NCBI RefSeq assembly: GCF_040183065.1 | Contig: NC_091120.1 | Coordinates: forward strand, 71,512,708-71,576,707 | Source: Periplaneta americana | Taxonomy: Eukaryota; Arthropoda; Insecta; Blattodea; Blattidae | Length of the DNA: 64,000 nt | Direction: 5' to 3' | In this document: positions 1 to 64,000 of the stretch, one piece after another | How positions within the stretch are numbered: position 1 is the first letter of the stretch | Layout of the letters: each line of letters opens with the position of its first letter | The notes under the pieces: model-generated | What the model was told of the DNA's origin: nothing | What the model saw: only the letters and a program-made list of their open reading frames with translations | Databases searched by the model: none | Program-made: the position numbers and the translations under genes

Positions 1-1072
1 TTCATGGTCAGCAAATAAGGACAAGGCACTCATCAAGTCGACAATTCCTGACTCGATTAGGACGTTTTAATGGCATTTGATGCCCCATGGATGCACTGGC
101 TTCATTGAACCTTTTGATGTTTATTTCTTCTGCCCATACAAAGCGTTTGTCAAGTATATCACGGATATACTACTATTATAACTACGACTGATTTCAACAT
201 CTGGCACAGAGACAACTTCATTCAATTGCAGTCCTTTGCTCTGTATCAGTTCCACCGCCCTTTTGTTTAAAAACTTTCTTCTGTACGCCTGGTATACAGC
301 TGGCTACTTGGACGACGAGCCAGAGCCTTTTCAAATGCCAAGTCAATACTGCTTCGACTCTGTAGGAGGTAATGAGTAGAGTGCTTGTATATCTTTTGCT
401 TTCGTACGGTGTGCACATTGCACTAAATGTTACTGTTTACATCATTCTGCATTCTATCATCGATGTCCATAATGTTTGCAATTCAATTATACAACAGCTG
501 TAATATGTCGTTTGCAATGTAGTGACTTCAGAAAAACTTCATTTTAACCTATAAGTGTGCACTTTGAGTCACTTCCCACAGACTATAGTGTTAAATTTAC
601 AGTCCCATAACTTCTGTCTCTATGGAGTTCAGGCGGAAAAATTTCACCTGCTGACTTACTTTTGTCTCCTCTTTCCAAAAATATACGGCATTAGCGACTT
701 TTCAATTCATCATGAAAGAAGGCTCCCTTGTAAGCCCTCGAATAATTATTCTTATGTAAAGCTGCAATAACGGTTAACAATCGCTTAACATGTACCGATG
801 TTCAATTGCTTAATTGATTTGCGACTCAAAAGATTGGCTTTGATTGTGGCAATGCCTACTCTATTTCAACTATCTATTAATTTAATTCGTTTACAAGGCA
901 GTGAATTTGATTGCCAACATTAGAACAAGATCGTCAAATCTCGACTTACTAAAGTCAAAGTCAAAGTCTCAGAAGTATTTTCTATGGATAGGACTTTTAA
1001 CAAAGTTAAACTTTGGATGAAGACTTCCCAAAATCGACTTTCGTAGTAAAGTCTCGTTTATGAATACGGCCC
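1..1072. other. Unassigned AT-rich DNA
   Basis: No gene or repeat boundary was recognised. The first 400 bases contain a broken coding-like stretch on the - strand that could be an old transposase, but no family motif is visible. A short run near 940-970 repeats AAAGTC, next to a sequence ending in ATACGGCCC that looks like the edge of another interspersed repeat. Confidence 0.3.
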
Positions 1073-1076
1073 TTAA

Positions 1077-1421
1077 GGGGACACTCAACTTAAAAATTGG
1101 AGAAAAAGTGTCATAGAAATGAAAAATTAAATTTCTACACTAATTTACATGACAGAACTAAATCAATATGCAGAATTCTTCCCCTCTTCATTGAGAAGTC
1201 ACAGTCAAATGCACAAAGCCAAAAAATAAAAAATTATAATTAAAAGTGATATTTCAATTGATTGATTAAAAATTGAAATATTTTTTATTTTGAAAAGTAT
1301 TGGATCTAGTGAGCTGAGATTTTGCATGTTACTTTCCATGTGTGCATTAAACTTTTCCTCCAAATTTGAAAAAAGATTGGTCAAATAGGAAAAAAGTTCC
1401 AAAATATAGTTGAGTGTCCCC
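1077..1421. mobile_element. TTAA-flanked MITE (piggyBac-like)
   Basis: The 345-bp unit starts GGGGACACTCAACT and ends with the reverse complement, AGTTGAGTGTCCCC. TTAA stands directly outside each end (1073-1076 and 1422-1425). A TTAA duplication is the mark of piggyBac-type insertion. The interior is AT-rich with no transposase, so it would need an enzyme in trans. Confidence 0.65.
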
Positions 1422-1425
1422 TTAA

Positions 1426-2058
1426 GACTTTGAAGGTATTCAAGTTTTTCGTATTCTGCACTGAACTTTAGATGTAAAGACATCCAAAACTTAGGAGCTA
1501 TACGCCATTCGGGATCTCGGGAAACTTACCAGCGTGTCAGAGGAAGAAGAATATGGCCTGAGAAACTTCCTTCCTTCGCTACGCTTCTATTCGCAGCAAG
1601 CCAGCTCACTCAACCCCACCATAATGTTCTTTCTATTTGCTACGACACCCACAACCATTTTGCTTCAAGAGGTAACGATTGACCTATACCTATCACCCCT
1701 CACACGTAGTTCCCTTTCCTTGCATTGCCTAATGCAGAACTGCAACGAATTCGAAATATGCTGGATATTCCTACAATCGGTATCATAATCTTTCGTCAGC
1801 GGACGCGACAATTGTAAGTAGACTCCACCACTACAAAGTCAATACTTGGTATACAACGTCTTCCCTAGGCCTATCACTTTCACAGTACAATATAAATCTA
1901 CATAGCCTTCTTATAATTATCTACCAGAATTAAAACTGTTGCTCTCTGGATTACACACATTTTTGACACCCTTTTGAGAAACTCCCAATTACACGTTTAC
2001 CTGTAAGTTCCTCTTGTAGGCCTATATTTGAACGAATTTCCTTGCGAATGTTTTCCTC
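1426..2058. other. Unassigned intergenic DNA
   Basis: No credible gene, RNA or repeat edge was seen on either strand; the open frames here are short and lack domain motifs. Confidence 0.3.
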
Positions 2059-2156
2059 TAAGCCTTGGTTTTTCTGAACCGACACATGCGAGATGCGAGG
2101 CCCGCTTCGCACAAATCCGGACTACACTAGAGATAGTGAGTGGTTTCTATAGCTAC
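2059..2156 (+). mobile_element. Truncated copy of the CCTTGGTTTTTCTG MITE
   Basis: It matches the left arm and centre of the full element at 48988-49193, starting TAAGCCTTGGTTTTTCTG and including the shared GCACAAAT-CGGACTACA block. The right arm is missing. Confidence 0.6.
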
Positions 2157-3343
2157 AAGGTATGAGGTCTTCTTTGCTTGTCCATCCTCGCCTACTTAAT
2201 CGCACGCCACCTGGATCCCGTTACAACAAATGAAATTATTTAACTTTTAGCAACTCAAGCCGATTATCAGTGTCTCGTGTTTTCATTCAGTTTGTGTGTT
2301 TCTTGCTTGATGAGTTGTTTTATGCGATTATGTACAATCAAAGCAAACATTAGAAAAGATAAAATCTAACGTATTTTCCTTCTGAAAACTGGACCGAGGT
2401 TAAGAAGAGTTTTCATATCGTGGTTTGAAAAGGGCGCGTCAGCTACTATGGCTATTTGCGCTCTTACCTAAAATTCTTCACAAAACAAAAACACAAACAT
2501 TACAATAACCAGAATGCTAAAAGGAACTAAAAAGCGTTGTTACGGTAAAAACGAAGTACACAAATGCAGTATCCACAAGGTGATTTGTAAAGAATCGTAA
2601 AAATGAGCAGTTCTTAGACTCTAGGAACTATTCAAAACGAACCAATAAAACGATGAAACTAAGACCATCTGAGATAAATTCTATAGCACATTTCAAAACA
2701 ATAAAATTTTATATAATATTCGGATGTAAAAGGTCCAAAATGTCAGTATGTTAAAAACACTACAAAACAACAAATGTTACCTCCGGATTTAAAGGTTCCG
2801 CAGCGTAAGTAAAACGGGTCAATAAAAAACTAAATCACCCTGTCAAGTCTTTTGATATCGTAGGGAAAAGATATATTTTGTCAAGTGTGTTCGAACAGAA
2901 AGCTTTCGTTCTATATTTTCAAAGAATATTTTGAATATCTCCGTAGATTCAATTGTTTTCGTTTACGACGACACGTTGTTACAGACTTACTGCATTTGAA
3001 TAAATCACATCGTTTTATGTTTCAAATAATAGATGAACTGCACAAAAGAATTCCACGCGAATCAGCATTTGTAAACTGCAGCTCACATAAAAAACAGTAA
3101 TCAGCCTTTGTTGAATATGAGATCAAAAGAAAATCCTCCGCTGTATGGAGTTTAGCTTATTGGTGAAGCATAAAGAACCCTATGCTGTGCGCATTTTCTA
3201 TTTTGAATTCATGTTTTCCTATCTTTAAAGCATATGTTAATGACTTTAGTGCATATGAATCCGCATTGTAGTCATTATATGCACTGAATTCGCTATTAAA
3301 CTCGGTTGCGAAGATCATGAAACGTCTTACACAGGGCTTTCAT
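2157..3343. other. Unassigned AT-rich DNA
   Basis: No supported feature was found. Open frames here (for example near 2885-3100) show no recognisable domain and have an ordinary AT-rich composition. Confidence 0.3.
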
Positions 3344-3508
3344 TTCAAAACTTCCCAGTCTAAATAACTGATTAATTAAAATGAATTCAATTTAAGCAAA
3401 ATATACGTCAATTTAGATATTGAAAGGGAAGTCTGAGACCATGCTTAATTGCATTTTAGATTTCACCCGCCACCCCCCCCCCTCAGCCACCCTCATTTTG
3501 AAATTTCA

Positions 3509-3769
3509 GTCCACACCTGTGGAGTAACGGTTAGCGCGTCTAGCCGCGAAACCAGGTGGCCCGGGTTCGATTCCCGGTCGGGGCAAGTTACCTGGTTGAG
3601 GTTTTTTCCAGGATTTTCCCTCAACCCAATATGAGCAAATGCTGGATAACTTTCGGTGTTGGACCCCGGACTCATTTCACCGGCATTATCACCTTCATCC
3701 CATTCAGGCGCTAAATAACCTAAGCTGTTGATAAAGCTTCGTAAAATAACCTACTAAAATAAAAAAAAA
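3509..3769 (+). mobile_element. tRNA-derived SINE, family 1, with 12-bp target duplication
   Basis: The head carries pol III promoter boxes: an A-box-like TAACGGTTAGCGCGTC and the B box GGTTCGATTCC. The body (GTTACCTGGTTGAGG, then CTCAACCCAATA-GAGCA) and the A-rich end (CCTACTAAAATAAAAA) recur at 7183, 9440, 30418 and 44523. Perfect TTTGAAATTTCA copies flank it (3497-3508 and 3770-3781). It sits in the left arm of the foldback element, so it is the younger of the two. Confidence 0.9.
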
Positions 3770-4140
3770 TTTGAAATTTCAAATGGCACTCCTACATTTT
3801 TAAACTTAAATATGAAAGAGAATTCAATTGTTTATACATCTCATTCATTTGTTTTTGCACCTTTTGTTTTCCATCGTCGCCTGGCAATCTGTATTTTTGT
3901 TATTAGCCTATCAGTTATTGTAGGATGAAAACACAGCTTATTTTGTGTAATTTCCTAAATTTAATCAATAAGGATGATTTATGTTCTCTCTTGAAGAGTA
4001 TACACCATTTTAAAATAATTTAATACAGAAACACAACTAGTAAATGATATGCTCAATAAGTTTTTAAAGCTTTCTCTCCAGCTCTAATCAATAATAACAA
4101 CAATCCTGGTTTCCAAGCGACGATAGAAAACAAAAGATAC

Positions 4141-4812
4141 GAAAACGAAATAATGAATTACCTGAACATAATAGCTAAAGAATTTAACTTAAATATTAAA
4201 AAAAAAAAGACAAAAGTTATGGGATTCAAAGAAAAAACACCAATAAGATTAAAAATAATGCTTAATGATGAACCAGTAGAACAAGTGAACCATTTTGAAT
4301 ATTTAGGCTGCACATTATCATATGACAATATAAATGATTTTGACAAAAAAAATATTAAAATTTCAAAAACTAGTAGGAACAATTAAAAGAACCTTCGTTA
4401 AGAAGGTAAGGACAGATACAGTTCTGAAGTTTTACAAAACAATGGTCATACCAACATTGATATATGGCTCAAAGATTTTGAACCTAACTAAACAGCAAGA
4501 AAGAAGAATGGAGGCAGCAGAAATGAAATTGTTGAGACCATTGGCAGATCATAAACAAAACAAATACATTAGACAGGAATTAGGCATTTCAAATATAATT
4601 GATGTAACTCATACCTATATAAATAGATGGCACGAACATGTAGAGAGAATGTCATCAGACAGAGTTCCAAGAAACTGCACAACTATAAACCCATGGGACG
4701 ACGGGATGTAGGAAGACCGAGACGACGATGGAGTGACCAGTTTTAGACTTCTATTAACTATTGGGACGGAACAGGCCGGACGGCCTAACCCGTGATGTTT
4801 ATGATGATGATG
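4141..4812 (+). mobile_element. 3' end of a non-LTR retrotransposon (LINE family B), frameshifted
   Basis: Translation gives the downstream part of a reverse transcriptase ORF: HFEYLGCTLSYD, then after a shift near the A8 run at 4344-4351, MVIPTLIYGSKILNLTKQQE and RWHEHVERMSSDRVPRN. The same modules occur in the longer copy at 40400-41620. It ends in a short ATG-repeat tail, normal for target-primed insertions of this kind. The catalytic YADD part is absent (5' truncation). It sits in the right arm of the foldback element. Confidence 0.8.
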
Positions 4813-5319
4813 AACAATTGAATGCTCTTTCATATTTCAGTATAAAATATAGGGGTGCCATTTAAAATTTCAAAATGTGGGTAGCTGAGGGGTGGGGGTG
4901 AAATATAAAATGCAATTAAGCCTGGTTTCAGACTTCCCCCCTCAATATCTAAATTGAGGTATTTTTTGTTTAAATTGAACTCAATTTAAATAATTAGTTA
5001 TTTAGACTGGGAAGTTTTGAAGTATACTTACAGCATGGTGAAAAATGTAAATATCTCACATCAAATTAAATCAAAATTGACCCTAAAATCATTGTAATTT
5101 CTTTGTAAAATTACTTTTTGTCTTGTTTCAGGTATGTGGGAGCTCGGCGAGTTGTTAAAGAAAGAAAGAAGTCGTAGTAAAATGGAGAATTTTCACCTTA
5201 TTTTAAAAATCGTTACACAAATTTAAATTAAATTAACTTTTACAGTTTACTTACACTTACATAGTGTTGGAAGAAAACTATCTACTTAGCCTTTTGTTCA
5301 CTGGGAAAATATATTAAAA

Positions 5320-5354
5320 TATAAACGGTGCAAAGTATAGTGTGTCAATTCAGC
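5320..5354 (+). promoter_or_regulatory. Possible core promoter of the ciliary opsin gene
   Basis: A TATAAA box (5320-5325) is followed 32 bp later by TTCAGC (A at 5352), which resembles an arthropod initiator. This would give a 5' leader of only about 17 bases before the ATG. AT-rich stretches with repeated ATTA cores, of the kind homeodomain proteins bind, lie just upstream around 5221-5236. The spacing is right for a TATA/Inr pair, but AT-rich DNA makes chance matches common and an upstream noncoding exon cannot be excluded. Confidence 0.35.
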
Positions 5355-5368
5355 ACTGAAGAACCAAG

Positions 5369-5503
5369 ATGAACGGAGAGCCTGCGGAACTTCTGATGCC
5401 AGCCGCTGGCTACATGGCTGCTGCTATCGTCCTTTTCACTATCGGATTCTTCGGCTTCTTCTGCAACCTGTTGGTCATCATACTTATGATCAGGGAGAAG
5501 CAG
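5369..5503 (+). CDS. Ciliary opsin (pteropsin/c-opsin type), exon 1: N-terminus and TM1
   Basis: This exon encodes 45 residues from ATG to a phase-0 donor (CAG|GTAAGC). The start has A at position -3. The extracellular N-terminus is very short (about 14 residues) and has no NxS/T glycosylation site. TM1 follows (about residues 14-42) and carries the class A GPCR asparagine in GFFGFFCNLLVIILM, then the loop IREKQ. Joined to the later exons it reads as a light-sensing, retinal-binding GPCR of the ciliary type known from insects as pteropsin. The family is thought to act in extraretinal brain photoreception; that role is general knowledge, not seen here. Foldback transposons lie on both sides (3344-5021 and 5696-6632). 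Confidence 0.85.
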
Positions 5504-5695
5504 GTAAGCCATAGCTTTACATCTAGCCCTCTTCATATTCAGTTCAGTTTTTCCTTGTGTTGAAATTTCCTTCATTGTTCCATTGATTGCATTTTTTTCG
5601 TAACAATCTGATAAGTCAGATGTCCAACACGGCCAAAGACTCAACACGGATTCTCGTGGACTGAGTTCCAACAAATGACAACACTACAGAGTTGT

Positions 5696-6632
5696 TTCCG
5701 ATCTCTGATAACGAATTTGAATGACATCATGTGCGTCAGGAATCACACCGACAGCTGAATTGCGGCGAGAAGTGACAGACCAGTAGTGAGTGATTTCATA
5801 GTCAGAGTGCACGGTGTATCACATAGCAATGCTCAAGAAAATCGAGCCTCTTTGGAAGTGGTACATAACAACCCTTTCCGATGCCAAGTACAGTTACACC
5901 GGGGACAGAACATCTAGAAGCTTGGAGACCGTTACTTTTATGCGGTCCGACCACCCCTTCCTACAGCACTAGCAGGTACGGTATCATTCATCTGCAAAAC
6001 ATTTTCTGAACGGAAGTTATTGTATTGTAAGAGCGCAGCCGGATCAGTAAAGTAGGTGGCCAACGTTTTCAGTTTGTATTGCAACGAACAATTCTGCTGT
6101 GTGTGGGCTCTTCTGTAGTGACGTCACTGAAGCCTCTAGTTGTTCTGTCCCCGGTGTACGTGAAAATCATAGGAGCCTGCAAAAAACGTGGTTTCATTAT
6201 TTCCAAGAAAGATATCTTGTGCGTACCTAATAAGACTGGCAAAGCTCGGATGGGATTAATTCCGTAATGGAAAAAGCAAGCAAATCCACCCCCCGTCACA
6301 AGTCGCCGCACCCCACGAGATGATACAAATTAATTCCATTCGAGCTTACCAATCTTATTAAGTACACAGAAGATGCCTTTCTTGGAAATAACGAAACCTC
6401 GTTTATTGCAGGCTTCTTTTATTTTCACTTAACTGTACTTGACATTGAAAAGGGTCGTAATGTACCCCTCCCAAAAAAGGCTCGATTTTCTTGGAAATTT
6501 CTGTTGTGTGTCGCCGTGCACTCTGTCTATGAGATCACTCACTACTGGTCTGTCACCTCGCACCACAGTTCAGCTGTCGTGTGACTCCTGATGCACATGA
6601 TGTCATTCAAATTCGTTACCAGAGATCGGGAA
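5696..6632. mobile_element. Second foldback element, in opsin intron 1
   Basis: The ends CCGATCTCTGATAACG and the complement of CGTTACCAGAGATCGG pair, and arms of about 370 bp can be traced (GAATGACATCATGTG, GCTCGATTTTCTTG-type and GATTTCATTATTTCC-AAG blocks). The loop is short, near 6267-6320. A smaller TA-flanked element interrupts the left arm. There is no coding capacity. It starts 192 bp after the exon 1 donor. Confidence 0.7.
5897..6156. mobile_element. TA-flanked MITE (CACCGGGGACAGAAC ends)
   Basis: This 260-bp unit begins CACCGGGGACAGAAC and ends GTTCTGTCCCCGGTG, with TA outside each end. Removing it together with one TA restores the left arm of the surrounding foldback element so that it matches the right arm (CAGTTA|CGTGAAAAT). 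The insertion and its order are therefore well defined. The TA duplication suggests a Tc1/mariner-superfamily enzyme. Confidence 0.75.
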
Positions 6633-7004
6633 GGATCCTGTATAACCCCAACCATCTCAAACGTCAATATTATATTTTTAAAACTGCAGCGTAAGAGCAT
6701 GTCTGCATAAATATTCCGCAGTTGTGCACCTGTACAGCATCTTGAAAACCACGTCTACAATGTCACTATGCTAATAACACAGCCAATACTCAAGTGCAGT
6801 CATGTTAGTATATTTCATGTGCACTCAATTTTGTTCTTTATTTTGGAAAATAAGTTACATTTTTCTTTTGTTTTTACGTTCGTGACAATGACAAAACCAT
6901 AATTACGAGAAGGAAACATGGAGATACTGACAATTATGGTACAAGTTTCGTGTGCAATTAAATATATTTATGAAGAAACTATTGATCATAAAGATGAAGA
7001 CAAT
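6633..7004. other. Unassigned opsin intron sequence
   Basis: Nothing recognisable on either strand; AT-rich. Confidence 0.3.
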
Positions 7005-7182
7005 AATTGAGGTGCTGGGTGCAATAACAGCTTAACTCTACTTAAGCCGTTATTCCGGCGATGGCATTTTAATAATCTTCCATGTCTTCTCTATCGACTG
7101 TAAAAGTTGTATTTCATTCCATTGACTCCAAATGGCAGGGGAGTCCATTATGTGAAGTACTGTGCTAAGATGAAAAGTTGTT

Positions 7183-7413
7183 CTGGCTGCGAAACCAGGT
7201 GGCCCGGGTTCGAATCCCGGTCGGGACAAGTTACCTGGTTGAGATTTTTTCCGGGGTTTTCCCTCAACCCAATACGAGCATATGCTGGGTAACTTTCGGT
7301 GCTGGACCACGGACTCATTTCACTGGCATTATCACCGTCATTTCATTCAGACGCTAAATAACCTAGATGTTGATACAGCGTCGTAAAATAGCCCAATAAA
7401 AGAAAGATAAAAA
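7183..7413 (+). mobile_element. SINE family 1, 5'-truncated copy
   Basis: The B box and body match the copy at 3509 closely (GGTTCGAATCCCGGTCGGGA, GTTACCTGGTTGAG), ending CCCAATAAAAGAAAG. The first part of the tRNA-like head is missing or unrecognisable. Confidence 0.85.
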
Positions 7414-8011
7414 TTTGAAAATTCGCAATACAAACATATGTTACACTCATGTTTTATACACCAGGGTCTTTGGCAGTATCATATACTTACAATACTGTTT
7501 TATAGCCATTCAGTCTTTCTGTAGGACATAATATACTAGCAGAGAAAAAACTTAACATAAAAAAATCCCTGTCGTCCTTGCTTTTAATTATCAAAGAAAG
7601 ATTATATTATTTCATTATTGAAATTCTTAAAACCAGAACATTCATGTTCTCTTCAAAATATTTTGGGTTGTGAACGAGTGCTAGATGAAAATCATCCTGA
7701 GAGTGAAATCAGTGATCATGAATATGAATATTTGACACTATAGTAGAAGAGTTTTCATCTGTAGCAGAGTTTCAGAATTGAACTTCTTAATACAATTCTG
7801 TTTTTCTTATTAGAAATTTAAAACATACGTTATTTTGTTCTTACAGTATATTTCCATAAAAATATGAGAGCTTATCGGCTAAAATTTTTATTGTGTATTA
7901 ATTTGATAAGCTGAAGTATTAATGTATGCACTATTATTTCTTATTGTTCGTTCAATAAAGTTCATGCATGTTAGTGAAATAACATTTTTATATTGATTTT
8001 AATGCCTAGGT

Positions 8012-8455
8012 TTACCGGTTGTACTGTATGTTTGTGAAACTTGGTCTCTCACTTTGAGAGAGGAACAGAGGTTAAGGCTGTTTGAGAATAAGGTGCTTAG
8101 GAAAATATTTGGGGCTAAGAGACATGAAGTTACAGGAGACTGGAGAAAGTTACATAATGCAGAACTGCATACATTTTATTCTTCACCTTACTTCATTAGG
8201 TACATTAAATCCAGACGTTTCAGATGAGCAGGGCATATAGCACGTATGGGAGAATTCATAAATGAGTATAGAGTGTTAGTTGGGAGGCCAGAGGGAAAAA
8301 TACCTTTGGGGAGGTCGAGCGTAGATAGGAGGATAATATTAAAATGAATTTGAGGGAAGTGAGATATGACTGAAGAGACTGGATTAATCTTGCATAGGGT
8401 AGGGACCAATTGCGGGTTTAGGTGAGAGGTTCCTTAAAAGCCACAAGTAAGTAAG
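8012..8455 (+). mobile_element. LINE family A, 3' end, with 14-bp target duplication
   Basis: It encodes the remnant of the reverse transcriptase C-terminus (VVLYVCETWSLTLREEQ, then KLHNAELHTFYSSP) and ends GGTTCCTTAAAAGCCAC followed by a TAAG repeat tail. TTTAATGCCTAGGT occurs on both sides (7998-8011 and 8456-8469). The frame has several stops. The longer copy is at 61096-62250. Confidence 0.85.
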
Positions 8456-9235
8456 TTTAATGCCTAGGTACTCTAATTTAAGAGGTCTCAGTCTTTCTAT
8501 GCAATAACCACTTACGTTTTCCACACTTTATTTACAAATATTTAAAAATGGGTTGTGTTTAAATTATAACTGATATTGCATTTGAATAATTTATACAGCC
8601 TAAAATATTGTACAGAACAAATGATGCGAGTATATGTACTATTAACATTTCTACATTGTTATAAAACTTTGACATTGTTTTTATCAAAACATGGGTTTTC
8701 AACTTAAGCTGTTATTACACCCAGCGCCTCAATTTATAAAAACAAAGTATTATTTTAACAGCAAAAATAAAAATGCACTCGAGTTAATTAATTATATTAT
8801 CTGGCGAAATTAGACAGTATAAAATCGCTGATTGAATTGGGACAGGATGGTGAAAACAAAGAATCTTAATTTAAACTTGAATTTAGAACGCCATCAGTCC
8901 ATCAGGAATGCCTCCTCATTTGTTAAAATTAAAACTAGTACAGTAGAGATCGATTATCCGAAACAATTGGGGACGGAGGGTGTTCAGATAACTGATTTTT
9001 CGGATAACCAATCATTTACGAAAACAATTTGTACCTGTGTCATAGGAGAAGTATGAAACAAAGAAACACTGATATTAAACACAAAACTGTACATATGGTA
9101 TATATTTTGTATCACACAAATAACACAGAGAACTGACTAGCCTAGTTTGAAAAGTTCAAAATGGCCATTAAAGTAGGCCTAAAATTTAGGAAAAGAAGTC
9201 CACATTTCTTTTTTTTTTTTTATTTTTTATTTTTT

Positions 9236-9243
9236 TTTTATTT

Positions 9244-9314
<71 letters not shown>

Positions 9315-9317
9315 TTT
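9236..9317. repeat. TTTA tetranucleotide microsatellite
   Basis: About 20 TTTA units in a nearly perfect run, preceded by an impure T-rich stretch. Confidence 0.95.
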
Positions 9318-9439
9318 TTTGCTTCAGAGCAGATATTAGTTTTTTTCCCGCTAAATGTCGCAAACAGCGCTAGCGAAACTTCTACATGACGCGAGCGCAA
9401 ATTTGAATTTGCCGATTGGAACGCTTTCGGTGAACCGAT

Positions 9440-9698
9440 TTTTTTTATTTTATTGGGTTATTTTACGACGCTGTATCAACATCTAGGTTATTTAGCGTCT
9501 GAATGAAATGAAGGTGACAATGCTGGTGAAATGAGTCCGGGGTCCAGCACCGAAAGTTACCCATCATTTGCTCGTATTGGGTTGAGGGAAAACCCCGGAA
9601 AAAACCTCAACCAGGTAACTTGCCCCGACCGGGATTCGAACCCGGGCCACCTGGTTTCGTGGTCAGACGCTCTGACCGTTACTCCACAGGTGTGGACC
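9440..9698 (-). mobile_element. SINE family 1, full copy
   Basis: The orientation is reversed: T-rich tail first, tRNA-like head (ending CCACAGGTGTGGAC on the + strand) last. Flanking CGGTGAACCGAT and CGGTTAACCGAT form a 12-bp target duplication with one mismatch. It is nested in the pogo-type MITE. Confidence 0.9.
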
Positions 9699-9962
9699 GG
9701 TTAACCGATGTTTCGGTTGAACGGTATTCGGATAATCAACGCTCTACTGTACTATTATATTAATTCGAAATGTAAATTTGAACATTGGATTATGTAATGG
9801 CAGAAGACTAATTACAACTGCTCTTCATGATAATTATATTGATGGAAAATTTTCAAGTGAAAGTTACAGAGGTAAAATCAAAGTGAGAATTAACGGAGGG
9901 GAAGCATATTTAAAAAAAAATTGGGAGGTTCTATGAATCGTTAGTGTTTTGAATTAATATTT

Positions 9963-9968
9963 TTTATT
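9963..9968 (-). terminator. Poly(A) signal of the gustatory receptor gene
   Basis: An AATAAA hexamer on the - strand lies about 63 bases past the receptor stop codon, a normal 3' UTR distance. It supports the gene ending here, though AATAAA is frequent by chance in AT-rich DNA. Confidence 0.5.
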
Positions 9969-10030
9969 GTTACAATAAATTGTTCATAATTTGAAAATAG
10001 AAATGTGGACCGCGCTGTTGAGATATATAG

Positions 10031-10774
10031 TCAGTTGAACTGAAACAGAATAACTACGTAGGTAGTGATGGCCCCCACGAGACTATGCAGAGTGGCCAAG
10101 TTCAGTGGAAAGACTCCTCTAGCGCTGAATTCCAGACCACAGTTCGCCACTTGCGCGGAGAAACGTCTCAGCTCTACATGCTCAACCCCTTGTAGAAGAA
10201 GCAATCGCTGCACCAATGCCAGGGTGTCCTCACCACGAGAGGATGCCAGATGACAGCACAGCATGACGGCGCCTGTTCGCAATCCGTGGAAAGCGAGCCA
10301 GCAGGCCAAGCAGAGAACCTGGGCCATACATGGAACGCAGTCCTTCAACGCCAGGGACAGGACTTTCATCAAGCGATAGCCTGTTGTAACGGCTGAGACG
10401 AAGACGAACATGGCCTCCATGAGTAGCGGCAGCCCGTACAAGGCGTTGACGAGTCTGGCCACTGCGTGCACTCGCATGTGAGTGGAACGAAGAGAGTGGA
10501 TATCGAGATCCACTGGAGCCATCCGCGGTGTTGGGTTTACTGCTGACAGCCCATGGATTGTGACTTTTGACGATCCTCTTAGGAAGCCATTCAGCATCTT
10601 CATCCAGCGGCCCACCAACCTCACGAAAGTCACAAATTGGATGACAGTGACAAGATTAACCAGATGTGCCAGGGACTCGTAGAAGATGAACACGTTTCTC
10701 TCAGTCAGAGAAACTTCCGTGTTAAAGTACAGCAAGACACCCAAACTGCTGCTCGCCAGTGAGAGCACCCCCAC
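10031..10774 (-). CDS. Insect gustatory receptor, exon 2 (TM3-TM7, TYxxxxxQF signature)
   Basis: The exon follows a TTTCTCAG acceptor in phase 0 and adds 247 codons, for a total of 369, normal for the family (about 350-450). It has five further hydrophobic segments and ends FPLNLATLHSLVGAITTYVV-ILFQFN. The TY(x5)QF signature in TM7 is diagnostic for insect Grs. The intron before it is about 1.7 kb and holds a pogo-like element and a MITE. All of TM3-TM7 is in one exon, without the phase-0 intron near TM7 that many insect Gr genes keep. No internal stop or frameshift was seen, so it is probably functional. The ligand class cannot be told from sequence alone. Confidence 0.87.
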   Translation of the reverse strand: MGVLSLASSSLGVLLYFNTEVSLTERNVFIFYESLAHLVNLVTVIQFVTFVRLVGRWMKMLNGFLRGSSKVTIHGLSAVNPTPRMAPVDLDIHSLRSTHMRVHAVARLVNALYGLPLLMEAMFVFVSAVTTGYRLMKVLSLALKDCVPCMAQVLCLACWLAFHGLRTGAVMLCCHLASSRGEDTLALVQRLLLLQGVEHVELRRFSAQVANCGLEFSARGVFPLNLATLHSLVGAITTYVVILFQFN

Positions 10775-10998
10775 CTGAGAAAGATCATAGACGGAATAAG
10801 CGTCCTCTAAGGTTCCACCAGTTATCTATTTTCGTACCAACTAAAAGTGGCCCACTTTGCTTATCATCAGACTTTCCTCTTTATATGCCCTAGTAGATTA
10901 CGTTATATATTAGGACCCCTCTTTTCAATATATTCTTTGAACGGATGAACGCAGAGTGAGACAACTGACCAAGAGACTTAGAGATCATAATATAAGTA

Positions 10999-11943
10999 AG
11001 GTACCTGAGGATATTAAGGCCCAGCATGTTATAAGGCCCACTAACTAGATTTTCCATTAGTTATACACTTTTGCAAAAGAGAGCAAGAGCTCTTAAGAGC
11101 TATTTCTTCTTGCATTCGAGTGAGATATAAAGAAATTAGGTTCCCGTTCTTGTTTGTAGCTGATTGATGGCAACAAGTTATGTGTGATTATTTCTGCTTT
11201 CTTCATAAAATTCTGCAAAATTTAAGTTGATATTTAATCGTTTTACAGTGTGTTATTAATATAATATTAAATGCACGTTATTGTGTAAACATTAAGAAAT
11301 TTGGGGTTACCGTGAAACTTTCACTAATGAGCATATGAGCATTCCATAAATTAAAATTGGCGCGAAGTAACAGAGCAGGAAATAAGGCCCATGAAATAAA
11401 TAAGTGGAAACGCCCACAAGTTCATAGAAGTCCCCGAACTATAAATTTCAAACTCTGAAGCACAATCTTTTTTTGCAAGAAATTAAACAAATGAAAGACT
11501 GACAATTCCTAATGCAGAAAGAGCATTGGATGAACCATCAATTTCAGGATTTATACACATCCAGGGGATGCGGATGTGTTCTGTCTGCGAAGAAAATTAT
11601 TGTAGATATGCATGTGTGTGTGTCTCTTGTGAATGTTGGGTGCACGATGAATGTGTAGGTCAAAAAAATTGAAGACTTTTTGTATGCCCAAATTGTGTTC
11701 AATACTTAAATTCTTTTTTGTGGGCTTTATTACGTGTCACAGCAGGATATAAGACCCAGTGACATGATGTTAATTTTCGTTGCTCACACCATTTATGTGT
11801 CTGTCTGAATATTTATTTGAAGTAAAATATTATAGGATAACTATAGAAGTATGCTATTCCATTATTTAAAAATTGCTAAAAGTCTCCATTTCAAAGAAAG
11901 AACGTCTCATTCCTTAGGTGGGCCTTATTACCCCCGGTTACCT
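10999..11943. mobile_element. pogo-like element with PHD-finger remnant, in the receptor intron
   Basis: The ends AGGTACCTGAGGATATTAAG and the complement of TAATACCCCC-type sequence share the AAGGCCCA block as inverted copies with TA outside. At about 11565-11690 (+) there is a broken zinc-finger reading MCSVCEENYCR, then CVSCECWVHDECVG, and after a one-base shift RLFVCPNCV. The spacing is that of the C-terminal PHD-like finger found in many arthropod pogo-family transposases. The catalytic domain is missing. Confidence 0.6.
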
Positions 11944-12007
11944 TATTTCAATTAATCTAAATAAATAATCCTAGATAAACACCTCGAATCTCTGTGCAAG
12001 ACATTTG

Positions 12008-12252
12008 AAGAGTCCACTGCAAGAATGATGGATGTCACTTTCTTGTCGAAAATGAACCAAGACTGTCAATGCATAGCTTAAGACATATAGAATGTACATA
12101 GAGAGTTATATGGCATTAACACTGATAGTCATTGTCCAGTAATGACCGGAAAATCACAGTTAAGCTTTGTGCGCTAAGCATTTCAAAATTTCAATTGTTT
12201 CTCCTGCAAAATGTATTCCAAATGACATCCATCATTCTTGCAGTGGACTCTT
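12008..12252. mobile_element. MITE with AAGAGTCCACTGCAAG ends, in the receptor intron
   Basis: A 245-bp unit whose first 30 bases (through GAATGATGGATGTCA) recur as the reverse complement at the right end. It is noncoding. The target duplication is not clear. Confidence 0.65.
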
Positions 12253-12501
12253 AATCTAGAATGAAATGAGGATAATGGGAAGTAAAATCAACTAAAAATT
12301 ACATGAACATGCGTTCTTGCTAGAGAATTTTGGGCAGGAGAAAAACTATATATGCTCCAAGCCTGTAGTCCACTTGTCTCACTCCGTTTGTCGCCATTTC
12401 ATTGAAGAATTCTAGAAAATTTGAAATGAAGCAGGATTTCGCGTTAATTTACATTTTTCTCTGTCTCAAAATCTTCCTTTCTTATTGTCACTATCATTGA
12501 C

Positions 12502-12867
12502 CTGCAGAAGAAGTTCATTCCTCAATCGGCTGCCATGTTCTCCGACGAACTGCCCATCCATGGTCTGGATCTCCGTCCATAAGGAATCAAAGACACGTCT
12601 GTTTAGCACTCCCAGGCAGAGAGATGTGGCACTGGTGCCGTATAACGCCGCCCTGGAGATTACGTCTACCAGGACAGTCGTGGACTTCTCGTTAGGATAC
12701 ACGGACCCCATGTAGTTGACCAGCTGGTGGATGAAGCCGGCTACTACAATCAACGACACCACACAGCTCCACAAAATGCTCGCCTGGGGCGCGAGACCTA
12801 GAAGCGCAGATGCCCAAAGAACTGGTCTCATGGCGGAGACGGTGCCTTGGGGTCGAAGCGGCGACAT
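12502..12867 (-). CDS. Insect gustatory receptor, exon 1 (N-terminal half)
   Basis: This exon encodes 122 residues beginning MSPLRPQGTVSAMRPVLW. The reading frame stays open upstream to a stop just before position 12918, but that stretch offers only a GTG, so the ATG at 12867 is preferred. The RPVLWASALLGLAPQ segment matches the start of TM1 in insect Gr proteins (a proline-rich entry followed by a GL-P turn). Two hydrophobic spans follow (about 28-55 and 75-100). The exon ends at CTGCAG|GTCAAT, a phase-0 donor weaker than consensus. Insect Grs are seven-pass ligand-gated channels with an inverted membrane topology in taste neurons. The gene is transcribed opposite to the opsin and lies wholly inside opsin intron 1. 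Confidence 0.8.
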
Positions 12868-13261
12868 TGCGGCTCGCAGAATGCGCTTACGTAAAGTGTC
12901 TCCAAATCCATAATCCACTGCTCTTTACGTAACAATCAATTCTGAATGAAGACTAATTCCAGCTTTTCCATTATGACGAAGCCCACTAATGAATGACGCT
13001 ACCGGATGCCTCGAAAACAGGTTAACTCCATTAGTTTTTGTTATAATCCTAATTTAAGACAGATATTATACGAAAAATAAATTAATCTGAGACAGATTTA
13101 TACTGCTTATTTTTTTCTTTTAATGTTGAATAACTCGGTTGAGTGGAAGAGAAGGCCTTACGGCCTTAAATCTGTCAGGAAAAGTAAAGCTACTGTTACT
13201 ACTGTTGCTGCTCTACTGTTATTTTCGAATAACACTAATGCAACTCCGTCTTCTTTTCAAT
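12868..13261. other. Upstream region of the gustatory receptor gene
   Basis: About 390 bp between the receptor start and the next SINE. An obvious TATA box or initiator could not be assigned with confidence. It would hold the promoter if the gene has no further 5' exon. Confidence 0.3.
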
Positions 13262-13498
13262 TGGATATTTAAGGATGCTGTATCAACTACCAGGTCCTTT
13301 AGCGTCGATAGGATTGGTGATAGCGAGATGGTATTTGGCGAGATGAGGCCGAGGACTCGTCATTGATTATCTGACATTCGGGAAAAACCTCGGAAAAACC
13401 CCAACTAAGTAATTAGCCCAAGCGGGAATCGAACCCACGCCCGAGTACAACTCTGGATCGACAGGGAAGCGCCTCTGCTGACCGAGCTACGCTGGGGC
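13262..13498 (-). mobile_element. tRNA-derived SINE, family 2
   Basis: Read on the - strand, the head is GCCCCAGCGTAGCTCGGTCA (A box) with B box GGTTCGATTCC, followed by GCTAATTACTTAGTTGGGG and a tail near GATACAGCATCC. The head differs from family 1 but the tail (ACGCTAAA-GACCT, TTGATACAGC) is shared in style. No convincing target duplication was found. Confidence 0.75.
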
Positions 13499-13803
13499 AC
13501 TTCGTCTTTGAATGCTAATAATTTAATACATATGGCGAATTTATAGGAATCTTATATGTAAATCAAATGATAAATGACTGATCTATCCAGAAATGTTTGT
13601 TTTGTTCCCCGAAATAAAATTGTACATTGTTTAAATAATAACACAAAAATATAATATGTAATACCCTTCCTAGTTTTGCATACTTTCAACCGCTTACTAC
13701 GGCTAAACCATGAAATATATAGATCGGTACATATTGTGTGTGAAATACGTTAATCCATTCCGTTTTGATCCACTTTTTACGGTTTAGGAGTAAGAATAAT
13801 TGA

Positions 13804-14387
13804 ACCGAGCGAGGTAGCTCATACTTTCCGCATGGGACTCACATTCGGGAAATCTGTGGTTCGATTCCCGGACCGACCAACCTGACTGTGATTTTTCCGT
13901 GGTTTTCCACAGTTACTTAGGCAAATGCAGGGTTGGAATTTTCATTACCAGGGTCCATTTCCCTTCCCCTCCTGCATAAAAAGAATTTAGATTTCATATC
14001 ATGCATCATCTTCATCTCATTCCATATACATATTCAGGTCAAGACGCATGTCTTCGTCCACTTACTGGGGGGGGGGGGTCCTCTCCGCAACCGTCCCTGG
14101 GTTCCTAGTCTTCTGAAATAATTCTGCCAGGATTCATTTCTTAAGAGCGCTTCAACAGCATAGAAAGGCCGTTGGAATGGATCCTGTGCTAATTGGTCAC
14201 CTTAGCGGTATGAACTTAGGGCGGAGGGTTAGAAGGCCCTCATTGGGTGAGCGGGTAAGGGGTCACATGCGACCTGTGGGCTGGTACACCTCATTCATTC
14301 CATAAATTCGGGATGCACGATAGACCTGAGTATGGTCGACGTGCAAAGGGTCGTCCCTAACCCGCCCCTACCCACCGTTACCTAACC
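13804..14387 (+). mobile_element. tRNA-derived SINE, family 3, long (584 bp), 13-bp target duplication
   Basis: The head ACCGAGCGAGGTAGCTCA has an A box and GGTTCGATTCC is the B box. A body rich in CTTCCCC and a second GC-rich module (GGGTAAGGGGTCACATGCG, CCCTAACCCGCCCCTACC) follow. TAAGAATAATTGA occurs on both sides (13791-13803, 14388-14400), so the whole 584 bp moved as one unit. That is long for a SINE and may be a fusion of two modules. Confidence 0.8.
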
Positions 14388-14610
14388 TAAGAATAATTGA
14401 GGCGCTCAGCGCTCAAATGGCTCAACCCACAGAATTATATTTCCACTTAACCTCTCTGTGAGTGCGCGAAATTCTATACACAAACTAAAATTGTGCTGAA
14501 AACTCATGGAAAGACTGGAATTGATTATTAGACCGATTTATACTTTGAAGAGAACATTATGAGGAGCTCTTTAAAGCAATGAACTCAATACGCAAAATTT
14601 TGTGGTACAT

Positions 14611-14790
14611 AATGTCGTTGGTGATAGCGAGATAGTATTTCGGTGACATGAGACCAAGGATTCGTCATGGATTACCTGATATTCATCTTACAATTAAAGT
14701 TTTGGAAAATCAAACTAGGTAATTAGTACAAGCGGTATTTTAACCCACGCTCGAGAGCAGCGGGATCACGAGTCCATCTGGTGGCATACT
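14611..14790 (-). mobile_element. SINE family 2, degraded copy
   Basis: GGTGATAGCGAGATAGTATTT, AGGATTCGTCATGGATTA and GGTAATTAGTACAAGCGG match the copy at 13262 in order, with many substitutions. The tRNA-like head is no longer recognisable as such. Confidence 0.65.
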
Positions 14791-14906
14791 AATAATGGAG
14801 TAATAATATTGTATACAGGGTGAGTCGGGAGGAAAGGTACATGGTATGAGGGGTGATAATTTTGGTGATTTTGAACTAAAAGTATTCTATGAACATATGC
14901 CCTGTT

Positions 14907-15287
14907 ATACAAATCTGGCTTTCAGGTAGTAGCTCCCTGTGAAGCAGGTTTGAATAATTTCAAGGCTCCGGAACAATTTTTCCTTGAAATTATTCAAACC
15001 TGCTTCACAGGGAGCTACTACCTGAAAGCCAGATTTGTATAATACACTCGTTATTGGAGGTACGTTAACAGAAAGCCACAATTTAAAGTCACACAGTATT
15101 TGTGTGCACTCACAGTTGAGTTCTGGCGTCTTGTCAGACCATGTGAGTTGTGTGGATATAAAAGGAAAAATTGTGACGGTGTCGTGTATAGTTCCTGTGG
15201 TAGCTCAGTCGGTAGAGCGTTCGCGCGCTAAGCGAAGGGTCCAGGGATCGATACACGGCTGCGGAACAATTTTTCCTTGAAATTATT
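14907..15287. mobile_element. Rearranged SINE dimer with a perfect 61-bp hairpin
   Basis: CATATGCCCTGTT (14894-14906) and CATATGCCCTATT (15288-15300) flank the insertion. Inside, 14905-14965 is the exact reverse complement of 14982-15042 around a 16-nt loop. A tRNA-like head follows (from 15191; TAGCTCAGTCGGTAGAGCG with a decayed B box GGGATCGATACAC). After it, the body start GGAACAATTTTTCCTTGAAA repeats the sequence next to the hairpin. So a tail, a second head and an inverted tail were inserted together. Confidence 0.7.
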
Positions 15288-15859
15288 CATATGCCCTATT
15301 CTTAACAGAATCTGACATACAGTCGTTTGAAAATCACGGGCATCAGTCTCATGTCCTTCATTAGCACTTATATGCGGACGCAACCAAAACGACATTATAG
15401 TAGGATCAATGAAACGTATCCTGGGCTTTGGATCGGTCGCGGTGGAGTCATTTCTTGGCCACCGAGGTCACCCAACATTACATTGGATTACTGTGAATGG
15501 AGTTGGCTTAAGAGCGAAGTCTACAAGCGCAAAATGGAAACTTCTCGCTCACATTTTATATGCTTTTGCTCAAGTAAAGGAATGTCCTAATCAGCTCAGA
15601 TCAGCAACACAGCAGCTTCCTACAAGAACTGCAAAGTGCATTAAAGTTGACGGTGGACTTTCTGAACATGTTCTGTAAAGAAAAGTACATAATTAAACAG
15701 GATATAAGGTAACAATGTTTTAATTTACTATCACCTCCACTTTTCAAGTTTCTCATTGTTTCCATTAGTTTTCTCCGAAACCGTTAAGAACAGGACGTAT
15801 GTTCGTATAAACTTTTTTTTTGTTCAGAATCACCAATATTATCAACCCTCAACCATGTA

Positions 15860-16170
15860 CAGTAGTGGCAAAAAAAACCGGACCTACCCTTGTAGCTGAT
15901 TCCAGAACCTTTTCACTCCAGAGCACGATAGACTGGTAACTAAGACTTTCATGGTTCGAATCCTGCCAAAGAAAGAAACTTTTTTTGTTCCTTATTCAAA
16001 ATTATTCCCAATACTTTTCGATTGCTGGCAAAATTCATGTTCTGGGAATAATAAGTTAATTAAGTAGTAAAATATTGCTGCAAATATAGTTACCAATCTA
16101 TCGTACTCTGGAGTGAACAAGGGTCTGAAATCAGCTACAATTGTCGGTCTGATTTTATTTGCCACTACTG
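15860..16170. mobile_element. CAGTAGTGGCAAA MITE, copy 1, with tRNA-like segment
   Basis: The 311-bp element has inverted ends of about 85 bp (CAGTAGTGGCAAAAA, TTGTAGCTGATT, CACTCCAGAG, ACGATAGA-TGGTAAC), with TA at both sides. Just inside the left arm, TAACTAAGACTTTC-TGG followed by GGTTCGAATCC resembles the 3' half of a tRNA with a B box. It is inserted in the right end of the CAGGGTGAGTC element. Confidence 0.75.
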
Positions 16171-16194
16171 TACCTTTTCTCCTGACTCACAATG

Positions 16195-17329
16195 TATATG
16201 GGGCGACATACAATCATTTTTCCGAAGCTAAATACATAGCCTACTTTTATACATAAGGACCAAAATATTTGAAGATCTCTTAAGTTTGAGTCAGTTAATA
16301 TTACTCGAGCCTTAACGCTTGTATCTAAATGTTATATGTCAGATGCATTTTAATGTTTATCCCTTCATTGAAGACTTTGACCATAATTTATAAGCTGATG
16401 TGGAAAATAGCTGGCAATAATAACAGAAGTATAAAAAATTTATTTCACAGCTGCATTTTTCTTCAGAAATTTAAGAGAATCTACCAGAATTTGAACCAAT
16501 AATCATATGGTGAAAAGCTGTAAGCTCACTAAGTTACAAAACAAGGGGTATGTTCCGTCAACTAGTTGCTCTGACATTCAACGTTGCTGGTGAAATGGAA
16601 GGCAAGAAGCACAAACGACACCTGGATCCAATTTTTTAATACATAAAAACTTTTTAATTGCTGAGCTGGGGCAGATAATGAAAATTTCTGCGAGATGACG
16701 ACGTCTAACATGCATGAAATGGCTTTCGACTTATTTGTAATTCCACTCTTCTCAGCCAGGTTCTCGTTCTGCTGTATTATTGGTCTGTCTTTGTACTGTT
16801 TTGTTCTGTGCTATATTACTCTACTATTCTCTGCCCGTCCTCCACTTTGTCCTAATTTAAATTTTCCTCCAGTTTTTTCTCAACAATTTCTATAATGATC
16901 TATTTCCACCGTACCTCTCCTGCTTGTTTCATGAATACATCATCATCATACTCTTACTTCAGTAAATCTTTTGTGTGCTTATAACGTACGTCTCCTCTTT
17001 CTGCACTCACGGTTATGCTAAAACGACTCATGTTCATCGCGTTACGATAATAATACATTACCAGATGTTTTACAAATAATAATATTAATCAGAAATAAAG
17101 TAAGATATGGAAAATTTGATTTTCGCATAGGCTATTTTGCACTGAGCATTTCAGTATCGATTTCTCCAATGCATGTCTCTTCTAACATCGGAAAACTAAC
17201 AGAAATAAATTTCTCAACATCATCTTTTAGGTTAGTGATGTTTTCAAATGAAACTCTATATTTTTTGTAGTCTTATTAATTCAAAATTAGTAATAAGAGA
17301 TTATTTTGTTACTATATTGTGTCCTGTGT
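16195..17329. other. Unassigned AT-rich opsin intron DNA
   Basis: No gene, RNA or clear repeat edge was recognised. Confidence 0.3.
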
Positions 17330-18390
17330 GACGGAAGCAGCTAGTGCAACTGTAGGCAGCCACTTAGTGGTTCATTCATAGTTTTCTGCCCAAGACAGGT
17401 CCTCTGTCTTCCTCTCAGTCACCGTACATGATTCCTATGTTTTAATGTTGTCTATCATCTGATATTCTCTTCTTCCCCAAAGTTTTCCCCGTTCACCATT
17501 CCTGCCACAGAATCCTGTAGTAGACAGTTTTTTTTGGCCAGTACCTAGTATTTTTTTTTCCTGATCAGTTTCAGCATTATTTTTTCTTCACCCACTCCTC
17601 CTTTCATTTATTATTTTGTCTATCCATTTAACACGCTCCATTCTTCTCCATATCCACATTCCAAATGTATCCAGTCATTTCTCTTCACTTCATGTTTCTG
17701 CCCTGCAGTGCCACACTCCACACAAAGCACGTCACTAGTTTATATTTTGGTTCTTTTTCCAAAGGTCCGCAGAAAATATTGTTTTTTGTATTCCCTTACC
17801 ATTTCTATCATCCCTTTCACTTCCTGCAGCAACTCTTGTCACTACTTGTAGTACCTTACTTACTTACTGGCTTTTAAGGAACCCGGAGGTTCATTGCCGC
17901 CCTCACATAATTTTAATATTATCTTCCCATCTACGTTTCGGCCTCCCTAAAGGTCTTTTTCCCCCCGGCCTCCCAACTAACACTCTATATGCATTTCTGG
18001 ATTCGCCCATACGTGCTACATGCCCTGCCTATCTCAAACGTCTGGATTTAATGTTCCTAATTACGTCAGACTTGTAGTACCTACTTACTAACATATTTCA
18101 AGCTGTCCACTTCTAATACTGCTTCATTTCAAATTGCAGGTTTACCTTCTTTATGTTTTTTCCGATATTCATGGTCTTCATCTTGTTTGCATTTATCTCC
18201 ATCCCATATTGTTTACAGACATCATTTAGCTCCATTACCATATTCCTTAGTATCATCTTCTCTTGTGCTAACAATACCATATCATCAGGAAATCTCATGC
18301 ACTTTATTTTTCTTTCTCCTACTATCACTCCTTCCATTTTCAGAAAACAGTTCTTCACTAAATATTCTTATATTTTTTAATTGGAAATAT
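17330..18390 (-). mobile_element. LINE family C fragment, split by a LINE A insertion
   Basis: On the - strand the right part reads KCMRFPDDMVLLAQEK, equivalent to the reverse transcriptase FADD/YADD motif with the alanine changed to proline, then VMELNDVCKQYGMEINANKM. The left part contains stretches like ERIEAFEMWMWRK and the downstream LWLKRI-type tail seen again at 37100-37620. Several frameshifts and stops make it inactive. A 213-bp LINE A end interrupts it. Confidence 0.7.
17857..18069 (-). mobile_element. LINE family A, 3' end, with 13-bp target duplication
   Basis: The reverse complement matches the last part of the copies at 8012 and 61096: GTTCCTTAAAAGCCAG with the TAAG tail. ACTTGTAGTACCT flanks both sides (17844-17856 and 18070-18082). 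It is a short 5'-truncated insertion inside LINE C. Confidence 0.85.
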
Positions 18391-18501
18391 AGCAGTAGTG
18401 ATAATACAATATATTTTTCTTTCATCTTTTGTCTTAAGGACTCGAATTTCCCTTCCTGTTTAACTGTTTATTTGAGCTGTATTTTAATTGGAATATATAT
18501 A

Positions 18502-19224
18502 CAGGGTGTTTCCGAGTTGGTGTTACAAACTTTCAGGGATGATGGCGAAGGGCATATCTATCAATTTGAGATAAGGAACCCTGGTCCGGAAATGACCGAG
18601 TCGAAACTTACAAGCAAAAATTGTTCTGTGGAAATGAAATAATTTTATTCCTCTGTATACCTTATTTATATGTATTTATCCGTACATCTTATACATACTG
18701 TATTCATTTGACGTGTTTACGTTGTCTACTTACAGTATTCCATTCAATGCGCTGTCTGAGGGATGGGGACAGGAAATTACACTAAATCAATGCAGATAGC
18801 GTAATGTGTAACGGACATGGTCGGTCCTGATAAGCACGTCTGTAAACAGCAGTGTATGTGTACAAGTTGCAGTGTCCAGTCGATCAGTCCTACTGAAACG
18901 GAGGAGTACACGAGAGCGGAATAAGCAGACCTGATTTTCGAATACGGATGAGCCAATGGGAACAGTAGTCAATCTCACAGATTGTATCGGAACAAGTACC
19001 CACGTAGGAGACATCCGACTCATATCATTTTTCTACGACTGTTCCAAAAGTTAAGGGAAGAAGGACACGTAGTGCCAAATTACAATTCCATTTCCACACA
19101 ACTATTTTTGCTTATAACTTTCGACTCAGTAATTTCCGCACCATGGTTCCTATCTCAAATTGATACATGTGCCCTTCGCCATCATCCCTGAAAGTTTGTA
19201 ACACCATCTCGGAAACAACCTGTG
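18502..19224. mobile_element. TA-flanked element with CAGGGTGTTTCCGAG ends
   Basis: The ends are inverted for about 130 bp (CAGGGTGTTTCCGAG, ACAAACTTTCAGGGATGATG, AACTTTCGACTC). In the middle (about 18930-19075, +) a decayed frame reads NKYPRRRHPTHIIFLRLFQK, then LREEGHVVPN. This is like the helix-turn-helix region of arthropod transposases annotated as DUF4817. The catalytic domain has been deleted, leaving a 0.7-kb nonautonomous element. Confidence 0.7.
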
Positions 19225-19482
19225 TATATATTTTCGTTGCATCTTTATTTGTGTAGCGATTGTAACCTAAATTTGTTGTAAAATAGTAACGGGACTCCCT
19301 GATCATATATCAGTAAGCCATAGAACCGAAATTCAAGACAACACAGTACAAACCTAGGAGAAAGGATACGCACGAGGTTCATGCGGAAGAATTAAATCTG
19401 AATTTATCTTTAAGAGATCGAACTGAAGTGGGTTGAAGTTTAGTTATAACGTTACAACTTGAAGTTTATAACAGGCTTGTAA

Positions 19483-19536
<54 letters not shown>

Positions 19537-20436
19537 GAAAATAATAGAAATTTCGTAAATTGCACTTGAAACAAGGTCGTAAAACACACTGTGACTCCCT
19601 CTATTACCAGTGTGTAAGGCAGGTATCCATTACTCATCCTACTCACCTTACTGCAAGAACGCTGTATAGAAGAATTTAATATGCGAGCTACTTTTCAATT
19701 TATATCAGTTTAACGTTTCCTCTTCACCTTACATTTGATATTATGTTTACGTAGAAACTCAGTCGTGCCATCGGTTTCATTTATGCTATTTCTTTAATAT
19801 AGAGATTCTTCTCCAGTTCCTTTCAATTAATTAACGATATCTATAATTGGAAGCACTTTAATGTTCCGTGTAAATCTCAGACAATAAAAGCTTCATGTGT
19901 TAGTTGTGTTCACCCTTTCAACAGACGCACGTTAGAATTCGGTTTTTGAATAACAGACACACAGACACATAGATCATCAACAAATTCAATTTAAATGAAG
20001 AGTATATACGAAAAAAAGTCACTTTGCTAAAACGTTGTCCTAAATTCCAAATCTGAAATATTTTAAAATTGAAGCTTTTAAAAAAGAGATTTACAAAATT
20101 ATTCATGATATGTAATATTAACAAATGTGTGTATTTTTTACCTTTTTATTTCTGTCGACTATATTCGTGTTTTTATTCAATGTCACTGGCTTCTGTATGA
20201 CTGTCAATTTACATTAAAATAATGTGTTTTTTGTTCTATTTTCTATTTTTTCCTTTGTGTGTTAGTTGTCGGTCTGAATTAAGTTAATTAGTGTAGCCTA
20301 TTTAGTAAACTGCCTCTGTAAATTTCATGTTGTATTATTGGCTAAGACCACACCGTACACGAGCCTGCACTTACAGTAGTGGCTAGAAACATGTTTTGTT
20401 GTATATTTTTGAATTTACTCATTTTGGTTACTAGCT

Positions 20437-20440
<4 letters not shown>
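19225..20440. repeat. AT-rich intron DNA with an AAT microsatellite
   Basis: About 18 AAT/TAA units occupy 19483-19536. The remainder shows no supported gene or repeat. Confidence 0.5.

Positions 20441-20504
<64 letters not shown>
20441..20504. repeat. TA dinucleotide array
   Basis: About 32 TA units immediately before the Tc1 element, which uses TA as its target. Confidence 0.95.
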
Positions 20505-20507
<3 letters not shown>

Positions 20508-21851
20508 TAGCGTGCAAATTAATCCGAAAACGACATATTTTACATTTTCTGTCATTGTTGGCCTTACAGCTGCTCATACCGCTTTAATTGACATCTGAAG
20601 TACGTGTAATTCCATTGTTGAAGGTCTGCAGTTATTATTTTCTTTATAATATGTGACATTTTGCCTGTCGTTTTGTACTTATAAGCATTTCAGTTGTGTT
20701 GAAGACTTAATACTGCAATCCTGTGTACATTCTGTCGTCTTCACAAATGGATACAACTCTACGAAAACGGTCTAAAATTATAACATTAGCAGAGCATTCT
20801 TCTATGACACAGAGGCAAATTGCTGCAGAATGTCACATCGGTTTGGCTACTGTTAATTCGATCATAAAACGATACAGGGAGACTGGATCCATCACACCCC
20901 AGAAAAAAGGAAACTGTGGCCGGAAGAGGAAGACTTCACCTGCAGATGATCGTTTAATTGTCAGGAAAAGTTAATTAAATCCTACACTAACTGCTGTCGA
21001 CTTAACCCGCGAGTTAATGGCTACCACTGGGGCGAATATTCACGTCACCACAGTGCGGCGTAGGCTTTTGGAAGCTGGACGAAGGGCTCGTAAGCCTATT
21101 AAGAAGCAATTGCTAACCCCTGTTATGTGCAAAAAACGCTTAATGTGGGCAAAATTACATCAACACTGGACAGTGAATGAATGGAAGAACGTACTTTTTT
21201 CCGATGAGTCTCATTTCGAGGTCCACGGCCACCGTGTTCCTTACGTACTGAAAGGATCCGAAAAAGTAATAGCAGATCATCTCCAACAAGCACCCAAATA
21301 CCCCCCTAAAGTAATGTTTTGGGGTTGTTTTACTCATGAAGGGCCTGGAGCATTAATATCTATCAAGGGAATGATGAATTCTGACAAATATATTCACTTA
21401 TTGGAAACCAGAATCGTACCCCAGCTGCAAAAATCATTTCCGGATGGCAGAGGTGTGTTCCAACAAGACCTGGCACCATGCCATACGTCTCGAAAAACTA
21501 CAGAATTCTTCAACAAGAAGAATATTCAGGTACTCCCCTGGCCAGGCAACTCACGCGACATCAACCCCATTGAGAACTTGTGGTCAATTTGCAAAAGAAG
21601 AATGCAAAAAATGGATTGTTCTACAAAGGAAAGATGATTTCTGCCCTCATTGGTGTATGGTTTCGCGATGAAGAAATGAAGAATATTTGTGGGAAATTAG
21701 TGGAATCCATGCCAAATCGTCTCAGAGCTGTTATTAGGAACAAGGAAGGCCACATATATTACTGAGGTATATCTTAGATCCTTTTTTTTAATCCCGTTTG
21801 AGCGTTTTTGCATAAGTAATTACGTTGTTCGGATTAATTTGCACGCTACTG
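20505..21851 (+). mobile_element. Tc1-like transposon, nearly full length
   Basis: Terminal inverted repeats CAGTAGCGTGCAAATTAATC begin and end the 1347-bp element, with TA on both sides. The transposase gene inside is described separately. The two ends match over at least 24 bases, suggesting a fairly recent insertion. Confidence 0.9.
20747..21765 (+). pseudogene. Tc1-type DD34E transposase, two lesions
   Basis: The ATG begins MDTTLRKRSKIITLAEH, an N-terminal paired-like helix-turn-helix with TQRQIAAECHIGLATVNSII. The catalytic acids appear in FSDESHFEVHG, QQDLAPCHTS and NPIENLW; the last two are 34 residues apart, as in Tc1 enzymes (DD34E). One in-frame TAA (20972-20974) separates the two DNA-binding halves, and a one-base frameshift near 21625 moves the last 45 codons (ALIGVWFRDEEMKNI to the end) out of frame. 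Otherwise the frame is open, about 340 codons in all, the normal Tc1 length. Confidence 0.9.
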
Positions 21852-21853
21852 TA

Positions 21854-21971
21854 TATACGGATGACGTGACTATATTAGGAGAAAATCCTCAAGCGATTAG
21901 GGAAAACACGGGAATTTTACTTGAAGCAAGTAAAGAGATAGACTTGGAAGTAAATCCCGAAAAGACAAAGT
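21854..21971 (+). mobile_element. LINE family A reverse transcriptase fragment (left piece)
   Basis: The segment matches the region around the YADDVN motif of the copy at 61415-61540, through LEVNPEKTK. It continues after the pogo-like insertion at 24566. It is bounded on its left by the Tc1 element and TA array. Confidence 0.8.
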
Positions 21972-22804
21972 AGGGGAGGTCGAGGCAGGTTCGGCACGTT
22001 AAGGTAAACACTCACATAAGTACAATAAAAAGACAATTTATTTTTCAAAATCTTAATGATAAGTACACTTGATATATTTATATTATGTATATGGATCAGA
22101 ATTTGTAAAAAAGTGAAGAATTGAATTAAAAACAAAAATAAATTAAAGACGCTACATTTGCCGAAGTTGCCCCGCACTCTGGAGCAACTTCTCAGTATTT
22201 GTATCCTCAACAAAATAGGTCATTTCCGAGTTCAGATTTCATTTACAACATAAAAAACTCTCACAGGACTAAATTTAAAATCTGAACGTATCACAAATGA
22301 AGTGTCCAAATAAATTTTTCACGACTGTACATGTTCATATGCTCAACATATGTGTGGCTAATCTTTGTTTAGACAGTTTTTTGACTTCATGAAAGCCTCA
22401 AGTCAGGTAGATCCAGCCATCTTCTGGTTTGTGTTCAAAGGATGCTCTATATGATTGGATTCTGCGAATCCGAAGGCTTATCTTCGAAATTCCACTCTAG
22501 ACTTTACGAAAAACATTTTCTTCAGATTGATTGCATGCTCCTTCAAATTTTCAGCCATATCTGAAGCAAACACTCTTTTAAACCGGACTTTATTTTATAC
22601 ATCTGGTGCTGAAAGATCTACTTTCAGCGAATACTTATGTGTAGTTCATGGCACTCCATAATTTTTTCGGCAGATGTCAGGCTTATCTTCTCTTATTATG
22701 CTCACATAGAGCTTTCTTGAGTGCGTCCTGGTCATATTTGTTTTCAGTTTTCCACTTGTAATTTAGAACCATTTAACTGGTAATAAATAGGCAACTAAAG
22801 TGTA

Positions 22805-24078
22805 CGAGGGTCACTCCAAAAAGTAATGCACAACATTTTTTAAATTTATCTTTTATTCTACACCTTTGCAATTTGTGGAGGTCATAGATAAGACTTTCCC
22901 GCTTGTATTCATTTTTAATTTAAGTCGTTCTCGTTAGTGGCTCCATGATAGCACTCCTTCAAGATGGTTGCTGTACTTGACATTCGTCAGAAGCAACGTG
23001 CTGTTATCGAGTTCCTGTGCTGCGAAAACGAGACTGTGGGAAAAATTCACAAGAGGTTGGAAAAGGTGTATGGAGATGCAGCTGTCGATCGCAGTATGGT
23101 TAGTCGGTGGGCAAGTAGATTATCTGGTGAAAGAGAACACGCCAATATTCAGGATACTCCTCGCAGCGGCAGACACTGCACTGCACGACGTCCTGACAAT
23201 GTGCAGCGTTTTGACAACATGGTTGTGGCTGACAAACGAGTAACAGTGAAAGAATTGTCACCCCAAGGTTTGTGCCAGGTGGGTTCCGAGGATGTTGACA
23301 GAAGCTCACAAAGAAACCCGAAAAATAGTGTTCAGGGAAATTTTGGACAAGTATGAGAATGGTGGAGATGACTTTATTGCAAGAATTGTAAAAGGAGATG
23401 AAACATGGCTGCACCATTTTCAACCGGAGACAAAGAGGCAGACAATGGAGTGGGATCATGCTAATTCACCAAAGAAAAATAAATTCAAAACTGCGCCTTC
23501 AGCAGAAAAAGTTATGGCTGCTGTGTTTTACAATTCAGAAGGGCTCTTGCTTGTGGACATCATGCCACACGGAACCACCATTAATTCTGACGTGTATGTG
23601 GCAACTGTCAAGAAACTTCAAGCTCGACTGAGCTGTGTTCGACCACATCGGGAGAAGCAGGATGTTCTGCTATTGCACGACAACGCCCGGTCACATGTCA
23701 GTCACAAGATCACAGACCAGATCAGAAAACTTGGATGGGCAACACTGAAACATCCGCCTTACAGTCCTGATCTGGCACCATGCGATTATCATCTCTTTAG
23801 TTAACTGAAGGAATCTCTTCGCGGAACGAGTTTGAAGATGACGACTCCCTCGTGCACGCTGCTAAAGAGTGGCTCAAACGTGGTGGTGCAGACTTTTATC
23901 GTGTAGATATATAGGCCCTTGTTCCAATGTGGAGTAAGGCAGTTGAAAGAAACAGGGATTATTTGTAAAAGTGACATTTTGTCCCTAAAGGATGTATCTA
24001 CGTTCTGTGAAAATAGTTTAGCTATAGGATAAAAATGTAATTTTCAAATATTGTGCATTACTTTCGGAGTGACCTTCG
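22805..24078 (+). mobile_element. mariner transposon, about 1.27 kb
   Basis: The ends CGAGGGTCACTCCAAAAAGT and the complement ACTTTCGGAGTGACCTTCG are inverted. TA precedes the left end; the right flank is altered. It lies inside the pogo-like element and is younger than it. Confidence 0.85.
22964..23925 (+). pseudogene. mariner DD34D transposase, frameshifted
   Basis: The first part (MVAVLDIRQKQRAVIEFLCC to about 23285) is the two-part helix-turn-helix domain with KIHKRLEKVYGDAAVDRS. A frameshift near 23270-23300 leads to the catalytic part: GDETWLHHF, LLHDNARSH and YSPDLAPCDYHLF, the last two aspartates 34 residues apart (DD34D). A TAA replaces a codon after HLFS (23803), and a further shift precedes the C-terminal GGADFYRVDI region. 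The WVPHxL linker seen in intact mariners is lost around the first shift. Confidence 0.88.
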
Positions 24079-24565
24079 AATAATTGCTTTAAATTACTTT
24101 AAACTTTATAATTACTTATTTTATATAGTTAACAAACAATATAGAAACACTATCCTCTTCCTCTTTTCCATAGGGCAAGATCGGCAGCTTACTGCCGAAG
24201 TTGCCCCAATTGGCAAAAAAAATTATTAATCAGTACCCTTACTAGGGGTTTGCAACCAGCTTGTCAAGCTCATAGTCTGATACAGATTTAGTCGTTCTAA
24301 ATAATGATCCCACTCACTAATCTCGTCAATGTTATCGTTACGGATTCTTTAAGACATTCAATATCATAATTACAATAAGCCATGAGTTAAAAAAATATAT
24401 TTACCTGTCAGATCTGCAACTATCTATATCACACAAGCGATATTCACAGCAAGCGGCCATGTTTTCTCAATACACTACCTCTGAACAAGCCCTTATTTGC
24501 TCAGGTCTTCGAAACAAATGCTAAGACGAAGTTGCCCCTAATGCCGAACTTGCCCCGATCTCCCC

Positions 24566-24651
24566 TATATGATTATGCCTCGTGACGAGAATATTGTACG
24601 AAATGGAAATATAAAAATTAGAAATTTATCTTGTGAAGAGGTGGAAAAATT

Positions 24652-24655
<4 letters not shown>
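24566..24655 (+). mobile_element. LINE family A reverse transcriptase fragment (right piece)
   Basis: It continues the copy broken at 21971: ATGATTATGCCTCGTGACGA through GAGGTGGAAAAATTCAAATA, matching 61537-61626. The sequence then passes straight into a TA array. Confidence 0.8.

Positions 24656-24703
<48 letters not shown>
24656..24703. repeat. TA dinucleotide array
   Basis: About 24 TA units between the LINE fragment and the next TA-target transposon. Confidence 0.95.
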
Positions 24704-24707
<4 letters not shown>

Positions 24708-25418
24708 GTGTTTAAAGAGTACGGGGCATAATTTCAGGTATGTATTTCCCACATGCAGACAATCAAAATAGTTCATTACAACATGTGTCCGGAAATACAA
24801 CATGTGTCCGGAAATGCTTCATTTTCGAGTTATGGCCTTCACAACATTGAAATTCACCGGAACGTTTTTCTTTCCGCAGGTCGTTGTCATTACAGAAGAT
24901 GTTCAAAATGTCCACCTCCTGCTTGAATACAGACCTCACATCGATGTCTAATTGACCTGCGAACACGATCCCATACTCCAGGAGTATTGCGTATGTCCTC
25001 AGAACATGCCACAATTCGATTCCGAAGGGATTCCAAATCAGGCATCGGAGACGAATAAACCAATGATTTTAAATGGCCCCACAAGTAGAAATCGAGAGGG
25101 TTCAGATCAGGTGAGCGTGGAGGCCAAGCAATTGGGCCACCTCTACCTATCCATCGATCAGGAAACCTTCGATCCAAGTACCGGCGAGCCGTACGACTGA
25201 AGTGTGCACAGTCTAACGCCTACACAACACTGAATGTAACCTTCGCCTCGGAATGAACTGTCAGAGTGCTCTCTTAATGTCTCCTTTGACGGCAATGTTG
25301 TGAAGGCCATAACTCGGAAATAAAGCATTTCCAGATACATGTTTAATGAACTTTTTTAATTGTCTACATGTGGGAAATAGATACCTGAAATTATGCCCCG
25401 TATTTTTGGAACACCCTG
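24704..25418 (-). mobile_element. TA-flanked element with CAGAGTGTTTAAAG ends and transposase C-terminus
   Basis: The ends pair over about 65 bp (ACGGGGCATAATTTCAGGTA, ATTTCCCACATG, AGACAA), with TA outside. On the - strand, 25177-24890 is open for 95 codons: DRWIGRGGPIAWPPRSPDLN, then PLDFYLWGHLKSLVY, ending CIQAGGGHFEHLL. This is the C-terminal catalytic part of a Tc1/mariner-like transposase, a type common in arthropods. The N-terminal half is missing, so it is defective. Confidence 0.8.
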
Positions 25419-26933
25419 TATATATATGTGTGTAAGTATACTTACTGAATGGAATGTAAAAGAAAACAGAATTATCCCACAAAAAACTAAAATATATCTC
25501 ACGTCGTAATGATTCTCCGTGACAAAAGTATATGATATCGAACTCTCCTGAACATATAAAGACCTAAGCTTGACAAGCCTAAAATGCCTGATAAATTCAA
25601 AAGTTATGGTAAAAAATGTAAGGCACCTATTTAAACCGTACAATGTATTAATGAAGTCAAATATCTTAATTTTAGGATTAAAGAAAATGTCTTTTGTGTA
25701 TGGTCCAGAAAACGAAAGTTCCTGATTTTATTAGGGTGCATATTACATACCTAATGTTATATTCTAGATCAGCTGTTCTCAACCTTTTCAATGACGTACC
25801 ACTATTTTTAATTTAGGACATTAGCTGTACCACTAACCAAATTTATTATGGGAAAAGGCTTGTGTTGCTCCCTGTGTCATAATTAACGTTTATATGTTCC
25901 ATTGATCATTGTATTTAGTCGTGTTTAATTAACAAACAGTTACTCTTTGAATTTACTCAATGGAGTGCTCCATAAAGTATACAGGAACATGCATTATGTC
26001 CCTATTTGTTACATAACAGTAAATTATTGAATATTAGAAAATTACGTAATGAACACATAATATCTTTATTGATGTTGTAATCTGTAACTGAAATACACAA
26101 ACACTTTCAGGTTCAGTGCGAAGTTGTACTTGTTTAGGAAAACACAACCTTGCATTAGGTTTCAATTGAGTTAATTTGAATATTAAATCAGGTTCAATAT
26201 TCAACTAGTTCCTGCACTTATTTTTTAAATAAATTACATAAGCAAATCAATATTAAAAAAGTAAGTTGTTGTAAAAAACATAGAAAGCACCCCTGCTTCA
26301 TTCCCAGATCCGTAACCTAATCGTTATAGGAAATAGTTACTTCGTTGTATCTATCGTAGCATCAATATGCCTAGAGATTCTTTTATGATTTGGACAATAT
26401 GCACGGTAGACTTTTGAAGAGATTATTTCTCATAATTTATTTCATATACCACAATTTCGATTCCACAATCTTTCTTGCTATCATAACTTAAATACCCTGT
26501 CATAACACGATAACATGCTAGCAATATTCCATTTTACACATCATCTCTGTATTCCTCACCTTTCACTGTTGCTACTTCTCGCTACTGGAATTCTTTGCCG
26601 CCTGAAGTCAAGGGCTGCCGAACTTTGATTTCTCTCTCAGATATCAATTAGAAGAATATCTTATGAGGAGTTGTCAGACCTAACGCGTTATAAATATTTA
26701 ATGTATTGTATTCCACTGTGTTATTTTTATTTTTTGTTTCTTATTTTTATTGTGTACACTTTGTTCAATTGTCTTCATAATGTTATTATTAGGACTGAAA
26801 AAAAAGTATTGGTTATAAGTTAACAAGCAAACATTCTGATGGTGGCACATGAAAAAGTTATTTTTTTTTTTCCATCATATTAATCATGTCAAAACAAGTG
26901 ATTATACAAATTTTGGCCACTCAACCACAATTA
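25419..26933. other. Mostly unassigned AT-rich intron DNA
   Basis: No gene was recognised. At about 25772, CAGCTGTTCTCAACCTTTTC resembles the terminal sequence of Charlie-type hAT elements, but the other end was not found. Confidence 0.35.
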
Positions 26934-27318
26934 CGAGGGTCGTAAAAAATAAGTTCTCCAGGGGCCGTTAAGAGAAAGAAAACACAATTTCATTGCAAAA
27001 ATTTATTGAAACAGACACAGCAATTGTTGAGCTATTTTTTAACATATTCCCCACCGGAATTGAGACATCTGTCACATCATGGGATCGACAGAGAGGTGCA
27101 GACGGCTGTTAAACGTTGGTTCCGATCCCAGGGGACTGACTTCTACGACACAAGGATACAAAAATTGATCCCACGATATAACAAATATCTTAATTCCAGT
27201 GTGGGATATAATGACAAATAGCATAACAATTGCTGTGTCTTTTTCAATAAATCTTTCCATGAAATTGTGTTTTCTTCTGTAAACGGCCCCAACGAAACTA
27301 ACTTTCTGGACGGTCTCG
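26934..27318 (+). mobile_element. Internally deleted mariner, long inverted ends
   Basis: The ends (CGAGGGTCG and complement CGGTCTCG) and the blocks GGGGCCGTT-AGAGAA, AAACACAATTTCATTG and ACACAGCAATTGTT pair across the unit, with TA outside. In between only the transposase C-terminus remains: HHGIDREVQTAVKRWFRSQG, then TDFYDTRIQKLIPRYNKYLN. Catalytic residues are gone. Confidence 0.75.
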
Positions 27319-28315
27319 TAATTGCGGTCGAGTGGCCAACATTTGTATAAGCACTTGTTTTGACATTATTAACATGATGGAAGAAAAAAATAACTTTTTA
27401 TCTGCCCCTCTCTCCATCAGAATGTTTGCTTGTAAGCTGCATCGTACGTAGAGCTCTGTGCTTACAAAATACTTGTGTGTACGCTCGACTAGTTGCGGTA
27501 GCGGTTGTTTGTACGGTCCGCTCCGTATGAATGACCTCATAATACTCGTAGAATTTACATTTACAGCATTACTTGTGTTTCAAATTAATTAACTCAGAAC
27601 AAACATTGTATTTACAAAAAATATCATTCGTATCAATTAAGTCAAATACATTTTCCCCATGTTCTGAATTCAGTCATTTTATTACCTGTTCGTTGTTGGA
27701 TTTTTGTTTCGGCTTTCTGATACAACCTCACGTCACTTAAGCAGGTCTACTATTGAGGAATATTCACTGTTCAGCTCTTTGCTCCTTACAAGACTGTAGA
27801 GACACCCGGCAACGGTAAGCATTTTGTAAACAATGTACAATATTCAGAAATTATTTACTACCCTGATACCAATACTTTTCTTCAGCCTTAGTTATTATGT
27901 CAATCGTGTTTGCTTCTAATTTAATGCTTATAATATGTTTTCCACAGTGTTCATTTTTGTGCACTCTTTATTCAAATGTCCGTTTATGATTTTATTATGT
28001 AAACCATGTTTATTTATCACTTAGCACCAATATGTATTCCACTGTGTTGGTTTTTTATTATTACTTTTTATGTACATTTTATTTAATTTGTCGGTTTCTG
28101 GTTTTATTATGTGAATCATACGTCTTGCTTGCAACGTTGTATCAATACGTCATCCAATGTGTTTATTTTTAATTTTATTGTGTACATTTTATTCAATCGT
28201 ATTTGCTTCAAACAATATTAATGTGTATTTCACTGTGTTTATTTTTTCTTTTTCTAAGTACATTTTTATTTAACTGTCTCTTTTGATTTCAATATATAAA
28301 CCATATCTGTCTATA

Positions 28316-28366
<51 letters not shown>

Positions 28367-28511
28367 CATCATATCTGTCTAGCTTGAAACTAATATGTAA
28401 TTACTTAAATCGGATACAGTTGTATGTTCAACTGTATGTAAACAAGTTTTAATCCTGGTTTAATGTAAGTCAGGGCCCTACGACCTAAACTCTGCCACGT
28501 TAAATTAAACC

Positions 28512-28583
<72 letters not shown>

Positions 28584-28849
28584 GGCGAAGATTTTTACAT
28601 ACGGTACTCTATAAACAACATGCTTACTTTTCGTTTCCTTTAGGCCTACATTTCATTCCGCATAATGAATATAGAGCTACATGAGAATTGCAAATTTTGA
28701 AATTGTACTTAGTCTATTTCTTAAACACTACTTTTGATATTTATTTAAGTGCTTGATTATACGTGGTATATGATTTATGAGTACATTACAAAGGCTTACT
28801 ATTTTTTTACTAACGTCTCTGCTGGTAAGCAGAAATAATGTTCATCGTA
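27319..28849. repeat. AT-rich DNA with degenerate tandem units and TTA arrays
   Basis: Between about 27900 and 28400 a module containing CCACTGTGTTTATTTTT and GTACATTTTATTCAA recurs four times at irregular 75-115 bp spacing, with a related single copy near 26710. Two (TTA/ATT)n microsatellites lie at about 28317-28367 and 28510-28583. No gene is visible. Confidence 0.5.
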
Positions 28850-29516
28850 CAGGGTGCGTCAGAAAGAACGGATGGATTTCACATGGCAAGAAAATTGTAA
28901 AGATTCATCAACTCAAAAATTTATTGTTATGAACATATTCACCAATACATGCAGTTTATTTATGGAAAACAACATTATCCATATGATGTCCTTGGCTTTC
29001 AATACAGGCATCGAGGCGTTTTCTGATGTTCACCATCACTTTCACAGTCATAGCTGGTGCAATTGCCACGATTTCTTCACGAATCGCTGTCTTCAGTTCG
29101 TCCAGTGTATGTGATCGATGTTTACAAACTTACGCCTTCAAATGGTCCCAAAGAAAGAAGTCGCAGGGCGCGAGATCTTACCGTAGCCTCGGACAATCTC
29201 AGTGCAATAGAATTTCGTCCAGGTGATTTCTTCTTTAATGTTGAACCTGTGATACGAAATGAAGCCACCCACCGCAAAATTGTATTCCGAGTTGGAATCC
29301 AAGCGTGGCATCCGATGTCGAAATGGTCCTGAGTGGCGATCACAGACTCTTCATTTTTCAAAAATGTCTCTACGATGAAAGCACGTTGTACACCAGACCA
29401 ACACCATATTCTCAACTGAAACTGCTGACCCAACAGTCGTGGTCCCCCTCACTATATCTCTCTCCTCGTTGCGTATCGATAGTTTGAAATCCATCCGTTC
29501 TTTCTGACGCACCCTT
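28850..29516 (-). mobile_element. TA-flanked element with CAGGGTGCGTCAGAAAG ends and HTH remnant
   Basis: Inverted ends CAGGGTGCGTCAGAAAGAAC and complement, with TA on both sides. The - strand is open from 29433 to 29122 and reads AFIVETFLKNEESVIATQ, then WIPTRNTILRWVASFRITGS and LKKKSPGRN. This is the DUF4817-type helix-turn-helix that opens many arthropod transposases. The catalytic domain is absent. Confidence 0.8.
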
Positions 29517-29518
29517 TA

Positions 29519-30325
29519 GAATGTCCTATGCACAAAAATGTCCACACCATATTGTCCTGCACTATATCGTTCAACCCAAAAGGTCCATCCTAGGAAACGT
29601 CCACAAGGCAACTAGTCCATACCAAAATGTCCACGAAGTAATGCTATGTCAGTATGATACTGTGACCAAGGAAAGGAAACTGCTGCGAAAGTAGACATAA
29701 TAATGAGGCGGAAAAGTAATTAACACAACGTAACTACAGTAACTGGAATTCTGAAATATGTTCAGTCATGATTGAAGTTGTAACATCACAAAAATGGAAG
29801 CAAATTCTAATGGTAGACGGTTATATGTATAATTTCCACTCAAAGAGTAAAAATGAGGAGAGCTTTTATTGGAGATGTTGTGAAAAACTAAAGCTCGCCT
29901 CACGACAAATAACTACATTGGAGAATGGTGAATACTGTAAATACCAGAACCGAATGAGACCTCGAAATTGTTTTAGCTTGAGAGGACTTTGGGCAGGAAT
30001 GATGCAATTTTCTTACTTTAATGAAATCATGCAATTTCTGTGACTCCTCACTTATTTGCAAACATTTAGTAACCATTTTCATTAATAAATTTGTCCCCAT
30101 CTGCTATTAAAAATAATTTAATCTTAATATCTATTTCATTCAACAGATGGACATAGGTGGACATTATTGCGTGGACATTTTGGCATCAGGAAACTGAACA
30201 TATTTTTAATGTTGACATTTTTGTTTTTGGACCTATATTTAGTGTGGACATTTTTGTCTTTGGACTAAATAAAGACTGGACATTCATGTAGTGGACATTC
30301 AACGATGGACATTATGACCTGTAAC
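29519..30325 (+). mobile_element. MULE-like element with GTGGACAT subterminal repeats and a FLYWCH remnant
   Basis: The left 120 bp contain at least six ATGTCCAC-like words and the right 180 bp at least eight GTGGACAT-like words in the opposite sense, a dense array of mirrored subterminal motifs. The centre (29768-30043) is open for 91 codons with VDGYMYNFHSKSKNEESFYW and RCCEKLKLASRQIT, resembling a FLYWCH zinc finger, a DNA-binding domain carried by many animal Mutator-like transposases. No MULE catalytic domain is seen. Exact ends are uncertain. Confidence 0.5.
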
Positions 30326-30417
30326 GCCTCTGCTTACTTTTTCGCGGTCATGATGAATCTGGCTATGAGGTTGGGGCACTTATTATGTCGGATTCTGTTA
30401 GCCCCGTCTAGCAGGAT

Positions 30418-30630
30418 GACACTAGTATGGAAGTAGGCAGATGGATGAAGCGATAACAATGACGGCAAAATGAACCCAAGTCCGGCGCTGAAATTTACCC
30501 AGTATTTGTTCTTAATGGACTGAGTAAAACCCCGAAAAACCTCAACCAGGCAACTTGTTCCAATCAGGATTCGATCCCGAGCCCACTAGTTTCGCAGTCA
30601 GATACGCTGACTACTAATCCAAAGCAATCT
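30418..30630 (-). mobile_element. SINE family 1, degraded copy
   Basis: The blocks AACCTCAACCAGGCAACTTG, GGATTCGATCC and GTTTCGCAGTCAGA-ACGCTGAC follow the family order on the - strand, with many substitutions and altered tail. Confidence 0.7.
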
Positions 30631-30749
30631 ATGCGCTTGACTTAAGCGTCTATAACTATCCGACTTTGCCGGCAAACATCGTGCTTCCAGCCGCCACACG
30701 CGGTCGCACACTCACGGATGAACGTCTGTTTGAAGGCTCTGTAGTTGTA

Positions 30750-31138
30750 CAGTAGAGGCAAAAATACCGGACCGACCCTTGTAGCTGATTTCATAGCCTT
30801 ATTCACTCCAGAGCGTCGGTGCATATTCCTTGGACCCGAAACCACTTGTGCAGTTGAACAACAGCCACGCAGCTGGTTTGTTATACTAAAGGCCGCATGT
30901 TATCTCTTTCCAATACATTATATTAAAATCATATTTGTCATCTCTCTAGTGAGGATAATTTGTGCTGGCATAATCAAAACTCCCTGATTGTTTTAATAAC
31001 AATACTGTTGCACATCAAAAATCATTATTAGCATAGCTATCTATATTTATATGTCCAAGGAATATGCACCGATGCTCTGGAATGAACAAGGCTCTGAAAC
31101 CAGCTACAAGGGTCCGTCCGGTTTTTTTGCCACTACTG
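30750..31138. mobile_element. CAGTAGTGGCAAA MITE, copy 2
   Basis: A 389-bp element with TA outside. Inverted ends of about 88 bp share the outer 66 bases with the copy at 15860 (CAGTAG-GGCAAAAA, TTGTAGCTG, CACTCCAGAGC). The inner 20 bases differ completely (CGGTGCATATTCCTTGGAC, present in both arms). There is no tRNA-like segment in this copy. Confidence 0.75.
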
Positions 31139-31314
31139 TACAATGGCCTACATGCCCAAGAAATGGGTAGCATAATAAAAAAAGCCTACTGAGAATGCAA
31201 ATATGCAATCAATCAGAAACTGAATGTAGTACCCATACGTCTTGCTGTTGCACTATGCATTGTATAGAGGTAACATGCTTCCACTGGACGTTAATTATTA
31301 ATTCACTGCTTTTC

Positions 31315-31582
31315 AATTGAGGATTTGGGGGAAAAACCAGGCAGCTCCAATTTTTTTTTTTTTTTTTTTTTTTTTCATTTTTGAGTTATTTATGCACAGA
31401 GGACAAAAAAAAATACGCTCTATCGTTTGGTCGAAGAACCAAGTAGTTCCAAGAATTACATTCACATGCATTTTGGACCTGCCTCTTCTGTACATGCTTA
31501 TTGTTTGGCAGTACGTTTTTCTTTATTATCTCGAAAAATACTGAATTGTAACTGCCTGATTTTTCCCCTAAACCCCTCAATT
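31315..31582. mobile_element. Small TIR element (AATTGAGGATTTGGGG ends)
   Basis: The left AATTGAGGATTTGGGGGAAA and the right complement of TTTTCCCCTAAACCCCTCAA pair over about 35 bp. The interior has a poly-T run at about 31351-31375 and no coding sense. Confidence 0.6.
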
Positions 31583-31601
31583 ATAATTTTCAAGGTTTAC
31601 A

Positions 31602-32071
31602 ATACGATGAAAGAGTAATGGAACGGAGAAAAATTCTCTCCGGCGCCGGGGTTTGAACCTGGTTTTCAGTTCTACGTGCTGACGCTTTATCCACTAAGCC
31701 ACACCGGATTCCACCCCGGCGTCGGAAGAATCGTCTCAGTTTTAAGTTCCAACTCTTGGGTTCCCTCTAGTGGCCGCCCTCTGCACTAAGTCATAGATAT
31801 CTATGAACCTAGGACCGAAGTCCACACAAGTGCTGAGGTGCACTCGTAATGAGTGACTAGTTGGCCGGGATCCGACGGAATAAGCGCCGTCTTAAATCAC
31901 GAAGTGATTTACGCATATCATATATATTATTATAATGTACCGAAGTACATATGATATTTCCATGCAGAAATTCTGCGTTATCATACCGTTCCATTACTCT
32001 TTCATCGTATGATAACGCAGAATATCTGCATGGAAATATCTTATATACTTCGGTACATTATAATAATATAT
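31602..32071. mobile_element. Palindromic tRNA-like element, 135 bp before opsin exon 2
   Basis: ATACGATGAAAGAGTAATGG and the next five bases recur as the exact reverse complement at 31986-32010. A second pair of arms, about 62 bp (TATAATGTACCGAAGTA-AT, TTTCCATGCAGA, GCGTTATCATA), faces each other on either side of that right copy. Around 31635-31715 the - strand resembles a tRNA (GGTTTGAACCTGG near the T arm, AAGC and CCACTAAGCC in D-arm position). It looks like one tRNA-bearing element plus a partial inverted copy. Confidence 0.55.
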
Positions 32072-32206
32072 AAGGTTTATAATGTTAATCAGTTAGCCAT
32101 ATTATATCCCGATATACAAGAACTGAATGGATGAGAATTGCAAGAGAATCCCAGATACTCTGTGAATACATCCTCATAAGCCGACATGTTCCTCTTCATG
32201 TTTCAG

Positions 32207-32366
32207 CTGTGGACGCCGCTCAACGTGGTGCTGTTCAATCTCGTATGCTCGGACTTCTCTGTGTCCATCCTGGGGAACCCCTTGACGCTGACGGCCGCCC
32301 TCGCCCGACGATGGATCTTTGGCCGCACGATGTGCGTTATCTACGGTTTCTTCATGTCACTTTTAG
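32207..32366 (+). CDS. Ciliary opsin, exon 2: TM2, extracellular loop 1 and start of TM3
   Basis: The exon lies between a TTTCAG acceptor and a G|GTACTG donor and keeps the frame of exon 1 (in at phase 0, out at phase 1). It begins LWTPLNVVLFNLVCSD, the TM2 NLxxxD motif with the conserved aspartate. Next come SILGNPLTLTAAL, the loop RRWIFG, and TM3 starting with the disulphide cysteine in TMCVIYGFFMSLLG. Three residues after that cysteine, where vertebrate opsins carry the Glu113 counterion, there is a tyrosine, as is usual in invertebrate opsins. The wording SDFSVSILGNP is typical of arthropod c-opsins rather than the rhabdomeric visual opsins. The exon is clearly more GC-rich than its surroundings. 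Confidence 0.92.
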
Positions 32367-32730
32367 GTACTGTGTTTCTTCATCACGCTCAATTAATATC
32401 AACTCGCCTTCTCTCCGAAGGAGAATTTCTCTTTTCAAAGACGGATACATTTCAATGACCATCACCAACCAAAACTAAAAGTAATTCGATCCCTGTGCCA
32501 TCATAACGTTGCTCTCTGTGCACCATGAGAGGTGGATCTACTTTACGTACTTCAGTTGGACGACTCGTAAGATACACGTTATACATAGCCGTTTCACGGT
32601 AGTTGAAGTATGACCTTGGATGCGCTGTGGACGAAAATGCGTCTACTCCGTAAGATTTCCACGTGCTGCCGCCCACGTAACCTGCGCGAGATAGCTAAGC
32701 CATCGTTAAACTACAGTGAAACGGCTTCTA
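32367..32730. other. Unassigned start of opsin intron 2
   Basis: No repeat or gene was identified with confidence in the first 360 bases after the exon 2 donor. Confidence 0.3.
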
Positions 32731-33320
32731 CTGGGTGTTCATTTCAAAGTGTGTCATGACGTCACTGTTGTTGGGTCACCGATTTGAAGCGAGTTTCAGC
32801 TTATATGTTAGAGAAGTTGCCTATTATTTAAGGCGTTCTTCAATCTGAACTTGAGAACGTGTACGATATAACTTGAACGTCGTAGCAACAGATGGCGGTC
32901 TGTACGGTCTGTGTGCTACCATAACCTCTTTCGAACTGTGTTTTGCGCCGGCAAGTCGTACGCAGGGTATTCGTTATCATCGGTTGCGTACGGTAACATT
33001 CCACAACACAAATCAAATGTTCCGTGTCCATGTTGACCGTCGAAGTTAAGGTCAACAAATACGTAAGTAATCGTCTTAACCCTCTCCCGATATCCCAACA
33101 GTATGTATTTCAAAACAGTTCACATTCCTGCCACTACCGGCGTTACCGTACGTATCGGCACGTACTCTTCAGAATGAACGCCGTACTCGCTAGGCAACTT
33201 CTCTGCCTCATAGGTTATACACCTCTGCGGAAGTGTAGGAAGATTGAATTGTCTAGGCTCATCGGCTAGCCACATGACGGCATACAGCGAGCCATGACAC
33301 ACTTTGAACTGAACACCCAG
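32731..33320. mobile_element. TA-flanked MITE with CTGGGTGTTCA ends
   Basis: The left CTGGGTGTTCATTTCAAAGT and the right complement of ACTTTGAACTGAACACCCAG pair over 30 bases (through GTGTGTCATG), with TA at both sides. At 590 bp it has no transposase domain. A - strand frame near its right end is open but matches no family I recognise. Confidence 0.7.
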
Positions 33321-33980
33321 TATAGCTGTTCACTTGGTCTTTTCTCTTAGGGTTGAAGGGCGTGACTTGCTGATTCATAAATACAGACATTGGTGTACAC
33401 TCGGCGCAATGGATAGCTTGAGAGTGTAAACAGTCACGCAAGGTCACATGCTCTTTACCTCGCCATGTGGTTGGCCCGTATGGGGAGGGAACAGACTGCG
33501 GCTTGTTTACATACTCAAACATCCACTGCGTCGTCTATACAGTCATTAACAGGCATTAACAGAGAGGGTAATAAATATTTAAATAGCCATAAGTGAAAGG
33601 TACGGAGACTTTAAAGCTGGAATATTAAAGTAGGTATGTTATATAATATCTGTGATGGTTGGTCAAAACATTATAACTTCAAAAAACCTGTTTTGGGATA
33701 CAAGCATTTTTATTTTCACTTTTCCTATACAGAACATAATTCTAGTTTACATACAAATGTGAATGAAAATAACGTAAGATTAGATGGAGATATCACGGAT
33801 ATACCAAACGAAAGAGAACTGTTTTTTTTTTGTATAGGACTGCGCTTTCAACTATAAAGGGCCATTTTTTTAATTATCGTATTCTGACCAAACACCACAG
33901 ATATATACTTGTAATTATAATATAGGTATAGTAATATATGTACATTATACAATGCATCAACACATTTAGGTCTATAGAGT
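33321..33980. other. Unassigned intron DNA
   Basis: A moderately GC-rich 200 bp (about 33330-33530) passes into AT-rich sequence. No gene or repeat boundary is supported. Confidence 0.3.
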
Positions 33981-35440
33981 AAAAAATTCATTTGTTATTG
34001 ACAGTTTCTCTAGGCTCCAGGGCATCCAAAAGAATAACATCCTGCCTATCCCAAAAAACTGACATTTTCGCCACTGTTGAAACTCACCACCCACGGCCTC
34101 ACTTGCTTGCATCTACTACAGTGATGTCAACTGATGCCCATAGGAGCAAGCGCGCGCTTTAGAGCCCAGGAGAGCCTGAGCGGTTTACAGCGGAAAGGAA
34201 AGAGACAGACGAAAGAGGTAGTACATGCCGCTTGGTCGAGCTATATACAGGGATGGCCAGCACTGATTCAATGGATAAAGGGAAGAGAACTTATTAAAAC
34301 TGTATCCATGTTAATTTTTAGATTTGTCTGAGAAGTATAAGTGAATTATAAGAATGTAAGTTTTAATTTTAAAGTTCATTTTTCACAAGTTTGCTGTTTT
34401 ATTCAAAAGGAATATTTTCTCAACTTTTTAACAGAAAAGTGAAATTTTCAGATATGTTTGTTTAGTAGCCTTACAGGTGCTAAAACAAGTTTTCGTAAAT
34501 CTAATATATCGTAAATACGTATTTCTGAAGATAGTGTATTAAAATGTTTGAAAATATTCGCATGAAAAATGTTTGTAAGGAAATTAATTAACAAAGCAAA
34601 TACTGTTACATCAGAAACAAAAGATATGTGCCTATGTGTTGGTAAAACGTCAGCTCTATAGCTTCAGCAGATTTCAAGATAATTTAATATTCTGATAACA
34701 GAAAGTTGCGTACCAATATCATCTAAAAGCATAATGCGATAAGAGTTTTATTATGTAATATTAGTTACAGTTAAAACATATAACTAGACAACTTTCCTTT
34801 GTACTATAATATCGTTGTGATTACTTTTATAAGGCTAAAGATACCATCAATATCAATTTCAACTTATCATGTGATATTCAGTGTCTTTCTTTGGGATAAC
34901 ACTTTCTTTATGTTTAATTCACTTAGTACAGTACAGTTGTAGGTATTATGGAATTTGTATGAATATTCCTTCTTTACTCTTTATTATGTTATTAACGTTT
35001 AAAACACAACTGCAATATTAGGCTAAGAAATAGGTGTTAGTACTTTTGTTTTACAGACAATATAGAAAATAACAAACAGAAAGAAGCCATATAAAATTAA
35101 CGACATAAAATTTCACGTTCCGTTTGAAGTTTGTGCACCAGTGTTTTCTTAATCCAACAGGTTGCTTATTTCTCCTTCCTTACCTTGCGCTTAATGCCCG
35201 CGCACGAAGTCAAGGTCAGAAAAATGCGCTTGCTTTGACATCACTGATCTACTGTATGGTGTCCGTACACCTTTAGCAGACGTCGATTGATGTCAATGGG
35301 TGCAATTTGTTCGGCAGTGAGGAATTCCAGTAACACATCTGTTTCTTGCGCACCTCTACGTCAGATACCAATTTTGGTAGACTGCCCTGCTGCCACTATT
35401 TCTCACATGGCAATCAATCTAACAGGACATTAGCGTGAAG
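33981..35440 (-). pseudogene. mariner (SETMAR-type) transposase relic, split by a hAT MITE
   Basis: On the - strand the right piece (about 35345-35255) reads LLEFLTAEQIAPIDINRRLL, then KVYGHHTVDA, the first helix-turn-helix of mariner transposases. It continues across the inserted MITE into PWVVSFNSGEN at about 34095-34060, then jumps to FWDRQDVILLDALE at about 34050-34005, part of the catalytic core. So the relic had already lost its middle. Stops and shifts are frequent. Confidence 0.6.
34119..35246. mobile_element. Nonautonomous hAT-type element
   Basis: The ends CAGTGATGTCAA and the complement of TTGACATCACTG, plus an internal GCAAGCGC, pair. ATCTACTA (left) and ATCTACTG (right) make an 8-bp target duplication with one mismatch, as expected for hAT. 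The 1.1-kb interior has no transposase. Confidence 0.75.
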
Positions 35441-36493
35441 TTTTAACCAGAGATAGGAAGCTGGTACAGAAACTGTAAAGTTGTGTGAGATTGGACTATA
35501 TCTCTACCAAAAGAAATGTAGTAGCGCAGCTCTCAATGTCAATGAACAAAGACAAACATGTATCGCCGGATGGTAACCAAACTTGTGTCCCAGTCTTTTA
35601 CGGCTTAGAACAAGAAAACAATGAACGAATAATAAAAAAAACAATAATTTGTAATTATAAACTTCATAACTGCCAATCTAAAATAATTTACCCATACATA
35701 TAAAAAGTATAAAATTATGATTCTATATATTCACATTATAATAAATAACAATTCATTTTATCAACAGCAATCTCACTAGAGGTATTGATTTATCTAGAGA
35801 AAATCAAAACTCGAGGAGTGGGATTTCATTGACTATTACATGATTAGAAGAAAGTATATAAAGATTATAAGTAACAAAGTACTCCAATACAATAAAATAT
35901 TAATTGGCTTACGAAAATACAAGTGTCTTCAAATGTATTATTGTACCATCTCAACATTACGCTAGATGGCAGTAGTGTTTTATGATTATGTTTTCTTGTT
36001 ATCAGTTGTGTCAACTATGGAATCTTCATTGAACTCTGTGGACGGTTACTAGCAACGAGTTAAATACTAGTATCTAACTCGTTGGTCACTAGTCAAGAAG
36101 GCTTTCTTGATTCAGTTTCATTTTTATTAAAAGATTTGCATTTCAGTTCAATCATCCGGATCCCAGTAATCAACGTCACTTGACAGATTATTTTCAATAA
36201 CTCTTAGTATTAAACAATCTCTGATACGTGACTATCCATAATAATATATAGCAGAAGCTATAACAAACATAACTTAAATAATATAAACAAGTGTTAGAAA
36301 AGTTTTAATTAGGGATGATGAAATAAACAAGAAACGTTTTAATTAACGATAATGAAATAAAAAATAAACATGAATAATTTTAAAAGAAACAATTATTGAA
36401 AGTAAAATTTTAAAATTTGAATGTTTTAATGGTTGGTGGTTCAGTTGATGTTAAATTGGACGTATGCGTAAAAGAAGTGAACTCGTTGATGTA
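35441..36493. other. Unassigned AT-rich intron DNA
   Basis: No supported gene or repeat; one short AT-rich open frame at 35485-35703 lacks any motif. Confidence 0.3.
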
Positions 36494-37049
36494 CAGCTGT
36501 CAAAAGAAAAAGTGGCCGCTCTCCTGAAACAAAGTTCCCTTCGGGTATCTTCGCTACAATTCGGAGACAGGCGATGTTACATGTTGCTGGACCAAGTTGC
36601 CTGATATCTACAGTTATAATTGAAGTATTCTGTGTGTTATTCGATAGCGTAATGGTAGCGTTCAGGTCTCTTATTCATGAGGTCCTGTGTTCGACTACAA
36701 CCTCGTGCTTTTTATGTTATTCTTTGTTCTGTTTTTTAGAGAGACAAACTATACATAATGGATCCTTTCTCTTTTACGATTATTTTAGTAATTAACATCA
36801 GGTTCATTAATATATTATGCCATAACTTTATCATTATCATATTGTGGCTGCAAATGGAAAGAAAAAAGATTTTATTGTCAATAAAATATCTTTCGTGGCA
36901 TAAACAAAACAAATTTACTGGCGTCGGCCTTAGAACATTCAAACAATTAAGCGTTCAAAAAACAAAACAAAAAGCCACAATTCAATATTTAGTCTATCGT
37001 CCTCTTATCTCGATCGTCTTGCAGTCGAGTGGGCATGGAATCGATTAGT

Positions 37050-37625
37050 CTTTGCAAATAGCGACTGTTCTTAGACACGATATTCCAGGCATTCTGAACA
37101 TACATACATAAGTGTTCTGCCCATGGGCAGGTCTTTCATTGCAAACCCAGCAATCTACAATCTTTCCTTTTTCTGCCTTCCTCTTAGTCTCCGCATATGA
37201 TTCACATATCCTAATGTCGTCTATTATTCTTTTCAACCAGAGACCCAACCAATCCCTTTTTCTCTTTCTAATCAGTTTCAGCATCATTCTTTCTTCACCC
37301 ACTTTTTCAAACACAATCTTATTTCTTATTCTGTCTGTCTACTTCACACGCACCGTTTTTCTCCACATCCACATTTCAAATGCTTCAATTCGTTTCTCTT
37401 CATTTCGTCGTAACGTCCATGTTCCTTCTCCATACAATGCCACACTCCACACAAAGCACTTCACTAGTCTCTTCCTTAGTTCTTTTCCAGATGTGCGCAG
37501 AAGATCCTTCTTCTTCTATTAAAGGCTTCCTTTGTTCATGTTTGCAGTTTTTCTTGGGAAGGATAGGCCTAAATGCGGTAACATCCCGTTGCTTTCCGCA
37601 CACCACTATCTCTTTCGCATCTTAT
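37050..37625 (-). mobile_element. LINE family C, 3' part of ORF2
   Basis: The - strand reads VVCGKQRDVTAFRPILPKKN, then in other frames EKRIEAFEMWMWRKTVRV, FEKVGEERMMLKLIRKRKRD and WLGLWLKR. This is the region after the reverse transcriptase palm, shared with the fragment at 17330-18390. Frame changes make it a relic. Confidence 0.7.
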
Positions 37626-38029
37626 TAAATTCCAGGGGGCCCAAGCGTGGCGATGAGGAGAGTGGATTTGACTAATTGGGTCCTCCGGACTTCACCGAAA
37701 GTCACGGCAAGGGTTAAATATTAGTTCTATCAGGATGTTTGACCCGATCAGAGAACGGGAAATCCCAATTAGCCTTTGCCCCCCGCATCCTGGACTAACT
37801 TCTGCGAATCATCAAAATCTTAGAGTGTGATTGGGCCAATTTTTCCGAAAATGTTTCCACACTTTTGCCCTCGTAGCTCAGCGGACGAACGTCGGAATTT
37901 AGATGTCAACGTCTCAGGTTCAATTCCTCGTTACTCCTTTTCATTTTATTGTGGTTCAAGATAGTATAATGTAATAATACAAAAAGAAAAACTAATACCA
38001 GTATTATGCAACTGCATTTTTCCAAACCT

Positions 38030-39110
38030 AATATTAAATTTATGTTATTTATATCGCTAAAGAACGATTCCAATATAAATAACTTGAATATTATTTATAC
38101 AGTATCACTAAAGAACGATAACACAATATAAATGATAAATATCGGTTTGTTTAATTAATATAAGATATTATATAATACGTATTTAATTATCTAAATAAAA
38201 TAACCTATTTTACAAAGAAAGATGGTTATTTGTGTTATAATAATTACATACATAATATATAGATTATTTATATTGCGAAAGAACAATAACAATATAAATA
38301 ACTTGAATATTATTTTATAATGCTAATGAAGGAAAACAGAATATAAATGATAACTTGGATATTATTTATATCGCTAAAGAACGATAAGAATATAAAAAAC
38401 GTGAATATTATTCATATCGAAATTTCATAGATTTATTACAGATGTATTTAAGAAATTGTAGAAGAATTAGTAATTAGTAACAGTGTCCTATTTATTCTTC
38501 TTGGAGCCAAATTTGTAACTTTTAAAAGTGTGGTTACTATGTTGAAGTGTATATGTTGCTACGGATGCTTGATTTGTTATGTATGTGAGTCAGTTATGGG
38601 ATGCTTGATGTCGTCGCAATGTCGTAATTATAGTTTGATTGTGTTTGTGTGACTATTGTGTATTAATTTATGATGTATGGTACGGAAAGCTGCATATTTG
38701 TGTTATAGAAGTGTTACGTATGTGTGTTGTTAATGTTTTTGTATGTTTCAAATTGATAACTGATATTTGTTTTGCAATCGCAATGCCTAATTTACGGATT
38801 GTTTTTTGTTTTGTTTACATCGTGTAAGCTAATTTAATTTTCTTTTCTATTTCTCTTATGCATATGTTTTTTGTGTATAAAACTATAGCCCTAACATACA
38901 TATGTAAAATAGGGCTACTCCTATTGGAGATACAATAATAATATTCATATCGTTATAAAACGATAACAGAATACAAATGATGACTTTAATTTTATTCATA
39001 TCTCTAAAGAATGATAACAAAATATAAATAACGTGATATCCATAAAGAACGATAACTGGATATAAACGATAATTTGAATATCATTTACATCGCTAAAGAA
39101 CGATTAAAAA
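38030..39110 (+). repeat. Dispersed tandem array with a CTAAAGAACGATAAC core
   Basis: A unit of about 50 bp (TATATCGCTAAAGAACGATA, then AATATAAATAACTTGAATAT, TATTT) repeats irregularly at 38030-38435 and again at 38935-39110, separated by about 500 bp of other AT-rich sequence. At least eight degenerate copies of the AAAGAACGAT core are visible. Confidence 0.75.
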
Positions 39111-39330
39111 ATGAAATGAAAACTTGAAGAAGGCCCGAACCCACAACCTTTGAATCGTTAAACAAGCACTCTGCCGCTGGTCTACGAGGCGCAGATATAG
39201 AACACTTTCATAGTTCCGGAACTGCTTGTACAAGCACATGCATCGTGTAACATCGCCGCGACCCGAAGTGGACTTTGAAAATATTCGCTGTTCACGAGTG
39301 CGGCCACTTTTTTTTTTTTTTTGACAACTG

Positions 39331-40399
39331 TACTTGGTGTATCCCTCAACTTATTCAGGATTTACGAATGGTGTTTTTCATATATGACCAGTGATGTTTA
39401 TTAATTCTTGTTCTTGAATGCCAATGCGAGTCATATTTGAAAGTGCTGTGCATCGACTGGAGTGGTTTGTAATTTTCTGATTTTTGACGTCCAGACCAGT
39501 GCAGTTTGAAATGTTGGCAAACAAAGAAACAAATGCTAGGGTAGTGATAAAAATAAACAAATGCTAGGGACGCGATATAATTAAACAAATGCTAGAGACG
39601 CGATAAAATTGTTCGATAAGCAGCCATGATTAGTTGAAAGACGTCCTTTCGTACCGTTTTATTGGTCAAAAGTAGTGTGACGTAGTGTGACTCTGAAACA
39701 TGATACAGTGTATCTTATTATCACCAGGTGAACAAACAACTTTAATCTAATAGTGTATCTTATATGTGGTACATAACATTAAATTCATAATTGTTTTCAA
39801 GAAAATTTTTCATTTCTATTTTAATAACACTCAGGAAGTTCGTATCGTAATTCTTCCTGATGTTGAACTTGAACTGTAACGCAACCGAATGCATAGTAGC
39901 ACAGCAGCACGAGACGTCAACAGACCAGCAAAACAAACAAGTATTGACGGCTGGTAAATACACTTGTATTTCAATGAGCATTTAACGAAGAATAATCTGG
40001 GGAAAAATAAACGTATTACACACTCTTATTTGGATAATGATTTAATAAAATATGAGTTTACTTTATGCAATCATGCACAATATTAACATCACGTAAATAA
40101 TACAATAATAACAGAATATCTCACTTTGTTCAAAACCTGAACTATTAATATAAATTAATAATATTCTTCAAACTATTCACGACTCTACACAGCTCCACAG
40201 AATGCCACTATGCGTTGTTTATGTTAAATACGTATCATCTGCAGTGAGAGGGAGCAGGGCGAGGCGCGGGTGAAACCTATACTCCACGCTGTACTCAACT
40301 AAAATCTACTGTTTTGGTACGAACTTCGTACCTATGGTTTTAACCTTTACTACAACGTTACTAACAACCGGCTCAGAGGTTGTAGGTATATATATATAG
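39331..40399 (+). repeat. Intron DNA with a three-copy 34-bp tandem repeat
   Basis: At about 39522-39612, the unit AAACAAATGCTAGGGACGCG with ATAAAATT occurs three times with small changes. The rest of the stretch shows no supported feature. Confidence 0.6.
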
Positions 40400-41597
40400 A
40401 GGGATTAGTATCCTCAACACATGTTATAAGATATTTAGTAGGATTTTAAATGAAAAATTAAAAAAACATGCTGAAACTTTCCTTCTGGAGTGTCAAAATG
40501 GCTTTAGAAAAGGAAGATCATGTGTAGATCCATTATTTAGTATCAAACTATTGTTGGAAAAAAGAAGAGAATTTAATTTAGAAACCCATATAGCTTTTAT
40601 TGATTTTGTGAAAGCTTTTGATAAAGTCCGAAGAGACCTTTTATTCGACATATTACAAGAAAAAAATATTCCAAATTTGCTATTCCAAAATATAATAGAA
40701 ATCTACACGGACAGCAAAATAAGTGTCAAAATAAATAACTGTATATCCGAAAGAAAATTAGTTAATAATGGAGTTCGACAAGGTTGTCCACTATCACCGA
40801 CTTTATTTAATATTTATATAAATGAAATTATTTTAAAATGGAACCAAATCTACACATCAGGAATCAAAATAACCAGTGCTCTAACATTAAATACCTTACT
40901 CTATGCCGATGATCAAGTCATAATTTCCAATTCAGAGGATAATTTACAAAGAGGATTGTATACATTAAATGAAATATTAAAAGATTTTGGGATGGAAATT
41001 TCAGCACAAAAATCAAAAGTAATGGCATTTTTAGGACAAGACCCAGTGAGAAGTAAGATAATACACAATAACCAATGCCTCGAACAAGTGCAAAATTTCA
41101 ATTATCTGGGTTGTGAAATATCTTATCAAAATGAAAAAGATGTGAACAAGAAAATTACCAAATTTACACAAATTCTAGGAATAATAAACAATACATTAAA
41201 AGCTAAATTAGTACAAAACTCTACAAGAATAAAAATATATAATACACTAGCATTACCCACCCTTCTATACGGAAGCGAGATTTGGACATTAAAGAAAAAA
41301 GACATGAACAGAATCAAAGCAACGGAAATGAAATTTTTCAGGAGAACAGCAGGATATACTCTTTTAGACCGAAAAAGGAATGAAGAAATTTTAGAACAAT
41401 TAGAAGTAGAGTCAGTAGAAGAAAAAATCACCAGATACAAATTCAATTGGCTAGATCATGTAAGAAGAATGGAAAATTCAAGAATCCCAAAAATTATGAT
41501 GCAATATAAACCTAGAGGACATCGTCGACCAGGAAGACCGTTAAGAAGACTGCTAGATGGGGCCGAAACAGGTCTACAGAGGCCTAATTCGTGAAGG
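40400..41597 (+). mobile_element. LINE family B with long open reverse transcriptase frame
   Basis: The reading frame is open from about 40400 to the stop at 41592, close to 400 codons: TCYKIFSRILNEKL, NGFRKGRSCVDPL, motif A AFIDFVKAFDKV, motif B VRQGCPLSPTLFNIYINEI, motif C LLYADDQVI, then FNYLGCEISY, LYGSEIWTLKKKD and RYKFNWLDHVRRMENSRIPK, with the GRPLRR tail typical of RTE-like and related LINEs. The palm motifs are intact, but the 5' endonuclease region is missing, so this is a 5'-truncated but little-decayed copy. It ends in an ATG repeat. Confidence 0.85.
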
Positions 41598-41616
41598 ATG
41601 ATGATGATGATGATGA

Positions 41617-41680
<64 letters not shown>
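41598..41680. repeat. ATG then TA microsatellite at the LINE 3' end
   Basis: Seven or eight ATG/GAT units form the LINE tail and run directly into about 30 TA units. Confidence 0.95.
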
Positions 41681-41684
<4 letters not shown>

Positions 41685-42867
41685 AGGTATTAATTTCGGA
41701 ACGACTATCGCAAAAAATCAATGTTTTCTTCCTTTTCTGGATTGGTAACATTTTTTTGCGAGATCGTGCGTATTTGCTTGCTTTCCGCACAAAACCAATC
41801 CGCGGTAAGTCTAAAATTCCACATTTAGTATTCCCAACCTAACACACTTAACAATTTCCCTCTTCTTACCGCTTAAGTGGCATATTGATTTTACTGCTTT
41901 AGGCTTCTAACATATTATTTTTAGAGACGTTCAATATAGTAATAATTATAAATTGGAAACTTACCACTGCAATCTCACCTAAATTCCACTGTTAATTATT
42001 GTTTTTAAATATTTGCAAAAATTAAGTAAACTCTACAACTCCACTAAAGTTACTGCATTCGTGATGCAAGTAACATTAAGGAAGCAGTGAAAAAATCAAC
42101 AAGATTCCAGATGCCGATGTTACTACTGCAATATGTTATATAAATAATATTGTTGAAATATTAAAATGAAAAATAAATCATTACATAACATTACCGTTTG
42201 TTTTGAGTTCGCATTTATGGACTGGGGGGGGGGGAAGACAGATGTATATCACGGCTTGCTGGAGTATAGTAAACACAGAAAACATTTTAAAGCAACAATG
42301 TTGAAGATAGATATTTTTGTTTTAGAAATTTGCCGTCATTGAACAGAAATCAAGATGGAGATTTCATTGCAACTAATTAGAAATTCCTCTTTCAGGTATG
42401 TAATAAACGATCTTCGCACAAAATAATGTACGATATATGAGTGGTATGTTTTCTTTCAATTCTCGGAAATTAAAAAAGCTCAACTACGTTTCGCTTTTTC
42501 AAAGTTTTCCTCGAACATGAAAATTCAACATACCGCTCTTGTAACGCATATTACTATTATGTTCGTCTGTTATGCATTCCCAAGTAATTAAGAGAGAGAG
42601 AGAGAGAGAAAAACTCATCCGGTCTTAATTAAGGATGACCACGAGGATCCGGAAATGAATAGCAAACAATAGAATTAATTAAATATGAATATTGTTATAA
42701 AAATAAAGTGTAATAATTAATCACCATTGATTATCAATTATAAAATAAAATCTGAGAAGATGACTATAAAATATACTGATAAAAAATGATTTTATTTAAA
42801 ATTAGCATATCCTTAATTAAGGCCTTCTGAGTGGTATAAATGAAATTGTATAATCTGCAGGGAATCT
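41681..42867. other. Unassigned intron DNA with short homopolymer and AG runs
   Basis: A G10 run near 42224 and an (AG)8 run at about 42592-42608 are the only notable patterns. No gene is supported. Confidence 0.4.
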
Positions 42868-44990
42868 TTGAGAATTTACGAGGTGATTTTTTGAATTTCA
42901 AAAGATGATATTGATAATTGTTTTAAAAAATGATATGTAAATTTTGGTAAGGAACTCCGAGCACCAAAAAATAAACCTGTCACTGACCAATTGAAGAGAG
43001 GGATGTTATACTTGGCACTAAGGTAGGGAATACAAGGTTCATAAATGGCCCTCTTTTCCTGATCAACCTGATGAGCTTGGTTTAGATTTCTCTCCATGCG
43101 TATAGTTGGATCTATGATAATAGCCTTTTGTTGTTGCCTGTTTATTGCTATTATATCCGCTCTTCTGTGAGAGTCGTCTTCAGAAATACAGTGGACCTCT
43201 TCATGAACTTCCCAACCCTTGTTCCGAAGAAGACAGGCGATAGCTCCACGGACTCTATGATGCCTGTTGTTACGCAATAACTCTCCTTTCCGACAAAAGC
43301 CCAACACGTGGCCAAGAGTTCCTGTCTCGTTGCAGCCTGGTTGACGGCAATGGGTCGTGCTGAAAGCTCTGCCAGGAAAGGAGCGCACTGCAATAAGGTT
43401 GCAGGACATCTTGATTGCATTAATATATTCTGAAGACGACAAATTCCTTTTGGTGCTGACCCATGAATTGGCTCTTGAATATTCTTCATAGATGACTACA
43501 CCTTTCCCCTTATGAGGTAACTGACACCAGGAGTCAAACGATCTCTTTCGCAATTCATCACGCAGATGTATTCCAGTTGTTCGAGGTGTTATGTTGGCTT
43601 CAGGGATTTTCAGGCGCTTGAGAGCAGTTTTCTTCTCCTCTTCAAGATTCCTGACAAGAAGGAGATGATCATCACTGACTTGTGAGAGTCGTTTACAGAT
43701 GTTAAAATGCTGAATATTAGTTTCCCATTCGGCCTTAATAAGTCCTAGGCCACGTACTTTTTTTAGAAGAATATAGCATGTCTTTAGGTGTATCATCAGG
43801 AAGAGATATCATTTCTTTGACAGCACTTCTAATTACTTTATCTAGATCTTTAAGGAAGCTGTCAGGGAGCTGATCAAGTGGAGCACATTGCAAAGGATAG
43901 ATGAGCCCAGGCCATATATATTCATTCACAATCTTCAATTTCTGATCAGGCTTCAGTAATGGAGTTTGTGTAAGATTGTTAAGATCACTTGTTAAATTTG
44001 TTATAATTTTATTTTTATCTAAGAATATTTTGTCGCGAAAATCAACTCCCAGATATCGAATTGTTTCAGATTTATCATCAGTACTATGTATAGCTGATCC
44101 ATGAAGTGAAATGAGAGCTCCTTTAGTTAAAACACCTCTTTCGAGAATTATACACTTGCTTTTAATAGTGTTAATTTCAAGACCTAGTTCATCTAATTTA
44201 CTTTCAGCCATATCAATGAGAGCTGTTGCTGACTTTTCATCTTTTCCAACGAGAGCCAAATCATCAGCAAATGCGAAAGCACTTAGGTTTTGAAGATCAT
44301 TGGAAAGTGTAAAACCATATTGGTTGCTAATTTCATGATCTGTTAAATTTTCAAGAACGCAATTCAGTGCCAAATTGAAAAGTATTGGAGACAATGGAGA
44401 ACCTTGAGTAACGCCTCCCACTCTTTCATTGGATGAAAACTTATATGATCACTTTGTGTATTTTCTGGATAATATATTACATCTTCACTCTGTTGGAAAA
44501 CTTGTATAGGATCCTGATTGTTTTTTTATTGGGTTATTTTACGACGCTGTATCAACATCTAGGTTATTTAGCGTCTGAATGATATGAAGGTGATAATGCC
44601 GGTGAAATGAGTCCGGGGTCCATCACCGAAAGTTACCCAGCATTTGCTCGTATTGGGTTGAGGGAAAACCCCGGAAAAAACCTCAACCAGGTAACTTGCC
44701 CCGGCCCGGATTCGAACCCGGGCCACCTGGTTTCGCGGCCAGACGCGCTGACCGTTACTCCACAGGTGTGGACTCCTGATTGTTAACTACTACAGAATTT
44801 CGATTTGTTGTTTCGAGGGGTTTTTGCAAACTCTGTTGATATGTAGCTGAAGTGTCAGTAATGATTTTGTTGGGTGAAATATTGCTTGGGTTATTAAAAT
44901 CTGATGAATTAGAAAATGCTGTGGTATGCCTATGTGCCAGTTTTTTCTCCTCTCTTCTGGATGGGCTTTACCCATATGTATATTTATTCC
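42868..44990 (-). mobile_element. R2-like LINE with restriction-like endonuclease, broken
   Basis: On the - strand, 44421-43735 reads GGVTQGSPLSPILFNLALN (RT motif B) and FAFADDLALVGKDEKSATA (FADD catalytic motif). After a shift near 43760, 43796-42876 gives the C-terminal part: a zinc knuckle CRQPGCNETGTLGHVLGFC (C-x4-C-x7-H-x4-C) and an endonuclease segment RRADIIAINRQQQKAIIIDP with a PD-(D/E)xK-like pattern. These are hallmarks of the R2 group. Upstream of motif B, the fingers and early palm are missing, and a SINE interrupts the N-terminal remnant. It is not in ribosomal DNA. Confidence 0.8.
44523..44773 (-). mobile_element. SINE family 1, full copy inside the R2-like LINE
   Basis: A complete family member in reverse orientation. 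TCCTGATTGTT flanks both sides (44512-44522 and 44774-44784), an exact 11-bp target duplication. Taking it out rejoins the R2-like frame around NNQD. Confidence 0.92.
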
Positions 44991-45378
44991 TGCATTGGAT
45001 TTACATAATTTTCAGCAAATTAGACAACGTGCTGTTTCTTCATTTGTGCTATCTTGTGACATTTTATAAGATAATTGTATATCAAACAAAATATTTGTAT
45101 TTCACTATTGTGACTGAAGCATTTCAACATTTAAATTTATAAAATACATAGTTCGATAATAATATGCACCAAAAAGTATAGACTATAAATTGTTTGTTCA
45201 GAAGTAAAAGTTTCGTAAGTTATTTATAATTATGTCCTTAGCAACCATGTATCAAATCCACAAAATATATATAAAAGTAAATTTCTTCTGAAGAAATGAA
45301 AAATAACTGTCACTGACATTCACCTATATAAATAAAACTGTATTCTTCAATATTATCACTTCGAACAATAAATACTTA
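44991..45378. other. Unassigned AT-rich DNA
   Basis: Nothing recognisable. Confidence 0.3.
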
Positions 45379-45600
45379 ATGATATTACCAAGAAAGACTA
45401 TATTAAATTATAACTCCAGGTGGCCTAAAACTCTTTTGGAATGGTCACCTCATGGTAGAAGGAAGCGGGGTAGGCCAAGAACAACCTGGAGAGGACAGAT
45501 CCATAGATTGATGAGTGACAGGTCTCTGGAAGGAGATGAATGGCTTGACCGGGAAGATTGGCGAATGGGAATACAGGGTAACCGCTAAATAGTGGAGAAA
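45379..45600 (+). mobile_element. C-terminal end of a LINE ORF2
   Basis: The open frame reads TLLEWSPHGRRKRGRPRTTW, then RGQIHRLMSDRSL and EWLDREDWRMGI. The RKRGRPRTTWR segment is the usual end of reverse transcriptase proteins of several arthropod LINE clades. Only the last 70 codons are present. Confidence 0.65.
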
Positions 45601-45644
45601 CCCTCAAAAGCAAGCAAGCAGATCAAAACAATACCATTCAGCTC

Positions 45645-45893
45645 AATCAGTTCATATAAAAGAAAAAAAATTGGCAAAACGTCATTTCTCACACTAGTTT
45701 ATTATACCGTGTCGGACTGTAAAGAAAACAACTATAACAATGTCCATATTTTGTGTGTCGTACAATATAAATTATATAGTATTGTGAAATTTTAATTTTC
45801 CTACCAATTTTTTTATTGTTCTATTAAAATTATAGCATCTAGCCTATTAACCTGTTATATACTATAGCATACATTGCGAATTTAAGGGTTAAA
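45645..45893 (-). repeat. Unclassified dispersed repeat, copy 1 (inverted to 57370-57600)
   Basis: Its reverse complement matches 57370-57600 at roughly 85 percent by eye over 230 bp, including TATAATTTTAATAGAACAA, AAAATATGGACATTG and TTTCTTTACAGTCCGACA. It is noncoding; family unknown. Confidence 0.7.
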
Positions 45894-46615
45894 GAATAGT
45901 TTATATTGATTACAGGATTGTCGAAACCACCGCAATCCTTATTCATGTTATTGCGTGACTGTGGAAAGTGTAAAGCAAGCTTGATTTGCTTTCTATGACA
46001 ACACTAGTAATTAGTGCACCACTCATAATACGAAAACGTTACCATTTGAGTACTAAGTGAATATTATAATTATGTCAATAATTTTCTCAAACAATACTAC
46101 TGTTATTATCGTTCAACACAAACAATCTTATCTATGTACAGTCTTAGAAAAAAAATGACCGGTTATCATACGTCGGAAGACCGGTCGATTACGTGAGAGC
46201 CTAGGTTTACACGTGAAGAAATTTCTTATGCACGATTCCGCTCTGTTTTTCCTTTGTTTTATTTGTTTGATGTTTTTCAGTCTTTTTTTCTATAAGTCAA
46301 ATATTACGAATATCTAAAATGAAGATATATTCAAGGAGTAGATTAGGTGTAAAATAAACATCCTTTCCCTAGTCGTGTGAACCAGGAGCTGTCCGAAATG
46401 AAGTTAGACAGATTTTATGCTACAGGAGAGCGGTCATTTTCGTTATACATATTACTGTATCTATGTTCAACACTTTTTCACTAAATCCCGCGGGATATTT
46501 AGGGATGATTATTTCATTAACCACAAACAGGTAGTGATAGGATGCAGTAAGTCGAAGGCAAACGCGTAATTTCCATTTTGCAATTAGTATTATAAATTTT
46601 TACACTTGATAAACA
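45894..46615. other. Unassigned AT-rich DNA
   Basis: No supported feature on either strand. Confidence 0.3.
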
Positions 46616-46623
46616 CTCATTAC

Positions 46624-48819
<2,196 letters not shown>

Positions 48820-48987
48820 CTCATTACACATAGGATAGTTACGTCTTGAAAAATTATAGAAACGAAAGTTTGTATGCTATTTCATTTTTTGATTTAATGC
48901 CAACTATCAGGGCCCGTTTACCCCACTGTGCGTCGCCTACTTAGAATTCGTGACGTAGAAAGCGGAAGCTGAAGAAGAGTTAGGGTC

Positions 48988-49193
48988 TAAGCCTTGGTTT
49001 TTCTGAACCGACGCATGCGACGCGAGGTGCGAGGCCCGCCTCGCACAAATTCGGACTACAGCTGCGAGAAGCGAGATCTGCGCACCTCGCAACTATAGAA
49101 ACCACTCACTATCTCTCGTGTACTCCGGATTTGTGCGATGCGGGCCTCGCACCTCGCAACTCGCATGCGTCGGTTCAGAAAAACCAAGGCTTA
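48988..49193. mobile_element. MITE with TAAGCCTTGGTTTTTCTG ends, full copy
   Basis: The left TAAGCCTTGGTTTTTCTGAA and its exact complement at the right end give arms of about 90 bp with the GC-rich words GCGAGGTGCGAGGCCCGC and CACTCACTATCTCT in between. It is noncoding and related to the fragment at 2059. Confidence 0.8.
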
Positions 49194-50721
49194 ATTAATC
49201 CTTTTCTACAATGAATCATCTGAAACAAGGTTACTTCATCGCTCTATGTCAGCTGGACAGGAGCATACACTTCTACTGTACTCCAACGAGGAGATAAAAC
49301 GTGAAAGGAATGTGCTTACTATTGCGTCATCTATTGGAGCGAAGTAGATAGATAATATTAGAGTTATAACGTCAGTTTAAAAATCATGCGCTTTCCTGCA
49401 TATGTTATTTCCTGTATGTAGGGATTAAAAGACCAGGAGATTAACAGTGATCTAATTTTGTAACTAGGGTAGTATAAAAATGTGTATATCAGTGTTATGG
49501 TTTGTGCTTTGAGAGGTAGGCAATAGAGATAAGAGTACCCACGTGTGTGACCTTATGACATCTTATGACATCAACATTCATTCACAGCATCACCCCGCTT
49601 CGTTTCATTCCCTGGAGACTTTCTCGGGGTTGGAGTACAGTAGTTGTTGGCACGCAGCATTGGAGAAGATAGGAGGGAGAGGATAATCAGACTGCTTAAC
49701 ATTGAACGAACAAGTGATGGCTAATGAGAGGGAGATCATGCCTTACCCCTCCACTCTGCTTGTGAATTTAGGGTTTGACTCGCGAGTCACGAAATACATT
49801 TCACTGTTGTAAACAATTCCAACATATTGAGATGATTCTGAGAGATTACAGTGGAAAGGTGGTTATGAATGGCAACAAATTATATTTTGATTAATAACAA
49901 ATATTGTAATGTTACTGGAATGATCGAGCTAATTGTTGCACACCATGTAAGAGAAACAGATATAGGCTTAATGTACTTAAATTTTGTAAAAACTTCAGCA
50001 TACCCACGTAATAGCAATTGTAAAGTCTACATTACAACTATATAATATAGATCATAACAATAATCGATAAAAGGAATATGTATATATTTTATAATGATGA
50101 AAACAAGCAGACAACTTTAACCACTATCCTGTCAACCCAAACAAATAATGACATTGGATCTTAAAAGGGTGATCTAATTTATAACGTATTTTAACCGAAT
50201 GTTAATTGAAAAAATAATTTTAACCAATAATAAATATTAAAAATATATATTCCTTGATATTTTATACCAATGTAGACAACAGAAAAAATATTATTATAGG
50301 AGAACATTCTTATATTTTCAGTAATATAAGTTGTGTTCATAAATATTAATGTAACTACTAAATAGACCTGAAGATAACTAATTATATTTGAAAACGTTAG
50401 CCTAAATAAGTATGAAAACTTAAAGTATGACTATATTTAAGCCTTATATATAAACTTTGATAAGTTATAGACTGAAACTTTCCAACAGATGCTATCTTTG
50501 AAATCAAGTAACTTATCGGAAAATATAACTGCTCAAGAAAGATACCACATTTTCTGCATCATAGATTCTAAAAAGTTTATTACCGTGAAATTTAAAAATC
50601 ATCTTTAGTAGAATCAGAATAGTTTCCCTTTACTCTTACATCGTAAGCTTAAAAGAAAAAAATAGCTTGTTTCATCGCGATAATTTAATTTTAATCAATA
50701 CCGGCAAATCAAGATACGATT
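49194..50721. other. Unassigned intron DNA
   Basis: About 1.5 kb without a recognisable gene or repeat; the last kilobase is strongly AT-rich. Confidence 0.3.
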
Positions 50722-50735
50722 ACTTGAATAGTTTA

Positions 50736-51081
50736 TATAATCCGTGGCGCTACAGCCCGTGAAGGGCCTAGACCGACCAGCCGGCTGCTGGCCTCACGCC
50801 CACATGCCGAAGCAGAGGTGGACGATCATCCAACCAGAATGGAGGTATCGTGTGGTTAGCACGATGATCCCCCCCAGCCGTTATAGCTGGTATTCGCAAC
50901 CGGATTTCGCTATCTATCGTAGCTCCCCAAGTGCATCACGATGCTGGGTGGGCACCGGTCCCATACACTGGCCGAAATTTCATGAAAAAATTTCTTCCCC
51001 CATGAGGAATCGAACCAGCGCGCATTCCGTAACGCGAGTCCTAGGCGGGATGCCTTAGACCACGACGCCACGGCGCGGGAC
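50736..51081 (-). mobile_element. tRNA-derived SINE, family 4, 14-bp target duplication
   Basis: On the - strand the head is GTCCCGCGCCGTGGCGTCGT with A box TGGTCTAAGGC and B box GGTTCGATTCC, then a body with GAAATTTCGGCCAGTGTATG and GTGCCCACCCAGCATCGTG. ACTTGAATAGTTTA flanks it exactly (50722-50735, 51082-51095). The perfect duplication suggests a young insertion. Confidence 0.9.
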
Positions 51082-51095
51082 ACTTGAATAGTTTA

Positions 51096-52021
51096 ACTAT
51101 CAAAATTTATTACTCCAAACGAGACCTTGTGGGTGATGATTATGACAATTATTAAATTTAAACAACTCTAGTCATTATACGATTTAGTGCGAAAATTATA
51201 CCAGCATTTATGGTAATGCCTTAGATATCACTATTAATTATAAATATCTTCTCATACTTATTTTCATAGCGAATCTTTCCATTAAAATTTAAATACAGCT
51301 CACTATTTTGCGAAACATCAATCAACTTTCACTCTCAAGTAGCACATAATTAGTTTCTTTTAATGCTCTTAAATTTGAGAGCACCTCTTAACTTGCTTAA
51401 GCGCTGCCTGTGCTTTTATAATGATTTTAAGACTTCAAATAGTAATTAGTTTAATTCCTTGCAAGTCTCTGCGTTATTATATCTAATGAATTAATTAAAA
51501 TCTTATGCATAGTGAACATAAGGAATTTCTCATGTAGGATGAGTTGAAAAATAAATTAGTTGTGTCTACAAGATTATAATTTCACTTCTCCTATAGAAAG
51601 CGTCCATGTAATTAAATCGATTCCCTCCAAATTAGATACACTTCAAAGGCAGCTAAGAATATGTCAACACTGTAAGTTTCGCTTTCACAATGTAATAACA
51701 CATATTTAATATATGAATAAGGATTTTCCTGTTAATCTTTACTTTAGAATTTTTTTTATAATAACCTGCGTTTCTTTTTATCTTTTCTTGTTTTTATGTT
51801 ATATCGTTTCATTAAAAAAATATCTTATACAGAATAGAGTACTAACCTGTTATCCTATGGCGATTGCAACCCTGATAAATTATAGCTGTGCAACTTACGT
51901 TAGTAGAGAATAATTTTTCTTCTGCCACCGTTTTACCATTTATTCACGGTTATTCATAATCGAAGACATTCAATCTTCAGCAGATAAAGAACGAAATAAA
52001 TATCGAGTACAAATAAGCATA
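51096..52021. other. Unassigned AT-rich intron DNA
   Basis: No supported feature. Confidence 0.3.
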
Positions 52022-52740
52022 GAGAGTTTCCAAAAAATAAACGGCTTTACTTCGGGAATGTGTTCCTCATACGCAAACAATGAAAATACTAGTTCATACG
52101 AGTATGTGCACAGATTCGGAAATGGTTGGTTTTCAAGTTATAAACTTTCAAAACACGTGGTAAGCGGAATGACTTCAGGTAATCTGTGACACTTTAGTTC
52201 TTTAGAGTAGATGAATTATTCAAAATGTCCACCCCCTGCCTCAATACAGACAGCACATTGACGTCTTATGGCTCCATATTCTTGGCGTGTCTGTTATTGT
52301 CTCATAACCTGCTACAATTCGACTGTCGAAAGTGACATATCTGCACCGGAGACGAATACACCAGTTGCAGTGCTTTTAAATGTCCCCAAAAATAGAAATC
52401 CAAGAGGGTTTAAACCAGGAAATTCGAAGGTACCCTGGTTGGTGGATCAGTGGAGGTGAACAAATTGTCTGGTCTTCACGCTCACCTGATTTAAACCCTT
52501 TGGATTTTTACTTGTGGGATTATTTAGAAGCACTGGTGTAATCGTCTCCTGTGGCAGATGTGACTACTCTCCGTAACTGTGTTTGATTGCCGTACGAAGT
52601 TCTTCGCCCGACTGTACCCGTACGGAAGCGAGCAGTGCCTCAGAAACTGGTTGCAAATGCATTGTGTTTACATTTCTTTCAAGTTTAGGTATACTTGTTG
52701 CGCATTTAACGGTACCGACTAGAGTAATGAAACCTGAGCT
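52022..52740. mobile_element. Decayed element with two facing transposase fragments
   Basis: The left edge TTTCCAAAAAATAAACGGC, then ATGTGTTCCTCATACGCAAA, resembles the ends of the element at 24704. Near 52440-52545 the + strand reads EQIVWSSRSPDLNPLDFYLW, a transposase C-terminal motif. From about 52430 back to 52200 the - strand carries a second copy (LNPLGFLFLGTFKS, ending CAVCIEAGGGHFE). The copies face away from a common centre. No right end was fixed. Confidence 0.55.
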
Positions 52741-53580
52741 ATATTGTTCTCACCAAGCTTAGACGACCTCACTCACACCATTCTGCTGACTCGTGCCTTA
52801 TCCAAAACATAATAAAACATACGGTGCATGCCTGTTAGTTATGCAGCGTTGTCACATTATGACTCTGAATTAGCCCAGCCGCTGGGCTGAGGCAAGTACG
52901 ATGCTTTTTTTTAAACAGAGAAGTTATATCCCGTCGCCCTAATTTCCGGCAGCCAATCACGTTGCAGGTCGGCTACATTTAAACGTGTGCGTCTTGTGAT
53001 TCGCTGATGAAGATGTAAAGCATTTCCTAAGGCTGGATAAATACTTAATATACAAATCGCCCGCTATTTTAGCTCTTTCGTTGGCGTTCGCAGAAAGCAC
53101 ACGAGGACGTTATTTGCCGCTCAATTATTTGCTGAATTACAGTGCGTTTGATTTATTATCATAGGAGCTACGACATGATAATGTTTAACGGTGTGGCAAA
53201 TAGATCCCTCGTCTGATAGCTCGGCAACGAAAGAACGAAAATGGCGAACGATACTACCTATCTAGACTTTATAGAGTATTGACTTCCTAAGACGTAAGCA
53301 AAGAGGAGGAGTCACGCCGGAAATAACAGCGTCGCGACTATAGTAGTTGTCTCTTGCGAAGGATAAGCTGCGCCTGAGGCCTTCTATGTTTGACAACACT
53401 GTTATAAAGCAGATGCGGCCAACTGCATAACATAAACATCGAGAGCATGTTGATATGACTTCTTTGACGTCTTTCCTCTGAGCTGGGGCTATCTAACTTT
53501 GGCGAATACAATAGTTATGATGTCTTGTGACTACTATGAGTAAGTGTGAACTTTCTTAACCAATCATTGCATCCCTGCAG
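52741..53580. other. Unassigned end of opsin intron 2
   Basis: Moderately GC-rich but without recognised repeat or coding sequence. The splice acceptor tract ATTGCATCCCTGCAG closes it. Confidence 0.35.
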
Positions 53581-53776
53581 GCATTGTGTCCATCACGACG
53601 CTGACGGCACTAAGCTTCGAGCGGTACGTGATGATCAGCCGTCCGCTATCCCGGCACAACCTGAACAGACGCGGTGCGTGCGTGCTGGTGATCGGCATCT
53701 GGGCCTACTCGATATGCCTCACCGCGCCGCCACTCGTGGGCTGGGGCGACTACGTCCACGAAGCCGCTAACATCAG
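53581..53776 (+). CDS. Ciliary opsin, exon 3: TM3 end, ERY motif, TM4 and extracellular loop 2
   Basis: The acceptor is CCCTGCAG. The first bases complete a glycine codon split with exon 2, giving LLG-IVSITTLTALSFERYV. ERY is the G-protein-coupling (D/E)RY motif at the end of TM3. TM4 follows (ACVLVIGIWAYSICLTAPP), then GWGDYVHEAANI. The glutamate in this loop aligns with Glu181 of bovine rhodopsin, the ancestral counterion used by most invertebrate opsins. The donor AG|GTAAAG leaves phase 2, fitting a continuation NIS. No continuation (TM5-TM7, Lys296) was recognised downstream in the window, so the gene is cut by the window edge. A transposon-like terminal repeat starts only 12 bp into the next intron. 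Confidence 0.92.
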
Positions 53777-54143
53777 GTAAAGAAAATACAAGGTGGGGCA
53801 GAAACAATTAGACGATTTAAATTTTGCGTCATGCCGCCATATTGGTAGAACGGTTAATAGCTTTCAGTAACGATGGAACGTTGGTCGGAAGATCACAGGG
53901 CGTTTGCTGTGGAATCATTGCTTTAAAACAACGATTCCACGACGATAACACACCGTATCTTCAGACCGTATCCAAAAGCCTACTCGCAAGTAAGCTCCTG
54001 AACGGAACCGAAGCCAGTACGTAATGAGCGCGCTCCGCCTCACCCATCCACATCTGTAATGTACTCAATGTTTATGCGCAAACGAAGAGCAGTGGCGGGC
54101 TGCCATTATCACTGTGTTGGTCGGAGTGTTCCACCGTTTCACA

Positions 54144-56125
54144 ATGTCTTCTAATCATGGACGTAGTACATTCAAGGATGAATAGGAAGGGACATTTTTT
54201 TGTGTTAGTGGGGAGAATGTGAAATGCTTAATTTGTTCGAAAATTCTTAAGCGTGTGTTAAAATTCAACATGCGACGACAATACTCGACTCTTCACAAAG
54301 AATATCATACAATTACAGGCATGTTGGACATGTGGAAATAATTTATTTTGTGGCTATCAGTATAACTGTTGGCTATACATAATAATCAGTATATTACAAT
54401 ACGTTTACACTCAGTTCCGCATGACAAACATATACAGGGACATCATTTTATTTTTACTAACATTTTTAATATTAACCTGGCTATACCTTTCTATTAACAA
54501 TTGAAACAGGAAACACTGTTTGCTACCCCTTCCACGACTGAAGTTCGATGATACTGGCGTAAAATACAAATCACTTTACTAGGTAGGCCTATAGGAGGGA
54601 AGAAAAGTAGTTCATTTATGTAAACTAGGAAATATCGTAATTTTGAGTTTGATAATTTTCATTAGGTTTTTGTTTAATCAAAATACAGTACTGTATTAAC
54701 ACTTAGTGTTTTTACACACGAATTGAGCTATCCATTCGGACGTATTAATTATGCAGTGTATATTGTACTGTTACAGCACATTAGCGTACACTATAGAGAA
54801 TGAAGTTAAATTGAAAAATAATCATAATATGGATATTTAAACACATTTTTCAATGGTGGCCGTTCATTTTGATACAGGCTTCAGTTCTTTTGTGCATATC
54901 ATCGCACTATAGACTATTGTACCTAATTCCAATTACCAGTTTCGTCCTTCGTACGAGTAACTCATGTTGAAATAATTCTGTACCTACTCTATAAAAGAGT
55001 ACCTTACGTACTGTAAATTCAATCTTCACTTGTGCCCGATCCGAAAAGACAAAATTACTCAGAAATGCTATCTACTGTCCGTCCAAGTAGTTATGTCGCA
55101 GGGTCGTAGAAAGGGGGGGGGGAATCACGCGACAGTTAATTACTTAATGAGGCCCTTTTATTTAAGTTAGAGCCTATTTTAAACACTTGTATAATATTAC
55201 GTACACGTCCAATTCCTAACAGAAATTAATGTTTTCAGAAAAGAGCTAAGATAGCCCAGCTACTAGACTTAACAGAGGGGCGAACAGAAGCAGGTGGGGA
55301 AACCGGGATGCGACGTAGGCAAACGGACGACAGTACCTGTACAAAAATATGATTCAATATTGAAAGCTCTTTCGTCACTGGAAAACGCGGACATATTTCT
55401 GGAACAAACTATACTCACTAACTCAGTACTGCTTACGCGCCCTCGGCTGTGTGTCGTGAACGGTTGGAAGTTTACTAGTAGAAGGTGTGGGAGTGAAGAA
55501 CATTCCAAAACTCAGGTACAATAAAAATTGAAGTAAAAATAAAATGATGTCCCTGTAGTTTTTCGTTTAATTTTAGGTGAAATGCGTAGGCCTACAAATA
55601 TTCTGATAAATATAAAACAAGAAAATACAAACATAAATCACACATGTGTTCTCAGTCTTAAACAAAAACGCTTCTTGCTAGCTATGTTCTAGCTTGAAAT
55701 ATTGGAAAATCAATGAAGCCCTTTACAGAAAAGTCATTTATAAAATCGTGCATACAGGACGTTACTAAAAAACTATGTCTAGAACAAAGTCAAAGTTTAA
55801 GAAAATTAAATTGTTTCGAATTACAGTTCAGAAGAAGGTATTTCAAGATTGTAAATGTAATTGAATCTGAGGTCGAAACCACATTAACCAGTTTGTAGCT
55901 TACTCACTTGCATTGGACGAAAGCACAGATAGATATGACAAAGCTCACCTAGCCATTTTCATCCGAAGAGTTAATTAATATTTTACTGTGTCTGAACGTC
56001 TTCTAGATGTAATTACAAAATACAAATGGAGAAGATCTTTTCCAGGCACTGAAAGGCACCATATGACAGGAGAGGTTGAATTTGCAATGGCTTGTGTCAA
56101 TAGCAACAGACGGGGCTCCAGCTTC
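54144..56125 (+). pseudogene. Decayed hAT transposase (ZBED/GTF2IRD2-like group)
   Basis: The start MSSNHGRSTFKDE, then GENVKCLICSKILKRV and MRRQYSTLHKEYHTITG, is a BED-type finger of the group annotated in animals as GTF2IRD2- or ZBED-like. Much further on, AKIAQLLDLTEGRTEAGG-type sequence, FIKSCIQDVTKKLC and, near 55890-55975, YSLALDESTDRYDKAHLAIF (the first catalytic aspartate region) follow in order. Many stops, shifts and insertions separate them. Termini were not located. Confidence 0.65.
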
Positions 56126-56269
56126 ATAGTATTTAAAATTAATATACAAACGTATATTTCTTATTCTTTTGAGATTATTATTTGTAAACATAAGCAGACT
56201 GTTGCCGCGATCCCCCACTGATCGCTTCCATCTGTTGAGGTACGAGTCTCTCCCCCTTCTCTAGCCTTA

Positions 56270-57360
56270 CAGCTCACTGTGTTCGGCGGGCAGCATCGAG
56301 AGCACGAATGACTATACACTTTTTGGAGACCTCTGCTTTAGACATTTTGAAATCGAAAGGAATGGAAAGATTTCTACACGCCAAACAATATTGAATTGGG
56401 TCAAACAGTTTAGCACTACTGCTTCTGTTCGCAACAAACGGCCTCCTGGTCGTCCTCGAACAATGAGAACACCGAAGAATGTGCAACGAGTGACAGCCGC
56501 ATTTCAGCGCAATTCTCAGCGTTCTCCTCGTCGCTGTTTAGTCGCTCTACACTTAACGCCTAGAACTGTTAAACGCATTTTAGACGAGGATTTGACACTC
56601 CATCCATTCAAAATTTAAATTGTGCAAGAAGTTCTTGACCGCGATTTTAATCGATGAATTGAATTTTGCTGGAACCTCTTGAGGATGATCTAAACAACAC
56701 CACAATTCCTGAGTCATCTACTCATGTCAGATGAGTCGCACTTCTATTTAAATAGATATGCTGACAAACAAAACTTTAGATATTGGTCACCAGACAAACT
56801 ACTTATGTTGTATCAGAAACCGCTACACAGTGCAAAAGTGACAGTATGGTACAGTGTTAGTGTTTTTGGAGTTATTGGACCCTATTTTTTCGAAGAAACT
56901 AATGGACAGACAGTTACGGTAACGTTGAATCGATATGTCGAGTTTTTGCGAGAATTTCTCCATGACAAACTTCGTCGGCGACGTATTGATATGCGAATGA
57001 TATGGTTCTACAAGATGGGGCTACCGCCCATACAGCAAGAGAATCCATAAGAGTCGTTCGAGAATTGTTTCCACAACATTTCATGTCTCGTTTTGTGGAT
57101 GTTGCCAGGCTTCCGCGCTCATCCGATTAATCGGTATGCGACTTTTTTCTATAAGGTTACTTGAAGGACAATGTCTATGCTCATTGGCCTCACACAATTC
57201 AAGAACTGAAGATTACATTCGAGAAATCCGAAAAATTCCAGAGAATATGCTGCGTAAAATCATGGACAGTGTTAGATTTGCCTGGCATCGAGTGGAACTC
57301 ACTTATATTCTAAAAGTGATTTTGAACAAGTCGGCTTTCCAATATACTTTACCACAGTAA
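56270..57360 (+). pseudogene. Decayed mariner-like transposase with DUF4817-type HTH
   Basis: Pieces in order: GKISTRQTILNWVKQFSTT, then RPPGRPRTMRTPKNVQRVTA with LHLTPRTVKRILDEDLTLHP (56391-56618), MSDESHFYLNRYADKQNFRY (56724 on, catalytic aspartate in DESHF), FGVIGPYFFEETNGQTVTV, and near the end AHWPHTIQELK-type and RIPENMLRKIMDS sequence. The second and third catalytic residues are not clear. It is inactive. Confidence 0.7.
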
Positions 57361-57369
57361 GCCAGTGAT

Positions 57370-57600
57370 AATTTAACCCTTAAATTGACAAAGTATCCTA
57401 TAGAATACAACAAGTTAAAGGCTATATGCTATAATTTTAATAGAACAACAGAAAAAAATTGGAAGGAAAATTAAAATTTCACAATACTATAATATTGTAC
57501 AACATATAAAATATGGACATTGCGATAGTTGTTTTCTTTACAGTCCGACAAGGTTTAATAAACTATTGTGAGAAATGAAGTTTTGCCAATTTAAGGGCTA
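57370..57600 (+). repeat. Unclassified dispersed repeat, copy 2
   Basis: It matches the reverse complement of 45645-45893 (see that entry). Here it lies between a transposase relic and the R2-like end. Confidence 0.7.
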
Positions 57601-57649
57601 ATTTGCTATATTTGTATACATAGGCACCATGCAATTAGAACTACCCTAA

Positions 57650-58285
57650 ATTGGCCGATGCCCTTAGAAAACTAAAATACACGGAACCGCCGACAATGGC
57701 AGTAACAGACGAATTGACATAATCGACATTAGCGAATCCCTGTCTCAGGGTATGATAATCGACCCCGCCATCAGGTTTGAAACGTACAAAGGACAGCCCG
57801 AAGACGTACATGAGGAGAAACGAGCAATCTACGTTCCAACCATCCCGTATTATAAAGATAAATACCAACTTCACGATATCAGTGTTACGGGATTGATGTT
57901 TGGAGCAAGAGGAACGATACCCAACTTCTCTTCTAAATTCTGTAAGATCCTAGGACTGCACAAATATTTTCTGAATGAACTGGCCCTCCTCATAATTAGA
58001 AAGTCAGTCAAACTTTTACGGAATCACGTATATGGACTCTAATTCAGTGTATGGAAAAAATTGACGCACCATTACCATTTTTCTTTTTCCTTCTTAGCTT
58101 TCATTGATTCTTTACTTGAATTTTTTTCTTCTGTAAACTGCCATTGTTTGTTTGTGTATTTGTTTGCCTTTGTTCTTACTCTTTTAGCTCTCATCATCTA
58201 TTTGTTCTTGTATTGTTTTGTATGCTTTGTCTAATGGCAGCCTCTAATTTGAGGAAGCTCTGATAAATAAATTGCACTTCTTCTA
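57650..58285 (+). mobile_element. 3' end of a second R2-like LINE
   Basis: The frame reads NGSNRRIDIIDISESLSQGM, then IIDPAIRFETYKGQPEDVHE and ISVTGLMFGARGTIPNFSSK. It aligns with the endonuclease end of the element at 42868-44990 (IIDPTIRMERN, SVTGLFFGARSSLPKF). The spacing between RRIDIIDI and IIDP keeps the PD-(D/E)xK-like pattern. A 3' UTR of about 240 bp ends near GATAAATAAATTG. Only this end was inserted (5' truncation). Confidence 0.75.
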
Positions 58286-58320
58286 GTTAATAATCGTCTA
58301 ATTGTTTCCGCGCCACCTTG

Positions 58321-58670
58321 CATCATCCAAGAACAGCACCGCAGGATAGAAGACATGCATGACACTGTTGGATTTAAGCGTAGCAAGCGACACTTCAAGG
58401 CCCGTCTGTGGCTCAAGAGCGCTGGTTTTCCTTTCAGGCGGCCGGCCAGGTCGCGATGGAATTGAAAGAGTGTGATCCCAAAATGCGTTAAGTCCATTTT
58501 ATGAAAGGACTGGGCTAGCTTCTATATTCACCAGTCTATGGATTGAGCGAGTTTTTAAGTGACATGCACAATAGGCCTAACACAAATTTTTATACAAGGA
58601 TTGGTTGGCGTTGTTTTGGAAGAAAACAAGCTTAACATATAATGATAGAGGTCTCAAACGTAATCATATA
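58321..58670. other. Unassigned, partly GC-rich DNA
   Basis: About 180 bp after the composite element are GC-rich (CAAGGCCCGTCTGTGGCTC, AGGCGGCCGGCCAGG) and open on the - strand, but no domain or splice context supports an exon. Confidence 0.3.
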
Positions 58671-60438
58671 CAGGGCGATTCACAAATATCTGTAAAAATT
58701 TTGTGGCTGTAATGTAGAGGTAAAAATAAAGCTAAAATGTGCTATACAACTTTTCCCGCAAATCCTTACTTTCAGAGTTATGATGCATAGTGCCATATCT
58801 TGCCAGGCATCAAAAACATGGGCCAGTAAAGCCTTCGGTTGTGTCACGTTCGCATACATAGCGACTGCGGTAGATGTTTGTTATTCGTACACCCCCACCA
58901 CAGTTGATTCCGACCTGATAGGACTTTGTTTACTGTACGTAGGTATGTTTAGTTGTATGGAACTGTTGCAGTTCCTACAGTCACTATGTTCCTTAGGTAC
59001 ACATTCATTTTGTCGTTAGTTCAGTAGGCTTCAGTTGTGTACGGTAAGATAGATCGTGCAATATCAGTTGATTGGCCAGTCAGATCACCAGACTTCTACC
59101 TTTGGGGTCGTCTGAAGGTGCTCGTTTATGCCACACAAATTCTGAACGTAGCATAACTACAGCAGTGACATCAAAATAGCTGTGAAACAGTTCGGAATTA
59201 GTTGAACGGGGTCTGTAAAATTATAAGATCAGTACATACACTGGATCATTTGCAAAATTTGTATAACAAATGGACGATTGAGAACGTCAAAATTAAAATA
59301 CTATTTAGTACATATTCTGCATGTATTAATATAGTGCAATGTCTCTGCCACAGTAACCAGCCACTGTACACTCACCTTGCTTTACAGCACTGTTTTGAAT
59401 GACGGAATAACAGATCTGACAAGTAACAGACATGACAAAGCAAACAAGCATGTACTAACCTAAAATTTTTTTTGCTTAAAATCTTCAAAATAGCAACTTA
59501 ACTACTGCACACGTGCACTATTATGTCCTCTTGATCTTGACTTTATATGTTATTATTTGTGGAAAACACAACACAAACAGATCTGACAGAGTAAAAATGC
59601 ACGCTTAGACTAAAACATAAAGCAGGAGTATGACACACAATCTCGCCAAATCAAAATGGGTGAACATAGCAGTACAATCAAAATGACTCTTTGTGCATCA
59701 TCTTGGCTTGTGCTGACATCTGTGGGATTTCTTTTTCAACTGTGTATCCATAGGAACAGAATGGTGTAACAGACCTGACTGACTTACTGGACTAGAGTAA
59801 TTATGTAATCATATTTAAGGAAATATAAACTCAGACATAAATGAATAAGTTTAGATAATATCAAATGTTTCTTTGATCTTTTTTCAATTACATTATTGAA
59901 CAAACCTTTATCTGGACATAATCATGCTCCATTTTAAAAACTTAACTAGTATGGACACAGCATTTTAGCTGTTACTATGAGAATTTTATATTATTCTCAT
60001 GAAATATTTCACATGAAGGAAATAATTCTTGTGACATTTACTACATTAGTATTGAAACTAGTCACTGTTAGGAATTTATAACTCTATCGTTATAAATGCA
60101 ATAATGGGAAGGGTAAGAATTTATGAACGTCATTTGTTATATAAATTCTGCAAATGACCCACCTACGTACAGTAAACGAAGTCTTATCAGGTGGAAATCA
60201 ACTGTACGTAATACGAGTGTAAGAATAATAAACATCTAACGCAGTCGCTATGTAGGCGAGCATTACACATCCGAAGGCTTTGCTGGTCAATGGTTTTGAT
60301 ACCTAGCAAGATAGGACATTTTGCATCATAACTCTGAAAGTAAGGATTTGCGGGAAAAGTTGTATAGAACATTTTAGTTTTAATTTTACCTCTACATTAC
60401 AGCCACAAAGTTTTTGCAGGTATTTATGAATCACCCTG
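58671..60438 (+). mobile_element. TA-flanked element with long inverted ends (about 260 bp)
   Basis: The ends CAGGGCGATTCACAAATATC and complement pair, with TA outside. Pairing continues through TGTAATGTAGAGGTAAAA, CTTACTTTCAGAGTTATGA, GCCTTCGG and TTTACTGTACGTAGG. Around 59078-59130 the + strand reads DWPVRSPDFYLWGRLKVLVY, a remnant of the same transposase C-terminal motif as at 25177-24890. The rest of the interior is AT-rich filler. Confidence 0.75.
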
Positions 60439-61095
60439 TATATGTATAAATCATAAAAATGTCCAAATGAACTAAACGAGTTTTGGGACCACACTCTTCA
60501 AAGCAGATGTTGCAGAGGTTTTTTATCGGATGTATTCCCATTTCCCTCTTATCATTCCACCAAAACTTTCCACCTTTCCCTCACTTCATCTATAATCTGC
60601 AATAGTAAAAAATGGGCTGGAGTGAAGTCTTGAGGATTGTACGGGTTTCTGATACTGATACAGAAAGGACTCTGGCTCCAGACTCCTGAGGCTTATCAGC
60701 TATTCGTCTGAGGATGGAACCCGGTTCTGTCAGAGCTGAGGCAGAGATGCTCACCTGTCAGCGTCGGATTCACGAATGTGATCCAGGCTACATTTCGAAC
60801 TTGGACAGTCACTGCATATACAGGTGCAAGTAATATAAATATGCAGATATTAACAGGATGGAACTCAACGAAAAATTGTAATACCATATTAATTCCAAAT
60901 AAATATTTTTCTCAGAAAGAAGAATATTTTCCTCTAAATGTTAACACTGTTTTACTCGATAAGTACTATCGGCACGATTCTGATTTTTACACTTATGATT
61001 AGAGAATCTGACATGGAATGATTTACCCTTTTGTAGTTTTTCAATAGAATGAACGGTTTTCTTACAAATCAAACAAAAGATTAACATATTTCATC
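60439..61095. other. Unassigned DNA
   Basis: No gene or clear repeat edge. A possible LINE 5' extension could begin here but no motif supports it. Confidence 0.3.
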
Positions 61096-62250
61096 TGACT
61101 AAGGGTAGAGTACATCAGTTATTCGTAGATTTCAAAAAGGCATATGACTCGGTTAAGAGAGAAATTTTATATAACATTCTTATTGAATTTGGTATTCCCA
61201 AGAAACTAGTTCGATTAATTAAAATGTGCCTCAATGAAACTTAGAGAAGAGTCCGTATAGGCCGGCTTCAGTCTAAGCTTTACCAATTCACTGCGGGCTA
61301 AAGCAAGGAGATGCACTATCGCCTTTACTTTTTAACTTTGCTCTAGAATATGTCATTGGGAAAGATCAGGACAACAGAGAGGGTTTGGAACTGAACGGGT
61401 CACATCAGCTTCTTATCTATGCAGATGACGTGAATATGTTAGGAAAAAATCCACAAACGATTAGAGAAAACACGGAAATTTTACTTCAAGCAGGTAAGGC
61501 GATAGGTTTGGAAGTAAACTCCGAAAAGACAAAGTATATGATTATGTCTCGTGACCAGAATATTCTACGAAATGGAGATATAAAAATTGAAGATTTATCC
61601 TTTGAACAGGTGGAAAAATTCAAATAGCTTGGAACAACAGTAAAAAATATAAATGATACTCGGGAGGATATTAAACGCAGAATACATATGGGAAATGCCT
61701 GTTATTATTCGGTTGAGAAGCTTTTATCATCCAGTCTACTGTCAAAAAATCTGAAAGTTAGAATTTATAAAACAGTCATATTACCGGTTGTTCTGTATGG
61801 TTGCGAAACTTGGACTCTCACTTTGAGAGAGGAACAGAGATTAATGGTGTTTGAGAATAAGGTTCTTAGGAAAGTATTTGGTGCTAAAAGGGATGAAGTT
61901 ACAGGAGAATGGAGAAAGTTACACAACGCAGAACTGCACGCATTGTATTCTTCACCTGACATAATTAGAAACATTAAATCCAGACGTTAGAGATGGGCAG
62001 GGCATGTAGAACGTATGTGCGAATCCAGAAATGCATATAAGAGTCTTAGTTGGGAGGCCGGAGGGAAAAAGACCTTTGGGAAGGTCAAGACGTAGATGGA
62101 AGGATAATATTAAAATGGATTTGAGGGAGGTGGGATGTGATGATGGAGACTGGATTAATCTGGCTCAGGATAGGGACCAATGGCGGGCTTATGTGAGGGC
62201 GGCAATGAACCTACTGGTTCCTTAAAAGCCATTTGTCAGTTGTAAGTAAG
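61096..62250 (+). mobile_element. LINE family A, longest copy, decayed reverse transcriptase
   Basis: Motif A reads VHQLFVDFKKAYDSVKRE; motif B is broken by stops and shifts near 61290-61330; motif C is intact in LLIYADDVNMLGKNPQ (61415 region). LGTTVKNINDTREDIKRRIH, LPVVLYGCETWTLTLREE, NKVLRKVFGAKRDEVTGEW, RWAGHVERM and [20 protein letters not shown] follow. It ends GGTTCCTTAAAAGCCA with a TAAG tail. At least four stops or shifts are visible. Shorter copies lie at 8012, 17857, 21854 and 24566. Confidence 0.85.
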
Positions 62251-63150
62251 TACGAAGTCTGACTACTCTACTGGAGTGACTAAGGGACAATAAAATGAAA
62301 AAGAATAAACAGAAAAGTTTATAAACACAAGTGGATGACCGAAAATACGATTGGAGAATGAATTCTTCTAAGGCAGAACTACTGACCTCTATTGTGGAGC
62401 TCAATGGGCGGAACAGACCTTCATGCCCTTCCTTCATTTTGATGTTGATGATGATTATCATTACTGACGGAAGTACAGTAACCGAAACCCGCCTGTCCGA
62501 AATGCATTGGTCTGCAAGATAGAAAGCACCAAGTTTATGCTATTAGATGGCCCAGGAATCGCATTACTTACAGCCACAAGAGCTGTTGTCAGGGAAACAA
62601 TGCTGATCAAAGTGATCAGTAACCAAGCAATATCATTTTCGGTATTGAGATTTCGATGTTGTATTGGACATGCAAAGTACTCTGAGGCTGAATTAACTGT
62701 ATGCTTTATTTATTAGCAAACTGCTGATCAAGTGGAATATCTTATGCTTGTAATAGAGGAAGCTTGCTTTAGCATATTCAACACGCTAGATATCCGAGAC
62801 TGGAATACTGTAAGGCGATCATTTCAATACCACATAACAGAGGGAGGCAGAACTATGAACTGCTATTATGAAAAAATGGCAAAAAAGTAAAGTACGTCTA
62901 ATGTTCTAATACATTGCTCCGTCGATATAAGAGGAAATCAATGTTCTCCTATTTAGATATAACACGCGGAGCAAGTCACTGTAATCGGCAAATGCTTGAA
63001 TATTAAAGTCGAGGAATGTTATGGACAGAAAAACATTTGTCATACGGGAATGTGTATTTCAGAGTTGTTAATTCATCATAAAAAGTGAATCTGATACAAC
63101 GTTAATACAAATTAATTTTATTTCCTAGAATATATCTATAAAATACACAC
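62251..63150. other. Unassigned DNA
   Basis: A TGATGATGA-type short repeat near 62440 and CAGTAACCGAAACCCG near 62477 (faintly like a pogo end) are the only patterns. No gene is supported. Confidence 0.3.
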
Positions 63151-63250
63151 AATAATAAATAAATAAATACATAAGTAAATAAACAAATAAATACATAAGT
63201 AAATAAACAAATAAATACATAAATCCATAAGTAAATAAGTGAATGAATGA
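63151..63250. repeat. AAATA/AAATAAGT-rich degenerate microsatellite
   Basis: About 100 bases of alternating AAATAAAT, ACATAAGT and AAACAAAT words. Confidence 0.85.
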
Positions 63251-63727
63251 ATTATCTTAAAATCTCTAGCAATTTCCTTAATATTTCTAGGCGCTTAATA
63301 ATATTTACGTTAACAAAAATACTTAGGCATGAACGTTTCGTGCCTTACCGGTATGCTGGGACTTGGATTCTCATCACAACAGACCACTTTGTACTGTGTT
63401 TTGCTTTGCTTAGACCCAAACGCATTCTACTAAATCGGCGAAACAATATACATCTTATCCTATTTATGTATTAGTTTCAATTTGTCCAAAAGTGTGTTTG
63501 TTTAGTGGATTACCGATGAAGCATAGACAAATAACGAACAGAGCGAATAAACTAACACCTCACACTTTCAAAATAACGTAGGAGTTAAATATAGCTGAAT
63601 TTAGTAAATAATAAAATAACTCTCAATGTTTATTTTCAGATAACCTTGGTGCTATTTGCTATAGTAATGGTCATACACCACGTTTATTCAAGTACGTTAA
63701 AGAAGGCAGTGCAAGCACAGTCTAGTA
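63251..63727. other. Unassigned AT-rich DNA
   Basis: Nothing supported; a hydrophobic open stretch after a TTTTCAG near 63640 was considered and rejected as an exon. Confidence 0.3.
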
Positions 63728-64000
63728 CAGGCATGTCAAAACCCTGCACATCGTGCAGTCGCGCACATTGTGCACTTGTCTCTGTGCGATGTGCAGTTCC
63801 TATTCCCCTACCTGCAGGGAGTGAATCGGCTTGGAGGGGAACGCGACAGGGCTGTACATTACCTGCAGTAGCAGAACAGCTTTGGTTTCAGTAACACAGA
63901 TCAGTACGGGTGTGCTCATTGAGCTGTGATTGTGAATGCGTTATGAAAAATAAAGTGAGGAGTCCACAGATATAACGAAGAAGAGAAATCACGAATCATA
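63728..64000 (+). mobile_element. Left part of a possible hAT element, cut by the window edge
   Basis: CAGGCATGTCAAAACCCTGC has the CA-G start and ATGTCAAA wording of many animal hAT termini. The next 200 bp are GC-rich with repeated GTGCAG/TGCACA words, and a short frame rich in basic residues opens at the window end. The right end and target duplication lie outside, so this is tentative. Confidence 0.4.

Follow-up and report, generated by a model that had tools for sequence, protein, structure and literature searches.

In Periplaneta americana, a light-receptor gene holds an intact taste-type receptor gene, antisense, in one of its very long introns. Within the window (the whole stretch of DNA analysed, 64,000 nucleotides), the coding sequence of a gustatory receptor (Gr) gene, at 10031-12867 on the minus strand, falls wholly inside intron 1 of an opsin gene, at 5504-32206 on the plus strand. 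The two coordinate sets thus place an entire coding sequence within one opposite-strand host intron, an antisense nested pair, and bear out an earlier note on this DNA, which had put the Gr between the first two opsin exons. All five opsin exons that were located are clear of the Gr, and the sequence around the locus (264 kb, the window plus 100 kb on each side) is free of N. Both reading frames are intact, their exon borders follow the splice-site consensus, the Gr carries an extra intron, and the Gr and opsin exons 1-3 each occupy a single genomic place. Most likely the arrangement is an ordinary consequence of long introns combined with a taste-receptor family of hundreds of genes.

The host opsin gene

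The opsin exons beginning at 5369, 32207 and 53581, which the earlier note had joined in frame, were re-derived with exact splice sites, all on the plus strand. Exon 1 (5369..5503; phase 0, donor GTAAGC) holds the start codon and TM1, and an in-frame TGA stands 12 bases 5' of the ATG. It is followed by intron 1 (5504..32206; 26,703 bp), which houses the Gr gene as well as Tc3-like and mariner-like pieces, and by exon 2 (32207..32366; acceptor TTTCAG, phase 1, donor GTACTG), which covers TM2-TM3. Intron 2 (32367..53580; 21,214 bp) contains reverse-transcriptase and DUF659 frames, and exon 3 (53581..53776; acceptor CTGCAG, phase 2, donor GTAAAG) encodes the end of TM3, the ERY motif and TM4. The first part of intron 3 fills 53777..64000, and the intron, 18,510 bp in total, continues past the window. 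The opsin itself extends there too, outside the view of the earlier note: exons 4 (72287-72419) and 5 (75137-75367), given in extended coordinates that run past the 64,000-nt window, lie on the plus strand 8.3 kb and 11.1 kb beyond its end.

Joined, exons 1-3 give 163 codons that match Pfam 7tm_1 with E=2.2e-29, and exons 1-5, collinear and phase-compatible, give 285 open codons across 70 kb, so that the gene model is lengthened to at least 70 kb with five located exons. This frame reaches residue 312 (bovine numbering of aligned positions), and the model is without the exon for the C-terminal tail; a pattern scan of ~65 kb, in which F/L/Y-R/K/H had to follow a phase-0 acceptor, yielded four candidates for a last exon, none convincing. 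Present are K296, E181, ERY, C110, C187 and NPxxY, with Y at 113; the retinal-binding lysine in TM7, bovine K296, is K269 of the joined frame, in the motif AKSSICYNPVIY. When 150 of 176 candidates were scored in the 3.23-Gb genome, exons 1-3 had one near-identical place each, and the best row by E-value after self matches was 33% identical.

The gene looks ciliary-type (pteropsin/Opn3-like), as previously proposed. Its 285-codon core scored 170.9 bits against bovine rhodopsin (1f88_A), the closest solved match, 152.4 against squid and 119.2 against jumping-spider opsin, a comparison of ciliary and rhabdomeric types by scores against solved opsins. The intron positions of vertebrate c-opsins we take, from human RHO exon lengths, to be 121/1, 177/2, 232/0 and 312/0. 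Three of the five cockroach exon ends (121 phase 1, 232 phase 0 and 312 phase 0) fall at the identical residue and phase on these lengths, whereas the phase-2 end is at 186 in place of 177 and there is an extra exon end at residue 67.

The nested gustatory receptor gene

The Gr comprises two exons on the minus strand. Exon 1 (12502..12867; 122 codons) ends in CAG before the donor GTCAAT, and exon 2 (10031..10774; 247 codons plus stop) ends in TYVVILFQF plus N; between them lies an intron of 1,727 bp (10775..12501, phase 0) that is missing in the nearest paralog. A poly-A-signal-like AATAAA at 9963..9968 on the same strand, 62 bases past the stop, is the sole AATAAA/ATTAAA within the 300 bases searched 3' of it. 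The 369-codon frame described earlier is intact, with the C-terminus TTYVVILFQFN before the stop, so that the TYhhhhhQF motif is followed by one N. That the nested gene belongs to the gustatory receptor family is confirmed, as judged from sequence, by Pfam 7tm_7 (PF08395; E=8.6e-26, residues 14-368 of 369, 91.5 bits against a cut-off of 26.6), and the protein also matches solved insect Grs.

The TYhhhhhQF pattern has five matches in the 264 kb, the other four being without a Gr-like open frame as judged by eye. A stop-free run of 369 codons has a probability of ~5e-12 at the base composition of the window, with bases taken as independent, and of 6e-7 at the gene's own composition. Coding G+C is 54%, versus 35% in the Gr intron. 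The Gr had one near-identical genomic place among the candidates scored. No further Grs were found in the 264 kb by tblastn with the nested Gr (E up to 5) and by motif scan, two methods that are insensitive to very divergent Grs; the only other matches were weak and were judged to be chance. A stem-loop upstream of the Gr had no RNA-family match, the only nearby match being tRNA-arm-like with 11 bits, and a bacterial-type promoter scan of the upstream region was set aside as uninformative for an insect.

The intron of the nested gene

The nearest Gr paralog in the genome, among the candidates scored, is 31-33% identical, has an uninterrupted frame and shares a matching N-terminal start region with the nested Gr. 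The interruption in the latter comes after codon 122, with exact GT-AG ends and in phase 0, and the protein alignment with the paralog is free of gaps at the junction. Because the nearest relative is uninterrupted, the intron was probably gained, which makes this a Gr with intronless relatives that carries an intron of its own. Codon 122 is crossed by 18 of the 112 non-self match rows, every one of them in a single frame (one of the 18 with an in-frame stop), and the interruption therefore looks special to the nested Gr.

Two repeats, both in minus-strand orientation, make up ~70% of the 1,727 bp. One of ~250 bp (12006..12252) has 33-nt inverted repeats at its ends and is 95-98% identical to 39 other places scored; the other, of ~950 bp (10997..11946), is 87-93% identical to 39 other places scored. 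Both end over 200 bases away from the splice junctions and were therefore rejected as the cause of the interruption; the best 40 candidates were scored for each repeat, a depth at which a rarer inserted element could be missed.

Interpretation of the arrangement

It is highly probable that the locus is an ordinary antisense nested gene pair with separate promoters, whose layout has no function of its own. The genome is repeat-rich and 3.2 Gb in size, and in it a Gr akin to intronless Grs would have come to occupy the first coding intron (26.7 kb) of a c-opsin-type gene. Most likely a duplication or a transposition carried the Gr there, or else the intron expanded around it. Each gene would use its own promoter, and the opsin transcript would lose the Gr when intron 1 is spliced. 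The Gr transcript, heading toward opsin exon 1, would probably end near 9.9 kb, ~4.4 kb short of that exon. In taste-type cells the Gr would supply a chemoreceptor subunit, and in brain or eye the opsin would serve as a light-sensing GPCR; the layout would be functionless save for possible weak interference where both genes are active. We infer in this way the expression and splicing of both genes, their separate promoters, their cell types, the lack of coupling between them and the route by which the Gr arrived.

The genome setting is consistent with such an origin. Ten of the 45 listed long frames were scanned, and five were transposase or reverse-transcriptase, one DUF659 and four matchless. 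The species is reported to have 522 Grs, and its median intron is given as 3 kb, longer than in other sequenced insects except locust, where it is twice as long. As a rough expectation, with 16,750 genes, an assumed 5 introns per gene and 3 kb per intron, ~41 of the 522 Grs would lie in introns. Against the ordinary reading count the weak Gr donor and the low expectation of 0.011 for a Gr in this very opsin gene, a host that was not named beforehand. In Drosophila melanogaster, ~6% of genes are reported to be nested, for the most part within large introns and often on the strand opposite to the host, and 567 opposite nested pairs are reported in C. elegans. A need to explain the unusual sensory pairing specially is so far unsupported, antisense nesting in large introns being common in animals and the Gr family very large; the mutual interference or coordinated expression that the earlier note inferred is likewise unsupported so far.

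That the Gr is recently dead, its intronless-class frame split by an insertion and the 1,727-bp piece not a genuinely spliced intron, we consider unlikely. The peculiarity of the codon-122 interruption and its large content of repeats would fit such a gene, as would its donor GTCAAT, which we take to be weak against the consensus. The exact, phase-0 GT-AG ends, the gap-free junction and the distance of both repeats from the junctions (among the best 40 candidates scored) speak against it, as do the 369 stop-free codons and their coding-type G+C; the open frame is a weak argument here, because a Gr would still be stop-free at 5% neutral substitution with a probability of 0.16. An assembly artefact that misplaced the Gr or opsin exon 1 is hardly credible. 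The Diabrotica genome paper, in its remarks on this point, presumes most interdigitated or opposite-strand exons to be assembly artefacts, but the 264 kb examined here hold no N, the assembly is described as built from HiFi and Hi-C data to a contig N50 of 42.4 Mb, and opsin exons 1-5 keep a collinear order with compatible phases, exons 1-3 having one near-identical place each.

Functional coupling, in which antisense Gr transcription dampens or redirects the opsin or shared enhancers bring the two receptors together in one set of sensory cells, is also improbable. In its favour, the antisense layout is real. Nested ceh-10 is reported to make its host polq-1 yield a shortened form in C. elegans, where opposite nested pairs are not uncommonly coexpressed, and the tim2/2mit antisense nesting is described as conserved in honey bee as well as in 21 Drosophila species, its host taking part in light synchronisation. 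However, opposite nested pairs in C. elegans are reported to be on average less coexpressed than adjacent non-nested pairs, tim2 and 2mit are reported without overlapping adult functions, and no located opsin exon is overlapped by the Gr. It is very improbable that the Gr detects light or its chemical products in the manner of Gr28b or LITE-1 and is co-expressed with the c-opsin in the same brain photoreceptors through shared regulation, with antisense control between the two. LITE-1 senses light or photoproducts. Gr28b is described in connection with light sensing (PMC6175461). Were this so, one locus would encode two kinds of extra-ocular light sensor, and coupling, if true, would make the locus a clean place to test how one sense controls another by antisense transcription. 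On present evidence the nested pair looks like a base-rate event of a large genome and is a precise new example of a chemoreceptor gene nested in a photoreceptor gene.

Comparison with known systems

A published nesting of a Gr in an opsin gene was not found in the literature searched, in which the passages on nesting and strand of PMC4244043 and PMC9840275 concern no nested Gr. Background was drawn from PMC5861062, PMC4513288, PMC12274878, PMC4824169, PMC9441228, PMC12774602, PMC3786989, PMC3689595, PMC6175461 and PMC13343718.

The nested Gr resembles the mostly intronless Gr clade described for Blattella germanica (PMC6175461) in its 7tm_7 domain, TYhhhhhQF end and intronless nearest paralog. 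It differs from that clade in having a coding intron and in being without a close paralog in its own genome. The one phase-0 intron after codon 122 also sets it apart from the intron patterns given there for Blattella Grs (three 3' phase-0 introns, 1-0-1-0-0-0, or 0-2-0-1). The opsin is like the insect c-opsins (pteropsin/Opn3-type) in that the solved structures it matches best are vertebrate ciliary opsins, and unlike them in having three introns of 18-27 kb. As in tim2/2mit of Drosophila and ceh-10/polq-1 of C. elegans, a whole gene sits in a large intron of an opposite-strand host; in contrast to those pairs, host and guest are here both sensory receptors.

Structure of the two genes

The window (C4:71512708-71576707) belongs to a genome of 3,231,669,367 bases in 91 contigs; the Periplaneta americana assembly PAMFEO1_priV1 is reported to have 3.23 Gb, 91 scaffolds, HiFi and Hi-C data and a contig N50 of 42.4 Mb (PMC12774602). 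The earlier note had placed a gustatory receptor (Gr) gene antisense within a giant intron of a ciliary opsin. The three opsin exons that it joined (5369-5503, 32207-32366 and 53581-53776, plus strand) are present. Their borders follow the GT-AG rule, and their phases are 0, 1 and 2. Examination of 100 kb of downstream flank revealed two further plus-strand exons beyond the window, exon 4 at 72287-72419 and exon 5 at 75137-75367 (window numbering continued past 64000). Joined, exons 1-5 form 855 bases, or 285 stop-free codons, with introns of 26,703, 21,214, 18,510 and 2,717 bp. A C-terminal exon was not found in a pattern scan of about 65 kb.

The two-exon Gr frame claimed on the minus strand proved intact, with 369 codons, GT-AG borders and a phase 0 join between exon 1 (12867-12502) and exon 2 (10774-10031); AATAAA lies 62 bases 3' of the stop. 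A Pfam 7tm_7 match spans residues 14-368. Among solved sequences, insect gustatory receptors come closest (best E=1.4e-9), several of them under the name Gr43a. G+C content is 54% in the coding exons, compared to 35% in the Gr intron. Its splice donor is weak, and recent silencing of the gene is an unlikely but conceivable alternative. When the exons of both genes were re-located, the antisense nesting of the Gr in opsin intron 1 (5504-32206) was borne out, with zero overlap between the located exons of the two.

Several other features were observed around the opsin introns. In intron 1, Tc3-like and mariner-like transposase frames occur at 20975-21637 and 23250-23804 (plus strand), and a tRNA-Tyr(GTA)-like sequence (31638-31708, minus strand, 40 bits), which may be a tRNA-derived repeat, lies about 500 bases 5' of exon 2. 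By eye, ACACCGGGGACAGAACA at about 5895-5911 and an inverted copy at about 6141-6157, spaced by about 230 bases, suggest a small inverted-repeat element at the start of this intron. Intron 2 contains, antisense to the opsin, an open 530-aa frame (46861-48453, minus strand; DUF659, E=2.7e-12), which probably represents a transposase of the hAT type or a gene descended from such a transposase. An open 402-aa frame at 40386-41594 (plus strand) matches the reverse transcriptase RVT_1 (E=3.8e-39); additional RVT_1 pieces were seen at 43735-44448 (minus) and 61277-61627 (plus).

Identity of the opsin

The 285-codon protein matches 7tm_1 (E=2.7e-52). Among solved structures, bovine rhodopsins match it best (1f88_A, 170.9 bits); squid opsin (152.4 bits) and jumping-spider opsin (119.2) both score lower. 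In bovine numbering the opsin retains K296, E181, C110 and C187 as well as the ERY motif, position 113 is a Y, and NPxxY is present. Its exons end at 67, 121 (phase 1), 186 (phase 2), 232 (phase 0) and 312 (phase 0). Compared with human RHO, the ends at 121, 232 and 312 match in position and phase. The phase-2 end, at 177 in RHO, lies at 186 here, and RHO has no counterpart of the end at 67. Judging by these scores, the residues kept and the matching exon ends, we regard the gene, with moderate assurance, as a putative c-opsin.

One c-opsin is described among the five widespread insect opsin types, for which a small number of cited studies point to a non-visual role and expression in the brain (PMC4824169); eye expression is reported for mosquito Opn3 (PMC9441228). 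The three opsins named in a retinal study of P. americana are pGO1, pGO2 and pUVO (PMC4513288).

The Gr intron and its repeats

A genome search with the Gr, which scored 111 of 586 candidates and thus gives lower bounds for row counts, yielded at least 114 match rows, two of them the Gr itself and 112 non-self. The best non-self match among the candidates scored (C3:159781489-159782658) is 33% identical and forms a single 419-codon open frame. Codon 122 is crossed in one frame by 18 of the 112 non-self rows among these candidates, with an in-frame stop in one of the 18. BLASTP alignment, made directly with the best paralog only, gave 31% identity (123/399 columns), an ungapped junction and a conserved N-terminal start region. 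Based on the single-frame rows and the ungapped junction, the nested Gr possesses an intron of its own, whereas it has relatives that are uninterrupted. This intron also departs from the arrangements reported for Blattella Grs (PMC6175461).

Two repeats lie within this intron, one of about 950 bp (10997-11946) and one of about 250 bp that carries 33-nt terminal inverted repeats (12006-12252). With the best 40 candidates scored per search, so that the identity values refer to the closest copies, each was found in at least 39 other genome places, at 87-93% and 95-98% identity, respectively. As both stop more than 200 bases short of the splice junctions, they most likely enlarged a pre-existing intron.

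Nesting in comparison with known systems

The arrangement most likely represents two independent genes occupying a common stretch of DNA. The opsin promoter would lie left of 5369, and its polymerase would read through the Gr, the sequence of which would be spliced away with intron 1; the Gr promoter would lie right of 12867 and its transcript would probably end near 9.9 kb, short of opsin exon 1. We infer transcription, separate promoters and cell types for both genes.

For P. americana, the reported figures are 522 Grs, 16,750 coding genes and a median intron length of 3 kb. Assuming five introns per gene, introns would make up ~8% of the genome and some 41 Grs would be expected in them by chance, an estimate that ignores the clustering of many Grs. 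The Gr/opsin pair is therefore one among many that could strike a reader. Counting against such an ordinary reading, the expectation for this opsin alone, under the same assumption, is small (0.011 Grs).

The nesting adds a further case to a type of gene arrangement already known. The note's suggestion that opposite transcription could bring mutual interference or coordinated tissue expression has so far gained no support. In D. melanogaster nested genes are reported to comprise about 6% of genes, lying in large introns and frequently antisense (PMC3786989). A C. elegans account lists 567 antisense nested coding pairs, with mean coexpression below that of neighbours and some pairs highly coexpressed; in one studied pair, the host is induced by its nested gene (PMC12274878).
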